Origin: Rhodospirillales bacterium BBD 1991-14
GTDB lineage: Bacteria; Pseudomonadota; Alphaproteobacteria; Kiloniellales; Kiloniellaceae
Direction: 5' to 3'
DNA length: 64,000 nucleotides
Assembly: GCA_001657395.1 (NCBI GenBank)
Contig: LYSY01000001.1
Span: 248,001 to 312,000, forward strand
The notes beneath the pieces are model-generated. The model was not told the origin of the DNA. It searched no databases and saw only the letters and a program-made list of their open reading frames with translations. The position numbers and the translations under genes are program-made. Positions 1 through 64,000 of this stretch are shown here, piece by piece (position 1 is the first letter of the stretch; each line of letters begins with the position of its first letter).

Positions 1-689
1 TCTTGCCGCCGACCGCCGAGCGCCTTTCCGGCAGCGCGGTCTTCGATGGTCAGAACCTCTTCGCGCTCGACGAAGGCGCGATGGCGGCCTGCCGCGGCCG
101 GCGGATCGCGATGATCTTTCAGGACCCGGTGCGCTCCCTCAATCCGGTCATGACCATCGGCGCCCAGTTGGGCGAAACCCTGCGGCTGCACCGCGGGCTC
201 TCAGGTGCTGCTCTTACAGGGGAGATAAAGGCACTGCTGCGGCTTGTCGGCATTCCGGATCCGGCTTTGCGGTCCAGGGCCTACCCCCATCAGCTCTCCG
301 GCGGGATGTGCCAGCGGGTGATGATCGCCATGGCGACGGCGGCGCGTCCCGACCTGCTGATCGCCGACGAACCCACCACCGCCCTGGATCTCACCACCCA
401 GGCGCAGATCCTGGCGCTGCTGCGCGACCTTCAGGACCGCTTCGGCACCGCGATCCTGCTGGTGTCGCACGATATGAGCGTCGTCGCCGAGCTGGCCCAC
501 ACAGTGGCGGTCATGTCGCAGGGTCGGATCGTGGAAGAGGGCGTCATGGCCGGCGTCCTGCGCAACCCCCGGCACCCCGTAACCCAGGAGATCGTTGCCG
601 ACGCCATGCGCCTGCCGATCCCCGAGGCACTCACGGCGCCGGATCTCGCCACAACAGCTCCCCGGCATCGCGGTCAGGGTTCGCCATGA
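1..689 (+). CDS. Peptide/nickel-type ABC transporter ATP-binding protein (DppD/OppD-like), 5' end outside window
   Basis: Cytoplasmic ATPase of an oligopeptide/dipeptide-type importer. The reading frame is open from the window edge, and the Walker A loop and about 60 N-terminal residues must lie upstream. Visible are the Q-loop ([11 protein letters not shown]), the ABC signature LSGGMCQRV, Walker [13 protein letters not shown] and the switch histidine in SHDMSV. The C-terminal tail has the RHPVTQ stretch typical of the OppD/DppD branch. Its stop overlaps the start of the second ATPase gene as ATGA, so the two are translationally coupled. The substrate cannot be told from the ATPase. Confidence 0.9.
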
Positions 690-1768
690 CGCGGCCGCTG
701 GTCACGCTGACCGACGCGCGGCGCAGCTTCGCCGGGCCGGCCCAAGGGTTCCTGGGACGGGAGAGGCCAAGGGTGCAGGCCGTGGCCGGTGTGTCGCTCG
801 CGATCGAGCCGGGCGAGGCGCTCGGTCTTGTCGGAGAAAGCGGCTGTGGCAAGTCCACGCTCGGGCGGCTGGTACAGGGGCTGGAACGGCCGGACGGCGG
901 TACCGTTCTGGTGGACGGCGCGCCGCCGACCGCCGACCGCAGGACCCATGCCCGGCGGGTGCAGACCATCTATCAGAATCCGCTGGACGTCCTGGATCCG
1001 CGCCTGAGGGTCGCGGAGGCCGTGGCCGAGCCCCTTGAGATCCACCAACTGGGAACCCGCGAGGCCAGGGTGGAACTGGTGATGCAGCTTCTGCGGGATG
1101 TCGAACTGCCGGAAGACCTTGCTCTGCGCTACCCGCACGAGCTTTCCGGGGGGCAAGCCCAACGCGTCGTGATCGCGCGCGCCCTTGCGCTGGAGCCGCG
1201 GGTCATCGTCTGCGACGAGCCGGTGGCCTCCCTCGATGCCCCCATCCAGCGCCAGATCCTGCGCCTGCTCGACCGTTTGCGCCGGAACCTGGGTCTTTCC
1301 TATCTCTTCATCTCGCACGATCTGGGTGCGGTCTGGGAGCTTTGCCAGCGCGTGGCCATCATGTACCTCGGACGCATCGTCGAGGAGGGGCCAAAGGAGG
1401 AGATCTTCCTGAGGCCGCGGCACCCCTACACCCAGGCGCTGCTGACGGCCATCCCGCGCCCCGATGCCCCGGATGCGCCGCGTGCGCCGCTGCTCGAGGG
1501 AGAGCCGCCAAGCCCGGTGAACGCGCCGCCGGGCTGTGCTTTCCATCCGCGCTGTGCCTATGCGCAGGAGGTCTGCCGGACGGCTGCACCGGCCCTCATG
1601 CACACCCAGCCGCTCCACCGCACGGCCTGCCACCTTGTGGCCTCCCAGCCCATGGCCGACCAACACATGGCCGACCAACACATGGCCGACCAACACATGG
1701 CCGAAAAGCAAGCAAACGAAGAACAAGCAGACAGAGCAGAAGAAGAGGATCAAGCCGGTGCCATCTGA
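686..1768 (+). CDS. Peptide/nickel-type ABC transporter ATP-binding protein (DppF/OppF-like)
   Basis: Second ATPase of the importer, 360 aa from the ATG at 686, which overlaps the upstream stop; the frame is open further upstream but homology begins at MTRPLVTL. It has Walker A GESGCGKS, Q-loop YQNPLDVLDP, signature LSGGQAQRV, Walker B VIVCDEPVASLD and switch His in SHDLGAV. The C-terminal oligopeptide-transporter domain has the usual Cys-containing FHPRCAYAQEVC stretch. Odd: the last ~40 residues are a low-complexity tail containing three exact MADQH repeats and then a charged Glu/Gln-rich end, not a normal part of the family. The phosphodiesterase gene begins inside its last codons. Confidence 0.92.
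   Translation: MTRPLVTLTDARRSFAGPAQGFLGRERPRVQAVAGVSLAIEPGEALGLVGESGCGKSTLGRLVQGLERPDGGTVLVDGAPPTADRRTHARRVQTIYQNPLDVLDPRLRVAEAVAEPLEIHQLGTREARVELVMQLLRDVELPEDLALRYPHELSGGQAQRVVIARALALEPRVIVCDEPVASLDAPIQRQILRLLDRLRRNLGLSYLFISHDLGAVWELCQRVAIMYLGRIVEEGPKEEIFLRPRHPYTQALLTAIPRPDAPDAPRAPLLEGEPPSPVNAPPGCAFHPRCAYAQEVCRTAAPALMHTQPLHRTACHLVASQPMADQHMADQHMADQHMAEKQANEEQADRAEEEDQAGAI
1652..1696 (+). repeat. Triplicated 15-bp in-frame tandem repeat
   Basis: Three exact copies of atggccgaccaacac, followed by a fourth degenerate unit starting atggccga. It encodes MADQH-MADQH-MADQH-MAEKQ at the C-terminus of the second peptide-transporter ATPase. Being a multiple of three, expansion or contraction would leave the frame intact. 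The unit is probably a slippage product in a dispensable tail. Confidence 0.9.
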
Positions 1769-3287
1769 CCCCCAAGTCCTTCTCGTCGTCCTGGACGGCC
1801 TGAGACGTGACTTCGTTACGGCGGCCTACACGCCGAACCTCTGCGCGTTCCTGCGCGAGAACGTCGACTACAGGGAATCACGCGCGGTCTTTCCCTCCAT
1901 GACGCGGGTCAACGCCGCCGCCATCGGCTCCGGATGCGTGCCGGGAATGACCGGCGTGATCGCCAACCAGTTCTACGATCCCAAGGTCTTCGCCGATGCG
2001 GTTTTCCATACCGGGAAAGTCAGTCACATTGAAGCGGCGATGCAGGCCTACGACGGGCGCTTCGTCACGGTCGACGGGCTTGCCGAGAGCCTGATCGCCT
2101 GCGGCAAGAGCCTTGCAGTCGTCACTTCGGCTTCGGGCGGCACGACGCGCGTCCTCAACCCGCGGGTCGCCGAGAACGGCCAAGTGAGCCTCTGTCTAAG
2201 AGATTGGGGCTCGTCCTACCCAAAGGCCTTTGCGGACCGGGTGATGGACGATCTCGGCGGGCTGCCGGACTTGCAGATGCCGGCCATCGCCATCTCGCGC
2301 TGCCTGACCGACATCGTCCTCAACCATGTCATGCCCGAGGTCGACCCCGATGTCGCGATCGTGTGGTACGGCGATCCGGACTACACCTTTCACTACCGCG
2401 GCCTGGGATCGGAAGAGGCCCTGGCGGCGATGCGCGCGGTGGACCAGCAGTTTGCGCGGCTTCTCGATTGGGCCCGGGACCCTGCGCGGGGGCGCGACAT
2501 CCAGATCCTGGTCGCTTCCGACCACGGACACATCAACGCGGTCGGCCGCGTTGAAGCGGGCCGGGAACTGCGTGAGGCCGGTTTTGACCTGGATCCGGCC
2601 ACCGGCCCGCAAGGGGGCTTGCTCGGGGCGCCGCTGCAGGTCGGCGCCGTGCGCGCGCTGCAGGCCGCCGACAACACGCAACTCCTGGACCTTGTCCAGT
2701 TCCTGCGCGAACAGCCCTGGTGCGGTGCGGTCTTCACGCAGGGCCCGGATGGCCCGGACGGCCCGCAAGCTCCAAACGGTCTTGTCGCCGGGACCTTGAA
2801 CAGCGCGCTGCTGCTCAACGATCATGCGCGCTCCCCCGACCTCTTCTATACCCTGGCCGTCGGTGACGAGGCCGGACCACGCGGCGTTCCCGGCAGCGGC
2901 CGCTTCGTCGGCTCCGAGTTGAAGGAGGGCGGCAGCACCCATGGCGGCCTCAGCAGCTACGAGATGCGCAGCGTGCTGGGGGCCGGCGGCAGCGCCTTCC
3001 GGAACGGCGTGGTCAGCGCTCTGCCCTGCGGGGTGGTCGACATCGCGCCCACGGTGCTGTCGCTGCTGGGTATCGCGCCGCCGTTGTTCATGTCCGGCAG
3101 GGTCCTGAGCGAGGGCTTGACCGTTTACGACACCGCCGCGCTTGCAGAGCCGGAGGACGAAGTCTTCGAAGCGGCCCACGCCTTTGGCCGGGATGTCCTG
3201 CACCGCCGCCGCGTCGGACAGCATGTCTATGTCCAGGAGGCAGAGGCCCAGCGCATCGAGGGCGGGGCGGCCAGGCGCGCCTCATGA
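1758..3287 (+). CDS. Alkaline-phosphatase-superfamily phosphodiesterase/phosphonate hydrolase-like protein
   Basis: About 509 aa from the GTG at 1758, which overlaps the upstream stop and follows a GAAGAGGA ribosome site; no ATG in this frame fits better. The metal-site pattern of type I phosphodiesterase/nucleotide pyrophosphatase enzymes is present: Asp13 in VVLDGLRRD, the candidate nucleophile Thr49 in FPSMTRVN, DPDYTFHYRG, ASDHGHIN and the late His in STHGGLSS. This superfamily hydrolyses phosphodiesters or phosphonoacetate-type compounds using two zinc ions. No signal peptide is visible, so it is probably cytoplasmic. It sits between ATPase and permease genes of the importer with overlaps on both sides, suggesting that the imported solute carries a phospho- or phosphono-group. 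The exact substrate is unknown. Confidence 0.82.
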   Translation: MPSDPQVLLVVLDGLRRDFVTAAYTPNLCAFLRENVDYRESRAVFPSMTRVNAAAIGSGCVPGMTGVIANQFYDPKVFADAVFHTGKVSHIEAAMQAYDGRFVTVDGLAESLIACGKSLAVVTSASGGTTRVLNPRVAENGQVSLCLRDWGSSYPKAFADRVMDDLGGLPDLQMPAIAISRCLTDIVLNHVMPEVDPDVAIVWYGDPDYTFHYRGLGSEEALAAMRAVDQQFARLLDWARDPARGRDIQILVASDHGHINAVGRVEAGRELREAGFDLDPATGPQGGLLGAPLQVGAVRALQAADNTQLLDLVQFLREQPWCGAVFTQGPDGPDGPQAPNGLVAGTLNSALLLNDHARSPDLFYTLAVGDEAGPRGVPGSGRFVGSELKEGGSTHGGLSSYEMRSVLGAGGSAFRNGVVSALPCGVVDIAPTVLSLLGIAPPLFMSGRVLSEGLTVYDTAALAEPEDEVFEAAHAFGRDVLHRRRVGQHVYVQEAEAQRIEGGAARRAS

Positions 3288-4231
3288 CCCTCAACGTCGT
3301 CCTGATCAAGCTCGTCCGGGCCTTCATCACCATCTGGATCGTCGCCAGCTTCGCCTTTTTGATCCTCTCGCTCACAGGCGACCCGGTGGAAATTCTGGCC
3401 GGCGACGACGCGCCGCTGGAGGTCCAGCGCTACTACGAGCAGAAGTACGGCTTCGACAAGCCGGTCTGGGAGCAGTACCTCAACTACCTGGGTTCGCTCG
3501 CCCGGGGCGACTTCGGCATTTCCCTCTCGGACGAGACACCGGCTCTCGACCTGGTGCTGGAAGCCATTCCCGCCACCCTGCAGCTTGGCTTTGCGGCGCT
3601 GGTCTTCGCCCTCGTGGTGGGCGGCATCCTCGGCACCCTGGCGGCTCTCCACCGCAACAGTTGGCTCGACCGGGCCATCATGAGCGTCGCTGTCTTCGGC
3701 TATTCGATCCCGAACTTCTTCTTCGGCATTGTCCTCATTCTTGTCTTCGCCATGGTCTATCGCCTGCTGCCCAGCTCCGGCAGCGGCACCTGGGCGCACT
3801 TGGTTCTGCCCACGGTGACCCTGGGCACCCACCTGGCGGCAACCATCGCCCGATTCATGCGCTCTTCGGTCCTGGAGGTTCTGAACCAGCCCTATGTCCG
3901 GGCGGCCAAGGCCAAGGGCGTGCCTGAGCTGCAGCGTCTCGCACGCCACATCTTGCCCAATGCCGCGATTCCCGTGGTCACGATTCTGGGGTTTCGCTTG
4001 GGCGATATCGTTGCCGGCTCCATCATTGTCGAAACCGTCTTCGCCTGGCCCGGGATGGGCCGGATGCTCGTGGGGGCGGTCACGTCGCGCGATCTGGCCG
4101 TGGTTCAGGCCATCCTGGTGCTGACGGCCTTCACCATGGTGTTGGCCAACCTGCTCGTCGATTTTCTCTACGGCTTCCTCGATCCGCGGGTGGCCGAGGC
4201 CAGCGATGCTAGGCGGCGTGCAGGCCGATGA
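3284..4231 (+). CDS. Peptide/nickel-type ABC transporter permease (DppB-like)
   Basis: Inner-membrane permease, 315 aa, with about six hydrophobic segments. The first is near residues 10-28; later blocks lie around 98-160 and after 230. The EAA-type coupling loop reads VRAAKAKGVPELQRLARHILPNA, and the C-terminal part (SIIVETVFAWPGMGR) is typical of DppB/OppB. ATGA overlaps join it to the phosphodiesterase gene before it and to the second permease after it. The solute-binding protein is not in the window and is presumably upstream. Confidence 0.92.
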   Translation: MTLNVVLIKLVRAFITIWIVASFAFLILSLTGDPVEILAGDDAPLEVQRYYEQKYGFDKPVWEQYLNYLGSLARGDFGISLSDETPALDLVLEAIPATLQLGFAALVFALVVGGILGTLAALHRNSWLDRAIMSVAVFGYSIPNFFFGIVLILVFAMVYRLLPSSGSGTWAHLVLPTVTLGTHLAATIARFMRSSVLEVLNQPYVRAAKAKGVPELQRLARHILPNAAIPVVTILGFRLGDIVAGSIIVETVFAWPGMGRMLVGAVTSRDLAVVQAILVLTAFTMVLANLLVDFLYGFLDPRVAEASDARRRAGR

Positions 4232-5100
4232 CGCAAGCCAACGCAGCCCCTGCCGTGATCGCGCAACGGCGCTGGAAACGCCCGCCGGTTCTGGTGCTCG
4301 TGTCCTTTGCCGCGATCGCTGTGCTGGTTCTGATTGCGGTGTTTGCCGACCTGCTGGCCCCCTACGGCTATCGCGATCAGGCTTTGCTGAATCGGCTGGC
4401 AGCCCCTGTGTTCCTGGGCGGCAGCTGGGACCATGTGCTCGGGACCGATCAGCTTGGGCGCGACCTGCTCAGCCGGCTGCTCTACGCCATCCGTTTCAGC
4501 CTTTCGATCGCCTTTCTGGGCACCATCATCGGTGCCATCCTGGGGACCTTCCTGGGCCTTCTGGCGGCGAGCCTGCGCGGCTGGACGGGGGAGACCATCA
4601 TGATGATGGTCGATGTTCAGGCCTCCCTGCCGTTCATGATCCTGGCCCTGGCCGTTTTGGCGTTCTTCGGCAACAACCTGACGCTCTTCGTTCTGGTGAT
4701 CGGCATCAACGGCTGGGAGGTCTATGCGCGGCTCGCCCGCGGTGCGGCCCTGTCGGTGCGGGAGCGGGGATACGCCCAGGCGATCTACGCTTTCGGCGCC
4801 TCCGAATGGCGGCTCTACCTGCGCCATGTGCTGCCCAACATCGCCGCGGTGCTGATTGTCCAGTTCACCCTGAACTTCCCGCAGACCATCCTGCTGGAAA
4901 CCTCGCTGAGCTTTCTGGGGCTCGGGGTGCAGCCGCCGCTCACCAGCCTCGGGCAGATGCTCGGCGACGGCCGGAACTACCTCCTGACAGCCTGGTGGAT
5001 GGCGGTGCTGCCGGGGGCCGTCACCTTCATCGCCACGCTCTCGGTCAGTCTCATCGGCGACTGGCTGCGCGACCGTTTGGACCCGACCCTGGCGGATTGA
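4228..5100 (+). CDS. Peptide/nickel-type ABC transporter permease (DppC-like)
   Basis: Second inner-membrane permease, 290 aa. The N-terminal hydrophobic helix (about residues 22-45) is followed by the conserved periplasmic HVLGTDQLGRDLLSR motif that marks DppC/OppC proteins, then five further hydrophobic segments. The coupling loop reads RERGYAQAIYAFGASEWRLYLRHVLPN, and ETSLSFLGLGVQPP follows. It is the last gene of the rightward operon; a convergent gene ends 22 bp beyond its stop and no U-rich terminator is evident between them. Confidence 0.92.
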   Translation: MTQANAAPAVIAQRRWKRPPVLVLVSFAAIAVLVLIAVFADLLAPYGYRDQALLNRLAAPVFLGGSWDHVLGTDQLGRDLLSRLLYAIRFSLSIAFLGTIIGAILGTFLGLLAASLRGWTGETIMMMVDVQASLPFMILALAVLAFFGNNLTLFVLVIGINGWEVYARLARGAALSVRERGYAQAIYAFGASEWRLYLRHVLPNIAAVLIVQFTLNFPQTILLETSLSFLGLGVQPPLTSLGQMLGDGRNYLLTAWWMAVLPGAVTFIATLSVSLIGDWLRDRLDPTLAD

Positions 5101-5121
5101 AGCCGGCAAGCAGGACTGGCG

Positions 5122-5844
5122 TCAGGCGAGGTAGCGCACCGAAATCGGGTAGCCGCGCAGCTCCGGGTGAACGTAGTAGCTGGCATGGAGGACCGTGGTG
5201 TTGTCCAGGACCGCCACTTCCCCGGTTCCCTCCGGCGCGCGCCAGGGGATCTCGATCAGGGTTTTGTTTTTCAGGTTGTCGACAGGTTCGTTTTCGAGCA
5301 GACGGTAGGACGGTCTGAAGTCACCGTCCTGTCCTTCCCGCTCGGCCTGCAGAAAGGCCGCCGTGTTGGCCATGACCAGGGTAGAGGAACTGCGGGGGCT
5401 TCGCTGCTGGGCATCTGCAGGGTCGCGCCAGAACAGCGTGTAATGGTCCGGCTGCGTGGGGCCGCGGTCGATGTGGAACTGAAGGCTGGAGAACACATTG
5501 CGCTGTTCGGCCCGCCTGTCTTCCCCCTGCAGAACGACGTTGCGCAGCAGCACCGGCCCGAAGGCCTGCACCAGGGACCGCAGGTCCGCATCCAGGGTGC
5601 GGGCGTGGTCGTGGAGCGCCAGCTCGACAGGGCTCTCGAAGTCCAGGAGCAGCCCGAAGTGGCGAAAGGGCAGGGGCGGCAGGCCGCTGTCGCTGTTCCG
5701 GCCGTAGTGGCTGAGCAGACTGCGGCGGTAGTCCGGGATCAACACGCTGGCCCGGAAGCCGACCCCGCGCAGCCGGTCGGCCGAAGGCTCGGCCGGATCC
5801 TCCAGCAGGCGCCGCAGCAGCGCCGGGTCCATCCCGAGAGACAT
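5122..5844 (-). CDS. Putative TauD-like 2-oxoglutarate/Fe(II)-dependent oxygenase
   Basis: 240 aa soluble protein. The facial triad of 2OG-Fe(II) oxygenases can be read as HxD in LQFHIDRGPTQPDHY, a distal His in DNTTVLHASYY, and a following Arg in RGYPISVRYLA that could bind 2-oxoglutarate. A GPVLLRNVVL stretch matches the TauD-type N-terminal strand. It starts immediately after the stop of the Cys-rich gene with no spacer, so the two are almost certainly co-translated. The family assignment rests on motifs alone, and the substrate is unknown. Confidence 0.6.
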   Translation of the reverse strand: MSLGMDPALLRRLLEDPAEPSADRLRGVGFRASVLIPDYRRSLLSHYGRNSDSGLPPLPFRHFGLLLDFESPVELALHDHARTLDADLRSLVQAFGPVLLRNVVLQGEDRRAEQRNVFSSLQFHIDRGPTQPDHYTLFWRDPADAQQRSPRSSSTLVMANTAAFLQAEREGQDGDFRPSYRLLENEPVDNLKNKTLIEIPWRAPEGTGEVAVLDNTTVLHASYYVHPELRGYPISVRYLA

Positions 5845-6429
5845 CTACCCGATCCTCCGCGCCAGATCGTCGGCAATCTGCACGACGAGATCGTGCAGGC
5901 TGGCGGCGATAACCGTTACGTCGGCCTGCAGCTCTTGCAGGCAGACGGTCGGTGCCAGGCCTGCCGGCTCCAGGGAAAAGCAGCAGTCCGGATCTTTTTG
6001 ATCCAGCGAGACAAGAACCACCTGCCAGTTTGCATGCAGGCGCCGCTCCAGCTCCATCTGCCGGATGGCGCCTGCCAGCGCGCGGACATGGATCATGCTG
6101 TCGCTGTAGAACCAGACGCGGGGAACCTTCCAGAGCGCATCGTCCGGGCCGTTGTGGCCCTCGCAGGACCAGCAGGGCTGAAACACCTTCAGGCGCTGGA
6201 CCTCGTAGACCAGCGGTGCGATGAGCGGGTCCAGCGGATGACCCTCAGGGTCGGAGGACAGCTTGCGCGGAACCTCCGGGCAGCTCCGCGAGCAACGGGG
6301 TCCGAAGGCTTCCGGACAATTGGCCGCACAGGGCGGCGGCGCATCCACACGGCTGCGCAGCAGGCTGGAGAGGTCCTCGCGGGCGCGTGTGCGCTGCGCC
6401 GGACTGGCCGTCTTCTGGTCGATCTTCAT
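5845..6429 (-). CDS. Cys-rich protein of unknown function, coupled to oxygenase gene
   Basis: I do not recognise this protein. From the ATG at 6429 it has 194 aa; the frame stays open 35 codons further upstream, but that part looks non-conserved. Cysteines come in pairs: C34/C38, C46/C50, C86/C89 (PCWSCEGH), the doublet C149-C150 and C163. This could suit a zinc or iron-sulfur site. The middle segment (KVPRVWFYSDSMIHV) looks like a folded alpha/beta core. There is no signal peptide or membrane segment. Its stop abuts the start codon of the 2OG-oxygenase-like gene, implying a joint function. Confidence 0.7.
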   Translation of the reverse strand: MKIDQKTASPAQRTRAREDLSSLLRSRVDAPPPCAANCPEAFGPRCSRSCPEVPRKLSSDPEGHPLDPLIAPLVYEVQRLKVFQPCWSCEGHNGPDDALWKVPRVWFYSDSMIHVRALAGAIRQMELERRLHANWQVVLVSLDQKDPDCCFSLEPAGLAPTVCLQELQADVTVIAASLHDLVVQIADDLARRIG

Positions 6430-6587
6430 GGCGATTGCTGTCGCTGTTCGATGTTGATCTCGAACTGCTGCGAGTCTGGGCGGAAGACGTTTCGTTTGTC
6501 TTAAATCGAGAGGTGTCGTTCTCGTCTGATGCAACCAGAAGTTTGGCGTTCACCAAGACGGAATCCGGAAACGCGCCTTTGCCGCGT

Positions 6588-7001
6588 TCAGGCGAAGGAG
6601 TAGCCCACGGCTTCCTCGATCTGGACTTTCAGGGCCTCGGCCGTGATCGGCTTGGTGAGGACCGTCAGGGCGCCGACCTGCCTGGAGACCTCGTGGAGAA
6701 GCGGCTCGGTATCGCCGGTGAGGATGAGGATCGGCACGCCCTTGTTCTTGAGATCTTTGTTACGGCGCACAGTGTTACAGAACTCGATCCCGTCCATATT
6801 CTCCATATGAAGGTCGCTGATGATGACATCGGGAAAGCGGCTGTTTCTGTCGATCAGGTACTCCAAAGCATCTTCGCCGCTGGTCTTGGCGGTAACGGAG
6901 GTGATGCCGATGGTCCGCAGCATACCCTTGATGATCGACCGCATGGTCTTCTGGTCGTCGATGATCAGAACATGAAGCGGGCAGCCGCTCTGGGTTGACA
7001 T
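6588..7001 (-). CDS. Single-domain CheY-like response regulator
   Basis: 137 aa from the ATG at 7001; upstream in-frame codons lack receiver-domain homology. It is a stand-alone receiver domain with the acidic pair D15-D16, the phosphoacceptor Asp63 in DVIISDLHM, Thr95 in LILTGD and Lys117 in LTKPI. It has no output domain, so it should act by protein-protein contact, either as a CheY-like motor or signalling adaptor or as a phosphorelay intermediate. No histidine kinase is encoded nearby, so the partner is elsewhere in the genome. Confidence 0.9.
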   Translation of the reverse strand: MSTQSGCPLHVLIIDDQKTMRSIIKGMLRTIGITSVTAKTSGEDALEYLIDRNSRFPDVIISDLHMENMDGIEFCNTVRRNKDLKNKGVPILILTGDTEPLLHEVSRQVGALTVLTKPITAEALKVQIEEAVGYSFA

Positions 7002-7163
7002 CTCAAGCCCCGTTGCAATCCGAATCTCTACCTGGGGTCGATTACAGCGATCAGTGGTTAAGAAATCCTCATCGCCTGGAACTTCGGTCAAGGATCTGCG
7101 CCGTCGTCGCGGTGGGGCTCGCCGGGAAAGATGCCTGCGAAGAGTGTCAGGGCTTCCTTGACA

Positions 7164-7182
7164 TTGACGCCGGAGGCGTCAA
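7164..7182. promoter_or_regulatory. Perfect 8-bp inverted repeat upstream of ClpX-zinc-finger/HTH gene
   Basis: TTGACGCC-gga-GGCGTCAA is a perfect palindrome with a 3-nt centre, 33 bp before the GTG start of the zinc-finger/HTH gene and within the divergent spacer with the response regulator. A TTGACA hexamer at 7158-7163 abuts it. It could be an operator, plausibly autoregulatory because the downstream product carries an HTH, or a short mRNA hairpin. Confidence 0.5.
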
Positions 7183-7215
7183 GAATATCCTGACAATTAC
7201 CGAAAGGCAGCAGCG

Positions 7216-7554
7216 GTGCTCAAGCGCAAGAAGAGCCTGGCCTGCTCGTTCTGCGGCAAGTCGGAGCGGGAGGTGCGGCGGCTGATCGGCGGTCCCGACG
7301 TCCACATCTGCGATGACTGCGTGGGCGTCTGCAACCGCATCCTGGAGGCCACGCCGGACGGCTTCCAGGGTTGGGAGCGCATGAGCGACGAGGACCTGCT
7401 GGCCGCCCTCAAGACCGCCGAGGCGACGGTGGAGGCCACCCGCGCGGTGCTGCAGATGCAGATCGACGAGCTGCGCCGCCGCGCCGTCAGCTGGGCGGCC
7501 ATCGGCGGCGCGCTCGGCATCTCCCGCCAGGCGGCCTGGGAGCGCTTTTCCTAA
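7216..7554 (+). CDS. Small protein with ClpX-type C4 zinc finger and C-terminal helix-turn-helix
   Basis: 112 aa from a GTG start. The N-terminal half is a ClpX zinc-binding domain: Cys10-x2-Cys13 and Cys32-x2-Cys35, with the family context [17 protein letters not shown]. It is not followed by an AAA+ domain. After a helical linker (about residues 58-88) the C-terminus [20 protein letters not shown] is a typical helix-turn-helix for DNA binding. In ClpX this zinc domain binds substrates and adaptors such as SspB, so the protein may be a transcription factor recognised by, or competing in, ClpXP adaptor contacts. That role is inference; the domain calls are firm. Confidence 0.85.
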
Positions 7555-7597
7555 GGCCGATCGCGCTGCTTTCGCGTCCGCCTTAAAGGGCCGTTGC

Positions 7598-8926
7598 CTA
7601 GTAAAGCTCCAGGTACTCGTTACGCTCCCAGTCGGTGACGTGGCTGCGGAAGCGGGCCAGTTCGGCCTCCTTGACCGTGACGAAGAGCTTCATGAAGTCT
7701 TTGCCCAGCATGTCCTGCATGGCCTTGTCCTTCTTCAGCGCGGCAAGGGCGTCTTCCAGGCTGCCGGCCAGCTTCTCGTGCTTGGGGTCGTCCTCCGAAG
7801 GCCCTTTGGAGGGCGTGGGCAGGTCGCCTTTGGCCTTGATGCCCAGAAGGCCGGCGGCCAGCACGCCTGCTGCGGCGAGGTAAGGGTTGGAAAGGCCCGA
7901 GGCGGCGCGCATCTCGACGTGGCAGTCCTCCCCGCCCGCGTGTTTGATGCGTACCATGGCCGTGCGGTCCTCCACGCCCCAGGAGATGTTGGAGGGCGCG
8001 AAGGTATGCGGCTTCAGGCGGTGGTAGCAGTTGGGCGTCGGCCCGATCAGCGGCTGCAGGGCCTTGGCGTGGGTCAGAATGCCGGCGGCGAACTGGCGGA
8101 TCAGGGGATTGAGCCCCTCCTTCGCGCCCTTCGTGTAGAAGGCGTTCTTGCCGTTCTTGCGGTTCACCAGGCTGACGTGCACATGGCAGCCGCAGCCGGC
8201 CATGTCGCTTGCCGGCTTCGACATGAAGGTGGCCAGATAGCCGTTGCGGTGGGCCAGTTCCTTGATGGCGTTCTTGAAGGTGAAACCGGTGTCCGCGCCG
8301 TCCAGGCCGATGCCGGGGCCGAAGTTGGTCTCGTACTGCGAGGGCGAGTACTCGCAGTTGTGGGTGATCACGTCGATGCCGGCGGCCTGCAGCGTGTCGA
8401 GCAGCGTATCCAGAAACGGCACGTACTGGTTCCGCGTCGCGTTGAAGATGTGCACGCCGCCGAAGAGCGGCTGCTTGGTCTCTGCGTCCAGCAGATAGAA
8501 TTCGAACTCCAGGCCGAACATGACGTCGTAGCCCATCTTGTGGGCCTGGTTCAGCAGGCTGGCGAGCACCGTGCGCGGGGTGGCGGCGATAGGCTCGCCC
8601 GGTCCCCAGCGCGCATCGCAGATCACCTTGGCGGTGCCCTCCAGCCAGGGCACGGGGCGCAGGGTCGCGGGATCGGGGATAAGCTGCTGGTCGCGGTAGC
8701 TGACTTCCTCGTGGACGCCGCAGCCGCCGATCACCGCCGAGGCGGAGTCGAGGCCGATGGTGCCGCCGTAGAAGTTCAGACCCTTTCGGGCGTAGCCCTC
8801 GACCTTTGAGACCGGGATCACCTTGGTGCGGCTGACGCCGTGCAGGTCCGGCAGTTCGAAGCGGACGTAGCGCGCGCCCATCTTCTTCAAGGCCGCCATC
8901 ATGTCCTTTACTGAATCCCCCGCCAT
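7598..8926 (-). CDS. Glutamine synthetase family protein (type III/GlnT or gamma-glutamyl-amine ligase group)
   Basis: 442 aa soluble ATP-dependent ligase, close in length to GlnA/GlnT/PuuA proteins. The GS catalytic fold is visible as GLEFEFYLLD, NCEYSPSQYETNFGP (Glu metal ligands), GCGCHVHVSL (His near ATP), CHVEMRAASGLSNPYLA (Glu and Arg) and AAGLLGI. The divergence from GlnA suggests amide-bond formation between glutamate and an amine rather than housekeeping ammonia assimilation, for example gamma-glutamyl-methylamide or gamma-glutamyl-polyamine. The gene is transcribed away from the SDR/kinase pair and shares a palindromic site in the divergent spacer. Confidence 0.85.
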   Translation of the reverse strand: MAGDSVKDMMAALKKMGARYVRFELPDLHGVSRTKVIPVSKVEGYARKGLNFYGGTIGLDSASAVIGGCGVHEEVSYRDQQLIPDPATLRPVPWLEGTAKVICDARWGPGEPIAATPRTVLASLLNQAHKMGYDVMFGLEFEFYLLDAETKQPLFGGVHIFNATRNQYVPFLDTLLDTLQAAGIDVITHNCEYSPSQYETNFGPGIGLDGADTGFTFKNAIKELAHRNGYLATFMSKPASDMAGCGCHVHVSLVNRKNGKNAFYTKGAKEGLNPLIRQFAAGILTHAKALQPLIGPTPNCYHRLKPHTFAPSNISWGVEDRTAMVRIKHAGGEDCHVEMRAASGLSNPYLAAAGVLAAGLLGIKAKGDLPTPSKGPSEDDPKHEKLAGSLEDALAALKKDKAMQDMLGKDFMKLFVTVKEAELARFRSHVTDWERNEYLELY

Positions 8927-8988
8927 GTCCTGCCTCCTCGTGTCCCCGTTCGGCTTTGTTGGCGGCAGCCCCTGTGCTGCCGTGTTGA

Positions 8989-9004
8989 GTTGGTACTTAC
9001 CAAC
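8989..9004. promoter_or_regulatory. Perfect palindromic operator candidate in divergent spacer
   Basis: GTTGGTA-ct-TACCAAC is a perfect 7-bp inverted repeat between the glutamine-synthetase-like gene (leftward) and the SDR gene (rightward). The TGGT/ACCA half-sites resemble operators of FadR-type GntR regulators. Placed centrally in a 156-bp divergent spacer, it could control both directions. No regulator gene is adjacent. Confidence 0.5.
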
Positions 9005-9082
9005 ATTATGTTGCAGTTGCCAAGTGACGCAAGCTACCTTCTGATCCGGGACCTTACGAGGATCAGCCCGCAGGGGGAAAGC

Positions 9083-9889
9083 ATGACGCAGCAGCAGATG
9101 CCGGGTCTACAGATGGCTGGGCGCCACGCGGTCATCACCGGCGCCGGCGCCGGCATCGGGCGCGAGGCGGCGCTGCTCTTCGCTCGGGAAGGGGCTGTGG
9201 TGGCGGCCGCCGATCTGAATCTCGCGGCTGCCGAGGCGACTGCGGAGGCGATCACGGCAGCCGGCGGCAAGGCCCTGGCGCTGGCGGTGGACGTCGCCAA
9301 GGGCGAGTCCGTTGCAGAAATGATCGCGGCGGCTGAGGCCGGGCTCGGGCGCGTCGACACGCTCTTCAACAACGCTGGGATCATGCTGTCGGAGGACCGC
9401 GGGCCGGAGGATACCGATCTCGCCGTCTGGGACCGCACCATCGCCATCAACCTGACCGGCGTCTTCCACGGCTGCCGCTTCGGCATTCCGGCCCTGCGGC
9501 GGGCCGGCGGCGGCGCCATTCTCAACATGGCCTCGCTGGTCGCGGTCATGGGCTCGGCGGTTCCCCAGCTTGCCTACACCGCCTCCAAGGGCGGGGTGAT
9601 GGCGATGACGCGGGAGATCGCCGTGCAGTACGGCCGCCAGGGCATTCGTGCCAACGCGCTGCTGCCGGGGCCGATCGGCACGCCGCTGACGGCCGAGCTC
9701 TTCGATACGCCGGAGAAGCTGGAGCGGCGGCGGGTGCACATGCCGCTCGGCCGCTTCGGTGAGGCGGGCGAGGTGGCCTCGGTGGCCTGCTTCCTCTGCT
9801 CAGAGGCGGCGAGCTATGTGACCGGAGCCGGCTGGCTGGTCGACGGGGGCATTTCCGCCGCCTACGTCACGCCCGAGGATGGGGCATGA
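9083..9889 (+). CDS. SDR-family NAD(P)-dependent oxidoreductase
   Basis: 268 aa from the ATG at 9083, chosen because GGGGGAAAGC precedes it and the Rossmann homology begins here. It has the TGAGAGIGR cofactor loop, NNAG, the catalytic Ser in NMASLVAV and the YTASK Tyr-Lys pair; the C-terminus GAGWLVDGGIS is typical of classical short-chain dehydrogenases. An ATGA overlap couples it to a sugar-kinase gene, suggesting that it oxidises or reduces a sugar or polyol that the kinase then phosphorylates. The exact substrate cannot be read from the sequence. Confidence 0.88.
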   Translation: MTQQQMPGLQMAGRHAVITGAGAGIGREAALLFAREGAVVAAADLNLAAAEATAEAITAAGGKALALAVDVAKGESVAEMIAAAEAGLGRVDTLFNNAGIMLSEDRGPEDTDLAVWDRTIAINLTGVFHGCRFGIPALRRAGGGAILNMASLVAVMGSAVPQLAYTASKGGVMAMTREIAVQYGRQGIRANALLPGPIGTPLTAELFDTPEKLERRRVHMPLGRFGEAGEVASVACFLCSEAASYVTGAGWLVDGGISAAYVTPEDGA

Positions 9890-11400
9890 CCGCAACGGCC
9901 AAGCGGGTCACGCTGGGCATCGATCTCGGCGCCGGCAGCCTGAAGGCGACGCTGATCGACGAAACCGGCGCCACCCTGGCCGAGGCCGCCGACCCGATCG
10001 TCACCAGCAGCCCGCAGCCCGGCTGGTCCGAGCAGGACCCGGCGGGCTGGTGGGCGGCGCTCTGCAGCGCCGTGCCACGGGCGCTGGAGCAGGCGGCCAC
10101 CGATGCCGGGCAGATCGCCGCCGTCGGTCTTTCCGGCGGGGCGCACATCGCCGTGCTGGAAGACGCCGCGGGCCAGGTGCTGCGGCCGGCCATTCTCTGG
10201 AACGATCAGCGCAGCGCCGAAGAGGCCGCCGAACTGCACGCCCGCGCCGGCGACCTGATCATCGAAAAGGGGCTCAACCGCGCCAATCCAACCTGGACCC
10301 TCTGCCAGCTTGCCTGGCTGCAGAAGCACGAGCCGGAGGTCATCGCCCGCACCGCGCGCCTCTACATCTCAAAGGACTGGCTGCGCAGCCGGCTGACCGG
10401 GGACTGGACCTCCGACTACTCCGATGCCCTGGGCGCCCTGATGTCCGACGTCGGCAGCCGCGGCTGGTCGGAGGAGATCTGCGGCCTCATCGGCTGGCCG
10501 ATGGAAAGCCTGCCGCCGCTGCGCCAGCCCTGGGATGTCTCCGGGACTGTCACCGCTGAGGCCGCTGAGGCGACGGGCCTGAAGCCCGGAACGCCCGTTG
10601 TGGTGGGCTCCAACGATACCACGGTGGAGCTCTACGGCGCCGGCGCCATCGCGCCGGGGCAGGGGGCGATCAAGCTGGCGACGGCGGGGGTCGTGTTCCT
10701 GACGACGGCAAACCCCGAGGTCCATCCGCCGGTCTCCTGCTATCCGCACATCATGCCGGAGCGCTGGTACATGGCCTCCGGCATCAACGCCTGCGCCACG
10801 GCGCACCGCTGGCTGCGCGACACCTTCTTTTCCGAGCTGCCAAAGGAGGACGCCTTTGCGGAGATGGACCGCCTGGCCGCCGGGGTCGCGCCGGGCAGCG
10901 ACGGCCTGATCTTCCATCCCTATCTGATGGGGGAACGCGCGCCCCATTGGGACCCGAAGCTGCGCGGCGACTTCATCGGCCTGACCCTGGGGCACGGCCG
11001 GGCCCACTTCGCCCGGGCCTGCTACGAGGGGATCGCCTTTGCGCTGAACGACGTGCTGCTGGCGGCCAAGACGCTCTCGGGGGCGGCCTTCGGGGACATG
11101 CGGCTGCTGGGCGGCGGCGCGCGCAGCGCCACCTGGCGTCAGATCATCGCCGACGTGACCGGCCTGACGGTGAAGGTGCCGGGCAACGGCGATGCCTCTT
11201 TCGGCGCGGCGCTGGTGGCCGCCATCGGCGCCGGCATTTTCGCTACGCCCGCAGAAGCGGTGACGACCTGCGTGCGGATCGCGGAGGAGAACGTCCCCGA
11301 CCCCGGGCGGCACGCGGTCTACAGCCGGCTCTTCACGCTCTATGACGAGGCGCGGCAGGGGCTGACGCCGGTCAGTCACCGCCTGCACGACGGGGCCTAG
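9886..11400 (+). CDS. FGGY-family carbohydrate kinase (xylulokinase-like)
   Basis: 504 aa, normal size for xylulokinase/ribulokinase relatives. The N-terminal phosphate-1 motif LGIDLGAGSLKATLID, the substrate region GWSEQDPAGWW and SGGAHIAV, the central NDQRSAEEAAEL segment, and the C-terminal actin-fold motif RLLGGGARSATWRQIIADVTG are visible. It phosphorylates a ketose or polyol with ATP. Its start overlaps the SDR stop (ATGA), so the pair probably forms a two-step entry route: dehydrogenation, then phosphorylation. It ends convergently with the phosphate-transporter gene. Confidence 0.88.
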   Translation: MTATAKRVTLGIDLGAGSLKATLIDETGATLAEAADPIVTSSPQPGWSEQDPAGWWAALCSAVPRALEQAATDAGQIAAVGLSGGAHIAVLEDAAGQVLRPAILWNDQRSAEEAAELHARAGDLIIEKGLNRANPTWTLCQLAWLQKHEPEVIARTARLYISKDWLRSRLTGDWTSDYSDALGALMSDVGSRGWSEEICGLIGWPMESLPPLRQPWDVSGTVTAEAAEATGLKPGTPVVVGSNDTTVELYGAGAIAPGQGAIKLATAGVVFLTTANPEVHPPVSCYPHIMPERWYMASGINACATAHRWLRDTFFSELPKEDAFAEMDRLAAGVAPGSDGLIFHPYLMGERAPHWDPKLRGDFIGLTLGHGRAHFARACYEGIAFALNDVLLAAKTLSGAAFGDMRLLGGGARSATWRQIIADVTGLTVKVPGNGDASFGAALVAAIGAGIFATPAEAVTTCVRIAEENVPDPGRHAVYSRLFTLYDEARQGLTPVSHRLHDGA

Positions 11401-11428
11401 GCGGGCCCTCCGACATGCCTGCCGCGTT

Positions 11429-13099
11429 TCACTCGTTCTCCAGCTCGATGGCGGATTCCGGCGCGGCGGGCCGTGGCGGGGCGGCCTGATGGGCGAGGCC
11501 CTGATGATGCAGGGTGCGCCAGAGGTGATAGGCCACGCGGTGCAGCCATCTGACACTGTCGAGGCGGCGCAGCGTGGTCTTGGCGCCGATCTGTTGGGCG
11601 GCAGCGGCCTCGACCATGCGCTCGCGGTAGCGCGAGCGCTGCTCGCGCAGCAGTCTGCGCAGCCGGTTGAAACGTTCCTCCGTGACGCCGGGGTCGTCGT
11701 CCCGGCCGATGGCGACTGTGGCGCCGCGCAACACGGCCGCCAGGCGCCGCAGCCGCGGCTCGGTCTGCAGGACCTCGATGCGGGCCTGCTGGTCGCAGCG
11801 CTGGGCGAGGCGGATCAGATGGTCGAGCGCGTGCATGGTGGCGAGGTGGCGCCGGTGTGCCGCCTCGTTGCTGGGCTCGGTGCGGATTTTTTCGACGAAA
11901 TCTCGGGTCGCGGCCAGGGCCTGGTCGACGGCCGCGAGTTGGTCTTCCTGAAGCTGCTGAGCGGCGCCGGGGTCGAGCTGCCGGGTGAGGATGGTGGTGA
12001 GCTCCGCGGCGATATCGCCGATGGTGGCCACCGCCGCGTCGACGGCCGCGGCCGGATCGCGCAGCAGGCGGTTGTCGAGGCGGCGCAGCAGAGGCGGTCC
12101 GCGCTCGGGGACCAGGCGGACGATCAACCGCGAGAAGGGGCCGGCAAAGGGTGTCACCAGCGCAACGCCCAGGCAGTTGAAGGTGGTGTGGAAGGCGACG
12201 AGGGCAAGCTGGGCATCGCCGCTGCTGTCCGTCGCCAGCCAGGGCGCAACGGCGGCTGCGAAGGGTCCCAGCAGGCAGAAGGCGATGGTGGCGGTCAAAA
12301 CGTTGTAGAGGACATGGGCGTAGCCGGTCTGGCGCATCGCCGTCGAGCCGCCGACGGTCGCCAGAACGGCGGTGAAGGTCGTTCCGACATCCATGCCGAT
12401 CACCAGGGCTGCCGCCTGGGGGAAGGAGATCGTGCCGGTCCCCAGCGCGACCAGGGCAGCCGCCACGCCGGCGCTGGAGGACTGGGTGACCAGGGTGATG
12501 GCGATGCCGATCAGCACCAGTTGCAGGCGGCCGAGGAGCGTGTCGTCCGGAAAATCCTGTGGCGTCACGACGCCCTGGAATGGCGCCATGCCCTGCTGCA
12601 TGGCCTCGATGCCGACGAACAACAGGGAGAAGCCCGCCAGCGCCCAGCCGACGTGACGCCAGGGCGTTGCCGCAAAGAGCCGGAGCAGCACCCCCAGCAG
12701 CACCAGCGGCAGGACCACCGTGCCGAGGTTCAGCTTGAAGCCGAGGATGGCGACGATCCAGCCGGTGACGGTGGTGCCGACGTTGGCGCCGAGAACGATG
12801 CCCAGCCCCTGCGGAAAGGTGAGCAGGCCGGCGCCGACGAAACCGACGGCGGTGACCGTGGTGGCGCTGGAGGACTGAATGACGGCGGTGGTCAGCGCCC
12901 CGGCGGCGACACCGCGCAGGGGCGTTCGGGTGAAGCGCGCCAGCAGGCTGCGCAGGGCATCGCCGGCCAGATGCCGGAGCCCCTCGGTCAGGACCACCAT
13001 CCCGAGGAGAAAGAGCCCGACGCCGCCGATGGCGAGCAGGATGTCTGCGGTCATGCTGTCCATCGTCGGGTCCATTATGCGGCCAGGGCCGCCATGCAC
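11429..13099 (-). CDS. Na/Pi cotransporter family protein with C-terminal PhoU-like domain
   Basis: About 540-556 aa inner-membrane protein. Two copies of the signature region are seen, VIQSSSATTVTAVGF and LVTQSSSAGVAAALVALG, each preceded by hydrophobic helices, as in NptA/YjbB-type sodium-phosphate cotransporters. After about residue 330 the protein becomes soluble and helical, matching the PhoU-like tail. The start is uncertain: Met codons at 13099, 13075, 13063 and 13054 are all in frame, none has a clear ribosome site, and the first membrane helix starts just after the last of them. Confidence 0.88.
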   Translation of the reverse strand: MHGGPGRIMDPTMDSMTADILLAIGGVGLFLLGMVVLTEGLRHLAGDALRSLLARFTRTPLRGVAAGALTTAVIQSSSATTVTAVGFVGAGLLTFPQGLGIVLGANVGTTVTGWIVAILGFKLNLGTVVLPLVLLGVLLRLFAATPWRHVGWALAGFSLLFVGIEAMQQGMAPFQGVVTPQDFPDDTLLGRLQLVLIGIAITLVTQSSSAGVAAALVALGTGTISFPQAAALVIGMDVGTTFTAVLATVGGSTAMRQTGYAHVLYNVLTATIAFCLLGPFAAAVAPWLATDSSGDAQLALVAFHTTFNCLGVALVTPFAGPFSRLIVRLVPERGPPLLRRLDNRLLRDPAAAVDAAVATIGDIAAELTTILTRQLDPGAAQQLQEDQLAAVDQALAATRDFVEKIRTEPSNEAAHRRHLATMHALDHLIRLAQRCDQQARIEVLQTEPRLRRLAAVLRGATVAIGRDDDPGVTEERFNRLRRLLREQRSRYRERMVEAAAAQQIGAKTTLRRLDSVRWLHRVAYHLWRTLHHQGLAHQAAPPRPAAPESAIELENE

Positions 13100-13217
13100 A
13101 ATCGGACTCGGGCCGCTGCCGCGCCAGCGGCTGTATCCTTGAGCCTCAAGTTTCCACCTGGGCCTCGACCTGGGACCGCGTCAAGCTCTATGCTCGACGT
13201 CCCAAGCGATTCCCCCT

Positions 13218-13237
13218 GCCGGAGGGTCCTCTCCGGC
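13218..13237 (+). other. Leader hairpin before glutamine-synthetase-like gene
   Basis: GCCGGAG-ggtcct-CTCCGGC forms a perfect 7-bp stem with a 6-nt loop about 28 bp before the ATG at 13266. The ribosome site GGAGG is just downstream, so the stem could protect the mRNA or modulate initiation. There is no U-tract, so it is not an obvious terminator. Confidence 0.4.
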
Positions 13238-13265
13238 GTTTCCAGTCATCTCCGGAGGTCCGGCC

Positions 13266-14636
13266 ATGCCAGGCAATCTTACCCTCGCGCAACTTAAGGA
13301 AGCGGTCGTCCAGGGCGCGATCGACACGGTGCTTGTCTGCATGGTCGACATGCAGGGGCGTCTGGTCGGCAAGCGCTTCCATGCGCAGTTCTTCCTGGAG
13401 TCCGCGCAGGACGAAACCCATGCCTGCAACTACCTGCTGGCCAACGACCTGGACATGGAACCGGTGCCCGGGTACGAGGCGGCCAACTGGGCCCAGGGCT
13501 ACGGCGACTTCGTGCTGAAGCCCGATCTCTCGACCCTGCGCGTGACGCCCTGGCTGGAAGGCACCGCGCTGGTGCTCTGCGATGTCCAGGATCATCACCA
13601 CCACGACGACATCCCCCATTCGCCGCGCGCTCTCCTGAAAGCGATGGAGGCGCGCCTTGCTTCCAAGGGCTACACGGCTTTCCTGGCGTCCGAGTTGGAG
13701 TTCTACCTCTTCGACGAGACCTACGAGAGCGCGCACCAGAAGCACTACAACGACCTGAAGACCGCCGGCTACTACATCGAGGACTACCACATCTTCCAGA
13801 CCTCCAAGGAGGAGGAGGTGATGCGGGCCATCCGCAACGGTCTGCAGGGTGCGGGCATTCCGGTGGAGAACTCCAAGGGCGAGTGGGGGCCGGGCCAGGC
13901 GGAGATCAACGTGCGCTACACGAGCGCGCTGGAGATGGCCGACCGCCACGCGATCCTGAAGAACGGCATCAAGGAAATCGCCTACGCGAAGGGCAAGGCC
14001 GTCACCTTCATGGCCAAGTGGGACTACGAACTGGCCGGAAATTCCTGCCACATCCACGCCTCGCTCTGGGACAAAGCCGGCAAGAAGCCGTTGTTCCGCG
14101 ATCCGAAGGGCGCGCTCGGCATGTCCAAGCTGATGCGCCAGTTCCTGGCCGGGCAATTGAAGTACGCTGACGACATCACCTATTTCCTGGCGCCTTACAT
14201 CAACTCCTACAAGCGCTTTCAGGTCGGGACCTTCGCTCCGACCAAGGCGGTCTGGAGCCGCGACAACCGCACCGCCGGCTTCCGGCTTTGCGGCGAAGAC
14301 ACCAAGGCCGTGCGCATCGAATGCCGCGTCGGCGGGGCGGACCTCAACCCCTATCTGGCCTTTGCCGCCCTGCTGGCGGCCGGCCTGGCGGGAATCGAGG
14401 AGAAGCTCGATCTGGAGGACGCCTTCGTCGGCGACGCCTACTACGGCAAGCGTCTGCGCGAGGTTCCCAAGACCCTGCGCGCCGCGACGCGGGCCCTCAC
14501 CAAATCCAAGATGCTGCGCGCAGCCTTCGGCGATGCGGTAATCGATCACTACGTCCACACGGCGGAGTGGGAGCAGCTCGAGTACGACCGCCGGGTAACG
14601 GACTGGGAACGCCGCCGCGGCTTCGAGCGCGCCTAG
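13266..14636 (+). CDS. Glutamine synthetase family protein (gamma-glutamyl-amine ligase-like)
   Basis: 456 aa, a second GS-fold ligase clearly different from the one encoded at 7598-8926. GS motifs are ASELEFYLFD, GEWGPGQAEINVRYTSA, AGNSCHIHASLWD, the Arg-rich NRTAGFRLCGEDTKAVRIECRVGG and NPYLAFAALLAAGLAGI. The ribosome site GGAGG is well placed before the ATG. PuuA-type enzymes ligate glutamate to polyamines or other amines for breakdown; the acetylpolyamine-amidohydrolase-like gene at 51168 makes polyamine turnover a possibility, but this is inference. It is a single gene with its own leader, divergent from the phosphate transporter. Confidence 0.85.
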   Translation: MPGNLTLAQLKEAVVQGAIDTVLVCMVDMQGRLVGKRFHAQFFLESAQDETHACNYLLANDLDMEPVPGYEAANWAQGYGDFVLKPDLSTLRVTPWLEGTALVLCDVQDHHHHDDIPHSPRALLKAMEARLASKGYTAFLASELEFYLFDETYESAHQKHYNDLKTAGYYIEDYHIFQTSKEEEVMRAIRNGLQGAGIPVENSKGEWGPGQAEINVRYTSALEMADRHAILKNGIKEIAYAKGKAVTFMAKWDYELAGNSCHIHASLWDKAGKKPLFRDPKGALGMSKLMRQFLAGQLKYADDITYFLAPYINSYKRFQVGTFAPTKAVWSRDNRTAGFRLCGEDTKAVRIECRVGGADLNPYLAFAALLAAGLAGIEEKLDLEDAFVGDAYYGKRLREVPKTLRAATRALTKSKMLRAAFGDAVIDHYVHTAEWEQLEYDRRVTDWERRRGFERA

Positions 14637-14751
14637 AATGGGTGGGCTTTCCACGGGCTTTCCATGGGCTTAGAAGGCAAAGCCTCATGATTTGAGTTGC
14701 GCCCATCAAGGCGCCGTGCCATGGTTCGCGCCTCAGGGAGGAAGTGATCCC

Positions 14752-15777
14752 GTGGCGCGGATAACAATCCAAGACGTGGCCCGGGAGGCGGGCGTCAGCG
14801 TCGCGACCGTCGACCGTGTTCTCAACCGCAGAAGCGGCGTGCGATCCGAAACCGTAAAGCGGGTCGAGGCGGCTGCCGACAAGCTCGCCTATCAGCCGGA
14901 CCGGCTGGCGGCGCGGTTGGCGCGGGCACGCGACTACCGCTTCTGCTTCATCCTGCCGACCGGCACCAACACCTTCATGCAGACCCTCCAGGGCGAGGTG
15001 GAGCGGACCGCCGAGCGTCTGACAGCCGAACGGGTGCGGATCGCCGTGCGCATGGTCGACGTCTTCGACGGCCTCGCTCTGGCGGAGGAGCTGGAAGCGC
15101 TCGGTGACGATTTTGACGGCGTCGCCGTCGTGGCTTTGGATCATCCGGCGGTGCGCGAGGCCATCAACGGCCTGTCTGATACAGGGGTCAAGGTTGTCAC
15201 CCTGGTCTCCGACGCACCGGGCGCCAAGCGGGTGCACTACGTCGGCATCGACAACACAGCAGCCGGCCGCACTGCGGCCATGCTGCTGGGGCGCTTCGTC
15301 GGACCGCGGCGCGGCAAGGTGGGTCTGATCGCCGGGTCCCTTGCCCTGCGCGACCATGTGGAGCGTCAGTTCGGCTTTGAACAGATCATGGCGCGGGAGT
15401 TTCCCGATCTTGAGGTGCTTCCGGTGCGCGAAGGCCGCGACGACTTTGAGAAGGTGGAAGCCGTCACCACGGCGCTGCTGGAAGAAACGCCCGATCTGGT
15501 GGGCATCTACAACGTCGGTGCCGGCAATCGCGGGATCGTCGCGGCTCTGGAAGCGACCGGGCGCCTGGGAGAGGTGGTCTTCATCGCCCACGACCTGACG
15601 CCCTTTACCCGCAAGCAACTCGTGCGCGGCGCCATCGATGCCGTGGTCAACCAGGACCCCGGGCATGAGGCGCGCAGCGCCGCCCGGGTTCTGCTGTCGG
15701 CCTGCGAGGGGACGCCCATCGTGGCCGATCAGGAGCGCATCCGCATCGATGTGTTCCTGCGCGACAACATTCCATAA
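14752..15777 (+). CDS. LacI-family transcriptional regulator
   Basis: 341 aa from the GTG at 14752, supported by GGGAGGAAG 8-15 bases upstream; the upstream open frame lacks homology. The N-terminal LacI helix-turn-helix is TIQDVAREAGVSVATVDRVLNRRSGV. A hinge and a periplasmic-binding-protein-like sensor domain follow (about residues 60-335), with the VHYVGIDNTAAGRTA and AHDLTPFTRKQLV regions typical of the sugar-binding subgroup. It is the first gene before the isomerase, dehydrogenase and carbohydrate ABC importer, so it is the likely local repressor or sensor for that sugar locus. Confidence 0.92.
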   Translation: MARITIQDVAREAGVSVATVDRVLNRRSGVRSETVKRVEAAADKLAYQPDRLAARLARARDYRFCFILPTGTNTFMQTLQGEVERTAERLTAERVRIAVRMVDVFDGLALAEELEALGDDFDGVAVVALDHPAVREAINGLSDTGVKVVTLVSDAPGAKRVHYVGIDNTAAGRTAAMLLGRFVGPRRGKVGLIAGSLALRDHVERQFGFEQIMAREFPDLEVLPVREGRDDFEKVEAVTTALLEETPDLVGIYNVGAGNRGIVAALEATGRLGEVVFIAHDLTPFTRKQLVRGAIDAVVNQDPGHEARSAARVLLSACEGTPIVADQERIRIDVFLRDNIP

Positions 15778-15860
15778 GCCGGCCCTGAGGAGGGACCGCG
15801 AAGGCCACCGCTATCCGGACGGCTCCGCGGAACACCGGCGCAAAGAAGAGGAGATGCCTG

Positions 15861-16916
15861 ATGAAGACGATCAAGGGCCCGGCGATCTTTCTGGCCCAGT
15901 TCGCCGGTGACGAAGCCCCCTTCAACTCGCTGGAGTCCATTGCCGGCTGGGCCTCGGCGCTCGGCTACAAGGGCGTGCAGATGCCGAGCTGGGACGGGCG
16001 CCTCTTCGATCTCAAGAAGGCGTCTGAAAGCAAGGACTACTGCGACGAGGTGAAGGGCGTTCTCGCCAGCCACGGTCTGGAACTGACGGAGCTCTCAACC
16101 CATCTGCAGGGCCAGCTTGTGGCGGTGCATCCCGCCTATGACGATGCCTTCGACGGTTTCGCGGCGCCTGAGGTGCGCGGCAACCCCAAGGCGCGCCAGG
16201 AGTGGGCCGTCGACCAGCTCATGCGCGCGGCCAAGGCTTCGGAGAATCTGGGGCTGACCGCGCATGTCACCTTTTCCGGAGCGCTGGCCTGGCCCTACAT
16301 CTATCCCTGGCCGCAACGCCCGCCCGGGCTTGTCGAGACTGCCTTCGACGAGCTGGCCAAGCGCTGGCGGCCGATCATGGATGCCTTCGATGCCGCCGGC
16401 TGCGACCTCTGCTACGAGATCCACCCGGGCGAGGACCTGCACGATGGAGTCACCTTCGAGATGTTCCTGGAGCGGCTCGGCAACCATCCGCGCTGCAACA
16501 TGCTCTACGACCCCAGCCACTATGTCCTGCAGGCACTCGACTATCTGGAGCACATCGACATCTACCACGACCGCATCAAGATCTTTCACGTGAAGGACGC
16601 CGAGCTGAACCCGACCGGACGCCAGGGCGTATATGGCGGCTACCAGTCCTGGGTAAATCGCGCCGGGCGCTTCCGCTCCCTTGGCGATGGCCAGGTCGAT
16701 TTCGTCGGCATCTTCTCCGAGCTGACCGGCTACGGCTACGACGGCTGGGCGGTGCTGGAGTGGGAGTGCTGCCTGAAGCATCCGGAGGACGGCGCGCGCG
16801 AGGGCGCCACTTTCATCCGCGATCACATCATCCGCGTCACCGAGAAGGCCTTCGACGACTTCGCGGACGCCGGTAGCGACGAGGGTGCCAACCGGCGCAT
16901 GCTCGGCATCGCGTAA
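15861..16916 (+). CDS. Sugar phosphate isomerase/epimerase (xylose-isomerase-like TIM barrel)
   Basis: 351 aa soluble enzyme with an AGAGGAG ribosome site. Metal ligands of the AP-endonuclease-2/xylose-isomerase-like fold can be read as Glu in CYEIHPGED, Asp-His in LYDPSHYV, His in IKIFHVKDAE and a late Glu in AVLEWECCLKH. Proteins of this type isomerise or epimerise sugars and inositols and are often paired with Gfo/Idh/MocA dehydrogenases, as here: the dehydrogenase gene starts 12 bp downstream. The pair likely converts the sugar brought in by the ABC importer encoded next. Confidence 0.88.
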   Translation: MKTIKGPAIFLAQFAGDEAPFNSLESIAGWASALGYKGVQMPSWDGRLFDLKKASESKDYCDEVKGVLASHGLELTELSTHLQGQLVAVHPAYDDAFDGFAAPEVRGNPKARQEWAVDQLMRAAKASENLGLTAHVTFSGALAWPYIYPWPQRPPGLVETAFDELAKRWRPIMDAFDAAGCDLCYEIHPGEDLHDGVTFEMFLERLGNHPRCNMLYDPSHYVLQALDYLEHIDIYHDRIKIFHVKDAELNPTGRQGVYGGYQSWVNRAGRFRSLGDGQVDFVGIFSELTGYGYDGWAVLEWECCLKHPEDGAREGATFIRDHIIRVTEKAFDDFADAGSDEGANRRMLGIA

Positions 16917-16928
16917 GGGGGAGAGGAT

Positions 16929-18101
16929 ATGGCAATCGAAGGACGCGGCGATGCGCGCAGCGGCGGTCGCATCCGCCTGGGCATGGTCGGCGGCGGGCAG
17001 GGGGCCTTCATCGGCGCCGTGCACCGCCTCTGCGCGCGGATGGACGATCACTACGATCTGCTGGCCGGGTCGCTCTCCTCGCAGAAGAAGCGTGCCGTCG
17101 CTTCGGCGCTGGACCTGGGGATCGCCAGGGACCGCGCCTATGGCTCCTACGAGGAAATGGCGGTCAAGGAGGCCAAGCGGCCGGACGGTATCGAGGCGGT
17201 GGCCATCGTCACGCCCAACCACATGCACGCGCCAGTCGCCAAGGCCTTCCTGAAGGCGGGCATTCACGTGATCTGCGACAAGCCGCTCACCACCACGGTG
17301 AAGCAGGCCAAGGATCTCGTGGCGTTGGCGAAGAAGAGCAAACGCATCTTCGCCGTCACCTACAATTACTCGGGCTATCCCATGATCCGCCAGGCCCGCG
17401 CCATGGTGGCGGCTGGGGAGCTGGGAACCCTCCGAGTGGTGCAGGCCGAGTACCCGCAGGACTGGCTGACCGAGCGCCTGGAAGCCGAGGGCCACAAGCA
17501 GGCCAAGTGGCGCACCGACCCCAAGCAGTCCGGCGCCGGCGGCTGCATCGGCGACATCGGCACCCATGCCTATCACCTGGCCGGCTTTGTCTCCGGACTT
17601 AAGGTCGACTCGCTCTGTGCCGATCTCTCCACCTTCGTGAAGGGCCGCAAGGTCGACGACAACGCCGCCATCCTGTTGCGCTACAAGAGCGGCGCCCGGG
17701 GCATGCTCTGGGCCAGCCAGGTGGCGCCGGGGAACGAGAATGCTCTGAGGCTGCGCGTCTATGGCGACAAGGGCGGGCTGGAGTGGAGTCAGGAAAGCCC
17801 CAACGAGCTCTGGCATGCACCCTATGGTGCGCCGCGCCGCCTATTGACCCGCGCCGGCAACGGCGCCGATGCGGCGGCCGGGCGCGTGACGCGGGTGCCG
17901 CCCGGCCATCCCGAGGGTTACCTGGAGGGCTTCGCCAACGTCTACACGGAAGTCGCCGCGGCGCTCTATGCCGCGCGCAGCGGCGGCAAGCCCGACCCGG
18001 CGGTCATCTTTCCGACTGTGGCCGACGGTCTTGAGGGGGTTGCCTTTGTGGAGGCGGCGGTGAAGTCCAGTGCGAAGGGCGCGGTCTGGGTGAAGCCCTG
18101 A
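16929..18101 (+). CDS. Gfo/Idh/MocA-family NAD(P)-dependent oxidoreductase
   Basis: 390 aa. The N-terminal Rossmann motif is GMVGGGQGAFIGAVHR; the catalytic Lys region reads ICDKPLTTTVKQA, and the substrate-site motif GGCIGDIGTHAYHLAGF supplies the Asp/His pair of this family. The C-terminal two-domain beta-sheet region is of normal length. A GGGGGAGAGG ribosome site sits before the ATG. It acts on sugars, inositols or aminosugars, and its placement between a sugar isomerase and an ABC sugar importer points to a carbohydrate or polyol substrate. Confidence 0.9.
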   Translation: MAIEGRGDARSGGRIRLGMVGGGQGAFIGAVHRLCARMDDHYDLLAGSLSSQKKRAVASALDLGIARDRAYGSYEEMAVKEAKRPDGIEAVAIVTPNHMHAPVAKAFLKAGIHVICDKPLTTTVKQAKDLVALAKKSKRIFAVTYNYSGYPMIRQARAMVAAGELGTLRVVQAEYPQDWLTERLEAEGHKQAKWRTDPKQSGAGGCIGDIGTHAYHLAGFVSGLKVDSLCADLSTFVKGRKVDDNAAILLRYKSGARGMLWASQVAPGNENALRLRVYGDKGGLEWSQESPNELWHAPYGAPRRLLTRAGNGADAAAGRVTRVPPGHPEGYLEGFANVYTEVAAALYAARSGGKPDPAVIFPTVADGLEGVAFVEAAVKSSAKGAVWVKP

Positions 18102-18144
18102 GATTGGGTTACGTCGCCGGACGCTTGAAGAAAGACCTTGCGAT

Positions 18145-18170
18145 GTTTAGTGAAGTGGGATTTACTAAAC
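18145..18170. promoter_or_regulatory. Inverted repeat and probable promoter before the carbohydrate ABC operon
   Basis: GTTTAGT (18145-18151) and ACTAAAC (18164-18170) form a perfect 7-bp inverted repeat across 12 bp, in an AT-rich patch 178 bp before the binding-protein gene. The right arm lies in TTTACTAAA, itself a near palindrome. A TTGCGA hexamer at 18138-18143 and TTTACT at 18161-18166 could be -35/-10 boxes with 17-bp spacing, which would put the repeat over the promoter as expected for a repressor such as the LacI protein. A further small hairpin CCGGAG/CTCCGG lies at 18189-18210. Confidence 0.45.
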
Positions 18171-18347
18171 CAAATTAATAAACAACGACCGGAGACCACA
18201 AGGCCTCCGGCAGGGAGGAGAAGCGCCACGCCAGCCTTCTCAGACGATAACAAGAACAACGGAATTCAGCGCGCCCGCGTGGTGCCTGAATGGCGCGGCG
18301 GCGGGTTTGCCGGACAGCGCGCCCCCAAACCCTAGGGAGGAATAACG

Positions 18348-19679
18348 ATGAAGAAGGTTCTTGCTTTGGCGACCGCGGTCTCAGCCGCCGCGCTTGCTTT
18401 TGCCGGGCCGGCGGAGGAGGCAAAGGCGCAGTCTGGCGATTTGACGCTGTGCTGGGCGGCCTGGGATCCGGCGAACGCGCTTGTGGAACTGTCCAAGGAC
18501 TTCACCGCGCAATCGGGCATCGGCATGAAGTTCGAGTTCGTGCCCTGGCCAAACTTCGCCGACCGCATGCTCAACGAGCTGAACTCGGGCGGCAAACTCT
18601 GCGACCTGTTGATCGGCGACAGCCAGTGGATCGGCGGCGGTGCGGAAAACGGCCACTATGTGAAGCTGAACGATTTCTTCGAAGAAGCCGGCATCTCGAT
18701 GGACGACTTCGCGCCGGCGACCGTCTATGCCTATTCCACCTGGCCTAAGGGTACGCCCAACTACTACGCCCTGCCGGCCATGGGCGACGCCAACGCCTGG
18801 TTCTATCGGAAGGACTGGTTCTCCCGGCCCGACCTGCAGGCGGCTTTCAAGGAGAAGTACGGCCGCGATCTGGCACCGCCCACCACCCAGATGGAACTGA
18901 AGGACCTTGCCGCGTTCTTCCAGGGCCGCGAGATCGACGGCCAGAAGCGCTACGGCGCGGCGATCTTCACCGAGCGCGGCTCGGAGGGCATCACCATGGG
19001 CGCCACCGGCGCGCTCTACGCCTGGGGCTTCAAGTACGAGAACACGCCCGGCAGCTACGACATGGAGGGTGCCGTCAATTCCGCCGACGCGGTTGCGGCG
19101 CTGGAGTTCTACAAGGACCTCTACGAGTGCTGCACACCGCCGGGTTACACCGACAGCTACATGCAGGAGAGCCTCGACGCCTTCAAGTCCGGCCAGGTGG
19201 CGATGGCGATGAACTGGTTCGCGTTCTTCCCCGGTCTTCACAAGGATGAGAAGGTCGGCGGCGACAACATCGGCTTCTTCGTCAATCCGGGCCAGAAGAT
19301 CGAGGCCTCGACCCTCGGCGGCCAGGGGATCTCCGTCGTCTCCTATTCCGACAAGAAGGAGCAGGCGCTGGAGTACATCAAGTGGTTCGCCCAGCCGGAC
19401 GTGCAGAAGAAGTGGTGGTCGCTGGGCGGCTATTCCTGCCACGTGGCCGTGCTGAACGATCCGTCCTTCAAGCAGAGCCAGCCCTTTGCGGCAGACTTCC
19501 TGCTGGCGATGGACGGCGTTCAGGATTTCTGGCAGGAGCCGACCTATGCCGAACTGCTGCTCGCGATGCAGAAGCGCCTGCATGACTACGTGGTTGCCGA
19601 TCAGGGCACGGCCCAGGAAGCCCTCGACAAGCTGATCGAGGACTGGACCGAGACCTTCGAAGACGAAGGCAAGCTCTAG
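18348..19679 (+). CDS. Carbohydrate ABC transporter solute-binding protein
   Basis: 443 aa with a clear Sec signal peptide (MKK, then an Ala-rich hydrophobic stretch to about residue 28, cleavage near AKAQS), so periplasmic. The mature protein is a family-1 (MalE/UgpB-like) solute-binding protein: AAWDPANALVELSKDF near the start, DLLIGDSQWIGGG, ALPAMGDANAWFYRKDW, VAMAMNWFAFFPG and the C-terminal ALEYIKWFAQPDVQKKWW segment. GGGAGGAAT precedes the start. It captures the sugar or polyol for the permeases encoded downstream. The ligand is unknown; linkage to dihydroxyacetone kinase suggests a short polyol or a rare sugar. Confidence 0.92.
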   Translation: MKKVLALATAVSAAALAFAGPAEEAKAQSGDLTLCWAAWDPANALVELSKDFTAQSGIGMKFEFVPWPNFADRMLNELNSGGKLCDLLIGDSQWIGGGAENGHYVKLNDFFEEAGISMDDFAPATVYAYSTWPKGTPNYYALPAMGDANAWFYRKDWFSRPDLQAAFKEKYGRDLAPPTTQMELKDLAAFFQGREIDGQKRYGAAIFTERGSEGITMGATGALYAWGFKYENTPGSYDMEGAVNSADAVAALEFYKDLYECCTPPGYTDSYMQESLDAFKSGQVAMAMNWFAFFPGLHKDEKVGGDNIGFFVNPGQKIEASTLGGQGISVVSYSDKKEQALEYIKWFAQPDVQKKWWSLGGYSCHVAVLNDPSFKQSQPFAADFLLAMDGVQDFWQEPTYAELLLAMQKRLHDYVVADQGTAQEALDKLIEDWTETFEDEGKL

Positions 19680-19699
19680 GCGCAGCAATCGGGGAACTT

Positions 19700-19732
19700 C
19701 CGTCTCCGGCGTTTCAAGGGCGCCGGAGACGG
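19700..19732 (+). other. Strong 12-bp hairpin between binding-protein and permease genes
   Basis: CCGTCTCCGGCG - 9-nt loop - CGCCGGAGACGG is a perfect stem starting 20 bp after the binding-protein stop. No T-run follows, so it is better read as a partial terminator or mRNA-stabilising 3' structure that keeps the binding-protein transcript more abundant than the permease part. Confidence 0.65.
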
Positions 19733-19790
19733 GACCCTGGTCCTTTCTTATCCGGCCGGTATCTGGGCCAGCATCTGGAACGACGCTCCC

Positions 19791-20753
19791 ATGGACGACA
19801 GCTCGACGGCTCAGCGCATCGCCAAGTCCGCCGCGGCGGCGACGCCTCCGGTGATGGCCCGGCAGATCCGTGGCCTCTCGGACCGCGCGATTGCCTGGCT
19901 GTTCGTCACCCCGACCATCATCCTGCTGCTGGCGATCAATATCTTTCCGCTGATCTGGACGGTCTATCTCTCTTTCACCAACTACAGGGCCAACCGCCTC
20001 AATCGCGAGGTCGAGTGGATCGGGCTCAGGAACTATGAGCGGGTTCTGACCGACACGGACATCTGGCACACCCTGCAGGTCACCGCCCACTTCGTCGGCT
20101 GGACCATGTTCTTCCAGGTGATCATCGGCTTCGGGCTGGCCTGGCTCATCAATAAGCAGTTCCGCGGCCATTCCTTCTGGACCACGCTGATCCTGCTGCC
20201 GATGATGCTGTCGCCGGCGGTGGTCGGGAACTTCTGGACCTTCCTCTATCAGCCGCAGATCGGCCTGTTCAACTACATCGTCGCCTTTTTCGCCGGGATC
20301 GAGCCCTCCTCGTTCCAGATGATCGGCGACGTGAATCTCGCGCCCTGGGCCATCGTCATCGTTGATACCTGGATGTGGACCCCTTACGTGATGCTTATCT
20401 GTCTGGCCGGCTTGCGGTCGATCCCCGACTACATATACGAGGCGGCCGAGGTGGACCGTGCCTCGAAGTGGCGCCAGTTCTGGTCTATCACCGTGCCCAT
20501 GGTGCTGCCCTTCCTGATGCTGGCGGTGCTGTTCCGGGTGATCGAGAACTTCAAGATGTTCGACCTGGTGGTGGAACTCACCTCCGGCGGTCCCGGCTCG
20601 GTGACGGAGCTCGCCTCCATCAATCTGAAACGCGAGGCCTTCGAGAAGTGGCGCACGGGCTACTCTTCGGCCTTCGCGATCATCCTTTTCGTCACGGTCT
20701 TTGGCGTCGCCAACATCTACGTCAAGGCCCTCAACAAGGTAAAGCAGCGATGA
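19791..20753 (+). CDS. Carbohydrate ABC transporter permease (MalF/UgpA-like)
   Basis: 320 aa inner-membrane protein with six hydrophobic segments, the first at about residues 33-60 (AWLFVTPTIILLLAINIFPLIWTVYLSF). The EAA loop reads IYEAAEVDRASKWRQFWSITVPMVLPF, typical of the first permease of family-1 sugar importers. It pairs with the next gene through an ATGA overlap. Together they should form the membrane channel for the sugar-binding protein encoded at 18348. Confidence 0.92.
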   Translation: MDDSSTAQRIAKSAAAATPPVMARQIRGLSDRAIAWLFVTPTIILLLAINIFPLIWTVYLSFTNYRANRLNREVEWIGLRNYERVLTDTDIWHTLQVTAHFVGWTMFFQVIIGFGLAWLINKQFRGHSFWTTLILLPMMLSPAVVGNFWTFLYQPQIGLFNYIVAFFAGIEPSSFQMIGDVNLAPWAIVIVDTWMWTPYVMLICLAGLRSIPDYIYEAAEVDRASKWRQFWSITVPMVLPFLMLAVLFRVIENFKMFDLVVELTSGGPGSVTELASINLKREAFEKWRTGYSSAFAIILFVTVFGVANIYVKALNKVKQR

Positions 20754-21700
20754 GTGCCGCCAGCGCACATTCCGTCGTGGAGTCGAAGCCCTGGACGCGG
20801 CATCTGGCCGGTGGCCTGGTGATCCTCTACGCACTGATCACCATCCTGCCGCTGGTCTGGATCCTGATGACCAGTTTCAAGACGCCGCCGGACTCGATCT
20901 CCTATCCGCCGAAGGTGGTCTTCGAGCCATCGCTGGAAGGCTATGTGAACCTCTTCACCACGCGCACCCGCCAGACGCCGGAGTACATGGCCTCGCTGCC
21001 GCCGCCGGAGAACTGGGTGGAACGTCTCGTGCGCGACCGCAACATGGTGATTGCCGGCCCGTCGAAGTTCGGCGAGCGCTTCCTGAACTCGGTGATCATC
21101 GGCTTCGGCTCCACCTTCCTCTCGGTCTTCCTCGGCACTCTGGCGGCCTATGCCTTCTCGCGCTTCAAGGTGCCGCTGAAGGACGACCTCATGTTCTTCA
21201 TTCTCAGTACGCGGATGATGCCGCCCATTGCTGTGGCGATCCCGATCTTCCTGATGTACCGCACGCTCGGGCTCTCCGACACGCATCTGGGCATGATCCT
21301 GCTCTACACGGCGGTGAACGTCTCGCTGGCGGTCTGGCTGCTGAAGGGCTTCATCGACGAGATCCCCCGCGAGTATGAGGAGGCGGCCCTGATCGACGGT
21401 TACACGCGCCTGCAGGCCTTCGTGAAGGTGGTGCTGCCGCAGGCAGCGACCGGCATTGCCGCCACCGCGATCTTCTGCCTCATCTTTGCCTGGAACGAGT
21501 ATGCCTTTGCGCTGCTGCTGACCTCCGGCACCGCCCAGACAGCGCCGCCCTTCATCCCGACGATCATCGGGGAGGGCGGGCTCGATTGGCCGGCGGTGGC
21601 GGCGGGCGCGACCCTCTTCCTCATTCCCATCGTGGTTTTCACCATCGTGCTCAGGAAGCACCTGCTGCGCGGCATCACCTTCGGAGCGGTCAGGAAATGA
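20750..21700 (+). CDS. Carbohydrate ABC transporter permease (MalG/UgpE-like)
   Basis: 316 aa from the ATG at 20750, overlapping the previous stop. It has six hydrophobic segments; the first spans about residues 20-42 (GGLVILYALITILPLVWILMT). The EAA loop reads PREYEEAALIDGYTRLQAFVKVVLPQA. An extra periplasmic insert of about 50 residues after the first helix (LEGYVNLFTTRTRQTPEYMA) makes it slightly longer than MalG-type permeases of about 280 aa. The stop overlaps the start of the tiny membrane protein gene. Confidence 0.92.
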   Translation: MSAASAHSVVESKPWTRHLAGGLVILYALITILPLVWILMTSFKTPPDSISYPPKVVFEPSLEGYVNLFTTRTRQTPEYMASLPPPENWVERLVRDRNMVIAGPSKFGERFLNSVIIGFGSTFLSVFLGTLAAYAFSRFKVPLKDDLMFFILSTRMMPPIAVAIPIFLMYRTLGLSDTHLGMILLYTAVNVSLAVWLLKGFIDEIPREYEEAALIDGYTRLQAFVKVVLPQAATGIAATAIFCLIFAWNEYAFALLLTSGTAQTAPPFIPTIIGEGGLDWPAVAAGATLFLIPIVVFTIVLRKHLLRGITFGAVRK

Positions 21701-21924
21701 GCCGCCAGGACATCGATCACCGCAAAGACAGCGAGAGCCAGAGCCTGCTCACCCGCTTCCTGCGCCTGCGGCGCGGGCCCTGGGAGAACCTGGCGACCGT
21801 CATCATTGCCGTGGGCACCTTCATGCTCATGCAGCCCTTCTACCTCGAGCTCTTCACTTACTCCTTCGTCACCATTCTGACCGGCACGGTGATGTTCATC
21901 ATCGTCAGCCACTTCAAGGAGTAG
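21697..21924 (+). CDS. Small two-helix membrane protein of the ABC operon, function unknown
   Basis: 75 aa, starting with an ATGA overlap on the permease stop and ending 10 bp before the first ATPase gene. After a charged N-terminus with RKDSESQSLLTRFLRLRRG, two hydrophobic segments follow at about residues 33-47 and 51-71, ending in a short HFKE tail. No known motif is visible. The tight coupling between permease and ATPase genes suggests an accessory or assembly subunit of the importer; I cannot name a family. Confidence 0.75.
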   Translation: MSRQDIDHRKDSESQSLLTRFLRLRRGPWENLATVIIAVGTFMLMQPFYLELFTYSFVTILTGTVMFIIVSHFKE

Positions 21925-21934
21925 CGAGGGCGCC

Positions 21935-23044
21935 ATGGCCGAAATCCGGGTGGAAAGCCTGCGCAAGACCTTCGACGACTTCGTCGCCGTCGCCGACTCC
22001 TCCTTTACCATCGAGGACGGAGACTTCTTCGTCATGCTGGGCCCCTCCGGCTGCGGCAAGACCACGACCCTGCGCATGATCGCCGGGCTCGAGCTGCCGA
22101 CCTCCGGCGTCATCCGGCTGGACAGTGAGGATGTGACCTTCAACCGGGCTTCGGAGCGCGATATCGCCTTCGTGTTCCAGCTCTTCGCACTCTATCCGCA
22201 CATGAACGTGCGCCAGAACATCGCCTTTCCGCTGAAGTGCATTGGCCGCCCGCGCAGCGAAATCCGCGAGCGCGTGGAGGAGACCGCGCGGCTCCTGCGC
22301 ATCGACCATCTGCTGAACAAGTCGGTCTCCGGCCTGGCCGGCGGCGACCGGCAGCGGGTGGCGCTGGGCCGGGCCATTGTGCGGCGGCCGAAAGCCTTCC
22401 TCATGGATGAGCCGCTGGGCACGCTGGATGCCGAATTCCGCGACCTGATGTGCGAGGAGCTGCGCTCCCTGCACGACCGCATTGACGCGACCACGGTCTA
22501 TGTCACCCACGATCAGCTCGAGGCGATGTCCATGGCCGACAAGATCGCGGTGATGAACCAGGGCTACATCGAGCAGCTCGGGGCGCCGCAGGAGATCTAT
22601 GACCGGCCCGCCAGCATGTTCGTTGCCGATTTCATCGGCTCGCCGCCGATGAACTTCCTGGCCTTTGGGGGCGCCCTCCAAAAAGGCGCGACGAGCGTGG
22701 CGGTGAACGGCGCGCAGGTGGCCGTGCCGGCGCTGCGTCAGGATCACGGGGAAGCGGAGTTCGCTCTGGGCGTGCGGCCGGAGCACATCCGCTTCGACGA
22801 TGCGGCTGCCCTGCGGGGCAAGGTCTTCGAAACCGAATACCTTGGCACCAACCAGATCGTCACCGTGGAAACGGCTCAGGGCAGGGTGAAGGCGCGCCTG
22901 CGGGCCGACACCCGTGTCAGCGCCGGCGAGACGGTGGGGCTGACCTTTCTCTCGGAGCGGCTGTCGCTCTTCGAGACCGAAAGCGGGCGGGCCCTGCAGA
23001 CGGCGCTCCACGATGCAGCGCCTGGAGGAGGGGCCCATGGCTGA
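21935..23044 (+). CDS. Carbohydrate ABC transporter ATP-binding protein (MalK/UgpC-like), altered signature
   Basis: 369 aa. Walker A GPSGCGKTT, Q-loop VFQLFALYPHM, Walker B AFLMDEPLGTLD and switch His in VTHDQLEAM are intact. The ABC signature, normally LSGGQ, reads LAGGDRQRV: Ser replaced by Ala and Gln by Asp. The C-terminal OB-fold regulatory domain of MalK-type ATPases is present (about residues 240-365, GVRPEHIRF). A second, canonical ATPase gene follows directly, so the importer probably uses an asymmetric ATPase heterodimer. Confidence 0.9.
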   Translation: MAEIRVESLRKTFDDFVAVADSSFTIEDGDFFVMLGPSGCGKTTTLRMIAGLELPTSGVIRLDSEDVTFNRASERDIAFVFQLFALYPHMNVRQNIAFPLKCIGRPRSEIRERVEETARLLRIDHLLNKSVSGLAGGDRQRVALGRAIVRRPKAFLMDEPLGTLDAEFRDLMCEELRSLHDRIDATTVYVTHDQLEAMSMADKIAVMNQGYIEQLGAPQEIYDRPASMFVADFIGSPPMNFLAFGGALQKGATSVAVNGAQVAVPALRQDHGEAEFALGVRPEHIRFDDAAALRGKVFETEYLGTNQIVTVETAQGRVKARLRADTRVSAGETVGLTFLSERLSLFETESGRALQTALHDAAPGGGAHG

Positions 23045-24053
23045 GGTCCAACTGCAGGGCGTCACCAAGCGCTTTGGAGATCTGACTGCTATTGCGGGGA
23101 TGGACCTGACCGTTGCCGATGGCGAGTTCGTTGTGCTGTTGGGGCCGACCGGCGCCGGCAAGACCACGACCCTCCGTCTTGTGGCCGGCCTCGAGAAGGT
23201 GGACGAGGGCAGCATCCATATCGGCGGACAGGACGTCACCGGGGCGCCGCCGACCGTGCGCGACGTCAGCTTCGTCTTTCAGCAGTATTCGCTCTATCCG
23301 CATCTGACCGTCTACGACAATCTCGCTTTTCCGCTGCGCTCGCCGGTCCGCCGGGTGCCGGAGGAGCAGATTCGCCAGCGGGTCACCGAGATCGCCGAGA
23401 TGCTGCGCATACCCGGCAAGCTGGCCAACAAGGCGACCCAGCTTTCGGGCGGCGAGATGCAGCGTGTCGCCATCGGCCGGGCGCTGGTGCGCGAACCGCA
23501 GATCTATCTGATGGACGAGCCCCTGTCCTCCCTGGACGCCAAGCTGCGCGCCGAGATGCGGGTGGAGCTCAAGCGCATACAGAAGGAATTGGGGGCAACC
23601 CTGCTCTACGTGACCCACGACCAGATCGAGGCCATGACCATGGCCAACCGCATCGGTGTCATCGACCACGGGCGGCTTATCCAGGTCGGCGCGCCGAGGA
23701 CGATCTACGAGGAACCGGACAACGTCTATGTAGCGACGCGCCTTGGCCAGCCGGCAATCAATCTGATTCCGCGCGATCTGCTTCCGGCTGGCAGCCTGCC
23801 GGCGGCAGCGGCGACGATCGGCGCGCGCACGGAGCACATTCGCATCCGCAAGGCCGGCAACGGCACCGCCCAGGGCAGGGTGCAGTGGATCGAGCACCTT
23901 GGGGACCAGAACCACCTGCATGTCACGGTGGGCGAACGCAAGATCACCACCCTGGTGGAACCGGACTCGCCGCTGGAGGTGGATGACCAGGTGACCCTCG
24001 AACTGGTCAACCCGCTGTACTTTGACAGCGCCGGCGCGCGGGTGAGGGCGTGA
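23037..24053 (+). CDS. Carbohydrate ABC transporter ATP-binding protein (MalK/UgpC-like), canonical
   Basis: 338 aa from the ATG at 23037, preceded by GGAGGAGGGG; the start overlaps the previous stop by 8 bp. Walker A GPTGAGKTT, Q-loop FQQYSLYPHL, signature LSGGEMQRV, Walker B IYLMDEPLSSLD and switch His in THDQIEAMT are all intact. The C-terminal regulatory domain is present (ARTEHIRIRKAG). It is the last importer gene; dhaL starts 14 bp downstream, tying transport to dihydroxyacetone phosphorylation. Confidence 0.92.
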   Translation: MAEVQLQGVTKRFGDLTAIAGMDLTVADGEFVVLLGPTGAGKTTTLRLVAGLEKVDEGSIHIGGQDVTGAPPTVRDVSFVFQQYSLYPHLTVYDNLAFPLRSPVRRVPEEQIRQRVTEIAEMLRIPGKLANKATQLSGGEMQRVAIGRALVREPQIYLMDEPLSSLDAKLRAEMRVELKRIQKELGATLLYVTHDQIEAMTMANRIGVIDHGRLIQVGAPRTIYEEPDNVYVATRLGQPAINLIPRDLLPAGSLPAAAATIGARTEHIRIRKAGNGTAQGRVQWIEHLGDQNHLHVTVGERKITTLVEPDSPLEVDDQVTLELVNPLYFDSAGARVRA

Positions 24054-24066
24054 GAGTGAGGACAGC

Positions 24067-24681
24067 ATGCTAGAGGATGGCGAAAGCCGGCGTCGCTTGA
24101 TCGAGACCGTGGCGCAGGCGGTGATAGACCACGCGGAGGAACTGACCGCGCTCGATCAGGCGATCGGGGACGGCGACCACGGCGTGAACATGAAACGCGG
24201 TGCCGAGGCGGTGCTGGCCGATCTCGACAGCCTGGCGGAAAAGTCCCTGCCGGAGGCCCTGAAGGGCATCGGCATGGCGCTGGTGATGAAGGTGGGCGGC
24301 GCCTCGGGGCCGCTCTACGGCACTTTCTTCATGACCCTGGGCAAGAGCCTGCCGGAAGCACCGGCCGCCGCCGACACCCTGGCGGCCTTCGAGGCGGCGC
24401 TGGAAGCGGTGATGGCCCGGGGCAAGTCGCACCCCGGCCAGAAGACCATGCTGGATGTCCTGGCCCCGGCCCTGGAGACGCTGAAAGCCGAACCCAAGGC
24501 GTCGCCGGGGCTCTGCGCTGCCGTGGCCGAAGCGGCGGAGGCGACCATTCCGATGCGCGCCGAACGCGGCCGTGCCTCCTTTCTGGGGGAGCGCTCGATC
24601 GGCCACATGGACCCGGGCGCACGGTCCTCGGCACTCATGATCGATACCGTCAGCAAGACCCTGGAGGCCGCGGCGAAATGA
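24067..24681 (+). CDS. dhaL: Dihydroxyacetone kinase, ADP-binding subunit DhaL
   Basis: 204 aa, all-helical DhaL domain that holds ADP as a cofactor in PTS-dependent dihydroxyacetone kinases. Metal-binding aspartates D30, D35 and D37 occur in ALDQAIGDGDHGVNM, at the positions known for E. coli DhaL; the GGASGPLYGTFF and HPGQKTMLDVL motifs follow. In this enzyme class the phosphate moves PEP - EI - HPr - DhaM - DhaL(ADP) - DhaK-bound dihydroxyacetone. The gene is coupled to dhaM by an ATGA overlap. A free-standing DhaL (not fused to DhaK) plus DhaM marks the PTS-type rather than the ATP-type kinase. Confidence 0.93.
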   Translation: MLEDGESRRRLIETVAQAVIDHAEELTALDQAIGDGDHGVNMKRGAEAVLADLDSLAEKSLPEALKGIGMALVMKVGGASGPLYGTFFMTLGKSLPEAPAAADTLAAFEAALEAVMARGKSHPGQKTMLDVLAPALETLKAEPKASPGLCAAVAEAAEATIPMRAERGRASFLGERSIGHMDPGARSSALMIDTVSKTLEAAAK

Positions 24682-25073
24682 GTGAAGAGAATGTTGGAAT
24701 TGTCATCGTCTCCCATTCGCCGGAGGTCGCCCGCGGCACGGCGGACATGGTGCGCCAGATGGTCGGTGACGAGGTGCCGCTGGCCTGGTGCGGGGGCGAT
24801 CCGGACGGCGGCCTCGGCACCTCGGTCGAGACCATCCTGGGGGCGATCGACCAGGCCTGGACCAACGCGGGCGTCGCCATACTGGTCGACCTGGGCGGCG
24901 CGGAAACCAACAGTGAAATGGCGGTGGAGATGCAGCCCGACGAGCGGCGCGGGCGCATTGCAATCTGCAACGCGCCGATTGTAGAAGGCGCGGTGATCGC
25001 CGCCACGGAAGCCTCCGGCGGTGCGCCGCTGGAGGTGGTGCGCCGCACGGCCGAGGAACTGTCGCCGGCCTGA
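24678..25073 (+). CDS. dhaM: Phosphotransferase subunit DhaM (EIIA-mannose-like domain only)
   Basis: 131 aa. The EIIA-Man-type fold has its phosphorylatable His13 in IVIVSHSPEVARG, then LVDLGGAETNSEMAVE. Unlike E. coli DhaM, which fuses EIIA, HPr and an EI fragment, this protein has just the EIIA part; HPr and full EI are supplied by the next two genes. It passes phosphate from HPr to ADP on DhaL. Confidence 0.9.
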   Translation: MSEENVGIVIVSHSPEVARGTADMVRQMVGDEVPLAWCGGDPDGGLGTSVETILGAIDQAWTNAGVAILVDLGGAETNSEMAVEMQPDERRGRIAICNAPIVEGAVIAATEASGGAPLEVVRRTAEELSPA

Positions 25074-25099
25074 CTGCCGGTATCGAGAACGACGACCTT

Positions 25100-25423
25100 A
25101 TGACGACATTATCGACTACGGCGGAAGAAATGGAAGAAGCTTCAGTCCTCATGACCCATGCGGTCGGCCTCCACGCAAGACCCTCGGTGAAGCTTACCAA
25201 GCTGGCCAAGACCTTCACCGCGCGCATCGAACTGGCGGTCTCGGAGGACGGTCCCTGGATCGATGCGAAGAGTATCGTCCGGGTCATGGCGGCCAAGGCG
25301 CCCAAGGACACCGTGCTGTTCTTTCGCGCCGAAGGTGACGACGCAGGCGATGCGGTCTCGGCGCTGGCGGCGCTTGTCGAGCGCGACTTTGACGAAGGTC
25401 AGGCGGATGCCGCCAACGCCTGA
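25100..25423 (+). CDS. HPr-family phosphocarrier protein
   Basis: 107 aa with the HPr active-site motif HAVGLHARPSVKL (phosphorylatable His25) and the DAKSIVRVMAAKAPKDTVLFF segment matching the regulatory-serine helix region. An alternative in-frame start is the Met at 25130, which would remove a non-conserved N-terminus. The gene overlaps the EI gene by 17 bp. It is a dedicated carrier between the operon's EI and DhaM; cross-talk with a nitrogen-type PTS elsewhere in the genome is possible. Confidence 0.9.
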   Translation: MTTLSTTAEEMEEASVLMTHAVGLHARPSVKLTKLAKTFTARIELAVSEDGPWIDAKSIVRVMAAKAPKDTVLFFRAEGDDAGDAVSALAALVERDFDEGQADAANA

Positions 25424-27050
25424 CCGCTCGCGATCTCATTTCAAAGGCACGCCTGCGGCACCGGGTCTGGCCATCGGTCCGCTCCTGGTTCTGGAGGACG
25501 AGGCAGTCGCGAACCGCGCGTCCGCGCCGCCCGCCGGCCTCAATCCGGAGGCGGAGGCGGGGCGGCTGCGGGCGGCCATGAGCGAGGCGGTGGCGGAGCT
25601 TGCGGTGCTGCTTGCCGAACTCGACGCGGAGACCGCCGGCATCATCGAATTCCAGATCGCCATGCTGGAAGACGATGCGCTGATCGACCCGGCCCTCGAG
25701 ACCCTGGCGGACGGCAACGACGCGGCGGGCGCCTGGCGCTCCGCTTTGGACACCCAGATAGCCGACTATGAAGCGGCCGACGACGAATACTTCCGCGCCC
25801 GCGCAAGCGACCTCTCGGACCTGAAGGACCGTGTGCTGCGGCATCTCAGCGGCCGTGCCCTGCCGGCTCAGGACCTGGCCGGCAAGGTGCTTACGGGCCG
25901 CGACCTGACGCCCAGCCGCTTTCTGGAAACGGACTGGACCCGGGGCGGCGGGCTTGCGCTGCGTCAGGGCAGCCCCTCCAGTCACGTGGCCATGCTGGCG
26001 CGGGCCCGTGGCGTGCCCATGGTGGTCGGGCTTGGCGATGCCGAAATCCCCGATGGAGGAGAGGCCTTGTTGGACGGCGAAAGCGGCCTCCTGATCGTCG
26101 ACCCCAGCAGCGCCGAGCGTGCCGCCTTTGCCGACCGGCAGGCGGCGGCAAGGCGGGTGCAGGCCGAGGAGGCGGCATTTCGCGGCAAGCCGGCGGTGAC
26201 ACGCGACGGAACGCCGGTTGCCGTCATGATCAATGTCGCCGATCCGGCGGAACTGGACGCGCTCGATCCCAACGACTGTGACGGGATCGGGCTGGTACGC
26301 AGCGAGTTCCTTTTCCACGGCGGTGAGGGGCTGCCGGATGAGGAGAAGCAGTACCGCGCCTATCGGCGGATGCTGGAATGGGCCGATGGCAGGCCGGTGG
26401 TCATCCGCACCCTGGACGCCGGCGGGGACAAGCCGATTGCGGGCCTGACGATGGCCGAGGAGTCCAATCCCTTCCTGGGCGTGCGGGGACTGCGTCTTTC
26501 GCTGGCGCACCCGGAGGCTTTCCGGGTTCAGCTCCGCGCGCTGGCCCGCGCCGCGCCGCACGGCAACCTCAAGATCATGCTGCCCATGGTGACCCACCCG
26601 GAAGAACTGCACGAGGCACGGCGTCTCTTCGATCAGGCGCTGAGTGAGCTGCAGGACGAGGGCAAGGCCTGCGCGGCGCCGCCGCTGGGCATGATGGTGG
26701 AGGTTCCGGCCGCGGCCATCGCGCCGGAGCTCTTTGCCGCAGCGGACTTCTTCTCCATCGGCTCCAACGACCTGACGCAGTACGTGACCGCTGCGGGGCG
26801 CGACATCGCCGCCGTGGCATCGCTCAACGACGTCTCCCATCCAGCGGTGCTGAAGCTGATCACGTGGCTGGTTGGCAGCGCGCGGGCCCTCGGCATCGAG
26901 GTCAGCCTCTGCGGCGATGCCGGCGGCGAGCCGTCCCGGATTCCGGCGCTGCTGGGCTGCGGCCTGCGCAGCCTCTCTGTCGCGCCGCTGGCCCTCGGGC
27001 GCACCAAGGCGGCCATCGCCGACATCGCGCTGGGGGAAGCGCATGGCTAG
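25407..27050 (+). CDS. Phosphoenolpyruvate-protein phosphotransferase (PTS enzyme I)
   Basis: 547 aa from the ATG at 25407, which lies inside the end of the HPr gene. The swivelling phospho-His domain has GSPSSHVAMLARARGVPMVVG (His193); the PEP-binding barrel has RSEFLFHGGEGLPDEEKQY, TLDAGGDK, GVRGLRLSL, MVEVPAAA, SIGSNDLTQY and the catalytic Cys502 in SLCGDAGGEP. There is no N-terminal GAF domain, so it is a sugar-type EI rather than the PtsP of the nitrogen PTS. It autophosphorylates from PEP and feeds HPr, DhaM and finally DhaL/DhaK. No EIIB or EIIC gene is present in this window. Confidence 0.93.
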   Translation: MPPTPDRSRSHFKGTPAAPGLAIGPLLVLEDEAVANRASAPPAGLNPEAEAGRLRAAMSEAVAELAVLLAELDAETAGIIEFQIAMLEDDALIDPALETLADGNDAAGAWRSALDTQIADYEAADDEYFRARASDLSDLKDRVLRHLSGRALPAQDLAGKVLTGRDLTPSRFLETDWTRGGGLALRQGSPSSHVAMLARARGVPMVVGLGDAEIPDGGEALLDGESGLLIVDPSSAERAAFADRQAAARRVQAEEAAFRGKPAVTRDGTPVAVMINVADPAELDALDPNDCDGIGLVRSEFLFHGGEGLPDEEKQYRAYRRMLEWADGRPVVIRTLDAGGDKPIAGLTMAEESNPFLGVRGLRLSLAHPEAFRVQLRALARAAPHGNLKIMLPMVTHPEELHEARRLFDQALSELQDEGKACAAPPLGMMVEVPAAAIAPELFAAADFFSIGSNDLTQYVTAAGRDIAAVASLNDVSHPAVLKLITWLVGSARALGIEVSLCGDAGGEPSRIPALLGCGLRSLSVAPLALGRTKAAIADIALGEAHG

Positions 27051-27468
27051 GTCCCCCGCCGTCGCCTCGGCCGATGCCGTCGCCGCCTACAAGGCCGTAC
27101 TGCAGGGCGTACTCGACAAGCGCCCCTCCGGCACCCGCCAGCGCCTCGCCACGGCGCTCGGCAAGAACCGCAGTTTCATCTCGCAGATCTCCAACCCGGC
27201 CTATTCGGTGCCGATCCCTGCGCGCCATCTGGAGACGATTTTCGAGATCTGCCACTTCTCGGTCGAGGAGCGCCGCAGTTTTCTGAAGAGCTACGGCCTG
27301 GCGCATCCGGCCCGCCTGAAGCTGGTGAAAGACGCGCCAAAGCTGCGCGAGCACCGCATTCACCTGCCGGATCTGGGGGACGAGGCGCGCAATCGCGAGT
27401 TGGAACGCGTCATCGAGGAGTTCGTTCAAAAAGTCGCGCGCCTGTTTGAACAGGGCCGGCAGCCCTGA
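27043..27468 (+). CDS. Small HTH-like protein in the dha operon, unknown function
   Basis: 141 aa from the ATG at 27043, overlapping the EI stop by 8 bp. Residues ~28-60 (SGTRQRLATALGKNRSFISQISNPAY) look like a helix-turn-helix resembling Cro/XRE-type domains, followed by ARHLETIFEICHFSVEERRSFLKSYG. The C-terminus is a charged amphipathic helix (RNRELERVIEEFVQKVARLFEQ) that could dimerise. It may regulate the operon or sense EI/HPr phosphorylation; neither is shown. I do not recognise a named family. Confidence 0.7.
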   Translation: MARSPAVASADAVAAYKAVLQGVLDKRPSGTRQRLATALGKNRSFISQISNPAYSVPIPARHLETIFEICHFSVEERRSFLKSYGLAHPARLKLVKDAPKLREHRIHLPDLGDEARNRELERVIEEFVQKVARLFEQGRQP

Positions 27469-27509
27469 GGGCGCAAGGCAGAGGCGCAAGGCAGAGGAGA
27501 GAGAACGTC

Positions 27510-28502
27510 ATGAAGAAGCTGATCAACGCCACCGAGACGGTGCTCACCGAAAGCCTGGACGGTTTCGTCTCGGCCCACAGCGACCTTCTAACCCTGGGGG
27601 AGGAGCACAAGTTCGTGCGCCGCGTCCAGCCCAAGGCCGGCAAGGTGGCCCTGATCTCCGGCGGCGGCTCGGGCCACGAGCCGCTGCACGGCGGCTTTGT
27701 CGGTCACGGGATGCTCGACGCGGCTTGTCCCGGCCAGGTCTTCACCTCGCCGACGCCCGATCAGATGCTGGCGGCGGCGGAGGCGGTCGACGGCGGGGCC
27801 GGAACGCTCTTCATCGTCAAGAACTACGAAGGCGATGTCATGAACTTCGAGATGGCGGCGGAGATGGCCACGGGCGAGATCATGACGGTGCTGACCAACG
27901 ATGACGTGGCAGTGGAGACCTCCACCTTCTCGACGGGCCGGCGGGGCGTTGCGGGGACCCTGTTCGTGGAGAAGGTCGTGGGCGCGGCGGCGGAGGAGGG
28001 CCGCGACCTTGCCGCCCTGAAAGCACTCGGCGACCGCGCCAACGCCGCCACCCGCTCCATGGGTGTTGCCTTGACGAGCTGTACCGTGCCGGCGGCGGGC
28101 ACGCCGACCTTCGACCTCGGCGAGAGCGAGATGGAACTGGGCGTCGGCATTCACGGGGAACCCGGCCGCCGCCGTGTGGCGCTGGCTTCGGCCAATGAAA
28201 TCGCCGAGGAAATGGTGACTGCCATCCTGTCCGACTTCGGCGATCAGGCCCACGGTGGTGATGCCTTTGTCCTGCTGAACGGCTTCGGCGGCACGCCGCT
28301 GATGGAACTCTATCTGATGTTCAATGCCGCGGAGCAATTGCTGGCCCGTCGCGGCGTCACCATTTCCCGCAGTCTGGTGGGGAATTACGTCACCTCACTG
28401 GAAATGGCCGGCTGTTCGCTGACCGTCGCCCTGCTGGATGACGAGCTGCGCAGGCTCTGGGACGCACCGGTGCACACCCCAGCACTGCGGTGGGGCGTAT
28501 AG
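27510..28502 (+). CDS. dhaK: Dihydroxyacetone kinase, substrate-binding subunit DhaK
   Basis: 330 aa. DhaK binds dihydroxyacetone covalently as a hemiaminal to a histidine, here His215 in ELGVGIHGEPG. Further family motifs are LISGGGSGHEPLHGGFVG, VKNYEGDVMNFEMA and NDDVAVETSTFSTGRRGVAGTLF. The gene lies after the EI and HTH genes and completes the kinase with DhaL and DhaM. Product: dihydroxyacetone phosphate for glycolysis or gluconeogenesis. No glycerol dehydrogenase or aldolase gene is in the window, so the source of dihydroxyacetone must come from the nearby dehydrogenase/isomerase steps or from elsewhere. Confidence 0.94.
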   Translation: MKKLINATETVLTESLDGFVSAHSDLLTLGEEHKFVRRVQPKAGKVALISGGGSGHEPLHGGFVGHGMLDAACPGQVFTSPTPDQMLAAAEAVDGGAGTLFIVKNYEGDVMNFEMAAEMATGEIMTVLTNDDVAVETSTFSTGRRGVAGTLFVEKVVGAAAEEGRDLAALKALGDRANAATRSMGVALTSCTVPAAGTPTFDLGESEMELGVGIHGEPGRRRVALASANEIAEEMVTAILSDFGDQAHGGDAFVLLNGFGGTPLMELYLMFNAAEQLLARRGVTISRSLVGNYVTSLEMAGCSLTVALLDDELRRLWDAPVHTPALRWGV

Positions 28503-28616
28503 AAGCAGAATCAATAAATTACAGGAATTTTCGGAGATTTCGTATTAGGAATTCATAACGCTTTTGTCCCCAGGACGGGGCGGGATTGATATTGTCGGCG
28601 CTTGGTTTGTGGGCTA

Positions 28617-28627
28617 TTGTATACCAA
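28617..28627. promoter_or_regulatory. GntR-type operator candidate (TTGTATACCAA)
   Basis: TTGTATACCAA centred on GTATAC, 74 bp before the GntR start, in the AT-richer leader 28503-28700. The ten-base core T(T/G)GTATACCA recurs at 36730 and 40218, each before an oxalate-island transcription unit, which suggests autoregulation by the GntR protein. A loose TTGTCG/TATTGT promoter (28593-28598, 28615-28620) would overlap it. Confidence 0.6.
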
Positions 28628-28700
28628 GAACCAGACGCCAGCGCCGAAGCTGGCTGCGGCGTCGGGGCCCCTGCCACGACGGAACGGACCGATCCCGCCG

Positions 28701-29390
28701 ATGTTGCCGAACAAGCTCGAAGTCAAGCCGATCGAGACGACCTTCAGCTTGAAGGAGCACATCTACGAGACGCTGCGCGACGGCATAACCTCCATGAACA
28801 TCTATGCCGACGACGCCCAGCTGAAGCTGGACGAGCGGCAGCTTTCCGAACAGCTCGGTATCAGCCGCACGCCGATCCGCGAAGCTCTGGCACGCCTGGA
28901 GCAGGAGGGGCTGGTCACCGTCATTCCGCGCCGCGGCGTATTCATCGTCCGCAAGTCGCGCAAGGAAATCCTGGAGATGATCACGGTCTGGGCGGCGCTG
29001 GAAAGCATGGCCGCCCGGCTGATCACCCAGAACGCCTCCGACGAGGGTATCGCCTCGCTGCGCAAGCTGTTCACCTCCTTCGAGAACGGGCAGGTCCAGG
29101 CGCACATTGATGAGTACTCTGACCGCAACATCGAGTTTCATCAGTCGATCCTGGAGCTCAGCGGCTGCGCTCTGTTGAAGGAGACCGCCGATCGCCTGTT
29201 CATTCACATGAAGGGTATCCGGGCCCGGACGATTTCGGAACAGGACCGGGCCAAACGATCGATCATCGACCACCTGCACATCATCGAGGCGCTGGAAGCC
29301 CGCGACACCGAACTCGCGGAGCGGCTGGTGCGCGAACACACTTTGAATCTGGCGGCGCACATCGAGGCGCACGTCGATTATCTCGACTGA
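28701..29390 (+). CDS. GntR-family (FadR/VanR-type, FCD domain) transcriptional regulator
   Basis: 229 aa from the ATG at 28701; the open frame starts earlier but the winged-helix homology begins after LEVKPIETTF. The winged helix is at about residues 20-85 (LSEQLGISRTPIREALARLEQEGLVTVIPRRGVFI). The helical FCD effector domain follows (about 95-225), with the metal/ligand positions Asp/His in YSDRNIEFHQSILELSG and HLHIIEALEARD. FadR-type regulators sense organic acids or acyl-CoA. It heads the oxalate island and shares the direction of oxc, so it probably responds to oxalate, formate or a CoA ester. Confidence 0.92.
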   Translation: MLPNKLEVKPIETTFSLKEHIYETLRDGITSMNIYADDAQLKLDERQLSEQLGISRTPIREALARLEQEGLVTVIPRRGVFIVRKSRKEILEMITVWAALESMAARLITQNASDEGIASLRKLFTSFENGQVQAHIDEYSDRNIEFHQSILELSGCALLKETADRLFIHMKGIRARTISEQDRAKRSIIDHLHIIEALEARDTELAERLVREHTLNLAAHIEAHVDYLD

Positions 29391-29487
29391 GTGAGGCAAT
29401 CGTCGGGCGCAGAGGCGAAGCCGAACAAGGCCCGCACAGAAAACCAAGTCGCCAAGGCGAAGCGTTCTTTTTTGGGAGCAATCAAAG

Positions 29488-31233
29488 ATGTCAGCATCCG
29501 TACAGAGCCTTGATGCCACCGTGGAACAAGCCGCCGAGTCAGAGGCTCTGACCGACGGCTTTCACCTCGTCATCGACGCGCTGAAGCTCAACGGCATCAA
29601 CACCATCTACAACGTGCCGGGCATCCCGATCACGGACCTGGGCCGCTACATGCAGGCCGAGGGCATGCGGGTCCTGTCGTTCCGCCATGAGCAGCACGCC
29701 GGCTACGCCGCCGCCATCGCCGGCTTTCTGACCAAGAAGCCCGGGGTCTGCCTGACGGTCTCCGCGCCCGGCTTTCTCAACGGCCTGACGGCCCTGGCCC
29801 ATGCGACGACCAACTGCTTCCCCATGATCCTCATCAGCGGGTCTTCCGAGCGGGAGATCGTCGACCTCCAGCAGGGCGACTACGAGGAAATGGACCAGCT
29901 CGCCATCGCCAAGCCGCTCTGCAAGGCGGCCTACCGGGTCCTGCATGCAGAGGACATCGGCATTGGCATCGCCCGGGCCATCCGCTCGGCGGTGTCCGGG
30001 CGGCCCGGCGGTGTCTATCTCGACCTGCCGGCCAATCTGCTGGGTCAGGTCATGAACGCGGAAGCCGGTCAGCAGTCCCTCGTGAAAGTCGTCGACGCGG
30101 CGCCGCGCCAGCTGCCGGCGCCCGAGGCCGTCGCGCGGGCGCTGGAGGTGCTGAAAGGCGCAAAGCGGCCCCTGATCATCCTTGGCAAGGGGGCTGCCTA
30201 CGCCCAGGCCGACGAGGAGATCCGTGCCCTGGTCGAGAAAAGCGGCTTTCCCTATCTGCCGATGAGCATGGCCAAGGGCCTGCTGCCCGATACCCATCCG
30301 CAGTCGGCCGGCCCGGCCCGCTCGCTAGTGCTGAAGGAAGCCGATGTCGTCCTGATGATCGGTGCGCGGCTCAACTGGCTGCTCTCCCACGGCAAGGGCA
30401 AGACCTGGGGGAACGCGCCGAAGAAGTTCGTCCAGATCGATATCGAGCCGAAGGAGATGGACAGCAACGTCGAGATCGCCGCCCCCCTGGTGGGCGACAT
30501 CGGTTCCTGCGTCTCCGCACTGCTGGAGGCGATGGGCGACGGCTGGGCGCTGCCGCCCGCCGACTGGACCGAGGCCGTCACGGCGAAGAAGGATGCCAAC
30601 ATCGAGCGCATGGCCCCGCGGCTGCAGAACAACAACGTGCCGATGGACTTTCACGGCGCCCTGGGCGTGCTGCGCACGATCATCGCCGAGCGGCCGGATG
30701 CCATCCTTGTGAACGAAGGGGCGAACACCCTCGATTTCGCGCGCAGCATCATCGATATGTACAAGCCCCGCAAGCGCCTGGACGTCGGAACCTGGGGCGT
30801 CATGGGCATCGGTATGGGCCAGGCCATCGCGGCGGCGGTTGAGACCGGGCTGCCGGTGCTGGCCGTCGAGGGCGACAGTGCCTTCGGCTTCTCGGGCATG
30901 GAGATCGAGACGATCTGCCGCTACAACCTGCCGATCTGTGTGGTGGTCTTCAACAACGGCGGCATCTATCGCGGCACCGATGTCAACCCGACCGGCGGCA
31001 CGGACGCGGCGACCACCGTCTTCGTCAAGGATGCCCGCTACGACAAGATGATGGAGGCCTTCGGGGGCGCCGGCTACTACGCGACCTCGCCCGACGAGCT
31101 TCGCCGCGCGGTCAATGAGGCCATGGACTCCGGCCGGCCGGCCCTGGTGAACGCGGTCATCGACGAGGCGGCGGGCACGGAAAGCGGCCGCATCGGCAAT
31201 CTCAATCCGCAGAGCGTGGTTGCCAAGAAGTAG
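29488..31233 (+). CDS. oxc: Oxalyl-CoA decarboxylase
   Basis: 581 aa thiamine-diphosphate enzyme converting oxalyl-CoA to formyl-CoA and CO2. The cofactor-activating Glu is at residue 68 ([12 protein letters not shown]), and the ThDP-Mg motif is [19 protein letters not shown] followed by [17 protein letters not shown]. The C-terminus GRIGNLNP closely resembles characterised Oxalobacter-type enzymes, separating it from acetolactate synthase and benzoylformate decarboxylase. A GGGAG ribosome site precedes the ATG. It works as a cycle with the frc product encoded 43 bp downstream. Confidence 0.95.
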
Positions 31234-31276
31234 CCCAGCTCCAACGAGTCAAACCTTCAGAATAGAGGAGCACGGT

Positions 31277-32554
31277 ATGAAAGCTCTCGAAGGCGTACGC
31301 ATTCTGGACTTCACCCACGTTCAGTCCGGGCCGACCTGCACCCAGCTTCTGGCGTGGTTCGGCGCCGACGTGATCAAGGTGGAACGGCCCGGCGTCGGCG
31401 ACGCCACCCGCGGCCAGCTGCGCGACATCCCGGATGTCGACAGCCTCTATTTCACCATGCTGAACCACAACAAGCGCTCCATCACGCTCAACACCAAGAG
31501 CGAGAAGGGCAAGGAGGTTCTGACCAAGCTGGTGCAGTCCTGCGACGTGCTGGTGGAGAACTTCGCCCCCGGTGCGCTGGACCGCATGGGCTTCGGCTGG
31601 GAGCAGGTTCAGAAGATCAATCCGCGGATGATCTACGCCTCCGTCAAGGGCTTCGGCCCCGGGCCCTACGAGGACTGCAAGGTCTACGAGAACGTCGCCC
31701 AGTGCACCGGCGGCGCCGCCTCGACCACCGGCTTCCTGGACGGGCCGCCGACCGTGACGGGCGCGCAGATCGGCGATTCCGGCACCGGCCTGCATTTGGC
31801 CCTGGGCATCGTCACGGCACTGTTCCACCGCGAGAAGTCGGGCAAGGGCCAGCGGGTGCTGGCGGCCATGCAGGACGGGGTCTTGAACCTCTGCCGGGTG
31901 AAGCTGCGCGATCAGCAGCGCCTTCAGCACGGACCTCTGAAGGAATACAGCCAGTTCGGCCAGGGCATTCCCTTCGGTGAGGCGACACCGCGGGCCGGGA
32001 ACGACTCCGGCGGCGGCCAGCCCGGCTGGATCGTCAAGTGCAAGGGCTGGGAGACCGATCCCAACGCCTACGTCTACTTCATCACCCAGGCCGCCGTCTG
32101 GGGCAATATCTGCGATCTGATCGGCAAGCCCGAGTGGAAGGAAGATCCCGGCTACGCGAAGCCGGAGGCGCGGCTCGACAAGATCCCGCAGATCTTTGAC
32201 ACCATCGAGGGCTGGACCAAGACCAAGACCAAGTTCGAGGTCATGGAGGCCTGCAACCCGCTGAACATCCCCTGCGGGCCGATCCTCTCGATGCAGGAGC
32301 TGTCGGAGGAGCCGAGCCTGCGGGAAACCGGCACCATCGTCGAGGTCGACCACCCGGAGCGCGGCAAGTACCTGACCGTGGGCAATCCCGTCAAACTGTC
32401 GGACTCGCCCGCCGAGGTGACCCGCTCGCCGCTGCTGGGCGAGCACACCAACGAGATCCTGAGCCAGGTCCTCGGGCTTTCCGAGGACGAGATCCAGGAG
32501 ACCTGGGCCAGCGGGGCCCTGGGCGACCTGCCGGAGCAGGCCGCCGCTGAATGA
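31277..32554 (+). CDS. frc: Formyl-CoA:oxalate CoA-transferase
   Basis: 425 aa class III CoA-transferase, start at the ATG at 31277 with AGAGGAG 6 bp before it. The family N-terminus [33 protein letters not shown], the catalytic Asp167 in [12 protein letters not shown] (Asp169 in Oxalobacter Frc), and the glycine-rich loop [10 protein letters not shown] typical of Frc rather than other CaiB-like proteins are visible. It moves CoA from formyl-CoA to oxalate, releasing formate and regenerating oxalyl-CoA for Oxc. Co-transcription with oxc is likely. Confidence 0.95.
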
Positions 32555-32655
32555 CCGAAGAGTGTCGCCGCCGGGTCAGCCGATCCGGCGGGAATCGTTG
32601 TTGATCACACCGTCCTCTCTGAGGCACGGCCATTACACGGGGGAAACAGGCAGGC

Positions 32656-33570
32656 ATGCGGATTGTCGTCCATGGCCAGCAGGCCTTTGGCAAGGCCGTG
32701 CTCGAGAAGCTTCTGGAGCGTGGGGAGAATGTGGTTGGGGTGTTCTGCGCCCCGGACAAGGAGGGGCGGCCGACGGACCCACTGAAGGAGTTCGCCCTGG
32801 AGAAGGGCCTGCCGCTGCACCAGCCCGCGTCCTGGAAGACGCCGGAGGCCGAAGAGCTGATGCGCTCCTTCGCGCCGGACCTCTGCGTCATGGCCTATGT
32901 AACGCTTTTCGTGCCCCAGCCGGTGCTCGACGTTCCGGAGAAGGGGACGATCCAGTACCACCCCTCATTGCTGCCTTTGCACCGTGGCCCCAGCTCGATC
33001 AACTGGCCGATCATCATGGGCCGCAAGGAAACCGGCCTGACGATCTTCTGGCCCGACGAGGGGCTCGACGAGGGGCCGGTGCTGCTGCAGAAGACGGTGG
33101 AGATCGGTCCCGACGACACGCTGGGTACGCTCTACTTCAACCAGCTCTTCCCCATGGGTGTGGAAGCCATGGTCGAGGCGGTGGACCTTGTGCGCGACGG
33201 CAAGGCACCGTCGATCCCTCAGGATCACAGCCAGAAGACCTATGAGAGCTGGTGCCGCAAGGCCGATGCGGAGATCGATTGGTCGAAGCCGGTGGACGAG
33301 GTCTATAACCTGATACGCGGGACCAACCCCCAACCGGGCGCCTGGACCACGTTCAACGGCAACGAGGTGAAGATCTTCGACTCCGGCAAGGTCGAAGGTG
33401 AGGGAGACCCCGGCAGCGTCATCGCCGCCGAGGACGACAGTTTCACCGTGGCCGCTGCAGGCGGCGCCATCCGCGTGGACCGGGTGCGCCCGCACGACGA
33501 CAAGAAAATCTCCGCCGGGGACTTCGCGGCCAAGGCCGGCCTCAGCGTCGGCGCCAAGCTCGGGACCTAG
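32656..33570 (+). CDS. Stand-alone 10-formyltetrahydrofolate hydrolase/formyltransferase-like protein
   Basis: 304 aa formyltransferase-fold protein. It matches the N-terminal hydrolase domain of 10-formyl-THF dehydrogenase (ALDH1L1) better than methionyl-tRNA formyltransferase: YHPSLLPLHRGPSSINWPIIMGRKETGLTIFWPDEGLDEGPVLLQ carries the catalytic His102 and Asp138, spaced 36 residues apart as in ALDH1L1. The C-terminal domain (GTNPQPGAWTTFNGNEVKIF) is the formyltransferase-C fold. It could hydrolyse 10-formyl-THF to formate plus THF or move the formyl group to an unknown acceptor. It sits just before fhs, which runs the opposite direction. Confidence 0.85.
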   Translation: MRIVVHGQQAFGKAVLEKLLERGENVVGVFCAPDKEGRPTDPLKEFALEKGLPLHQPASWKTPEAEELMRSFAPDLCVMAYVTLFVPQPVLDVPEKGTIQYHPSLLPLHRGPSSINWPIIMGRKETGLTIFWPDEGLDEGPVLLQKTVEIGPDDTLGTLYFNQLFPMGVEAMVEAVDLVRDGKAPSIPQDHSQKTYESWCRKADAEIDWSKPVDEVYNLIRGTNPQPGAWTTFNGNEVKIFDSGKVEGEGDPGSVIAAEDDSFTVAAAGGAIRVDRVRPHDDKKISAGDFAAKAGLSVGAKLGT

Positions 33571-33662
33571 CCAACACCATCCAGCGTCTTGCTCCGCCCG
33601 TCTTGGCGCGGTGCGAGGACCCCCTACAGACAGCGATCAATTGAAATCAGGCAGAAAAAACG

Positions 33663-35336
33663 ATGGCCAAGTCCGATATCGAAATTGCCCGCGAAGCCAG
33701 CATGAAGCCGATCACCGAGATCGGTGCCAAGCTCGACATGCCCGCCGATGCCCTGATGCAATACGGTCCCAGCAAGGCGAAGGTCAGCTTCGACTACTTG
33801 GAATCCCTCAAGTCGAAAAGTGACGGGCGGCTGATCCTGGTGACTGCGATCTCGCCGACCCCGGCAGGCGAGGGCAAGACCACCACCACCGTGGGTCTGG
33901 GCGACGGCCTCAACCGGATCGGCAAGAAGGCCATGATCTGCCTGCGCGAGCCCTCGCTGGGTCCCTGCTTCGGCATGAAGGGCGGGGCGGCCGGCGGCGG
34001 CTATGCCCAGGTGGTGCCCATGGAGGACATCAACCTGCACTTCACGGGCGACTTCCACGCCATCACCTCGGCGCACAACCTGCTCTCGGCCCTGATCGAC
34101 AACCACATCTACTGGGGCAACGAACTGGGCATCGACGAGCGCCGGGTCTCCTGGCGCCGGGTGCTGGACATGAACGACCGGGCGCTGCGCGACACCGTGA
34201 CCTCGCTCGGCGGCGTCGCCAACGGCTTTCCGCGCCAGACCGGCTTCGACATCACCGTGGCCTCGGAGGTCATGGCGATCTTCTGCCTGGCCGACGGGCT
34301 GGATGACCTGCAGACGCGCCTGGGCAATATCGTCGTCGCCTACACCCGTGACCGTAAGCCGATCTACGCGCGCGACCTGAAAGCCGAAGGTCCGATGACG
34401 GTTCTGCTGAAGGATGCGCTGATGCCCAACTTGGTGCAGACTCTGGAGAACAACCCGGCTTTCATCCACGGCGGCCCCTTCGCCAACATCGCCCACGGCT
34501 GCAACTCGGTCTCGGCCACCAAATCGGCCCTCAAGCTGGCCGACTATGTGGTGACCGAAGCCGGCTTCGGCGCCGACCTCGGCGCCGAGAAGTTCTTCGA
34601 CATCAAGTGCCGCAAGGCCGGGCTCAATCCGGAAGCGGTTGTCATCGTCGCCACCGTGCGCGCGCTGAAGATGCACGGCGGCGTCGCCAAGGACGCCCTC
34701 GGCGACGAGAATGTCGAAGCGGTGAAGAAGGGTCTGGAGAACCTCGGCCGCCATGTCGCCAACGTGGCCAAGTTCGGCGTGCCCGCCGTGGTGGCCATCA
34801 ACCGCTTCGTGAAGGACAGCGAGGCCGAGCTGGCGGCAATCCAGGAATTCACCCGGACGCTCGGCGTCGACGCGGTGGTCTGCGAGCACTGGGGCAAGGG
34901 CTCGGAAGGCACCGAGGAACTGGCGAACAAGGTGGTCGGCCTGCTCGACGGCGGCAAGGCCGATTTCAAGCCGCTCTACGAAGACGGCATGCCCCTGTTC
35001 CAGAAGATCAATACCATCGCCAAGGAGATCTATGGCGCCGAGGAAGCCATCGCCGACAAGAAGATCCGCGATCAGCTGAAGCAGTGGGAGGATGCGGGCT
35101 ACGGCGACCTGCCGGTCTGCATGGCCAAGACCCAGTACAGCTTCTCGACCGACCCGAACCTGCGCGGCGCGCCCAGCGGCCACGCAGTGCCGATTCGCGA
35201 GGTGCGTCTGTCTGCCGGTGCCGGCTTCATCGTTGTCATCTGCGGCGAAATCATGACCATGCCGGGCCTGCCGCGGGTGCCTGCCGCCAACAGCATTGCG
35301 CTCGACAAGGCGGGATTGATTCAAGGCCTGTTCTAG
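33663..35336 (+). CDS. fhs: Formate-tetrahydrofolate ligase
   Basis: 557 aa ATP-dependent enzyme joining formate and THF to 10-formyl-THF. The P-loop [23 protein letters not shown], the substrate motifs [40 protein letters not shown], and the [20 protein letters not shown] block are hallmark sequences. In the island it channels formate from the Oxc/Frc cycle into one-carbon metabolism, in parallel with oxidation by formate dehydrogenase. The ribosome site is weak (CAGGCAG). This enzyme is common in methylotrophic and oxalotrophic alphaproteobacteria. Confidence 0.95.
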
Positions 35337-35472
35337 GGCTTGTTAGAAAGCCAGGGAGCTTTGCGGTTCGCGCCGTCGGCGGGTAGGAGTCGTCACGACC
35401 GCTAAGTGTCGGTACTAAACGTCTCTGCGGATGTGCGAGCCCGCGGGACCTGCTGGCAGGGAGATCTGCGAA

Positions 35473-36333
35473 ATGACTGTCCGAACGATCCTGGTGCCGG
35501 TGCGTGGCGATGGCTTGGGCGAGAGCGTGCTGGACCATGCCTGGGCGCTGGCCAAGCGTCATGTTGCTCATCTGGAAGTGCTGCATTGTCGCCCGAAGCC
35601 TCAGGACATGATCCCCTACGGCGTGCCGATTCCAGCCAGCCTGATGAAGACCATCACGACGTCGGCCACGGCCCTGGCGGATGAGGAAGAAGGCCAGATC
35701 CGCAAGCTGTTCGACGACTACTGTTCCAGGCGGGACATTGTGGAAGTCGATGGCTTTCCCTGGCCGGCGGACCGCGTCTCGGCCACCTGGCGCGAGGCAA
35801 CCGGAAAGCAGGCGAATGTCATCGGCCGGCGCGGCCGGCTGGCGGACCTCATCGCGGTCGCGCAGCCGGACCGGGACCGGAATCTCGGACTCAACACCCT
35901 GCAGGCGGCGCTGCTCGAGTCCGGCAAGCTGGTCCTCATGTGCCCCCCGCGTCCCGTCGAATCCCTGGGCGCGCGGGTGGCCATCGCCTGGAACGGCAGC
36001 GGGGAGGCGGCGCGTGCGATGACCACTGCCCTGCCGATTCTGAGAGAGGCCGAGGCGGTCACCTTGTTGGCGCCCGGCGACACGAAGCTTCCGGTCGCGG
36101 TCGAGGAGGCAAAGATCTATCTCGACACGCACGGCGTGACGTCCGCCTGCGAGCAGTTCACCGCCAAGTCCGCGGCGGTGGCCCAGGCGCTGCTCGATTC
36201 GGCGCGCCGGCTTGGCTGCGACTGCCTGCTTATGGGAGCTTACGGACAGAGCCGGCAGCGCGAGTTGATCCTTGGCGGGGTGACCCAATACGTTGTCGAC
36301 CACGCCGATCTGCCCATTCTGTTTATGCATTGA
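35473..36333 (+). CDS. Universal stress protein family (UspA-like, two domains)
   Basis: 286 aa from the ATG at 35473. Two Usp folds are visible: the N-terminal TILVPVRGDGLGESVLDHAWALAKR and a C-terminal half (about 165-286) with the LLMGAYGQSRQRELILGGVTQYVVDHADLPILFMH ending, matching the nucleotide-binding G-x2-G-x9-G motif. The N-terminal half lacks a clear nucleotide motif. Its place between fhs and the transporter genes suggests induction with oxalate or formate metabolism, perhaps against acid or formate stress. Confidence 0.85.
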   Translation: MTVRTILVPVRGDGLGESVLDHAWALAKRHVAHLEVLHCRPKPQDMIPYGVPIPASLMKTITTSATALADEEEGQIRKLFDDYCSRRDIVEVDGFPWPADRVSATWREATGKQANVIGRRGRLADLIAVAQPDRDRNLGLNTLQAALLESGKLVLMCPPRPVESLGARVAIAWNGSGEAARAMTTALPILREAEAVTLLAPGDTKLPVAVEEAKIYLDTHGVTSACEQFTAKSAAVAQALLDSARRLGCDCLLMGAYGQSRQRELILGGVTQYVVDHADLPILFMH

Positions 36334-36579
36334 CCGGGCTGTCGCAGCACCCGCTCGCCCACACCGCTCCGCCGCAGGGCTCTTTCGCTTTTCACCCTAA
36401 AGCTGCAAGGGCCGGGGCGCTCTTATCAACCAATAGTATAATTTTGGCAGGGTTCCGGCGGCATTCCGCTGGCCGGCAGCGTCATGCCTGATGCCGGTCT
36501 CCCGATGGGCCGATCATCCCTCTGTGCTTGAGAAAGTCATTCGAGGAAGGCCGGGTAGTCGAAATCGGGAGGTGATGCA

Positions 36580-36696
36580 ATGAACAAGACATCTATTGGT
36601 AATGTTTTGAAAAGAAGAGACTTTGCACAGCGATTGCTGACGCATTTGTCAATATTGCGCTGCAGCAATTCGACTGAAACTTTATTGCAGCGATGA
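36580..36696 (+). CDS. Possible 38-aa leader peptide or small protein
   Basis: ATG at 36580 preceded by GGGAGGTGAT, a full complement to the 16S anti-Shine-Dalgarno tail, at about 3-nt spacing. The product begins MNKTSIGNVLKRRDFAQRLL and ends at TGA 36694. It is basic and has no membrane helix. Codons are AT-rich relative to neighbours. The 7-bp inverted repeat at 36658/36686 overlaps its last third, so it could be a regulatory leader. Too short for homology reasoning; only the ribosome site supports it. Confidence 0.35.
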   Translation: MNKTSIGNVLKRRDFAQRLLTHLSILRCSNSTETLLQR

Positions 36697-36729
36697 GAAC
36701 AGTGGACCTGACGCCTAACTCGCGGTATT

Positions 36730-36740
36730 TTGTATACCAC
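36730..36740. promoter_or_regulatory. GntR-type operator candidate (TTGTATACCAC)
   Basis: Shares the core TTGTATACCA exactly with the site at 28617 and sits 145 bp before the transporter binding-protein gene. It supports co-regulation of oxalate uptake with the gntR-oxc unit. Confidence 0.6.
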
Positions 36741-36884
36741 ACACCATGTGTTCGCGCTGCAAGAGCGGTGTTTTGTGAAGATTAAAAAAAGGATAAGGCT
36801 CAACGACATTTATTGCTGGGTTTTCAACCTAATGGGGAATACCCTGGCGGCCTGTCCGACAAGAATACCGGGAGGTAATCAAAC

Positions 36885-37886
36885 ATGAGAGTTACCAGAG
36901 GAATTCTAGCTGGCGGCGTGCTGGCTTTGACAATGGGCGTCGCAGTGTCAGGTGCAACGATCTCCGAAGCCCAGGCGTGGGAGCCCAGGAAGCCCGTCGA
37001 GATGATCATCATGGCAGGCACCGGTGGCGGTGCCGACCAGTTGGCGCGGCTGATCCAGGGCATCATCGACCAGAACGACCTGTCGCCGAGACCTTTCATC
37101 CCGATCAACAAGCCGGGTGGCTCGGGCGCCGAGGCGCTGCGCTACCTGCAGGACAAGGCCGGTGACGATCACACCGTCTTGGTGACGCTCAACAGCTACT
37201 ACACCACACCGATCATCAACCAGGGCCTGGGCGTCGACGTGACCAAGTTCACGCCGATCGGTCTCATGGCGCTGGATACGTTCCAGCTTTGGGTCACCTC
37301 GGACAGCGGTATCGAGTCGCTGGACAACTGGGTCGAGACGGTCAAGGCAGCGGACAACTGGAACGTCGGCGGCACCGGCAAGGGGCAGGAGGACTCGATC
37401 CTCTTCGCCATGCTCCAGGCTGAGTTCGGCATCGACAACATCACCTACATTCCCTTCCCGGGCGGGGGCACCGTTGCCAAGAACCTGATCGGAAAGCACA
37501 TTGCCTCGACGGTGAACAATCCATCGGAGCAGATGCAGTTCTACCGCGCCGGCCAGAGCCGTCCGTTGGTCCAGTTTACCGACGAACGGCTGGGGGCTTT
37601 CCCGGACGTGCCGACCAGCAAGGAGCTGGGGCATGACATCGTCTACTTCATGCAGCGCTCCTTCAACGCGCCTCCGGGCATGTCGAGCGAAGCCCAGGAG
37701 TGGTACATCAGCCTGTTCGAGAAAGTCTTCAACTCCGAGCAGTGGCAGAGCTACTGCAAGGAAGAGGGCCTGATGTGCGAGAGCTGGGTTGCCGGCGCCG
37801 ATCTGGCCGCCTTCCACGATCAGCAACTGGCGCGTCACCAGGCCCTGATCGAAAAGGTCGGTGCTGAAGCGATCACCGGCGAGTAA
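36885..37886 (+). CDS. TTT-family (TctC/Bug-type) periplasmic solute-binding protein
   Basis: 333 aa with a Sec signal peptide (MRVTRGILAGGVLALTMGVAVSG, cleavage near SEAQA). The mature protein starts WEPRKPVEMIIMAGTGGGADQLARLIQ, matching the Bug fold loop that binds carboxylates through main-chain and water contacts; the KPGGSGAEALRYL and PFPGGGTVAKNLIGKH segments follow. Bug proteins bind di- and tricarboxylates. In this island the ligand is most simply oxalate, but that is inference. A GGGAGGTAA ribosome site precedes the ATG. Confidence 0.9.
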   Translation: MRVTRGILAGGVLALTMGVAVSGATISEAQAWEPRKPVEMIIMAGTGGGADQLARLIQGIIDQNDLSPRPFIPINKPGGSGAEALRYLQDKAGDDHTVLVTLNSYYTTPIINQGLGVDVTKFTPIGLMALDTFQLWVTSDSGIESLDNWVETVKAADNWNVGGTGKGQEDSILFAMLQAEFGIDNITYIPFPGGGTVAKNLIGKHIASTVNNPSEQMQFYRAGQSRPLVQFTDERLGAFPDVPTSKELGHDIVYFMQRSFNAPPGMSSEAQEWYISLFEKVFNSEQWQSYCKEEGLMCESWVAGADLAAFHDQQLARHQALIEKVGAEAITGE

Positions 37887-37893
37887 CCGTTAT

Positions 37894-37932
37894 GGGGCAG
37901 GGGGGTGACGTCCGGAGCGCCCCCCTAACCCC
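37894..37932 (+). other. GC-rich hairpin after the TTT binding-protein gene
   Basis: GGGG-ca-GGGGGG ... CCCCCC-taa-CCCC: a two-part stem (inner 37900-37905 with 37920-37925; outer 37894-37897 with 37929-37932) beginning 8 bp after the stop. No T-run follows. It probably limits read-through or protects the binding-protein mRNA, like the hairpin at 19700-19732. Confidence 0.5.
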
Positions 37933-38024
37933 GCCGCCTTGGTCACGGCCGTCTGGCCGACTCCGGAATCATAAAAAGCATCGATTCATCCGCTGAAGCT
38001 GCGCGTTTTCAGGGAGGCGCCGGT

Positions 38025-38528
38025 ATGACGGTCCGTACTGCCGAGTTGTTGGTTGCGGTGATCCTCGCGCTCTTGTCCCTCGGTCTGATGTGGAAGAGCA
38101 CGGAACTCAACATCGGCTGGGTCGCGGGGGCGGGACCGGGCGGTGGCGCCTGGCCCTTCTGGCTCTCCGTCGGCATGCTGGTCACTTCGCTGTGGACCAT
38201 CCTGCGCTGGTTCCGCCGCGTGACGCCGCAGTCACGCTCCAAAGAGATCTTCATGAGCGCCGACACCCTGGCCATCGTCGGTCCGGTGGTGGTCGGGCTG
38301 CTGCTGCTGTTGGCCGGCACGCATCTCATCGGCATGTACGCCGCGGTCTTCCTGTTCATGATCGCCTTCGTGCGCTTCCTGGGCCGGCATTCCTGGTTCA
38401 TCACGCTCGCCCTGGCGGTGGCGGCACCGGTGGCGATGTTCCTGCTGTTCGAATGGGCGCTGACGACACCGCTGCCCAAGGGCATCACCGAGCCGGCGTT
38501 CTATCCGATCTACGATCTCATCTACTGA
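38025..38528 (+). CDS. TTT-family transporter small membrane subunit (TctB-like)
   Basis: 167 aa with four hydrophobic segments (about residues 5-25, 38-58, 80-105 and 115-150), the topology of TctB-type proteins. The AGAGPGGGAWPFWLSVGML segment is typical of the family. A GGGAGG ribosome site lies upstream. It works with the binding protein and the large permease as a secondary importer powered by proton or sodium gradients. Confidence 0.85.
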   Translation: MTVRTAELLVAVILALLSLGLMWKSTELNIGWVAGAGPGGGAWPFWLSVGMLVTSLWTILRWFRRVTPQSRSKEIFMSADTLAIVGPVVVGLLLLLAGTHLIGMYAAVFLFMIAFVRFLGRHSWFITLALAVAAPVAMFLLFEWALTTPLPKGITEPAFYPIYDLIY

Positions 38529-38617
38529 TCCCGAAAACCACACGGCACGCCGGGACGTGGCCCGTCCGGGGCCGCGGCGTGACACCAGGCAACAGGCAAA
38601 GCAGGCGGTAGACGGAC

Positions 38618-40132
38618 ATGGAAACCATCATCGATCCTCTCCTTGGCGGGCTGCTCGAAGCCATTCAACCGGTCAACCTCATGATGATGGTGATCGGCTG
38701 CATCATCGGGCTCTTCGTCGGGGCGATGCCCGGCCTCGGGTCGGTCAACGGCGTTGCGATCCTGCTGCCGATCACGTTCCTCGTGCCGCCGAACGCGGCG
38801 ATCATCTTCCTGGCGGCGATCTACTACGGGGCCATGTACGGCGGTGCCGTCTCGTCGATCACGCTGGGGATACCGGGGGCCTCGACCGCTGTCGCCACCG
38901 TCTTCGACGGCCGGCCACTGGCCATGACGGGCCGCGGCGATCAGGCGCTGATGGCGGCCGCCCTCGCGTCCTTCATCGGCGGCACGATCGCCGCCGTGCT
39001 GTTCACCATCGCGGCACCGCCGCTGGCCAACTTTGCCCTGTCCTTCGGGCCACAGGAAGAGTTCGCCCTCATGGTGCTGGCCTTCGCCACCTTCATCGGC
39101 CTGGGCGGCGACGACATTCCGAAGACCATGTTCTCGATCTTCATCGGCCTGGTGCTGGCGGCGGTCGGCTACGACATCATTTCGGGCAATCCGCGTCTGG
39201 TATTCTTCGACATCGACGGGTTCCTGCGCGGTGTCAGCTTCCTGGTGCTGGCCATCGGCATCTACGGCATCGGCGAGATCCTCTGGACCATGGAACAGTC
39301 CGGCGGAAAGATGCAGGTGCACTATGTGAAGTCGTCCTTTCGTTCCGTCGTCGAGAACATGAAGAAGGTCAAAAACTACCTCACGCAGACGGTGTTCAGC
39401 GGCGTGCTCGGCTACTTCGTCGGCATCCTGCCCGCAGCCGGCGCTACGCCGGCTTCGCTGATGGCCTACGGTTTGTCCAAGACCTTCTCGAAAGACCCCG
39501 AGTCGTTCGGCAAGGGCAATGTGGTCGGCGTGGCAGCGCCCGAGTCGGCCAACAACGCCGCTTCCACCGGGTCCATGCTGCCGATGCTCACCCTCGGCAT
39601 CCCCGGTTCGCCCACCACCGCGATCCTTCTGGGCGGCATGATCATCTGGGGGCTGCGCCCCGGCCCGCTGCTGTTCGTCGAGCATCCGGACTTCGTCTGG
39701 GGGCTGATCGGTTCGATGTACATGGCCAACCTCTTCACGGTGATCATCAACATTGCGTTCATCCCGCTCTTTGTGCGGGTTCTGGTCATGCCTTTCACCA
39801 TCCTGGCGCCGATCATCTTCGTGCTCTGCCTGGTCGGCGGCTACTCGCCGAACTCGTCGCTCCACGACGTCTGGCTGATGGTGCTCTTCGGGGTCTGCGG
39901 TTACATCCTGCGCAAGCTGGACTACCCGGTGGCGCCGGCCGTGCTGGCCATCGTTCTGGGCGGCCTTGCCGAGCGGTCGCTGCGTCAGTCGCTGCTGTCT
40001 TCGCAGGGCGATCCGATGACCTTCCTGGAACGTCCCTTGTCGGCGACCATCTTCTTCTGCGCTTTCGCGCTGGTGATGGTGCCGATCATCCGCCGCTTCC
40101 TGTCAAAACGACAGCCGGCGACCGGAACCTGA
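38618..40132 (+). CDS. TTT-family transporter large membrane subunit (TctA-like)
   Basis: 504 aa with about 11-12 hydrophobic segments. The TctA signature regions are visible: GLFVGAMPGLGSVNGVAILLPITF near residue 30, YYGAMYGGAVSSITLGIPGASTAVATVFDG, and the second-half repeat GYFVGILPAAGATPASLMAYGL, ESANNAASTGSMLPMLTLGIPGSPTTAILLGGM. It forms the transport channel. It is the last gene before a hairpin (40164-40186), so the three transporter genes form one unit. Confidence 0.93.
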   Translation: METIIDPLLGGLLEAIQPVNLMMMVIGCIIGLFVGAMPGLGSVNGVAILLPITFLVPPNAAIIFLAAIYYGAMYGGAVSSITLGIPGASTAVATVFDGRPLAMTGRGDQALMAAALASFIGGTIAAVLFTIAAPPLANFALSFGPQEEFALMVLAFATFIGLGGDDIPKTMFSIFIGLVLAAVGYDIISGNPRLVFFDIDGFLRGVSFLVLAIGIYGIGEILWTMEQSGGKMQVHYVKSSFRSVVENMKKVKNYLTQTVFSGVLGYFVGILPAAGATPASLMAYGLSKTFSKDPESFGKGNVVGVAAPESANNAASTGSMLPMLTLGIPGSPTTAILLGGMIIWGLRPGPLLFVEHPDFVWGLIGSMYMANLFTVIINIAFIPLFVRVLVMPFTILAPIIFVLCLVGGYSPNSSLHDVWLMVLFGVCGYILRKLDYPVAPAVLAIVLGGLAERSLRQSLLSSQGDPMTFLERPLSATIFFCAFALVMVPIIRRFLSKRQPATGT

Positions 40133-40163
40133 GGGCGGCCGGCTCGGCTGAACGGTTCCCGAG

Positions 40164-40186
40164 GGCCCGCCAGGCAAAGGCGGGCC
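40164..40186 (+). terminator. Hairpin after the TTT operon, possible terminator
   Basis: GGCCCGCC-aggcaaa-GGCGGGCC is a perfect 8-bp stem with a 7-nt loop, 31 bp beyond the large-subunit stop. It lacks the U-tract of a classical intrinsic terminator, so it may only pause or partly end transcription ahead of the CoA-ligase unit. Confidence 0.45.
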
Positions 40187-40217
40187 GGGGAGAAAGGGAT
40201 TGCCGCCGCCGGCCTTC

Positions 40218-40228
40218 TGGTATACCAT
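40218..40228. promoter_or_regulatory. GntR-type operator candidate (TGGTATACCAT)
   Basis: TGGTATACCA is a perfect 10-bp palindrome, 92 bp before the CoA-ligase beta-subunit gene and after the hairpin that ends the transporter unit. It shares nine of ten core bases with the sites at 28617 and 36730. Confidence 0.6.
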
Positions 40229-40319
40229 ATGCCAGAGAATGAGATGCTTGGCGCATAAGCTAAGAGAACCTGCTTATGGCGTTATTATCCAATGATAAAT
40301 CGGATAGGGCGGGCGGACC

Positions 40320-41495
40320 ATGAACCTTCACGAACATCAGGCAAAAGAGATCCTTGGGCGCTACGGCGTCCCGAGCCCGGCCGGCAGTCTGGTCTCCCGG
40401 GCCGACGCCGCGGCGGCGGCGGCCAAGTCGCTCGGCGGGTCGAGCTGGGCGGTCAAGGCCCAGATCCATGCCGGGCTGCGGCACGATGCCGGGGGCGTTC
40501 GCCTGGTTTCCGGTACGGAGGCCGCAGCGACCGCTGCCGGCGAGCTTCTCGGCAAGCGTCTGGTGACGCCGCAGACCGGCCCGAGGGGCAAGCTGGTGCG
40601 CTCGGTCTACATCGAGCAGGCGGTGGGCGCCGCGCGCGAGCTCTACCTCGCGATCCTCATCGACCGCAGCCAGGGGCGGGTGGCCTTTCTGGCGTCGCGC
40701 ACAGGCGGCAGCGATATCGAACAGCGCGCCCAGGCGGAGCCCGGGTCGCTGCGCCATCTGACGGTCGACGGCGATCGCGGTTTCGACCCGCAGGCAGCGG
40801 TCGGCCTGGCTGCGGATCTGGGCCTTGAAGGCCGGGCCGCATCCCAGGCGGTGGAGATCATGGCGGCCCTCTACAAGGCGTTTCTGGAACTGGATGCCAG
40901 CCTTATCGAGATCAACCCGCTGGCGCTGACGCACGAAGGCGGGCTGACCGCACTCGATGTCAAGATGGTCCTCGATGACAATGCTCTCTTCCGCCACAAG
41001 GATCTGGCGGCGCTGCGCGACGTGGAGGAGCTGGACCCGACCGAACTGGAGGCCCAGCGTTTCGCACTGAACTATGTCCACCTCGACGGCAACATCGGCG
41101 TCATGGTCAACGGCGCCGGCTTGGCGCTGGCGACCCTGGACCTGCTGAAGCAGCGGGGCGGCGCGCCGGCCGACTTCATGGACATCCGGCCGGAGGCCAG
41201 CCGCGACCAGGTGGCCGAAGGCTTCCGTCTGCTGCTGCGCAACCAGGACATCGATGCCATCCTGGTGAACGTCTACGGCGGCGGCATTCTGCGCTGCGAC
41301 ACGGTGGCGGAGGGAATCGCCGCGGCCTGCAAGTCGGAAGGGCTGCGTGTGCCGCTGATCGTCAGGGCGGCCGGGACCAACGGCGAGCTGGCCCGCAAGA
41401 CTCTGATGGCCCAGGGCGTGGCCTTCACGCCGGCGAGTTCCATCGGCGCGGCGGTCGCTTCGGCCGTCGAGGCCGCGGGCCGGGAGGCGGCGTGA
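40320..41495 (+). CDS. ADP-forming CoA ligase beta subunit (SucC/MtkA-like), candidate oxalate-CoA ligase
   Basis: 391 aa, ATP-grasp subunit of the succinate/malate-CoA ligase family: MNLHEHQAKEILGRYGV, WAVKAQIHAG, GKRLVTPQTGPRGKLV (as in malate-CoA ligase), LIEINPLALT, LDGNIGVMVNGAGLA and NVYGGGILRCD. Two loops differ from the SucC forms I remember: the nucleotide loop HAGGRGKAGG reads HAGLRHDAGG, and DVGGGAT near the acid pocket reads DIRPEAS. These changes suggest an acid other than succinate. Context (oxc, frc, oxalate transporter, shared operator) suggests oxalate or formate. It is coupled to the alpha subunit with overlapping stop and start. Confidence 0.85.
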   Translation: MNLHEHQAKEILGRYGVPSPAGSLVSRADAAAAAAKSLGGSSWAVKAQIHAGLRHDAGGVRLVSGTEAAATAAGELLGKRLVTPQTGPRGKLVRSVYIEQAVGAARELYLAILIDRSQGRVAFLASRTGGSDIEQRAQAEPGSLRHLTVDGDRGFDPQAAVGLAADLGLEGRAASQAVEIMAALYKAFLELDASLIEINPLALTHEGGLTALDVKMVLDDNALFRHKDLAALRDVEELDPTELEAQRFALNYVHLDGNIGVMVNGAGLALATLDLLKQRGGAPADFMDIRPEASRDQVAEGFRLLLRNQDIDAILVNVYGGGILRCDTVAEGIAAACKSEGLRVPLIVRAAGTNGELARKTLMAQGVAFTPASSIGAAVASAVEAAGREAA

Positions 41496-42373
41496 TGGCC
41501 ATTCTCGTCGACAGCGCGACCAAGGTCATTTGCCAGGGCTTCACCGGCCGTCAGGCCAGCTACCACATGGAGCGGGCGATCGCTTACGGGACCCAGGTGG
41601 TCGGCGGTGTCGTGCCCGGCAAGGGGGGCAGCCGCCACCTCGGCCTGCCGGTCTTCGACCGCGTGGCCGATGCAGTCGCGGCCACCGGCGCCACAGCCTC
41701 TGCGGTCTTCGTGCCGCCGGCCTCGGCCGCCGAGGCGATCATCGAGGCCATCGATGCCGAACTGCCGCTGATCGTCTGCGTGACCGAGCGTATTCCGGTG
41801 CTCGACATGGTGAAGGTGAAGCGCCGCCTCGAAGGTTCCGCCAGCCGGCTCATCGGGCCCAATTCGCAGGGGATTCTCAATCCGGGGCGCTGCAAGATCG
41901 GCGTCATGCCGGCGCATCTGGAACGGCCCGGGCGGGTCGGCATCGTCTCGCGTTCGGCCTCGCTCACCTCGGAAGTGGTGGAGCAGGTCTCGGCCCAGCG
42001 CCTCGGCCAGTCGACCTCCGTCGGCATCGGCGGCGATCCCGTTCACGGCCTGGGGTTCGTCGACTGCCTGGAGCTGTTCTTCAGCGATCCTGACACCGAC
42101 TGCGTCGTCCTGCTGGGAGAGATCGGCGGCAGCGAGGAAGAGGAGGCGGCAGCCTTTCTCCGCTCCCAACGGGCGCCCAAGCCGGTTGTGGCCTACGTGG
42201 CCGGTCTTGCCGCACCCACCGAGCGGCGCATGGGGCATGCCGGGACGGTCAACGTCTTCGGCCAGGGCGGCGCGGCGGAGAAGATCGAGTCCCTGCGCGG
42301 CGCCGGGGTGACCGTGGCCGAGTCTGTCGCGGAGATCGGGCAGACCGTCCGCCAGGCCCTGAAGGCGGCCTGA
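41495..42373 (+). CDS. ADP-forming CoA ligase alpha subunit (SucD/MtkB-like)
   Basis: 292 aa from the ATG at 41495, with CGGGAGG just upstream. The CoA-binding Rossmann domain begins ILVDSATKVICQGFTGRQASYHMERAIAYGTQVVGGVVPGKGG. The phospho-histidine motif is RMGHAGTV (His248, equivalent to the SucD active-site His). GPNSQGIL, GIVSRSASLTSEVVEQ (SRSGTLT in SucD), QSTSVGIGGDPVHG and EIGGSEEEEAAAF are family blocks. All catalytic features appear intact, so with the beta subunit it should make an acyl-CoA from acid, CoA and ATP through phospho-His. Confidence 0.87.
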   Translation: MAILVDSATKVICQGFTGRQASYHMERAIAYGTQVVGGVVPGKGGSRHLGLPVFDRVADAVAATGATASAVFVPPASAAEAIIEAIDAELPLIVCVTERIPVLDMVKVKRRLEGSASRLIGPNSQGILNPGRCKIGVMPAHLERPGRVGIVSRSASLTSEVVEQVSAQRLGQSTSVGIGGDPVHGLGFVDCLELFFSDPDTDCVVLLGEIGGSEEEEAAAFLRSQRAPKPVVAYVAGLAAPTERRMGHAGTVNVFGQGGAAEKIESLRGAGVTVAESVAEIGQTVRQALKAA

Positions 42374-42640
42374 TGGCGCGGCCAGGGGAGCGCCACCGGC
42401 TCTGGTCCGAACAGCCGCCCAGGCGCGTGTCGCTCCTTCGCAGTTCCACTGTGGAAAAGGTCGGTTCTGGTCAATTTTTAGCCGCTCCAGGCAGGTTGAT
42501 TCCGTTTAGAAAACGCTGGAATCCGATCTATTCTGGTCCCTGGCTGTCCTCCCGGTCGTCGGGGAGCACGAAGCCACGCAAAACAAGGGTCGCCGGGCCC
42601 AGGGCACCGGCGGCTTATTTATTGGTTCGGAGGCAGATCG

Positions 42641-44344
42641 ATGCCAGAGGGAACGCCGCGCCCGTTTGAGCGGCAGATACACCCGGGCTCGGGCCGGCGC
42701 AAAGCCCCCCTGACGCCCAAAGGCCGCCAGCTCGACAGTGAAGCGCTGGCCGAGGTTCAGGCGCTGCTGGGCGAGCGCCCGCGCCGGGCCGACCTGCTGA
42801 TCGAACATCTGCACCTGATCCAGGATGCCCATGGCCATCTCTCGGCGCGTCATCTGCGCGCTTTGGCGGAGGAGATGAATCTGCCGATGGCCGCCGTCTA
42901 CGAAGTGGCTTCCTTCTATGCTCACTTCGATATCGTGCTGGACGGCGAGGCCCCGCCGCCACCGCTGACGATCCGGGTCTGCGAGTCCATCACCTGCGAG
43001 ATGATGGGCGCACAGGACCTGCTGCAGGCGCTGCCGCAGGAAGTGGGTGAGCAGGTGCGCGTGGTTCCGGCCCCCTGCATGGGACGGTGCCACTGCGCCC
43101 CGGTGGCCGAGGTCGGCCACCGTCACATCGATCACGCGACTTTGGAGAGCCTCTCGGCGGCGGTGCAGGACGACCATCATCCCGTCATCCCGGACTACAA
43201 GGACTACGACGGCTACACTGCGGAGGGCGGTTACGCCCTCTTGCGTGCCTGTCTGGGCGGCGAGCGGACACCGGAAGAGCTGGTCGAGGCGCTTTCCCAC
43301 GCCGGCCTGCGCGGCCTCGGCGGCGCCGGCTTCCCCACCGGCAAGAAGTGGGAGATCGTGCGCAGCTATCCCGGCCCGCGGCTGATGACCATCAACGGCG
43401 ACGAGGGCGAACCGGGCACCTTCAAGGACCGCCACTACCTGGAAACCGATCCGCACCGCTTCCTGGAAGGCGCCCTTATCGCCGCCTGGGCGGTGGGCTG
43501 CGAGCGCTGCTACATCTACATGCGCGACGAATACCCGGCGGTGCTGGAGATCCTGCGCCGGGAGATGGCCAAGCTGGAGGCGGCGGGTCTCACCGAGCAT
43601 TGTCCGCTGGAACTGCGGCGCGGGGCCGGGGCCTACATCTGCGGCGAAGAGTCGGCGATGATCGAGTCCATCGAGGGCAAGCGCGGGCTGCCGCGCCACC
43701 GCCCGCCCTACATCGCCGAGGTCGGGCTGTTCGGCAAGCCGACCCTGAACCAGAACGTCGAGACCGTGTACTGGGTGCGCGACATCGTGGAGAAGGGCGC
43801 CGAGTGGTTCGCCGGCCATGGCCGCAACGGCGGCAAGGGGCTGCGCTCCTACTCCGTATCCGGCCGGGTGAAGTCGCCGGGCGTGAAGCTGGCCCCCGCC
43901 GGCATTTCGGTCCGGGAATTGATCGATGAGTTCTGCGACGGCATGGAAGAAGGGCATGCATTCCATGCCTACCTGCCGGGCGGCGCTTCGGGCGGCATCC
44001 TGCCGGCCTCTATGGGCGACGCGCCCCTGGAGTTCGGGGCCCTCGACAAGTTCGGCTGCTTCGTCGGTTCCCATGCCGTGGTCGTGCTGTCCGACAAGGA
44101 CGATGTGAAGGCGGCAGCGCTGAACCTCATGCGTTTCTTCGAGGACGAGTCCTGCGGCCAGTGCACGCCCTGCCGCAACGGCACCGAGAAGGCGGTGAAG
44201 CTGATGCGCGAGGAGCGTTGGGACGTGCCCTTGCTTGAGGAACTCGCAGTGGTGATGCGCGACGCCTCCATCTGCGGCCTCGGCCAGGCGGCGCCCAATC
44301 CTCTGTCCTGTGTCCTCAAGTATTTCCCGGAGGAACTGAAATGA
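42641..44344 (+). CDS. NAD-dependent formate dehydrogenase beta subunit (NuoE-NuoF fusion)
   Basis: 567 aa diaphorase subunit. Residues ~30-170 are NuoE-like with a [2Fe-2S] set C114, C119, C146 and C150. The rest is NuoF-like: GLRGLGGAGFPTGKKW and GDEGEPGTFKDRHYLE for FMN and NAD(H) binding, then [4Fe-4S] cysteines C505, C508, C511 and C545. This fused architecture is that of the tungsten/molybdenum Fdh1B of Methylobacterium rather than the separate gamma and beta subunits of FdsABG. It passes electrons from formate to NAD. A CGGAGG ribosome site precedes the ATG; an ATGA overlap joins it to the alpha gene. Confidence 0.92.
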   Translation: MPEGTPRPFERQIHPGSGRRKAPLTPKGRQLDSEALAEVQALLGERPRRADLLIEHLHLIQDAHGHLSARHLRALAEEMNLPMAAVYEVASFYAHFDIVLDGEAPPPPLTIRVCESITCEMMGAQDLLQALPQEVGEQVRVVPAPCMGRCHCAPVAEVGHRHIDHATLESLSAAVQDDHHPVIPDYKDYDGYTAEGGYALLRACLGGERTPEELVEALSHAGLRGLGGAGFPTGKKWEIVRSYPGPRLMTINGDEGEPGTFKDRHYLETDPHRFLEGALIAAWAVGCERCYIYMRDEYPAVLEILRREMAKLEAAGLTEHCPLELRRGAGAYICGEESAMIESIEGKRGLPRHRPPYIAEVGLFGKPTLNQNVETVYWVRDIVEKGAEWFAGHGRNGGKGLRSYSVSGRVKSPGVKLAPAGISVRELIDEFCDGMEEGHAFHAYLPGGASGGILPASMGDAPLEFGALDKFGCFVGSHAVVVLSDKDDVKAAALNLMRFFEDESCGQCTPCRNGTEKAVKLMREERWDVPLLEELAVVMRDASICGLGQAAPNPLSCVLKYFPEELK

Positions 44345-47124
44345 GCCTGCAGGAAGCGAGCCAGACCATCCATTTCACCCTCGACGGGCGCGAGGTCGAG
44401 GCCTTTCCCGGGGAGACCATCTGGCAGGCTGCGGAGCGCGCCGGTACGCGCCTGCCGCATCTCTGCTACAGTCCGGAGCCGGGCTACCGCTCCGACGGCA
44501 ACTGCCGCGCCTGCATGGTGGAGATCGAGGGGGAACGGGTCCTCGCAGCCTCTTGCATCCGCGAGCCGCGCGACGGCATGGTGGTGACCTCGGCCAGCGA
44601 ACGGGCGGAGAAGGCCCGGGCCATGGTCTTCGAACTGCTGGTCGCCGACCAGCCGGAACGCGCGACCTCGCATGACCCGGAGAGCAAGTTCTGGCACTGG
44701 GCCGCCGACCTGGGCGTCACCGAAAGCCGCTTTCCGGCCCGCGAGACCTGGGCACCCGATGTCAGCCATCCGGCCATGGCGGTGCATCTGGACGCCTGCA
44801 TCAACTGCAATCTCTGTGTGCGCGCCTGCCGCGAGGTCCAGGTCAACGACGTCATCGGCATGGCCTACCGCGGCCACGGCTCCAAGGTGATCTTCGACTT
44901 CGACGACGCCATGGGCGAGTCCACCTGTGTGGCCTGCGGCGAGTGCGTACAGGCCTGCCCCACCGGCGCGCTGATGGAATCCAGCCTGCTGGACGAGAAG
45001 GGGACCCGGATCCACTTCGAGGACCGCTCGGTGGACACGCTTTGCCCCTACTGCGGGGTGGGCTGCCAGACCAAGGTCCACGTGAAGGACGACAAGATCC
45101 TCTACATCGACGGGCGCGACGGGCCGGCCAACCAGAACCGGCTCTGCGTGAAGGGCCGCTTCGGCTGGGACTACATCTACAGCCCGCACCGCCTGACGAC
45201 GCCGCTGATCCGCCGCGACGATGCGCCGAAGAAGTGGGACGATCAGGTCGATCCGGCGAACCCCTGGACCCACTTCCGCGAGGCGAGCTGGGAGGAGGCG
45301 CTGGACCGCGCCGCCGGCGGCTTGAAAAAGGTTTATGAGGAGAAGGGCCCGTCCGGCCTTGCCGGCTTCGGTTCGGCCAAGGGCTCCAACGAGGAGGCCT
45401 ATCTCTTCCAGAAGCTGATCCGCACCGCCTTTCACACCAACAACGTCGATCACTGCACGCGGCTCTGCCACGCCTCATCGGTGGCGGCGCTGATGGAGGG
45501 CATAGGCTCGGGCGCGGTCACCGCGCCTTTCACGGCGGCCAAGGACAGTGACTGCATGATCATCATCGGTGCGCGGCCGGAGCAGAACCACCCGGTGGCC
45601 GCCACTTTCCTGAAGAACGCGGCCAGGCGCGGCGCCAAGATCATCGTCATGGACCCGCGCAAACAGCAGATCGACCGCTACGCCCATACCCATCTGCAGT
45701 TCAAGCCCGGCCAGGACGTGGCGCTCCTCAACGCGATGATCCACACCATCATCGAGGAGGGGCTGACCGACCAGCAGTACATCCAGGCCCATACCAGCGG
45801 CTTTGAAGACCTGAAGACCATGGTGCAGGACTTCTCGCCGGAAGCCATGGCGGAGGTCTGCGGCATCGACGCGGCGACGATCCGCGAGGTAGCGCGGGTT
45901 TACGCCCGCAGCGAGCGCTCCATCATTTTCTGGGGCATGGGCATCTCCCAGCACGTCCACGGCACCGACAACTCCCGCTGCCTGATCGCGCTCACCATGA
46001 TCACCGGCCATGTCGGCCGCCCGGGCACCGGCCTGCACCCCCTGCGTGGCCAGAACAACGTCCAGGGCGCCTCCGACGCCGGGCTGATTCCCATGGTCTA
46101 CCCCGACTACCGTTCGGTGGAACTGGAGGAGGTGCGCAAGGAGTACGAGGCGTTCTGGGACACGAAGCTCGATCCCAAGCGCGGGCTGACGGTGGTGGAG
46201 ATCGTCGATGCCATCATCGCCGACCAGATCACGGGCATGTACATCATGGGCGAGAACCCGGCCATGTCGGACCCCGACCAAGCCCACGCCCGCCAGGCGC
46301 TCGCAAAGCTGGAACACCTGGTGGTGCAGGACATCTTCCTGACCGAGACCGCCTGGCATGCAGACGTCATCCTGCCGGCCTCGGCCCATGCCGAGAAGTG
46401 GGGCAGCTTCACCAACACCAACCGCGAGGTCCAGGTCGCCCGCCCGGTCGCAGCGCCGCCGGGCGAAGCGCGCCAGGACTGGGAGTTGATCCAGGAACTG
46501 GCAACACGTCTGGGGCTGGACTGGACCTACACGCACCCGAGCGATGTTTTCGCCGAGATGACCGAGGTTATGCCGTCGCTGGCCAACATCACCTGGGACC
46601 GCCTGGTGCGCGAGGACGCGGTCACCTATCCGGTGGATGCGCCGGACAAGCCCGGCAACGAGATCCTCTTCGCCGAAGGCTTCCCAACCAGCGATGGCCG
46701 CGCGAAGATCGTGCCGGCGGGGCTGGTACCGCCGGACGAACTGCCGGACGCCGACTATCCCCTGGTCCTGACCACCGGGCGGATGCTGGAGCACTGGCAC
46801 ACCGGCGCCATGACCCGCCGGGCCAGCGTGCTCGACAGCCTGGAGCCGGAGGCGGTGGCCAGCCTGCACCCGCGCCAGCTTTCGGCCATGGCCCTGAACG
46901 CCGGCGATACGGTGAAGGTCAGCACGCGGCGCGGCGAGATCGCGCTCACCGTCCGCGCCGACCGCGACGTGCCGGAGGGTATGGTCTTCATCCCCTTCTG
47001 CTTCAACGAGGCGGCGGCCAACATGCTGACCAACCCGCAGCTCGACCCCTTCGGTAAAATCCCGGAGTTCAAGTTCTGCGCCGCCAGGGTCGAGAAGATC
47101 GAGGCCTTCGTCGCCGCGGAGTAG
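44341..47124 (+). CDS. NAD-dependent formate dehydrogenase alpha subunit (Mo/W-bis-MGD)
   Basis: 927 aa catalytic subunit. An N-terminal [2Fe-2S] domain (C42, C55, C58, C72) is followed by two ferredoxin-type clusters (HLDACINCNLCVRACRE and STCVACGECVQACPTG) and the CPYCGVGC cluster that starts the molybdopterin domain. The active-site pair Cys376-His377 is in HCTRLCHASSVAAL, so this is a cysteine, not selenocysteine, enzyme. MGENPAMSDPDQ and LTTGRMLEHWHTGAMTRR belong to the cofactor-binding part. It oxidises formate to CO2. No fdhD or cofactor genes are adjacent; they must lie elsewhere. Confidence 0.94.
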   Translation: MSLQEASQTIHFTLDGREVEAFPGETIWQAAERAGTRLPHLCYSPEPGYRSDGNCRACMVEIEGERVLAASCIREPRDGMVVTSASERAEKARAMVFELLVADQPERATSHDPESKFWHWAADLGVTESRFPARETWAPDVSHPAMAVHLDACINCNLCVRACREVQVNDVIGMAYRGHGSKVIFDFDDAMGESTCVACGECVQACPTGALMESSLLDEKGTRIHFEDRSVDTLCPYCGVGCQTKVHVKDDKILYIDGRDGPANQNRLCVKGRFGWDYIYSPHRLTTPLIRRDDAPKKWDDQVDPANPWTHFREASWEEALDRAAGGLKKVYEEKGPSGLAGFGSAKGSNEEAYLFQKLIRTAFHTNNVDHCTRLCHASSVAALMEGIGSGAVTAPFTAAKDSDCMIIIGARPEQNHPVAATFLKNAARRGAKIIVMDPRKQQIDRYAHTHLQFKPGQDVALLNAMIHTIIEEGLTDQQYIQAHTSGFEDLKTMVQDFSPEAMAEVCGIDAATIREVARVYARSERSIIFWGMGISQHVHGTDNSRCLIALTMITGHVGRPGTGLHPLRGQNNVQGASDAGLIPMVYPDYRSVELEEVRKEYEAFWDTKLDPKRGLTVVEIVDAIIADQITGMYIMGENPAMSDPDQAHARQALAKLEHLVVQDIFLTETAWHADVILPASAHAEKWGSFTNTNREVQVARPVAAPPGEARQDWELIQELATRLGLDWTYTHPSDVFAEMTEVMPSLANITWDRLVREDAVTYPVDAPDKPGNEILFAEGFPTSDGRAKIVPAGLVPPDELPDADYPLVLTTGRMLEHWHTGAMTRRASVLDSLEPEAVASLHPRQLSAMALNAGDTVKVSTRRGEIALTVRADRDVPEGMVFIPFCFNEAAANMLTNPQLDPFGKIPEFKFCAARVEKIEAFVAAE

Positions 47125-47154
47125 CGGCGGGCGGCCAGCCGGAGACCCACGGCG

Positions 47155-47260
47155 CATCCTTCGAGGCTTCGCTGCACTCCGCACCTCAGGATGAGGTCAG
47201 CGTCCGATATTGGGTCAGGCCTCATGCTGAGGAGGGCCGACAGGCCCGTCTCGAAGCATG
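47155..47260. repeat. Inverted pair of alphaproteobacterial-type palindromic repeats
   Basis: Arm 1 (47155-47196) starts CATCCTTCGAGGCTTCGCTG and ends CCTCAGGATGAGG; arm 2 (47220-47260) starts CCTCATGCTGAGGAGGGCC and ends GTCTCGAAGCATG. The two arms are rough reverse complements. From memory, CATCCTTCGAGAC...CTCAGGATGAGG is a widespread intergenic repeat in alphaproteobacteria. It fills most of the 276-bp gap between formate dehydrogenase and the AlaX-like gene and may act as a 3' hairpin. Confidence 0.7.
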
Positions 47261-47400
47261 GGTGGGACATCGGTCTCCACCATGGAGCCCTTGTGCAGGC
47301 CGGCCTCATTTATCGGGACGGCAAGATTCGCCAAGATCGCCGCGGACCTCCATGGTGTGATGTTGCACAGTCGTGCTCAGCAACACCCTAGGAAGGACAT

Positions 47401-48135
47401 ATGGCGGCTTACCTCTGCCACGAGGCGCCCGATCTCCTGACCCACGAGGCCGAGGTGGTGGACAGCCGCCCCGGAGCGGTCGTGCTCAGCCGATCCGCCC
47501 TCTACCCCGGCGGCGGCGGGCAGCCGACCGACCGCGGAACGCTTGCCTGGCAGGGTGGAGAGACGGCCATCACGGGGGTCGAACAGCAGGGCAGTCGGCT
47601 CTGGCATCTGCTGGCCGAACCGGTGGAGATCGCCGGCGCGGTGGAGCTGCGGGTCGATCCCGACTTCCGGTTTCTGATGCAGCAGCTCCACACCGGGCTT
47701 CACATCGTCAACGCCCTGGCGTTTCAGGAATTCGACGGCGCCCTGGTCACCGGCGCCAACATGTCGGGCGATCCCGGCAGCGGGGGCGGCACGGCGCGCA
47801 TCGACCTCGACCTGCCCGGTGCCGACAATCAGCGCCTCCGCGCTTTGGAGGCGACCATCAACGACATCATCGCCCAGGACCTGCCGGTGAACACCTTTTC
47901 TCTGCCGCTGGCCGAGGCGGCGCAGGAGCCGGGGACCCTACGCTCCAAGGCGGTCACGCCCCCCGCCCAGCCGGATGGGACGGTGCGCATCGTCGAGATC
48001 GCCGGGCTCGACCGCCAGGCCTGCGGTGGGACCCATCTGTCCTCGACCGGTGAATCCCGGCCACTGCGCATCTTGAAGGTCGAGAACAAGGGGCGACACA
48101 ACCGCCGTATCAAGCTCGGCCTCGCCGATCTATGA
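47401..48135 (+). CDS. Alanyl-tRNA editing protein (AlaX-like)
   Basis: 244 aa, homologous to the editing domain of alanyl-tRNA synthetase. It keeps the zinc ligands HxxxH in QQLHTGLHIVNAL and CxxxH in ACGGTHLSS, plus the N-terminal ALYPGGGGQPTDRG glycine motif. It hydrolyses Ser-tRNA(Ala) or Gly-tRNA(Ala). AGGAAGG lies upstream. It is translationally coupled (ATGA) to an SDR gene. Confidence 0.9.
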   Translation: MAAYLCHEAPDLLTHEAEVVDSRPGAVVLSRSALYPGGGGQPTDRGTLAWQGGETAITGVEQQGSRLWHLLAEPVEIAGAVELRVDPDFRFLMQQLHTGLHIVNALAFQEFDGALVTGANMSGDPGSGGGTARIDLDLPGADNQRLRALEATINDIIAQDLPVNTFSLPLAEAAQEPGTLRSKAVTPPAQPDGTVRIVEIAGLDRQACGGTHLSSTGESRPLRILKVENKGRHNRRIKLGLADL

Positions 48136-48881
48136 CGGCTGGGTCATTCTCGGGAAAGCGGGTGCTGGTCACCGGCGCCACCTCCGGCATCGGCCGGGCG
48201 ACGGCGCTGGCCTTTGCGCGGGCCGGTGCGGCGGTGGTGATCTCCGGCCGCGATGCCGCACGGGCGGCGGAGGTCGTGGCCGCTGCCGAGGGAGCGCTGA
48301 CCTTCCTCACCGCCGAGCTGACCGATGCGGCGGCGGTGACGGCTCTGGTGGACTCGGCGGCTGACCATCTGGGCGGGCTCGACATCGCCTTCAACAACGC
48401 CGGGTTTCAGGAGCGCCGCGCCCTGCTGGCGGATCAGCCGGCGGAGACCTACGACACCGTGTTCGACACCAATCTGCGCGCCGTCTTTCTGGCCATGCAG
48501 GCGGAAGTCCGCACCATGCTGGCTGCGGGCGGCGGTGTCATCGTCAACAACGCCTCGGTCAGCGGCCTGCGCAATCCGAACCCGGGGCTGGCGCTCTACA
48601 GCGCCTCCAAGGCGGCGGTGCTGTCACTTACGCGTTCGGCGGCCATGGAGTATGCCGGCGAGGGGATCCGTATCAACGCGGTCTCGCCCGGGCGGGTCGA
48701 GACGCCCATGATGCTGGCTGCCGGCGTCGGCGACCGGGCGACGGTGGCGGCGGGGCTGCCGGCCCGGCGTCTGGGCCGGCCGGAGGAGGTGGCCGAGGCG
48801 GTGCTCTGGCTGGCGTCCGGGCAGGCCGCCTTCGTCTGCGGCCACAATCTCTGCGTTGATGGCGGCTTTCTTTCCGCCTAG
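48132..48881 (+). CDS. SDR-family oxidoreductase
   Basis: 249 aa classical short-chain dehydrogenase: TGATSGIGR cofactor loop, NNAG in IAFNNAGFQER, catalytic Ser in NNASVSGL, Tyr-Lys in YSASKAAV, and NAVSPGRVETPM. The start overlaps the AlaX-like stop (ATGA). The AraC regulator gene follows by 23 bp in the same direction. The substrate is unknown. Confidence 0.87.
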   Translation: MTAGSFSGKRVLVTGATSGIGRATALAFARAGAAVVISGRDAARAAEVVAAAEGALTFLTAELTDAAAVTALVDSAADHLGGLDIAFNNAGFQERRALLADQPAETYDTVFDTNLRAVFLAMQAEVRTMLAAGGGVIVNNASVSGLRNPNPGLALYSASKAAVLSLTRSAAMEYAGEGIRINAVSPGRVETPMMLAAGVGDRATVAAGLPARRLGRPEEVAEAVLWLASGQAAFVCGHNLCVDGGFLSA

Positions 48882-48904
48882 CAAGGAGGCACAGTAGAAC
48901 AGCC

Positions 48905-49753
48905 ATGACACAGGCAAGGACACGCAAGGCCGACGCCAACCGCTGCCGCCTCTGGGGCGACGCGGCGGTTCCCGGCATGCTGCTGATGCAGGCCGACTTC
49001 ACCAGCCACGAGTTCACCCCCCATGTGCACGATGAACTCGTCATTGCGGCGACCGAGCGGGGCGGCGCCGTCTTCGACAGCCGCGGCGTGTCGGATCAGG
49101 CGGAGGAGGGAACACTGCTGGTGTTCAATCCGGGTGAGCCGCACGCAGGGCGTATGGGCCGCAGTGACCGCTGGCGCTACCGGGCCTTCTATCTGAACCG
49201 ACAGGCCCTGGACCGTGTCGGCGCGGATCTGGAACTCGCGCCGGGCAGGTTTCCGGCCTTCCTCACCAACAAACTGCGGGACCGCAACCTCTTCGCCGCT
49301 TTCCGCCGTGCCCACGCCGCCTCGGAGGGAGAGGCCTCTGTGCTCGAGCGCGAGTCCGGCCTGCTCGATGCCATGGCCACGCTCTACCGGCGCCACGGCA
49401 GTCCCTCTGCGCAGGAGCAGCGTCTCGCCGACGAGCGCAGCCGGATCGGGCGCGTGGTTGAGTTCCTCCGGGCTCACTACGGAGACTCGGTGAAGCTGGA
49501 GCAGCTTGCGAGGGTGGCTGAGATGAGCGCCTTTCATCTGGTGCGCAGCTTCAAGAAGGAGATGGGGCTGCCGCCCCATGTCTATCTGACCCAGTTGCGC
49601 CTGCAGGAAGCACGGCGTCTGTTGTCGGAAGGCGCCGGCATTGCCGACACCGCGGCGATGACCGGGTTCTACGACCAGTCGGCCCTGACCCGCCACTTCA
49701 AGCGGGTCTACGGCATCACGCCAGGGCAGCTCGTCAACGCCGTATCCCACTAG
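48905..49753 (+). CDS. AraC-family transcriptional regulator
   Basis: 282 aa. The N-terminal cupin-like sensor (about 20-110) has FTPHVHDELVIAATERG and VFNPGEPHAG. The C-terminal double helix-turn-helix (about 185-280) has VKLEQLARVAEMSAFHLVRSFKKEMGLPPHVYLTQLRLQEARRLL and FYDQSALTRHFKRVYGITPGQL. It likely regulates the adjacent AlaX/SDR genes or an unlinked gene; no operator is recognised. AGGAGG lies 15 bp upstream. Confidence 0.9.
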   Translation: MTQARTRKADANRCRLWGDAAVPGMLLMQADFTSHEFTPHVHDELVIAATERGGAVFDSRGVSDQAEEGTLLVFNPGEPHAGRMGRSDRWRYRAFYLNRQALDRVGADLELAPGRFPAFLTNKLRDRNLFAAFRRAHAASEGEASVLERESGLLDAMATLYRRHGSPSAQEQRLADERSRIGRVVEFLRAHYGDSVKLEQLARVAEMSAFHLVRSFKKEMGLPPHVYLTQLRLQEARRLLSEGAGIADTAAMTGFYDQSALTRHFKRVYGITPGQLVNAVSH

Positions 49754-49783
49754 CGAGGTGGCCCGGAAGGGGCCGGCGGCAGG

Positions 49784-50212
49784 ATGTCCAGGGATCACGC
49801 TACGCTGAAGGCCTTGCAGACGGCGCTCCGGGATGCCCCCGAGGACCCGGCCCTGCGCCTGGCCGTAGTGCGGGCGGCCGTGGACCTCGGCGAGGTCGAG
49901 TTGGCCCTGGCGAGCCTGGAGCCGCTGTCCCCCGGGCAGGTTGAAAGGCTGGAGGACCGGGTCTTTGTGGCTGAATTCCTCTCGGAGGAAGGGTCTTCCG
50001 AGGCCGCGCTCGACTGGGTTTTCGGAACCGAGACGCCGGAAGCCGGCCTGCTGCGGGCTCGCCTTCTGCTGGATCTCGGGCGGGCGGAAGAGGCGGCAGA
50101 GGTCTATGCCGGCGCTCTGGCGGCCAATGCGTCGCTTGAGGACCGCGCACTGGAGGAGCGCCTGGAAGGCCGCGTCGTCCGCTTTCCCCTCAGCCGAGCT
50201 CGAAGGTCGTGA
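49784..50212 (+). CDS. Small TPR-like protein, possibly a truncated AAA-protein N-terminus
   Basis: 142 aa, all-helical with alternating Ala/Leu helices characteristic of tetratricopeptide repeats (PALRLAVVRAAVDLGEVELALASLE, then AGLLRARLLLDLGRAEEAAEVYAGALAANASLEDRALEERL). From memory, similar helices form the N-terminus of some alphaproteobacterial Cdc48-type AAA ATPases; no ATPase domain follows here, so it may be a remnant or an independent adaptor. It overlaps the convergent acetyltransferase gene by 23 bp. Confidence 0.6.
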   Translation: MSRDHATLKALQTALRDAPEDPALRLAVVRAAVDLGEVELALASLEPLSPGQVERLEDRVFVAEFLSEEGSSEAALDWVFGTETPEAGLLRARLLLDLGRAEEAAEVYAGALAANASLEDRALEERLEGRVVRFPLSRARRS

Positions 50213-51038
50213 TCCCGAAGGTGCGCTCGAGCGGGAGCCTGGGGGCGGGGCCGCGGTACATCCGGGCGGTCTCGAAGACCGGCGTCATGCCGTAGCTCTC
50301 GGCAAGACGGACGGCTGACTCGTTGGGCTGGGGCGGGTCCAGATAGACGGGTTCTCCCTTGGTCTCCGCCGCGAGGCTGCGAAACAGCAGGTCCGCCTGC
50401 GCCCGGCTCTCGGCAAAGAGCGGCCCGACCTTGAACCCTTCATGGCAGCGGCGCAGCACGCCATAACCACGCACCGCGCCGTCTTCAACCAGCACCGAAC
50501 CGAAGCGCACATCACTGCGCTGAAGCCAGTCCCTCAGGAAGGTAGCGCGCGGTGCCGCGAAAAAGGGCTGGTCGTAGGTCACAATGGCCTCGACCTCTTC
50601 GGGCCCGATCGCCCGCAGGCGCGGGTCTTGCGGGGCGGCGCAGTCGACCCGGCCGCCGTAGCGGACGTTGCGATGCTCCAGAACGAAGCCTTCCTTGCGG
50701 TAGTTGGCCTGCTGATCGACGACGCCGTCGAGCCCGATGGTCCGGCCTTCCAGGCGTGCGAGGCCGGCCTGCCAGAGCCGGTAGCCGATACCTTCCCCGC
50801 GACGCTCCGGGCGGCAGATATAGAAGCCGAGGAAGCCGAAGGCCTCGCCGTAGGCGACGACCGAGATGGAGGCGAGGGGCAGGCCGTCCTCGAAGGCCAT
50901 CAGATAGCCCCCCGGATCGCAGGCGTAGAAGCAGTCGCCGTCGGCGAGCCCCGGGTTCCAGCCTTCCGCCCGGGCCCAGGAAACCGCGGTGTCGAATTCC
51001 TGCCGGCTGATCGGCCGGATCTCAAAAGAGGATGTCAT
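50190..51038 (-). CDS. GNAT-family N-acetyltransferase
   Basis: 282 aa from the ATG at 51038; the frame is open further up but the homology starts at TSSFEIRPIS. The acetyl-CoA loop is RPERRGEGIGYRLW, with FGFLGFYICRP before it. A second GNAT-like lobe with LVEDGAVRGYGVLRRCHEGFKVGPLFA matches two-domain acetyltransferases with an Acetyltransf_18-type C-terminus. It transfers acetyl to an unidentified amine. Confidence 0.85.
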   Translation of the reverse strand: MTSSFEIRPISRQEFDTAVSWARAEGWNPGLADGDCFYACDPGGYLMAFEDGLPLASISVVAYGEAFGFLGFYICRPERRGEGIGYRLWQAGLARLEGRTIGLDGVVDQQANYRKEGFVLEHRNVRYGGRVDCAAPQDPRLRAIGPEEVEAIVTYDQPFFAAPRATFLRDWLQRSDVRFGSVLVEDGAVRGYGVLRRCHEGFKVGPLFAESRAQADLLFRSLAAETKGEPVYLDPPQPNESAVRLAESYGMTPVFETARMYRGPAPRLPLERTFGITTFELG

Positions 51039-51167
51039 GGCGGCTTCCCTGCGCTGGCCCCGGCGGTTTCGGCTTGACGCTTTGCAAGCTCTCCCACCAC
51101 TGTCTCTGCGGTCTGGACGCAATCATAACAGGGGAATCGGCCAGGCAGGGACTTTGGGGGGCCGTCG

Positions 51168-52187
51168 ATGAAGGCATTTTACGATCCGCGTCACGCGGAC
51201 CATCATCCGCAATTCTTCCTGGTGCGCGGTCAGCTGCGCAAGAGCACCGAGGTGCCGGCGCGGGCCGACCAGCTCCGGGAGGGCCTGGAGCAGGCGGGCC
51301 ACAAGCTGCGTCCGCCGCGGCGCTTCGGCCCCGACCCGGTGCGCGCGGTGCACACGGCCGAGTACCTGCGCTTTCTGGAGGAGGCACCGGCCGCCTGGGC
51401 GGCCTTAGGGGATGCATCGGCGGAGATCATCTCCAACGTGCATCCCAACCGGCATGAGGCCGGCGGCTACCCGGACTCCATCATCGGACGGGCCGGCTGG
51501 CACATGGCCGACACCGCCTGCCCCCTGGGGCCGGAGACCTACGCCGCCGCCCTGGCCGCCGCCGATGTGGCGCTGACCGCGGCCGATACCGTGCTGTCCG
51601 GCGAGCGGGCCGCCTATGCCCTCTGCCGCCCGCCGGGCCATCACGCCTATGCCGATATGGCCGGCGGCTTCTGCTTCCTCAACAACTCGGCCATCGCCGC
51701 GCAGTACCTCAGGCGCTACAGCAAGCGCGTCGCGGTGCTCGACGTCGACCTGCATCACGGCAACGGCACGCAGGGCATCTTCTGGCAGCGCGGCGACGTG
51801 ATGACCATTTCCGTTCATGCGGACCCGGCGCAGTTCTATCCCTTTTTCTGGGGCTACGCCGGGGAGCGCGGATCGGGGGAGGGCGAGGGCGCCAACCTGA
51901 ACCTGCCTCTGGCGCTCGGCACCGGCGACGAGGGTTTCCTGACCGCGCTGGAGGTCGCGGCGGAGGCGCTGCACGGCTTTGCCCCGTCCTACCTTGTCGT
52001 CGCGCTCGGGCTCGATGCGTCGGAGGACGACCCCTTTGGCGGGCTGGCGATCACCACCGACGGTTTCGCCCGCATCGGCGCCGCCATCGACGGCCTTGGC
52101 CTGCCCACCGTTCTGGTGCAGGAGGGCGGCTACCTGTCGCCGGTGCTCGGCCGCAACCTGGCCGCCGTCCTGGGCGCCTTCGCGTAG
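51168..52187 (+). CDS. Histone-deacetylase-family/acetylpolyamine amidohydrolase-like protein
   Basis: 339 aa zinc hydrolase of the arginase/deacetylase fold. Metal and catalytic motifs are RPPGHHAY (His pair), AVLDVDLHHGNGTQGIFW (Asp and His zinc ligands), GLDASEDDPFG (Asp) and LVQEGGY. The N-terminal PVRAVHTAEYLRFLEE and PNRHEAGGYPDSIIGRAGWHMADTACPL parts fit bacterial acetylpolyamine amidohydrolases. It would remove acetyl groups from polyamines or other acetylamines. A GNAT gene is divergent from it. Confidence 0.87.
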   Translation: MKAFYDPRHADHHPQFFLVRGQLRKSTEVPARADQLREGLEQAGHKLRPPRRFGPDPVRAVHTAEYLRFLEEAPAAWAALGDASAEIISNVHPNRHEAGGYPDSIIGRAGWHMADTACPLGPETYAAALAAADVALTAADTVLSGERAAYALCRPPGHHAYADMAGGFCFLNNSAIAAQYLRRYSKRVAVLDVDLHHGNGTQGIFWQRGDVMTISVHADPAQFYPFFWGYAGERGSGEGEGANLNLPLALGTGDEGFLTALEVAAEALHGFAPSYLVVALGLDASEDDPFGGLAITTDGFARIGAAIDGLGLPTVLVQEGGYLSPVLGRNLAAVLGAFA

Positions 52188-52277
52188 CGCGGCGTTGGTG
52201 CACGGCCGCAAAGGGCGAGGGACGCTGCGGCACTCGCGCAGCGTCCTCCTTGTCGCCGGATTACGGTCGGCCGCTCT

Positions 52278-53438
52278 TCAGCTTGCCGGCTCCAGGCGCA
52301 GCAGCTGGCCGTTGGAGCTGTCGGTCAGGACGTAGAGGTAGCCGTCCGGCCCGTTGCGGACGTCGCGGATGCGCTCGTTCAGCCCGGTCAGCAGGCTTTC
52401 CTGGCCGACCACCTGGCCGCCTTCCATCTCGAGCCGGCGCAGGTGCAGATGGGCCAGGGCGCCGATGAAGAGGTCGCCCTGCCACTCAGGAAACTGGTCG
52501 CCGTCGTAAAACGCCATGCCGCTGGGCGCGATGGAGGGATCCCAGTAGACGATCGGCTGCTCCATGCCCGGCGCCTCGGTCTTGTCGGTGATGATGGCGC
52601 CGCTGTAGTCGATGCCGTAGGTGATGACCGGCCAGCCGTAGTTGGCCCCGGCCTTCACGAGGTTCAGTTCGTCGCCGCCGCGCGGCCCGTGCTCGTGGGA
52701 CCAGATCTCCCCGCTCACCGGATGCAGGGTCATGCCCTGAACGTTACGGTGGCCGTAGGAGTAGATCTCCGGAAGCGCGCCCGCCTGTCCGAGGAAGGGG
52801 TTGTCCTCCGGCACGCTGCCGTCGTCGTTGAGGCGGATGACCGTGCCGATGTGGTTGCCCAGGTTCTGCGACTCCCGGATCTGGCGGCGGTCGCCCAGGC
52901 TGATGAAGAGCTTGCCGTCGCGGTCAAAGACCAGGCGGGAGCCGAAGTGGCCGGTGCCGCCCGATTTCGGCGTGGCGCGGAAGATCACCTCGACATCCTG
53001 CAGGGCCATGCCGTCGAGCCGCCCGCGCGCGACTTCGGTGCTGGCGCCGCCTTCGCCGGGGCCGGCGTAGGAGAGGTAGATGAGGCCGTTTTCCGCGAAA
53101 TCCGGATGGACCGCTACATCCAGCAGGCCGCCCTGGCCGCGTGCGGCTACTTCGGGCACGCCGGCAACGGGGCCGGATTCCAGCCTGCCGTCCCTGAAGA
53201 GGCGCAGGTCGCCACTGCGCTCGGTGATCAGCATGCCGCCGTCGGGCAGGAAGGCGAGGCCCCAGGGATGGTCCAGACCCTCGGTCAGGGTGACGACCTT
53301 GAAGTCCGCCTGCTCCGACTGTTCGGTCAACTCGGCGGATAGGGCCGGGGCCGCCGCCACTGCCGCAAGGGCCAGGACCCCGGCTGAGACCAGAGCCAAT
53401 TCGTCCCACCGAAGTGCCGCTGCCTTGACCCGCCGCAT
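52278..53438 (-). CDS. Secreted PQQ-dependent sugar dehydrogenase-like protein (Asd/YliI type)
   Basis: 386 aa from the ATG at 53438, chosen for its AGGAGG ribosome site. A hydrophobic N-terminal signal peptide (about residues 15-35, ALSAEL at the cleavage region) indicates export. The mature part is the six-bladed beta-propeller of soluble aldose dehydrogenases: GLDHPWGLAFLPDGGMLITER, GQGGLLDVAVHPDFAENGLIYLSY, ISLGDR, SYGHRNVQG, SHEHGPRGGDELN and GANYGWPVITYG. It oxidises sugars in the periplasm with PQQ; PQQ biosynthesis is not in the window. Confidence 0.9.
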   Translation of the reverse strand: MRRVKAAALRWDELALVSAGVLALAAVAAAPALSAELTEQSEQADFKVVTLTEGLDHPWGLAFLPDGGMLITERSGDLRLFRDGRLESGPVAGVPEVAARGQGGLLDVAVHPDFAENGLIYLSYAGPGEGGASTEVARGRLDGMALQDVEVIFRATPKSGGTGHFGSRLVFDRDGKLFISLGDRRQIRESQNLGNHIGTVIRLNDDGSVPEDNPFLGQAGALPEIYSYGHRNVQGMTLHPVSGEIWSHEHGPRGGDELNLVKAGANYGWPVITYGIDYSGAIITDKTEAPGMEQPIVYWDPSIAPSGMAFYDGDQFPEWQGDLFIGALAHLHLRRLEMEGGQVVGQESLLTGLNERIRDVRNGPDGYLYVLTDSSNGQLLRLEPAS

Positions 53439-53600
53439 GCCTGCCTCCTGTTGTTTTCCGTGCTCGCGCGAAAGCCTGTTGCTGCATGACATGGGGCCAG
53501 ACCCGTGCGGCATCAACGGCCCGGCGGCAAGGTTTTCTTATGCAGCGCGGAAATCCTCCATTGGCAAGCGGGGTCCCAATCGGGTATGAACGGCTCATTC

Positions 53601-53615
53601 CTCAACTAGGTTGAG
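53601..53615. promoter_or_regulatory. Operator candidate upstream of zwf operon
   Basis: CTCAAC-tag-GTTGAG is a perfect 6-bp inverted repeat 102 bp before the chosen zwf start, in the 279-bp divergent spacer with the sugar dehydrogenase gene. It does not match the HexR consensus I remember, so the regulator is unknown. Confidence 0.4.
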
Positions 53616-53717
53616 TTAGTCGCCCGGGCGTTATGCGACAGTGTTTCGCCTGCAACGGCGCCAGATGCCTCGGTGAGGGTCCGAATTTCCAGCCTCTCTG
53701 CCTCTCGGGAGCGCGCC

Positions 53718-55193
<1,476 letters not shown>

Positions 55194-55195
55194 CG

Positions 55196-55900
55196 GTGCA
55201 TCCGTCTCCCCCACGCCATGACTATCCCGATGCGGAGGCCCTTGCCGCCGCTCTGGCCGATGCCGTGGCCGCAGGCCTCAGGTCTGCGATCGAGGACCGC
55301 GGGGCTGCCGCCCTGGCGCTTTCGGGCGGGCGCACGCCGGCGCGCTTTTTCGCCGCCCTTTCTCAGGCGGAGCTGGACTGGGCCCGGGTCTCGGTCACGC
55401 TGGTGGACGAACGCTGGGTGCCGGCGGATCACGAGCGCTCCAATGAGGGTTTTCTGCGCCGCGGCTTGCTGCAGAACAAGGCGGCGGCCGCATCCTTCGT
55501 CGGCCTGGTGAACGAAGCCCCGACGCCGGAGGAGGGGGCCTCCGCCATTGCCGCCCGCATCGCCGCGCTGCCGCTGCCCTTCGACGCCGTGGTGTTGGGC
55601 ATGGGCGGCGACGGGCATACGGCCTCCTTCTTTCCGGGCGGCGACCGGCTGGCCGAAGCGCTCGACCCCGAAACCGGGGCGCTGGTCTTGCCGATGCGAG
55701 CTGAAGGCGCCGGCGAGCCGCGCATCACCCTGACTTTGCCCGTGGTGGCTGCCGCCCGGGCGGTCTATCTTCATATCGAGGGGGCGGAAAAGGCCGTGGT
55801 GCTGGAGACGGCGCTGGGAAGTGGGCCTGCGGAAGACCTGCCGGTCCGCGCCGTGCTGCGCCATCCCGCCGCCGCGCCGGAGGTGTTTTGGTGCCCCTGA
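55196..55900 (+). CDS. pgl: 6-Phosphogluconolactonase
   Basis: 234 aa from the GTG at 55196, two bases after the zwf stop. It has the 6PGL/NagB-fold motifs ALSGGRTPARFFAAL, VTLVDERWVPADHERSN and VVLGMGGDGHTASFFPG. It hydrolyses the lactone made by Zwf to 6-phosphogluconate. The coding frame is also open for a long distance upstream through zwf, which is a shadow frame. Confidence 0.93.
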   Translation: MHPSPPRHDYPDAEALAAALADAVAAGLRSAIEDRGAAALALSGGRTPARFFAALSQAELDWARVSVTLVDERWVPADHERSNEGFLRRGLLQNKAAAASFVGLVNEAPTPEEGASAIAARIAALPLPFDAVVLGMGGDGHTASFFPGGDRLAEALDPETGALVLPMRAEGAGEPRITLTLPVVAAARAVYLHIEGAEKAVVLETALGSGPAEDLPVRAVLRHPAAAPEVFWCP

Positions 55901-55978
55901 CGCCGCTGATGAAGCGGCTGATGAAGCCGCCACCCAAAGCGGTGGTGAGCGGCTCGTGAGACAACAAGGAGAGCGTCG

Positions 55979-57805
55979 ATGACCCTGCACGATCGCGTTG
56001 CCGCCGTGACCGAGCGCATTCAGAAGCGCAGCAGGCCCAAACGGACGGCCTACCTGGACCGCATCCGCCGTGCCGGCGAAGGCGGTCCACGGCGCACCAC
56101 GCTGTCCTGCGGCAACCTGGCCCACGGCTTTGCCGCCTGCGGCCTGTCCGACAAGGCGGCACTGAAGGGCGATGTCGTCCCGAACCTGGGGATCGTCACC
56201 GCCTACAACGACATGCTCTCCGCCCACCAGCCTTTCGAGCGCTTTCCCGAGTTGATCAAAGAGGCGGCGCGGGAGGCCGGCGGCGTCGCCCAGGTGGCCG
56301 CCGGCGTGCCGGCGATGTGCGACGGCGTCACCCAGGGCCAGCCGGGCATGGAGCTGTCGCTCTTCTCCCGCGACGTGATCGCGCTCTCGGCTGCCGTCGG
56401 CCTGTCGCACAACATGTTCGACGCCGCGGTCTTCCTGGGGGTCTGCGACAAGATCGTCCCGGGGCTGGTGATCGCCGCGCTGTCCTTCGGGCATCTGCCG
56501 GCGATCTTCGTGCCGGCCGGGCCCATGCCCTCCGGGCTGCCCAACGACGAGAAGGCGCGTATCCGCCAGCTCTATGCCGAGGGCAAGGTCGGCCGCGACG
56601 AACTGCTGGAGGCGGAATCCAAGTCCTACCACGGTCCCGGCACCTGCACCTTCTACGGCACGGCGAACTCCAACCAGATGCTGATGGAGATCATGGGCCT
56701 CCATCTGCCCGGCGCTTCCTTCGTCAATCCCAACACGCCGCTGCGCGATGCCCTGACGGCCGAGGCGACCAAGCGGGCGCTCGCCATCACGGCGCTTGGC
56801 AATGCCTACACGCCTGCCGGCGAGGTGATCGACGAGCGCGCGGTGGTGAACGGCGTGGTCGGTCTGCATGCCACCGGCGGGTCCACCAACCACGCCATGC
56901 ATCTGGTGGCCATGGCTGCGGCGGCGGGCATCGACCTCACCTGGGACGACCTCTCGGAGCTCTCCGACGTCGTCCCGCTGATGGCGCGGATCTACCCCAA
57001 CGGTCTGGCCGACGTGAACCACTTCCACGCCGCGGGCGGCATGGGCTTCCTGATCTCCGAACTGCTGGACGCCGGGCTGCTGCACGGCGACGTCACCACC
57101 GTCTGGGGGCAGGGCCTCGACCTCTACCGCCAGGAGCCCAGGCTCGGCGACGACGGGAGCGTCACCTGGCAGCCTGCCGCCACGGCCAGCCATGACGAGG
57201 CGGTTCTGGCGCCGGCCGCCAAGGCCTTCTCGCCCAACGGCGGCCTGAAGGTTCTGGACGGCGATCTGGGCCGGGCGGTCATCAAGGTTTCCGCGGTGAA
57301 GCCGGAGCGCCATGTGATCGAGGCGCCGGCGGTCATCTTCCACTCCCAGGACGACCTGATGGCTGCGTTCAAGGCCGGGGAACTGGAGAAGGACTTCATC
57401 GCCGTGGTGCGCTTCCAGGGACCGCAGGCCATCGGCATGCCGGAGCTGCACAAGCTGACCCCGCCGCTGGGCGTATTGCAGGACCGCGGGTTCAAGGTCG
57501 CGCTCGTTACCGACGGGCGCATGTCCGGCGCTTCCGGCAAGGTACCGGCGGCGATCCATGTTACGCCGGAGGCTGCTTCCGGCGGCCCGATAGCCAGACT
57601 GCGCGACGGCGATGTCGTGAAACTCGACGCTGTGGCCGGAACCCTGACGGTCGACGTGCCGGCGGAGGAATGGGCCCGCCGCGAGCTGGCCAGAGAGGAT
57701 CTCTCCGACAGCCATGTCGGCCTGGGCCGGGAGCTCTTTGCGCCCTTCCGCGCGGCGGCGGGCCCGGCCGACCTGGGTGCCCACGTTTTCGGAGCGGGTC
57801 TATGA
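55979..57805 (+). CDS. edd: Phosphogluconate dehydratase
   Basis: 608 aa ILVD/EDD-family dehydratase carrying a [4Fe-4S] cluster: [75 protein letters not shown] and [17 protein letters not shown] are visible. It makes KDPG from 6-phosphogluconate, the committed step of the Entner-Doudoroff route. AAGGAGA precedes the ATG; the stop overlaps the eda start. Confidence 0.95.
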
Positions 57806-58440
57806 CCGGGAAACAGGGGGGGATCGAGGCGGTCCTGAAGCTGGCGCCGGTGGTGCCGGTGCTGGTGGTCGACGATGCGGCCTCCGCCGTGCCCCTGGCG
57901 CGGGCGCTGGTGGCCGGCGGACTGAAAGCCATCGAGATCACCTTCCGCACCCCTGCCGCTGTCGATGCCGTGAAAGCCGTTGCCGAAGAGGTCGAGGGCG
58001 CGGTGGTCGGTGCCGGGACCGTCCTCAACGCCGATCAGCTTGCCCAGGCGGTGGATGCCGGTGCCCGCTTCATGGTTTGCCCCGGCGCCGCGCCGCGGCT
58101 GCTGGCCGCAGCGGCGGACTGCGAGGTCCCTCTGCTGCCGGGCGCGGCCTCGGCCAGCGAAGCTATGGCCCTGCTGGAACACGGCTATCGCTTTCAGAAG
58201 TTCTTCCCCGCCGAGCCGGCGGGCGGCGTTGCCTACCTGAAGTCCCTGGCGTCGCCCCTCTCGGCCATCCGCTTCTGCCCGACCGGCGGCATCGCGCGGG
58301 ACAGTGCCGGCAGCTATCTTGCGCTGCCCAACGTGGTCTGTGTCGGCGGATCCTGGGTGGCGCCGGGCGACAAGGTGGCGGCGGGCGACTGGGCGGCCAT
58401 CGAGGCCCTGGCGCGCGACGCTGCCGGGCTCACAGCCTGA
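57802..58440 (+). CDS. eda: KDPG aldolase (2-dehydro-3-deoxy-phosphogluconate aldolase)
   Basis: 212 aa class I aldolase. Catalytic Glu in [12 protein letters not shown] and the Schiff-base Lys in [14 protein letters not shown] are present, along with [17 protein letters not shown] and FCPTGGI. It splits KDPG into pyruvate and glyceraldehyde-3-phosphate. ATGA overlap with edd. Confidence 0.94.
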
Positions 58441-58466
58441 ACCCAAGAACCGGAAGGATCCCCCCG

Positions 58467-60122
58467 ATGACCACAGCAGCCCTCGCCACGGCCTGGGACG
58501 ATCTGCGCCCCCATCAGGCGCAGTTGAAGGACCGCCATATGCGCGATCTCTTCGCCGAGGATCCGGAGCGCTTTGCCCGCTTTTCCCTGCGCCTCGACGA
58601 CCTGCTGCTCGACTACTCCAAGAACCGCATCGTTCCGGAGACGATGGAGAAACTGGTGGCCTTGGCGGAGGGGGCGGGGATCGAGGCCGCCCGCGACGCC
58701 ATGTTCGGCGGTGAGAAGATCAATCTGACGGAAGGGCGGGCGGTTCTGCACACGGCCCTGCGCAACCGCAGCGACCGCGCGGTGATGGTGGACGGGCGCG
58801 ACGTCATGGGCGACGTCCGCGCCGTGCTGGGCGCCATGGCGGAGTTCGCGAACGGCGTTCGCGATGGCGGCATCGCCCCGGCCGGCGGCGGGCGGTTCAC
58901 CGACGTGGTGAATATCGGCATCGGCGGTTCGGACCTCGGACCGGCCATGGTCTACCGGGCGCTCAAGCCCTATGGCCACGAGGATATTACCTGTCACTTC
59001 GTCTCCAACGTCGACGGGGCGCACCTGGCGGACACGCTGCGGGGCCTCGATCCCCGGCGTACCCTGATCCTGGTCGCCTCCAAGACCTTCACCACCCAGG
59101 AGACCATGACGAACGCCCGTTCGGCGCGCGCCTGGCTGGTGGCCGATCTCGGCGAAGCGGCCGTGGCGCAGCACTTCGCCGCGCTCTCCACGAATCTCGA
59201 AGCCGTGGCCGCCTTCGGTATCGATCCGGCCCGGGCCTTCGGCTTCTGGGACTGGGTCGGCGGGCGTTACTCGGTCTGGTCGGCCATCGGCCTGCCGGTG
59301 ATGATCGCCATCGGGCCGACCCGCTTTGCCGAGTTCCTGCAGGGCGCTTTCGAGATGGACGAGCATTTCCGCGGGGCGCCGCTGGCCGAGAATCTGCCTG
59401 TCGTCATGGCCCTGCTGGGGGTCTGGTACCGCAACCTCTGGGGTTTCGGCGCCCATGCGGTGCTGGCCTATGACCAGCGCCTCGAGCGCTTTGCCGCCTA
59501 TCTGCAGCAGCTCGACATGGAGTCCAACGGCAAGCGCGTGACCCGGGGCGGCGAGGCTGTCGCACAGGCGACCGGTCCGGTGGTCTGGGGCGAGCCCGGC
59601 ACCAACGGACAGCATGCCTTCTATCAGCTGCTGCACCAGGGCAGCGACATCATCCCCTGCGACTTCCTGGCCGCCACCGCGGCGCAGGAGGCGGCGGAGG
59701 GCACCTTCGGCGTTCATCACCCGATCCTGCTCGCCAACTGTCTGGCCCAGAGCGAAGCCATGATGCGCGGCCGCACGGCGGAGGAAGCCGGCGCCGAACT
59801 GACGGCGGCGGGCCTCTCCGGCGACGCGGTTGCCGCGCTCACGCCCCACAAGGTCTTTCCCGGCAACCGCCCCAGCAACACGCTGCTCTACAAGACCCTC
59901 GATCCCCGCACCCTGGGCCGCCTGATCGCCCTCTACGAGCACAAGGTCTTCGTCCAGGGCCGCATCTGGGACATCAATTCCTTCGACCAGTGGGGCGTGG
60001 AACTGGGCAAGCAATTGGCCGGCGAACTGCTGCCCATGGTGAAGGGCGAGGCCGCCATCGCAGGCCGCGATGCTTCGACCCTGGGTCTGCTGAACGAGAT
60101 CGTTAGGCTGCGCGGCGGCTGA
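58467..60122 (+). CDS. pgi: Glucose-6-phosphate isomerase
   Basis: 551 aa from the ATG at 58467 with GGAAGGA upstream. Pgi signatures: [98 protein letters not shown] and [16 protein letters not shown]. Its presence at the end of the Entner-Doudoroff operon lets fructose-6-phosphate and gluconeogenic carbon enter zwf. It ends convergently 16 bp from the glyoxalase-fold gene. Confidence 0.95.
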
Positions 60123-60138
60123 GGCGCAGGCTGCGTGC

Positions 60139-60510
60139 CTATTTGGGCGGGCTTGAAAAGGCGAGGCGGTTGCCGAAGGGGTCGGTGAGCAGGATCTCCC
60201 GCGTGCCCCAGGGCTTTTCCTCCGGCGCGCCCGGTTTGCCGTACTTGTAGTCTTTGGCACGCAGCGCGGCGGCGAAGCCGTCGATGTCGTCGCAGACGAT
60301 GCGCAGGTGGCTGCCCGGCGTGGCATCGCCATGATGCTCGGAAAGATGCAGCACGCAGTCGCCCTGCGAAACCTGCAGGTAGACCGGGAAGTCGTCGCCG
60401 AAGCGATGCTCCCAATCGACGGCGAAACCCAGCCAGTCGACGTAGAACTCCAGCGCCTTGGCTTCGTCGAAGATGCGCAGGACCGGGGTGGGGTGGGAAA
60501 GTCCGGACAC
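60139..60510 (-). CDS. Glyoxalase/bleomycin-resistance-fold (VOC) protein
   Basis: 123 aa from the GTG at 60510, with AGGAG upstream. It has two beta-alpha-beta-beta-beta modules: TPVLRIFDEAKALEFYVDWLGFAVDWEHRF and GSHLRIVCDDIDGFAAALRAKD, then REILLTDPFGNRLAF. The metal-ligand His and Glu of VOC proteins cannot be fixed with certainty. Function unknown; last gene of a leftward group. Confidence 0.85.
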   Translation of the reverse strand: MSGLSHPTPVLRIFDEAKALEFYVDWLGFAVDWEHRFGDDFPVYLQVSQGDCVLHLSEHHGDATPGSHLRIVCDDIDGFAAALRAKDYKYGKPGAPEEKPWGTREILLTDPFGNRLAFSSPPK

Positions 60511-60533
60511 GGCGACTGCTCCTGTGTTGTTTC

Positions 60534-61280
60534 TCAGAAGGCCGCGGCGCCGCCGTCCACGGGGATGATGGCACCGTTCACGTAGGCGGCGGCATCCGAC
60601 GCGAGGAAGAGCGCCATGGCCGCCACTTCCTCGGGCCGGCCCGGGCGCACGCCGCCCCACTGCGCGCCCGGTTCCTCGGTCATGCCGAGTCCGCGGGTGC
60701 GTTCGGTCAGCACCGGGCCCGGCGCGATGGCGTTGACGCGGATGCCCTGCGGACCCCACTGCAGGGCCATGGCCTTGGTGAGGGCCACGATCCCGCCCTT
60801 GGCAGCTGAATAGGCGTCGGCCCCCTCCGTGCCTTTCATGGCGCGGATCGACGTCGTGTTGATGATCGATCCGCCCCCGGCCGCCTTGATGTGCGGCAGG
60901 GCGAAGCGGCAGGCGAGGAAACTGCCGTAGAGATCGACGGAGATCGTGCGCCAGAACTCCTCCAGCGGCATATCGACAAGGCTGCCGTCGCGCACCGTGG
61001 CGCCGCCAGCGTTGTTGTAGAGCACCTCGAGCCCGCCGAAGCGCTCCACCGCCTGCCCGACTGCTGCCTCGACCGCCTCCGGCTCAGTGATGTCTGTTTC
61101 GATGAAAAGACACTTGCCGCCTGCGGCCTCTGCCGCCGCGGCGCTGCGTTCTCCCGCCGCGCGGTCGATCTCCAGGATCGTCACCGCGGCGCCCTCCTGT
61201 GCAAAGAGGATCGCCGCGGCCGCGCCGATGCCGTTGCCGCCGCCGGTGATGATCGCGCGCTTACCGTTCAGACTGGCCAT
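60534..61280 (-). CDS. SDR-family oxidoreductase
   Basis: 248 aa. TGGGNGIGAAAA cofactor loop, NNAGGA, Ser in INTTSIRAM, Tyr-Lys in YSAAKGG, NAIAPGPVLTERTRG and the C-terminal YVNGAIIPVDGGAA. It differs clearly from the SDRs encoded at 9083 and 48132. It is probably in a leftward run with the glyoxalase-fold gene (23-bp gap). Substrate unknown. Confidence 0.87.
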   Translation of the reverse strand: MASLNGKRAIITGGGNGIGAAAAILFAQEGAAVTILEIDRAAGERSAAAAEAAGGKCLFIETDITEPEAVEAAVGQAVERFGGLEVLYNNAGGATVRDGSLVDMPLEEFWRTISVDLYGSFLACRFALPHIKAAGGGSIINTTSIRAMKGTEGADAYSAAKGGIVALTKAMALQWGPQGIRVNAIAPGPVLTERTRGLGMTEEPGAQWGGVRPGRPEEVAAMALFLASDAAAYVNGAIIPVDGGAAAF

Positions 61281-61341
61281 GGGTCTCGCTCTTCTCGTTA
61301 AACATAGTCATGCAGCTATACGTCACATATGGCTGCCACGC

Positions 61342-62061
61342 TCAATAGCATTGCCAATCGAGTGCCCAGCGGCTGCGCTGTGTCCTGTGTCGAGCGATAC
61401 AGATCACGCCGCCATCACCCCAGGACCATTCCGCCTTCGGTTCGCTCGCGATCTGCAAGGCAAACTCGAAGCCCTCCATTTCCGGAGAGTAGTCCCAGTT
61501 GGGCTCCGACTGGCAGCAGCTTGGCCAGCCGCCGAGCTTCGTGTTCGCCCAGTTCTGTTCCCAGCCGAGATCGTAGTAGCGCTCCTGGAGGTCATCGGGC
61601 ATGTCGCGCGGCAAAAGATCGTGCGTCGGATAATCGTCCACCACCTTGCCGAAGGACATGGGGAAAGCGCGCGGGCAGCGGTCAAGCGCCGGAGCCTTCA
61701 AGGGCACCAAGCGATCCAGCGACGCATAGCTGCGAAGGCACCAACCGATGTCGTCGGTGGGCATGGGTTCGTCTGCATGGAAGGTGTCAATGTACGCAAA
61801 GTCAGGGGTTACGAAGACTGTCATGAAGGCGATACCGTCCAAAGCGGCGGGCCTTTCGCGCAGCTGCGAAAGGTTGATCTGACAGATGGGGGCAAGAGGG
61901 CGTCCCCGGAACCGGGGCCAGAGTTCACCCTCGGAGCCCACCGATACACGCCCGAACCAGGAGGCCAGAGGGTCGTTAGATGGTTTTCCGCCCAGCGCAG
62001 CGACCATGGCCGACCGCGCAAGTTTGCTTTTCCAGTGCTGCTCGCTTGTCTCGTCCGTCAT
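61342..62061 (-). CDS. DUF1963/YwqG-like protein
   Basis: 239 aa soluble protein. PLAPICQINLSQL, LGWEQNWANTKLGGWPSCCQSEPNW, FALQIASEPKAEWSWGDGGVICIARH are reminiscent of the DUF1963 (YwqG) family, in which Gly-rich and Trp-rich motifs bracket a beta-sandwich. No enzymatic function is established. The start overlaps the LysR stop by 4 bp, so the two are co-translated. Confidence 0.75.
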   Translation of the reverse strand: MTDETSEQHWKSKLARSAMVAALGGKPSNDPLASWFGRVSVGSEGELWPRFRGRPLAPICQINLSQLRERPAALDGIAFMTVFVTPDFAYIDTFHADEPMPTDDIGWCLRSYASLDRLVPLKAPALDRCPRAFPMSFGKVVDDYPTHDLLPRDMPDDLQERYYDLGWEQNWANTKLGGWPSCCQSEPNWDYSPEMEGFEFALQIASEPKAEWSWGDGGVICIARHRTQRSRWALDWQCY

Positions 62062-63056
62062 AGCGCCGTTTCTGACCGCTCTGGATCATGGAGCGGCTCC
62101 TCCGGCCAGACGATGTCCGCGGCCAGCCAGGGAAGCGCGATGAAAAGCTCCGGCAGGCAGCGCTCTTTCAGAATGCGGCGGATGGCTGCGGCCAGGACCT
62201 CGGTGGTGCTGCCGAGATCGCCGTGGCGGGCGACCAGCGCGATGGGGCGGGAGAAGCGGCCGCGGGTCATGGGCTCCACCCTCAGGCGTTCCAGCCGGCC
62301 ACGCTCCTGCAACAGGCAGAGCGGCGTCGAGAGCGACCAGCCCATGCCGTCGCCGACGGCAGTGAGCTGGCTGGCCGCCGTATCAAACTCGGCGCCGATG
62401 GGCACGGACAGACGCAGGCGGTTCAGTTGCCCTTCAATCTGGCGGCCGATGGCCGAGCGCAGGGAGTAGCGCACGAAGGGCAAATCCGTCATCGCTTCCA
62501 GCGGCTCCACCGGTCCCTGGTAGCTGGCCGGCAGCACCAGCACGAAGGGTTCGGTCAGAATCGGGAGGGATTCCAGGCCCTCAATCCCGTCCAGTTCGTC
62601 GGTGGTGGTGACCACGGCGTCCACCGTGCGGTTCATGAGCGCCGCGTGATTGTCCGGGGAGATGCCGGCCCAGATGCGCCAGCGCCTGGCAAGCGCGCGC
62701 TGTTCGGCCACCAGCGCCGGGCCCACCGCGTTGGCGAGGCTGTCGGCCATGGCGAGAGTGAGGCTGCTGAGCGGTTCCGACTGGCCCTCGCGCAGGCTGC
62801 GCAGCAGGTCGCCGGCCTCGGCCAGCATCACCCGCCCGCGTTCGTAAAAGGTCGTGCCGGCGGCGGTCAGCGCCAGCGGCCGGACGGCGCGGTCGAAGAG
62901 CGGCGTTCCGAGCGCGTCTTCCAGATTGCCGACGATCTGGGAGACGGTGGACTGGGTCAGGCCGAGCTGCTTGGCCGCCGGCGTCATGCCGCCGGTTTCC
63001 GCCACCATCACGAAGACGCGGATTGCCTTTAGATCAAAGCCTTGTGGAAGATCCAT
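62058..63056 (-). CDS. LysR-family transcriptional regulator
   Basis: 332 aa. N-terminal winged helix LKAIRVFVMVAETGGMTPAAKQLGLTQSTVSQIVGNLEDALGTPLFDR, then the periplasmic-binding-like effector domain (about residues 90-310). It lies just after soxG in the same direction and may regulate sarcosine oxidase or the DUF1963-like gene downstream. The sequence before the ATG has a run of six T and no Shine-Dalgarno. Confidence 0.92.
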   Translation of the reverse strand: MDLPQGFDLKAIRVFVMVAETGGMTPAAKQLGLTQSTVSQIVGNLEDALGTPLFDRAVRPLALTAAGTTFYERGRVMLAEAGDLLRSLREGQSEPLSSLTLAMADSLANAVGPALVAEQRALARRWRIWAGISPDNHAALMNRTVDAVVTTTDELDGIEGLESLPILTEPFVLVLPASYQGPVEPLEAMTDLPFVRYSLRSAIGRQIEGQLNRLRLSVPIGAEFDTAASQLTAVGDGMGWSLSTPLCLLQERGRLERLRVEPMTRGRFSRPIALVARHGDLGSTTEVLAAAIRRILKERCLPELFIALPWLAADIVWPEEPLHDPERSETAL

Positions 63057-63089
63057 AAGAAAAAAGTCGAAGCGATTCCCGGGCCTTCG

Positions 63090-63104
63090 GGCCGCCTCGC
63101 GGCC
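63090..63104 (-). other. Small GC hairpin between soxG and LysR gene
   Basis: GGCCGC-GAG-GCGGCC on the minus strand is a perfect 6-bp stem 21 bp after the soxG stop. A T6 run follows only about 27 bp further on, so terminator activity is doubtful. Confidence 0.3.
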
Positions 63105-63124
63105 ATGCGGTTACACGCTGGCTC

Positions 63125-63739
63125 CTAGACCTTGGCGGGCGGATCGACGCGATAGCCTGTCTCGGCCGCCGCCTCGGTCAGCCAGTCCCAGGACGATAGC
63201 GCGAAGCCGCGGAAGACATAAAGGTCGAAGCTGTCACCAAAGCTGTCTGCCGAAACCCGCCGCACCAGCACGCCCACTTCGTGGATCGCCGACTGCGCGA
63301 CCTCCAGGGGCGGGAAGCGCAGCGGATCCAGATCGATGGCGAGGCCCTTGGCCAGCACCCAGGCTGCCTTCGGCCCGGCAACGCGTATCACACTGCGCGC
63401 ATGGCTGAGGTCGGTGACCGCACCCAGTGATGCGGGCATCACTTCTGCGATCTTGGCGGCAAGTGCCGGGTCCGTGCTTTCGATCAGGAAGCGCCCGGGG
63501 CCGATGGCCATAAGCACCGTGCCCTCCCGGGCGCTGGAGCCGGAGCTGCGCTGCGGCGGGGCGCAGTGGGTGAGGGAAGCCAGGGTGTCCTCCACCTGCG
63601 CCAGAGTGTCGGGCCAGGCCGCAACCTGCACCAGGCTGACGATGCGCCGCTCGGTCAGTACCACGCCCGCCTCGCCCTGGCCGGCGCCCACGATCCGGGG
63701 CTCGCTGTGTCCCTGCAGGGGGGAGAGCAGATCAGACAT
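63125..63739 (-). CDS. soxG: Sarcosine oxidase gamma subunit
   Basis: 204 aa SoxG-type protein: SHARSVIRVAGPKAAWVLAKGLAIDLDPLRFPPLEVAQSAIHEVGVLVRR and FDLYVFRGFALSSWDWLTEAA match gamma subunits of heterotetrameric sarcosine oxidase, which are related to GcvT. Overlaps the soxA stop by 8 bp. The complex oxidises sarcosine to glycine and formaldehyde-equivalent, caught as 5,10-methylene-THF. Confidence 0.9.
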   Translation of the reverse strand: MSDLLSPLQGHSEPRIVGAGQGEAGVVLTERRIVSLVQVAAWPDTLAQVEDTLASLTHCAPPQRSSGSSAREGTVLMAIGPGRFLIESTDPALAAKIAEVMPASLGAVTDLSHARSVIRVAGPKAAWVLAKGLAIDLDPLRFPPLEVAQSAIHEVGVLVRRVSADSFGDSFDLYVFRGFALSSWDWLTEAAAETGYRVDPPAKV

Positions 63740-64000
63740 GCATCCGGCTCCCTTCGGGATCGAAGAAGTGGGAGGACACGACCTCCACTTCGACTCTGTG
63801 GCCCTTCAGGGGATAGCTGGCGATCAGTTCCTGGCCGATGCGCTCGCGCCCGTCCTCCAGAAGGCCGAGGGCGATGTACTTCTCAAGCGCCGGGCTGTAG
63901 GTCGAGGACGTGACATGACCCAGGCTGCGCGGCGGGCTCTCGCTGTCGTCCGCGGAGACAAGATGAGAGCCTGAGCGCACCGGCTGGCCGTCGCGGGAGA
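63732..64000 (-). CDS. soxA: Sarcosine oxidase alpha subunit, C-terminal fragment
   Basis: Only the last ~89 codons are in the window; the frame is open to the right edge. LGHVTSSTYSPALEKYIALGLLEDGRERIGQELIASYPL is the C-terminal GcvT-like beta-barrel of SoxA. Order soxA-soxG fits the usual soxBDAG operon, so beta and delta genes should lie beyond the right edge. Its THF-binding C-terminus delivers a C1 unit. Confidence 0.85.
   Translation of the reverse strand, partial: SRDGQPVRSGSHLVSADDSESPPRSLGHVTSSTYSPALEKYIALGLLEDGRERIGQELIASYPLKGHRVEVEVVSSHFFDPEGSRMHV

Follow-up and report, generated by a model that had tools for sequence, protein, structure and literature searches.

The SucCD-like gene pair of the oxalate locus described here appears, on balance, to be the founding member of a hitherto unrecognised subfamily of acyl-CoA ligases that are ADP-forming (phospho-histidine), act on the smallest acids and yield oxalyl-CoA or formyl-CoA, a subfamily which is annotated as succinate-CoA ligase and which, in Alpha- and Gammaproteobacteria, would prime oxalate catabolism alongside a dedicated TTT oxalate importer. 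This ligase is the real novelty of the locus, whereas its Oxc, Frc, formate dehydrogenase (FDH) and Fhs are ordinary members of their families. The locus is probably a co-regulated gene set for oxalate import and burning; it comprises 13 genes, all rightward, at positions 28701-47124 of the window (the whole stretch of 64,000 nucleotides that was analysed), in the 5.5 Mb genome of a Pelagibius-like bacterium. All the genes named in the first-pass annotation, from gntR to fdhA, were found in the claimed order and orientation, as were three common operator-like boxes (TGGTATACCA-type) ahead of gntR, tctC and sucC. Position 28617, taken there as the locus start, is where the first box begins but is not a gene start. 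The features are as follows.

28617..28626, unstranded: operator-like box TTGTATACCA, ~75 bp upstream of gntR
28701..29390, + strand: gntR, FCD-type GntR regulator, 229 aa, ATG start at 28701; Pfam FCD 83.5 bits, GntR 59.3 bits
29488..31233, + strand: oxc, oxalyl-CoA decarboxylase; TIGR03254 1020 bits (cut-off 739)
31277..32554, + strand: frc, formyl-CoA:oxalate CoA-transferase, ATG at 31277; TIGR03253 725 bits (cut-off 504)
32656..33570, + strand: fmtL, formyl-transferase fold, nearest the ALDH1L1 10-formyl-THF hydrolase domain; Pfam Formyl_trans_N and Formyl_trans_C
33663..35336, + strand: fhs, formate-tetrahydrofolate ligase; NF010030 933 bits (cut-off 652)
35473..36333, + strand: usp, universal stress protein-like; Pfam Usp
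36730..36739, unstranded: operator-like box TTGTATACCA, upstream of tctC
36885..37886, + strand: tctC, TTT solute-binding protein; PF03401 84 bits
38025..38528, + strand: tctB, TTT small membrane subunit; PF07331 56 bits
38618..40132, + strand: tctA, TTT large membrane subunit; PF01970 485 bits
40218..40227, unstranded: operator-like box TGGTATACCA, perfect palindrome, beginning 102 bp before sucC
40320..41495, + strand: sucC-like, beta subunit of a putative distinct ADP-forming CoA-ligase subfamily; NVYGGGILRCD insertion, DIRPEAS loop
41492..42373, + strand: sucD-like, alpha subunit; phospho-His motif RRMGHAG retained, GPNSQG and SRSASLTSE altered
42641..44344, + strand: fdhB, fused NuoE-NuoF diaphorase subunit of formate dehydrogenase; 809 bits to 7e5z_B
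44341..47124, + strand: fdhA, catalytic subunit of FDH1-type formate dehydrogenase; TIGR01591 744 bits (cut-off 666)

The nearest solved structure to Oxc is 7ayg (1003 bits), and the window protein retains 6/6 of the OXC key residues listed in the excerpt consulted of PMC10192776 (E56, Y120, E121, Y483, S553 and R555, with positions matched to the published numbers through motifs). Frc is closest to YfdW (574 bits to 1pqy), followed by formyl-CoA transferase structures. FmtL has a fold common to Fmt and, with 172 bits against 201.5, falls short of the fmt equivalog threshold; it scores higher to the ALDH1L1 hydrolase domain (216 bits to 4qpd) than to Met-tRNA formyltransferases (167 bits), and may be the ALDH1L1-type hydrolase that the first-pass annotation saw in it. 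The dehydrogenase belongs to the FDH1 type, FdhA being an equivalog and FdhB carrying NuoE- plus NuoF-type domains in a single chain. Compared with 7vw6/7e5z, which we take to be FDH1 of Methylorubrum extorquens, the alpha subunit scores 1551 bits (7vw6_A) and the fused beta subunit 809 bits, and the enzyme differs only by its place inside an oxalate locus. Oxc and Frc are shared, at equivalog level, with the catabolism of the Oxalobacter formigenes and M. extorquens type; the present locus, however, has TTT in place of the OxlT antiporter (the sole oxalate transporter named in the excerpts consulted of PMC12927642 and PMC10192776), adds the SucCD-like ligase, and has Fhs and FDH within a single cluster with shared operator-like boxes. 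Since the cluster is conserved within the genus, the word island, used in the first-pass annotation, is not to be taken as a mobile element. Its description as complete holds for the conversion of oxalate to CO2 but not for assimilation, the likely genes of which, gcl and a PanE-like reductase (54%), are found outside the locus in the same genome.

Membership of the transporter in the TTT family is clear, as TctA (PF01970), TctB (PF07331) and TctC (PF03401) all score above their Pfam cut-offs. The pairing of TTT with Oxc/Frc, part of a combination that the first-pass annotation did not know as described, turned out to be common in public genomes, recurring in many Alphaproteobacteria and some Gammaproteobacteria. 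In the literature searched, the combination seems undescribed: no paper joining TTT with Oxc/Frc was found among the matches listed from the open-licence literature. Among the tctA relatives with enough flanking DNA, 29/34 adjoin frc, oxc, its substitute, fmtL or fhs, and in loci L128-L130 a different TTT occupies the same slot with a box retained.

The boxes were found by reading the intergenic DNA; a generic repeat search of the locus gave no operator signal. TKGTATACCA has 4 matches at 3 places (the third palindromic) against 0.00 expected from 100 shuffles, and TNGTATACCA occurs at 4 places genome-wide, 3 in this locus and one further place in 5.5 Mb. The enrichment is in position and not in genome-wide number, the genome-wide total of 5 matches comparing with 6 for a reversed control pattern. 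Over a selected set of 98 loci, which contains near-duplicates and omits L092, L093 and the other fetched loci, there are 28 cases of the box ahead of gntR.

The designation as a SucCD-like ligase is right at the level of the family models, SucC (NF001913, 443/370 bits) and SucD (NF004230, 388/336 bits) both scoring above the succinate-CoA ligase cut-offs, but the enzyme is not an ordinary SucCD and falls into a separate subfamily. Its SucC has the fold of succinyl-CoA synthetase beta, with the best 24 Foldseek rows all being succinyl-CoA synthetase chains. It shares with SucCD the ATP-grasp domain, the phospho-His loop RRMGHAG and the Glu motifs GEIGG and IEINP, and thus keeps the motifs of His246a, Glu208a and Glu197b, residues named in the excerpt consulted of PMC10342173. 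The differences lie in a GGG insertion, an altered acid-site loop, and the oxalate-type regulation and linkage. Indeed, the GGGA loop and NIFGGIxRCD of the SucC C-terminal domain are replaced by DIRPEAS and NVYGGGILRCD, which we take to be acid-binding loops after work on the succinate complex of succinyl-CoA synthetase (SCS). The fetched loci hold 78 distinct SucC, not counting partial genes of <300 aa such as the sucC end in L052; 32 carry this one-residue insertion and 46 do not, and the GGGA loop is absent in 32/32 of the GGG type and present in 46/46 ordinary succinate or malate ligases. The rebuilt loop reads DxRP in 23, DxPP in 6 and DIRTT in 3, and because it varies between lineages no conserved oxalate-binding residue can be named. 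A single branch of the tree, with support of 99/99 and present in 100% of 200 bootstrap trees, separates the 32 sequences, two pairs of which are >95% identical, from all the others; since the tree branches are long, it is not proven that the GGG type arose only once across Alpha- and Gammaproteobacteria. The 32 were drawn from tctA-fetched loci (10, biased towards TTT linkage), the order search (18), extra order stretches (1), the class search (2) and the window (1). The genome also encodes a canonical SucCD, whose SucC is 48% identical to that of the locus. MtkAB, the C1-linked paralogue of SucCD, belongs to the same superfamily, but MtkA keeps the GGGA loop without the insertion and has different neighbours. 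From these sequence features we infer a third ligase subfamily with a rebuilt acid-binding site, which would be neither the TCA succinyl-CoA synthetase nor malate thiokinase. Its predicted overall reaction, oxalate to oxalyl-CoA, is that of AAE3, the AMP-forming oxalyl-CoA synthetase, whose fold and chemistry are unrelated. An ADP-forming oxalate-CoA ligase is not described in the titles and abstract openings of the matches listed from the open-licence literature.

Within the order, frc is present in 21/22 genomes with a verified GGG-type ligase versus 12/39 others; these 39 include three genomes with partial SucC matches of unverified motif (G301, G305, G316), and the Fisher test on the co-occurrence ignores the relatedness of genomes. 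The box (TNGTATACNA) lies <=250 bp upstream of sucC in 22/32 GGG-type cases, the other 10/32 having none there, versus 0/46 of the others, one of which had <150 bp of upstream DNA, and it precedes sucC even where sucCD is unlinked from frc (L163/L192 of G079). The linkage of tctA (29/34), the co-occurrence in 21/22 ligase genomes and the common box bear out the proposal that the TTT and ligase genes are part of the oxalate system; homologues consistently occurring without oxc/frc, a pattern that would have refuted it, were looked for and did not occur. Nine order genomes, some of them incomplete, have frc and no candidate ligase, so the ligase is not required for every Frc locus, and the DNA fetched around oxc from eight further alphaproteobacteria (L194-L201) showed no sucCD. 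Some lineages have Oxc replaced by another thiamine enzyme (TPPalt) without the OXC key residues; the 78 frc genes surveyed include loci fetched by Oxc, so their count favours oxc over TPPalt. Near some loci stand a 580-aa neighbour family (c12), for which an assignment as AceK failed (hhalign probability 0.1%), and a 350-aa neighbour (c6) that is PanE-like by eye.

We marginally favour reading the locus as a GntR-controlled oxalate regulon with a dedicated ADP-forming oxalyl-CoA ligase that primes the Frc/Oxc cycle. Judging by linkage and the common box, TctCBA would import oxalate; by equivalog identity, Frc is expected to make oxalyl-CoA by handing the CoA of formyl-CoA to oxalate, and Oxc to convert this product to formyl-CoA and CO2. 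Each turn of the cycle would free formate, which the FDH1-type dehydrogenase should oxidise to CO2 with NADH, while Fhs and the 10-formyl-THF-handling FmtL may, as known for their families, exchange part of the formate with the folate pool, in either direction. Because such a cycle would make no net thioester and would be drained of CoA esters by hydrolysis and by the reduction of oxalyl-CoA, it offers a role for a dedicated ADP-forming acyl-CoA ligase: via phospho-histidine, the SucCD-like enzyme would form oxalyl-CoA from oxalate, ATP and CoA, and would thereby prime and refill the cycle and feed a glyoxylate branch through the PanE-like reductase and then Gcl, both encoded elsewhere. The canonical SucCD could supply succinyl-CoA to Frc, which counts against the need for such a ligase.

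As the acid of the ligase we infer oxalate in preference to formate, and it is rather unlikely that the enzyme is an ADP-forming formyl-CoA synthetase that primes this cycle at the opposite end. Formate is made in every variant and formyl-CoA priming is chemically equivalent; as TPPalt lacks the OXC key residues, formyl-CoA may even be the sole CoA ester common to all loci. However, the Frc of TPPalt loci scores above the cut-off of the oxalate Frc model (4/4 tested), so that oxalate is probably common to all of them too, and the PanE-like genes that adjoin the ligase or share its locus (L024, L029, L040, L042, L085, L160 and L192) point to oxalyl-CoA. TPPalt is nearest a 2-hydroxyacyl-CoA lyase (265 bits to 7pt3), and the ligase of L193, unlinked from frc and without the box, lies near a carboxyl-transferase and a transporter of the sodium:sulfate-symporter family. 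Both observations would suit TTT and ligase handling another acid (a hydroxyacid or C2-C4 dicarboxylate, for example) that enters the formyl-CoA pool by way of its CoA ester, oxalate being one input only, but the linkage and the box common to Frc, Oxc and TTT across lineages make this unlikely.

The score of SucC above its equivalog cut-off (443 of 370 bits) would fit a dedicated succinyl-CoA synthetase isoenzyme that provides succinyl-CoA as CoA donor for Frc, and a pairing of this kind is reported, in the reverse direction, from P. fluorescens, where an oxalate CoA-transferase exchanging with succinyl-CoA cooperates with SCS according to the excerpt consulted of PMC2752808. We consider such an isoenzyme quite unlikely, given that the acid-site loop and the GGG insertion separate 32/32 from 46/46 ordinary enzymes and that a canonical SucCD is already in the genome. 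The SucCD fold, the nearby Fhs and the serine-cycle genes (SHMT, SGA, HPR) near some oxalate loci could also suggest the malate thiokinase of the serine cycle; score, motif, neighbours and tree lead us to reject it as highly improbable. On the malate-CoA ligase model NF010647, the locus SucC reaches 413 bits, below the cut-off of 604, whereas an MtkA from a related genome of the same order reaches 716. The nine MtkA-like SucC of the order, the only one scored being this MtkA, keep DIGGGA and NIFAGINRCD, adjoin SGA, HPR or SHMT in 7/9 cases, and are set apart from the GGG type by the same tree branch.

Which marine organisms draw on oxalate as a carbon pool is still an open question according to PMC10192776, and no paper on Pelagibius with oxalate was found in the open-licence literature. 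If our preferred reading of an ADP-forming ligase for oxalate (or formate) is true, a single diagnostic residue could serve to correct a likely systematic misannotation as succinate-CoA ligase, and the engineering of one-carbon pathways would gain an ADP-forming synthetase for formyl-CoA or oxalyl-CoA. As the regulator box recurs across lineages, the regulon is directly testable. Finally, this reading would give the Oxc/Frc cycle a named importer and a named enzyme for CoA priming.

The gene set reported by the first-pass annotation, all rightward and with three shared operator-like boxes, was confirmed. Thirteen genes occupy window positions 28701-47124 on the + strand, in the order gntR, oxc, frc, fmtL (formyl-transferase fold), fhs, usp (universal stress protein-like), tctC, tctB and tctA (a tripartite transporter, TTT), sucC-like, sucD-like, fdhB and fdhA. 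Curated equivalog models were passed by Oxc (1020 bits versus a cut-off of 739), Frc (725 versus 504), Fhs (933 versus 652) and FdhA (744 versus 666). FdhB is a direct fusion of NuoE-type and NuoF-type domains, and the nearest match of the formate dehydrogenase is the two-subunit enzyme PDB 7vw6/7e5z (1551 + 809 bits). FmtL matches ALDH1L1 hydrolase domains first (216 bits) and Met-tRNA formyltransferases next (167 bits). The source genome (5.5 Mb) is by sequence Pelagibius-like; the window TctA shares 99% identity with its counterpart in a named Pelagibius MAG and 84% with the one in P. marinus. Just upstream of the cluster (window 25263-28502), dhaK and a gene for a PtsI-type PEP phosphotransferase suggest a PTS-dependent dihydroxyacetone kinase operon beside the oxalate locus. 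The alaX-like and SDR genes that follow fdhA (window 47401-48881) keep this position in the Pelagibius loci L022, L128 and L129 and are probably unrelated to oxalate.

The box, TKGTATACCA, is found at three places in the window versus 0.00 expected from shuffles:
about 75 bp before gntR, box
before tctC, box
102 bp before sucC, box
Genome-wide, TNGTATACCA occurs at four places, three of which are these window boxes. Since the genome-wide match total is not above that of a reversed control pattern (5 versus 6 matches), the case rests on the position of the boxes. In 98 loci from relatives, a chosen set of 1.6 Mb that includes some near-duplicates, there are 81 boxes versus 2.4 expected from mononucleotide shuffles. 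For 72 of them a cluster gene follows within 300 bp: gntR in 28 cases, sucC in 22, tctC in 16, and SGA, fdhB, oxc or PIG3 in the remaining six. The other nine boxes are without an assigned gene. Judged by this conservation, the boxes across relatives are a phylogenetic footprint of a predicted regulon taking in transporter and ligase, with GntR as the putative binding protein. The fourth genomic copy (G000:C19:563760-563769, about position 5761 of locus L146) is located between the L146 ORFs 4395-5759 and 6024-6770, for which no NCBIfam match at 1e-40 was found.

The combination of a TTT with Oxc/Frc, which together with an ADP-forming ligase was unfamiliar to the first-pass annotation, proved recurrent in public genomes. 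Among 73 loci with a TctA relative, 52 contain frc, oxc, TPPalt (a thiamine enzyme standing in for Oxc), fmtL or fhs, and many of the others end at contig edges. When only the 34 well-flanked loci are considered (>9 kb before and >6.5 kb after the tctA start), the linkage holds in 29, of which 28 have frc; the five exceptions are L057, L071, L090, L092 and L093, with L092 and L093 being distant relatives (TctA 35% and 33%). The window gene order gntR-oxc-frc-fmtL-fhs-usp-tctCBA recurs in many Roseobacter-group loci. Besides, three Pelagibius relatives have a different TTT in the same slot (tctA 64-66%, tctC 50-51%) with a box upstream, while their Oxc, Frc and Fhs are still 92-95% identical. 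The conservation across TctA loci, the gene order shared with the Roseobacter group and this exchange in place show that the arrangement is no curiosity of the source genome. Oxalate is the likely substrate of the window TTT; OxlT is the only oxalate transporter listed in excerpts of two oxalotrophy surveys (PMC12927642, PMC10192776). In three loci of other alphaproteobacteria (L196, L197, L200), a different TTT (tctA 48-49%, tctC 35-37%) accompanies oxc-frc together with fdhBA of the FDH1 type, and the TTT-oxalate linkage may therefore have arisen more than once.

Two further gene families were seen around these loci. A protein family of ~580 aa is encoded directly after tctA in L061 (11509-13251), L064, L065, L068, L073, L074 and L091, and is also present in L213 and L214; its L061 member has a Walker-A-like GASASGKSS stretch, and neither an NCBIfam match at 1e-20 nor a Pfam match at 1e-8 was found for it. 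Serine-cycle genes (SHMT, serine-glyoxylate aminotransferase and hydroxypyruvate reductase, at least two of the three in each case) adjoin oxalate loci or TTT genes in L028, L032, L044, L046, L047, L059, L062, L066, L071 and L084; in two loci the aminotransferase gene is preceded by a box.

The source genome has two SucC ATP-grasp family matches, a canonical copy (contig C9) and the island copy, which share 48% identity and score 588 and 443 bits, respectively, with the general SucC model (cut-off 370, passed by the island copy). The island ligase has the fold and catalytic motifs of canonical SucCD but differs by a one-residue insertion and a changed loop. Among 78 distinct SucC in the gathered loci, the insertion (NxxGGG..CD) is present in 32, hereafter GGG-type, and absent from 46; the GGGA loop is gone in 32/32 of the former, replaced by DxRP (23), DxPP (6) or DIRTT (3), and kept in 46/46 of the latter. 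When 385 genomes of the class were searched with a profile, three of the best 30 matches (source genome included) have both changes and 27 have neither. The 32 GGG-type SucC form one side of a single branch (support 99/99, all 200 bootstrap trees) in a tree whose long branches call for caution. The malate thiokinase-like class differs: nine such SucC of the source genome's order lack the insertion and keep the ordinary loop, seven of the nine adjoin SGA, HPR or SHMT, and the one that was scored reached 716 versus a cut-off of 604 with the malate-CoA ligase model. The catalytic motifs for His246a, Glu208a and Glu197b, residues whose roles are described in PMC10342173, are unchanged in the island ligase. 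An AlphaFold2 model (mean pLDDT 89.2) has succinyl-CoA synthetase chains as best matches, and both the insertion and the changed loop fall in the C-terminal domain of the beta subunit. This is the domain in which Huang and Fraser are said to have found succinate bound in 2016. Since the motifs are kept and both changes lie there, the catalytic machinery is intact and the acid site appears rebuilt.

The GGG-type ligase is linked to oxalate genes. A verified copy is present in 22 of 61 genomes of the order, 21 of which have frc; in the exception, G338, the ligase contig starts 0.5 kb before sucC. Of the 39 remaining genomes, 12 have frc, three of them with an unverified partial SucC match (Fisher p 5e-7, relatedness of genomes ignored). 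Seventeen of the 22 have frc on the same contig as sucC, at most ~14 kb away, and the box (TNGTATACNA) is within 250 bp of sucC in 22/32 GGG-type versus 0/46 others. A PIG3-type zinc oxidoreductase gene precedes GGG-type sucCD in gammaproteobacterial loci (L029, L040, L042, L085, L024) and tctC in L031. Not every Frc user has the ligase: no candidate was found in nine frc-bearing genomes of the order, some incomplete, and the stretches gathered around oxc from eight further alphaproteobacteria (L194-L201) showed no sucCD. In G079 and G184, two genomes outside the order, the ligase lies apart from the frc-tct cluster. That of G079 still has a box in its promoter and an adjoining PanE-like gene. 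In G184 (L193), GGG-type sucCD adjoins usp-like and carboxyl-transferase genes, with a sodium:sulfate-symporter-family transporter near, and neither frc nor the box was found in this stretch. These neighbours and the missing box argue against strict oxalate specificity, and L193 possibly represents a second use of the ligase.

The oxc slot is itself variable. Directly upstream of 78 distinct frc, a set that includes loci gathered by Oxc, there are 50 oxc, 22 TPPalt and six genes missing or cut; no locus has both. TPPalt is ~25% identical to Oxc, with a 2-hydroxyacyl-CoA lyase as nearest structure. The cofactor Glu is kept, and Y120, E121, Y483 and S553 are gone in 20/20 aligned sequences (the Y483 region being gapped). 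TPPalt may thus far be read in two ways, as a candidate second enzyme for oxalyl-CoA decarboxylation or as a candidate lyase acting on a different CoA ester. Its loci are:
L030, L031, L034, L040, L042, L085, L089, L137, L138, L140-L142, L160, L203, L208, L211, L212, L214, L215, L217-L219

Beyond the gene identities, motif changes, linkage and boxes observed here, we infer that the ligase primes the Frc/Oxc cycle. This cycle requires a CoA ester at its start and suffers losses through hydrolysis and oxalyl-CoA reduction, a need that a dedicated ligase would meet. Oxalate would be the preferred substrate and formate the second, because PanE-like genes, which share their family with the known oxalyl-CoA reductase, adjoin the ligase or share its locus (L024, L029, L040, L042, L085, L160, L192), and because Frc of the TPPalt loci passes the oxalate-specific model (4/4 tested). 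Formate would presumably be handled by Fdh and Fhs. An assimilation branch is plausible in the source genome, which has a glyoxylate carboligase (1164 versus 711 bits) and, outside the cluster, a PanE relative (54%). To conclude, the initial reading of a complete oxalate/formate island was largely right in spirit, yet its novelty is more specific: the pathway has been described before, the gene set represents a conserved variant of it, and what is new is the ligase subfamily.
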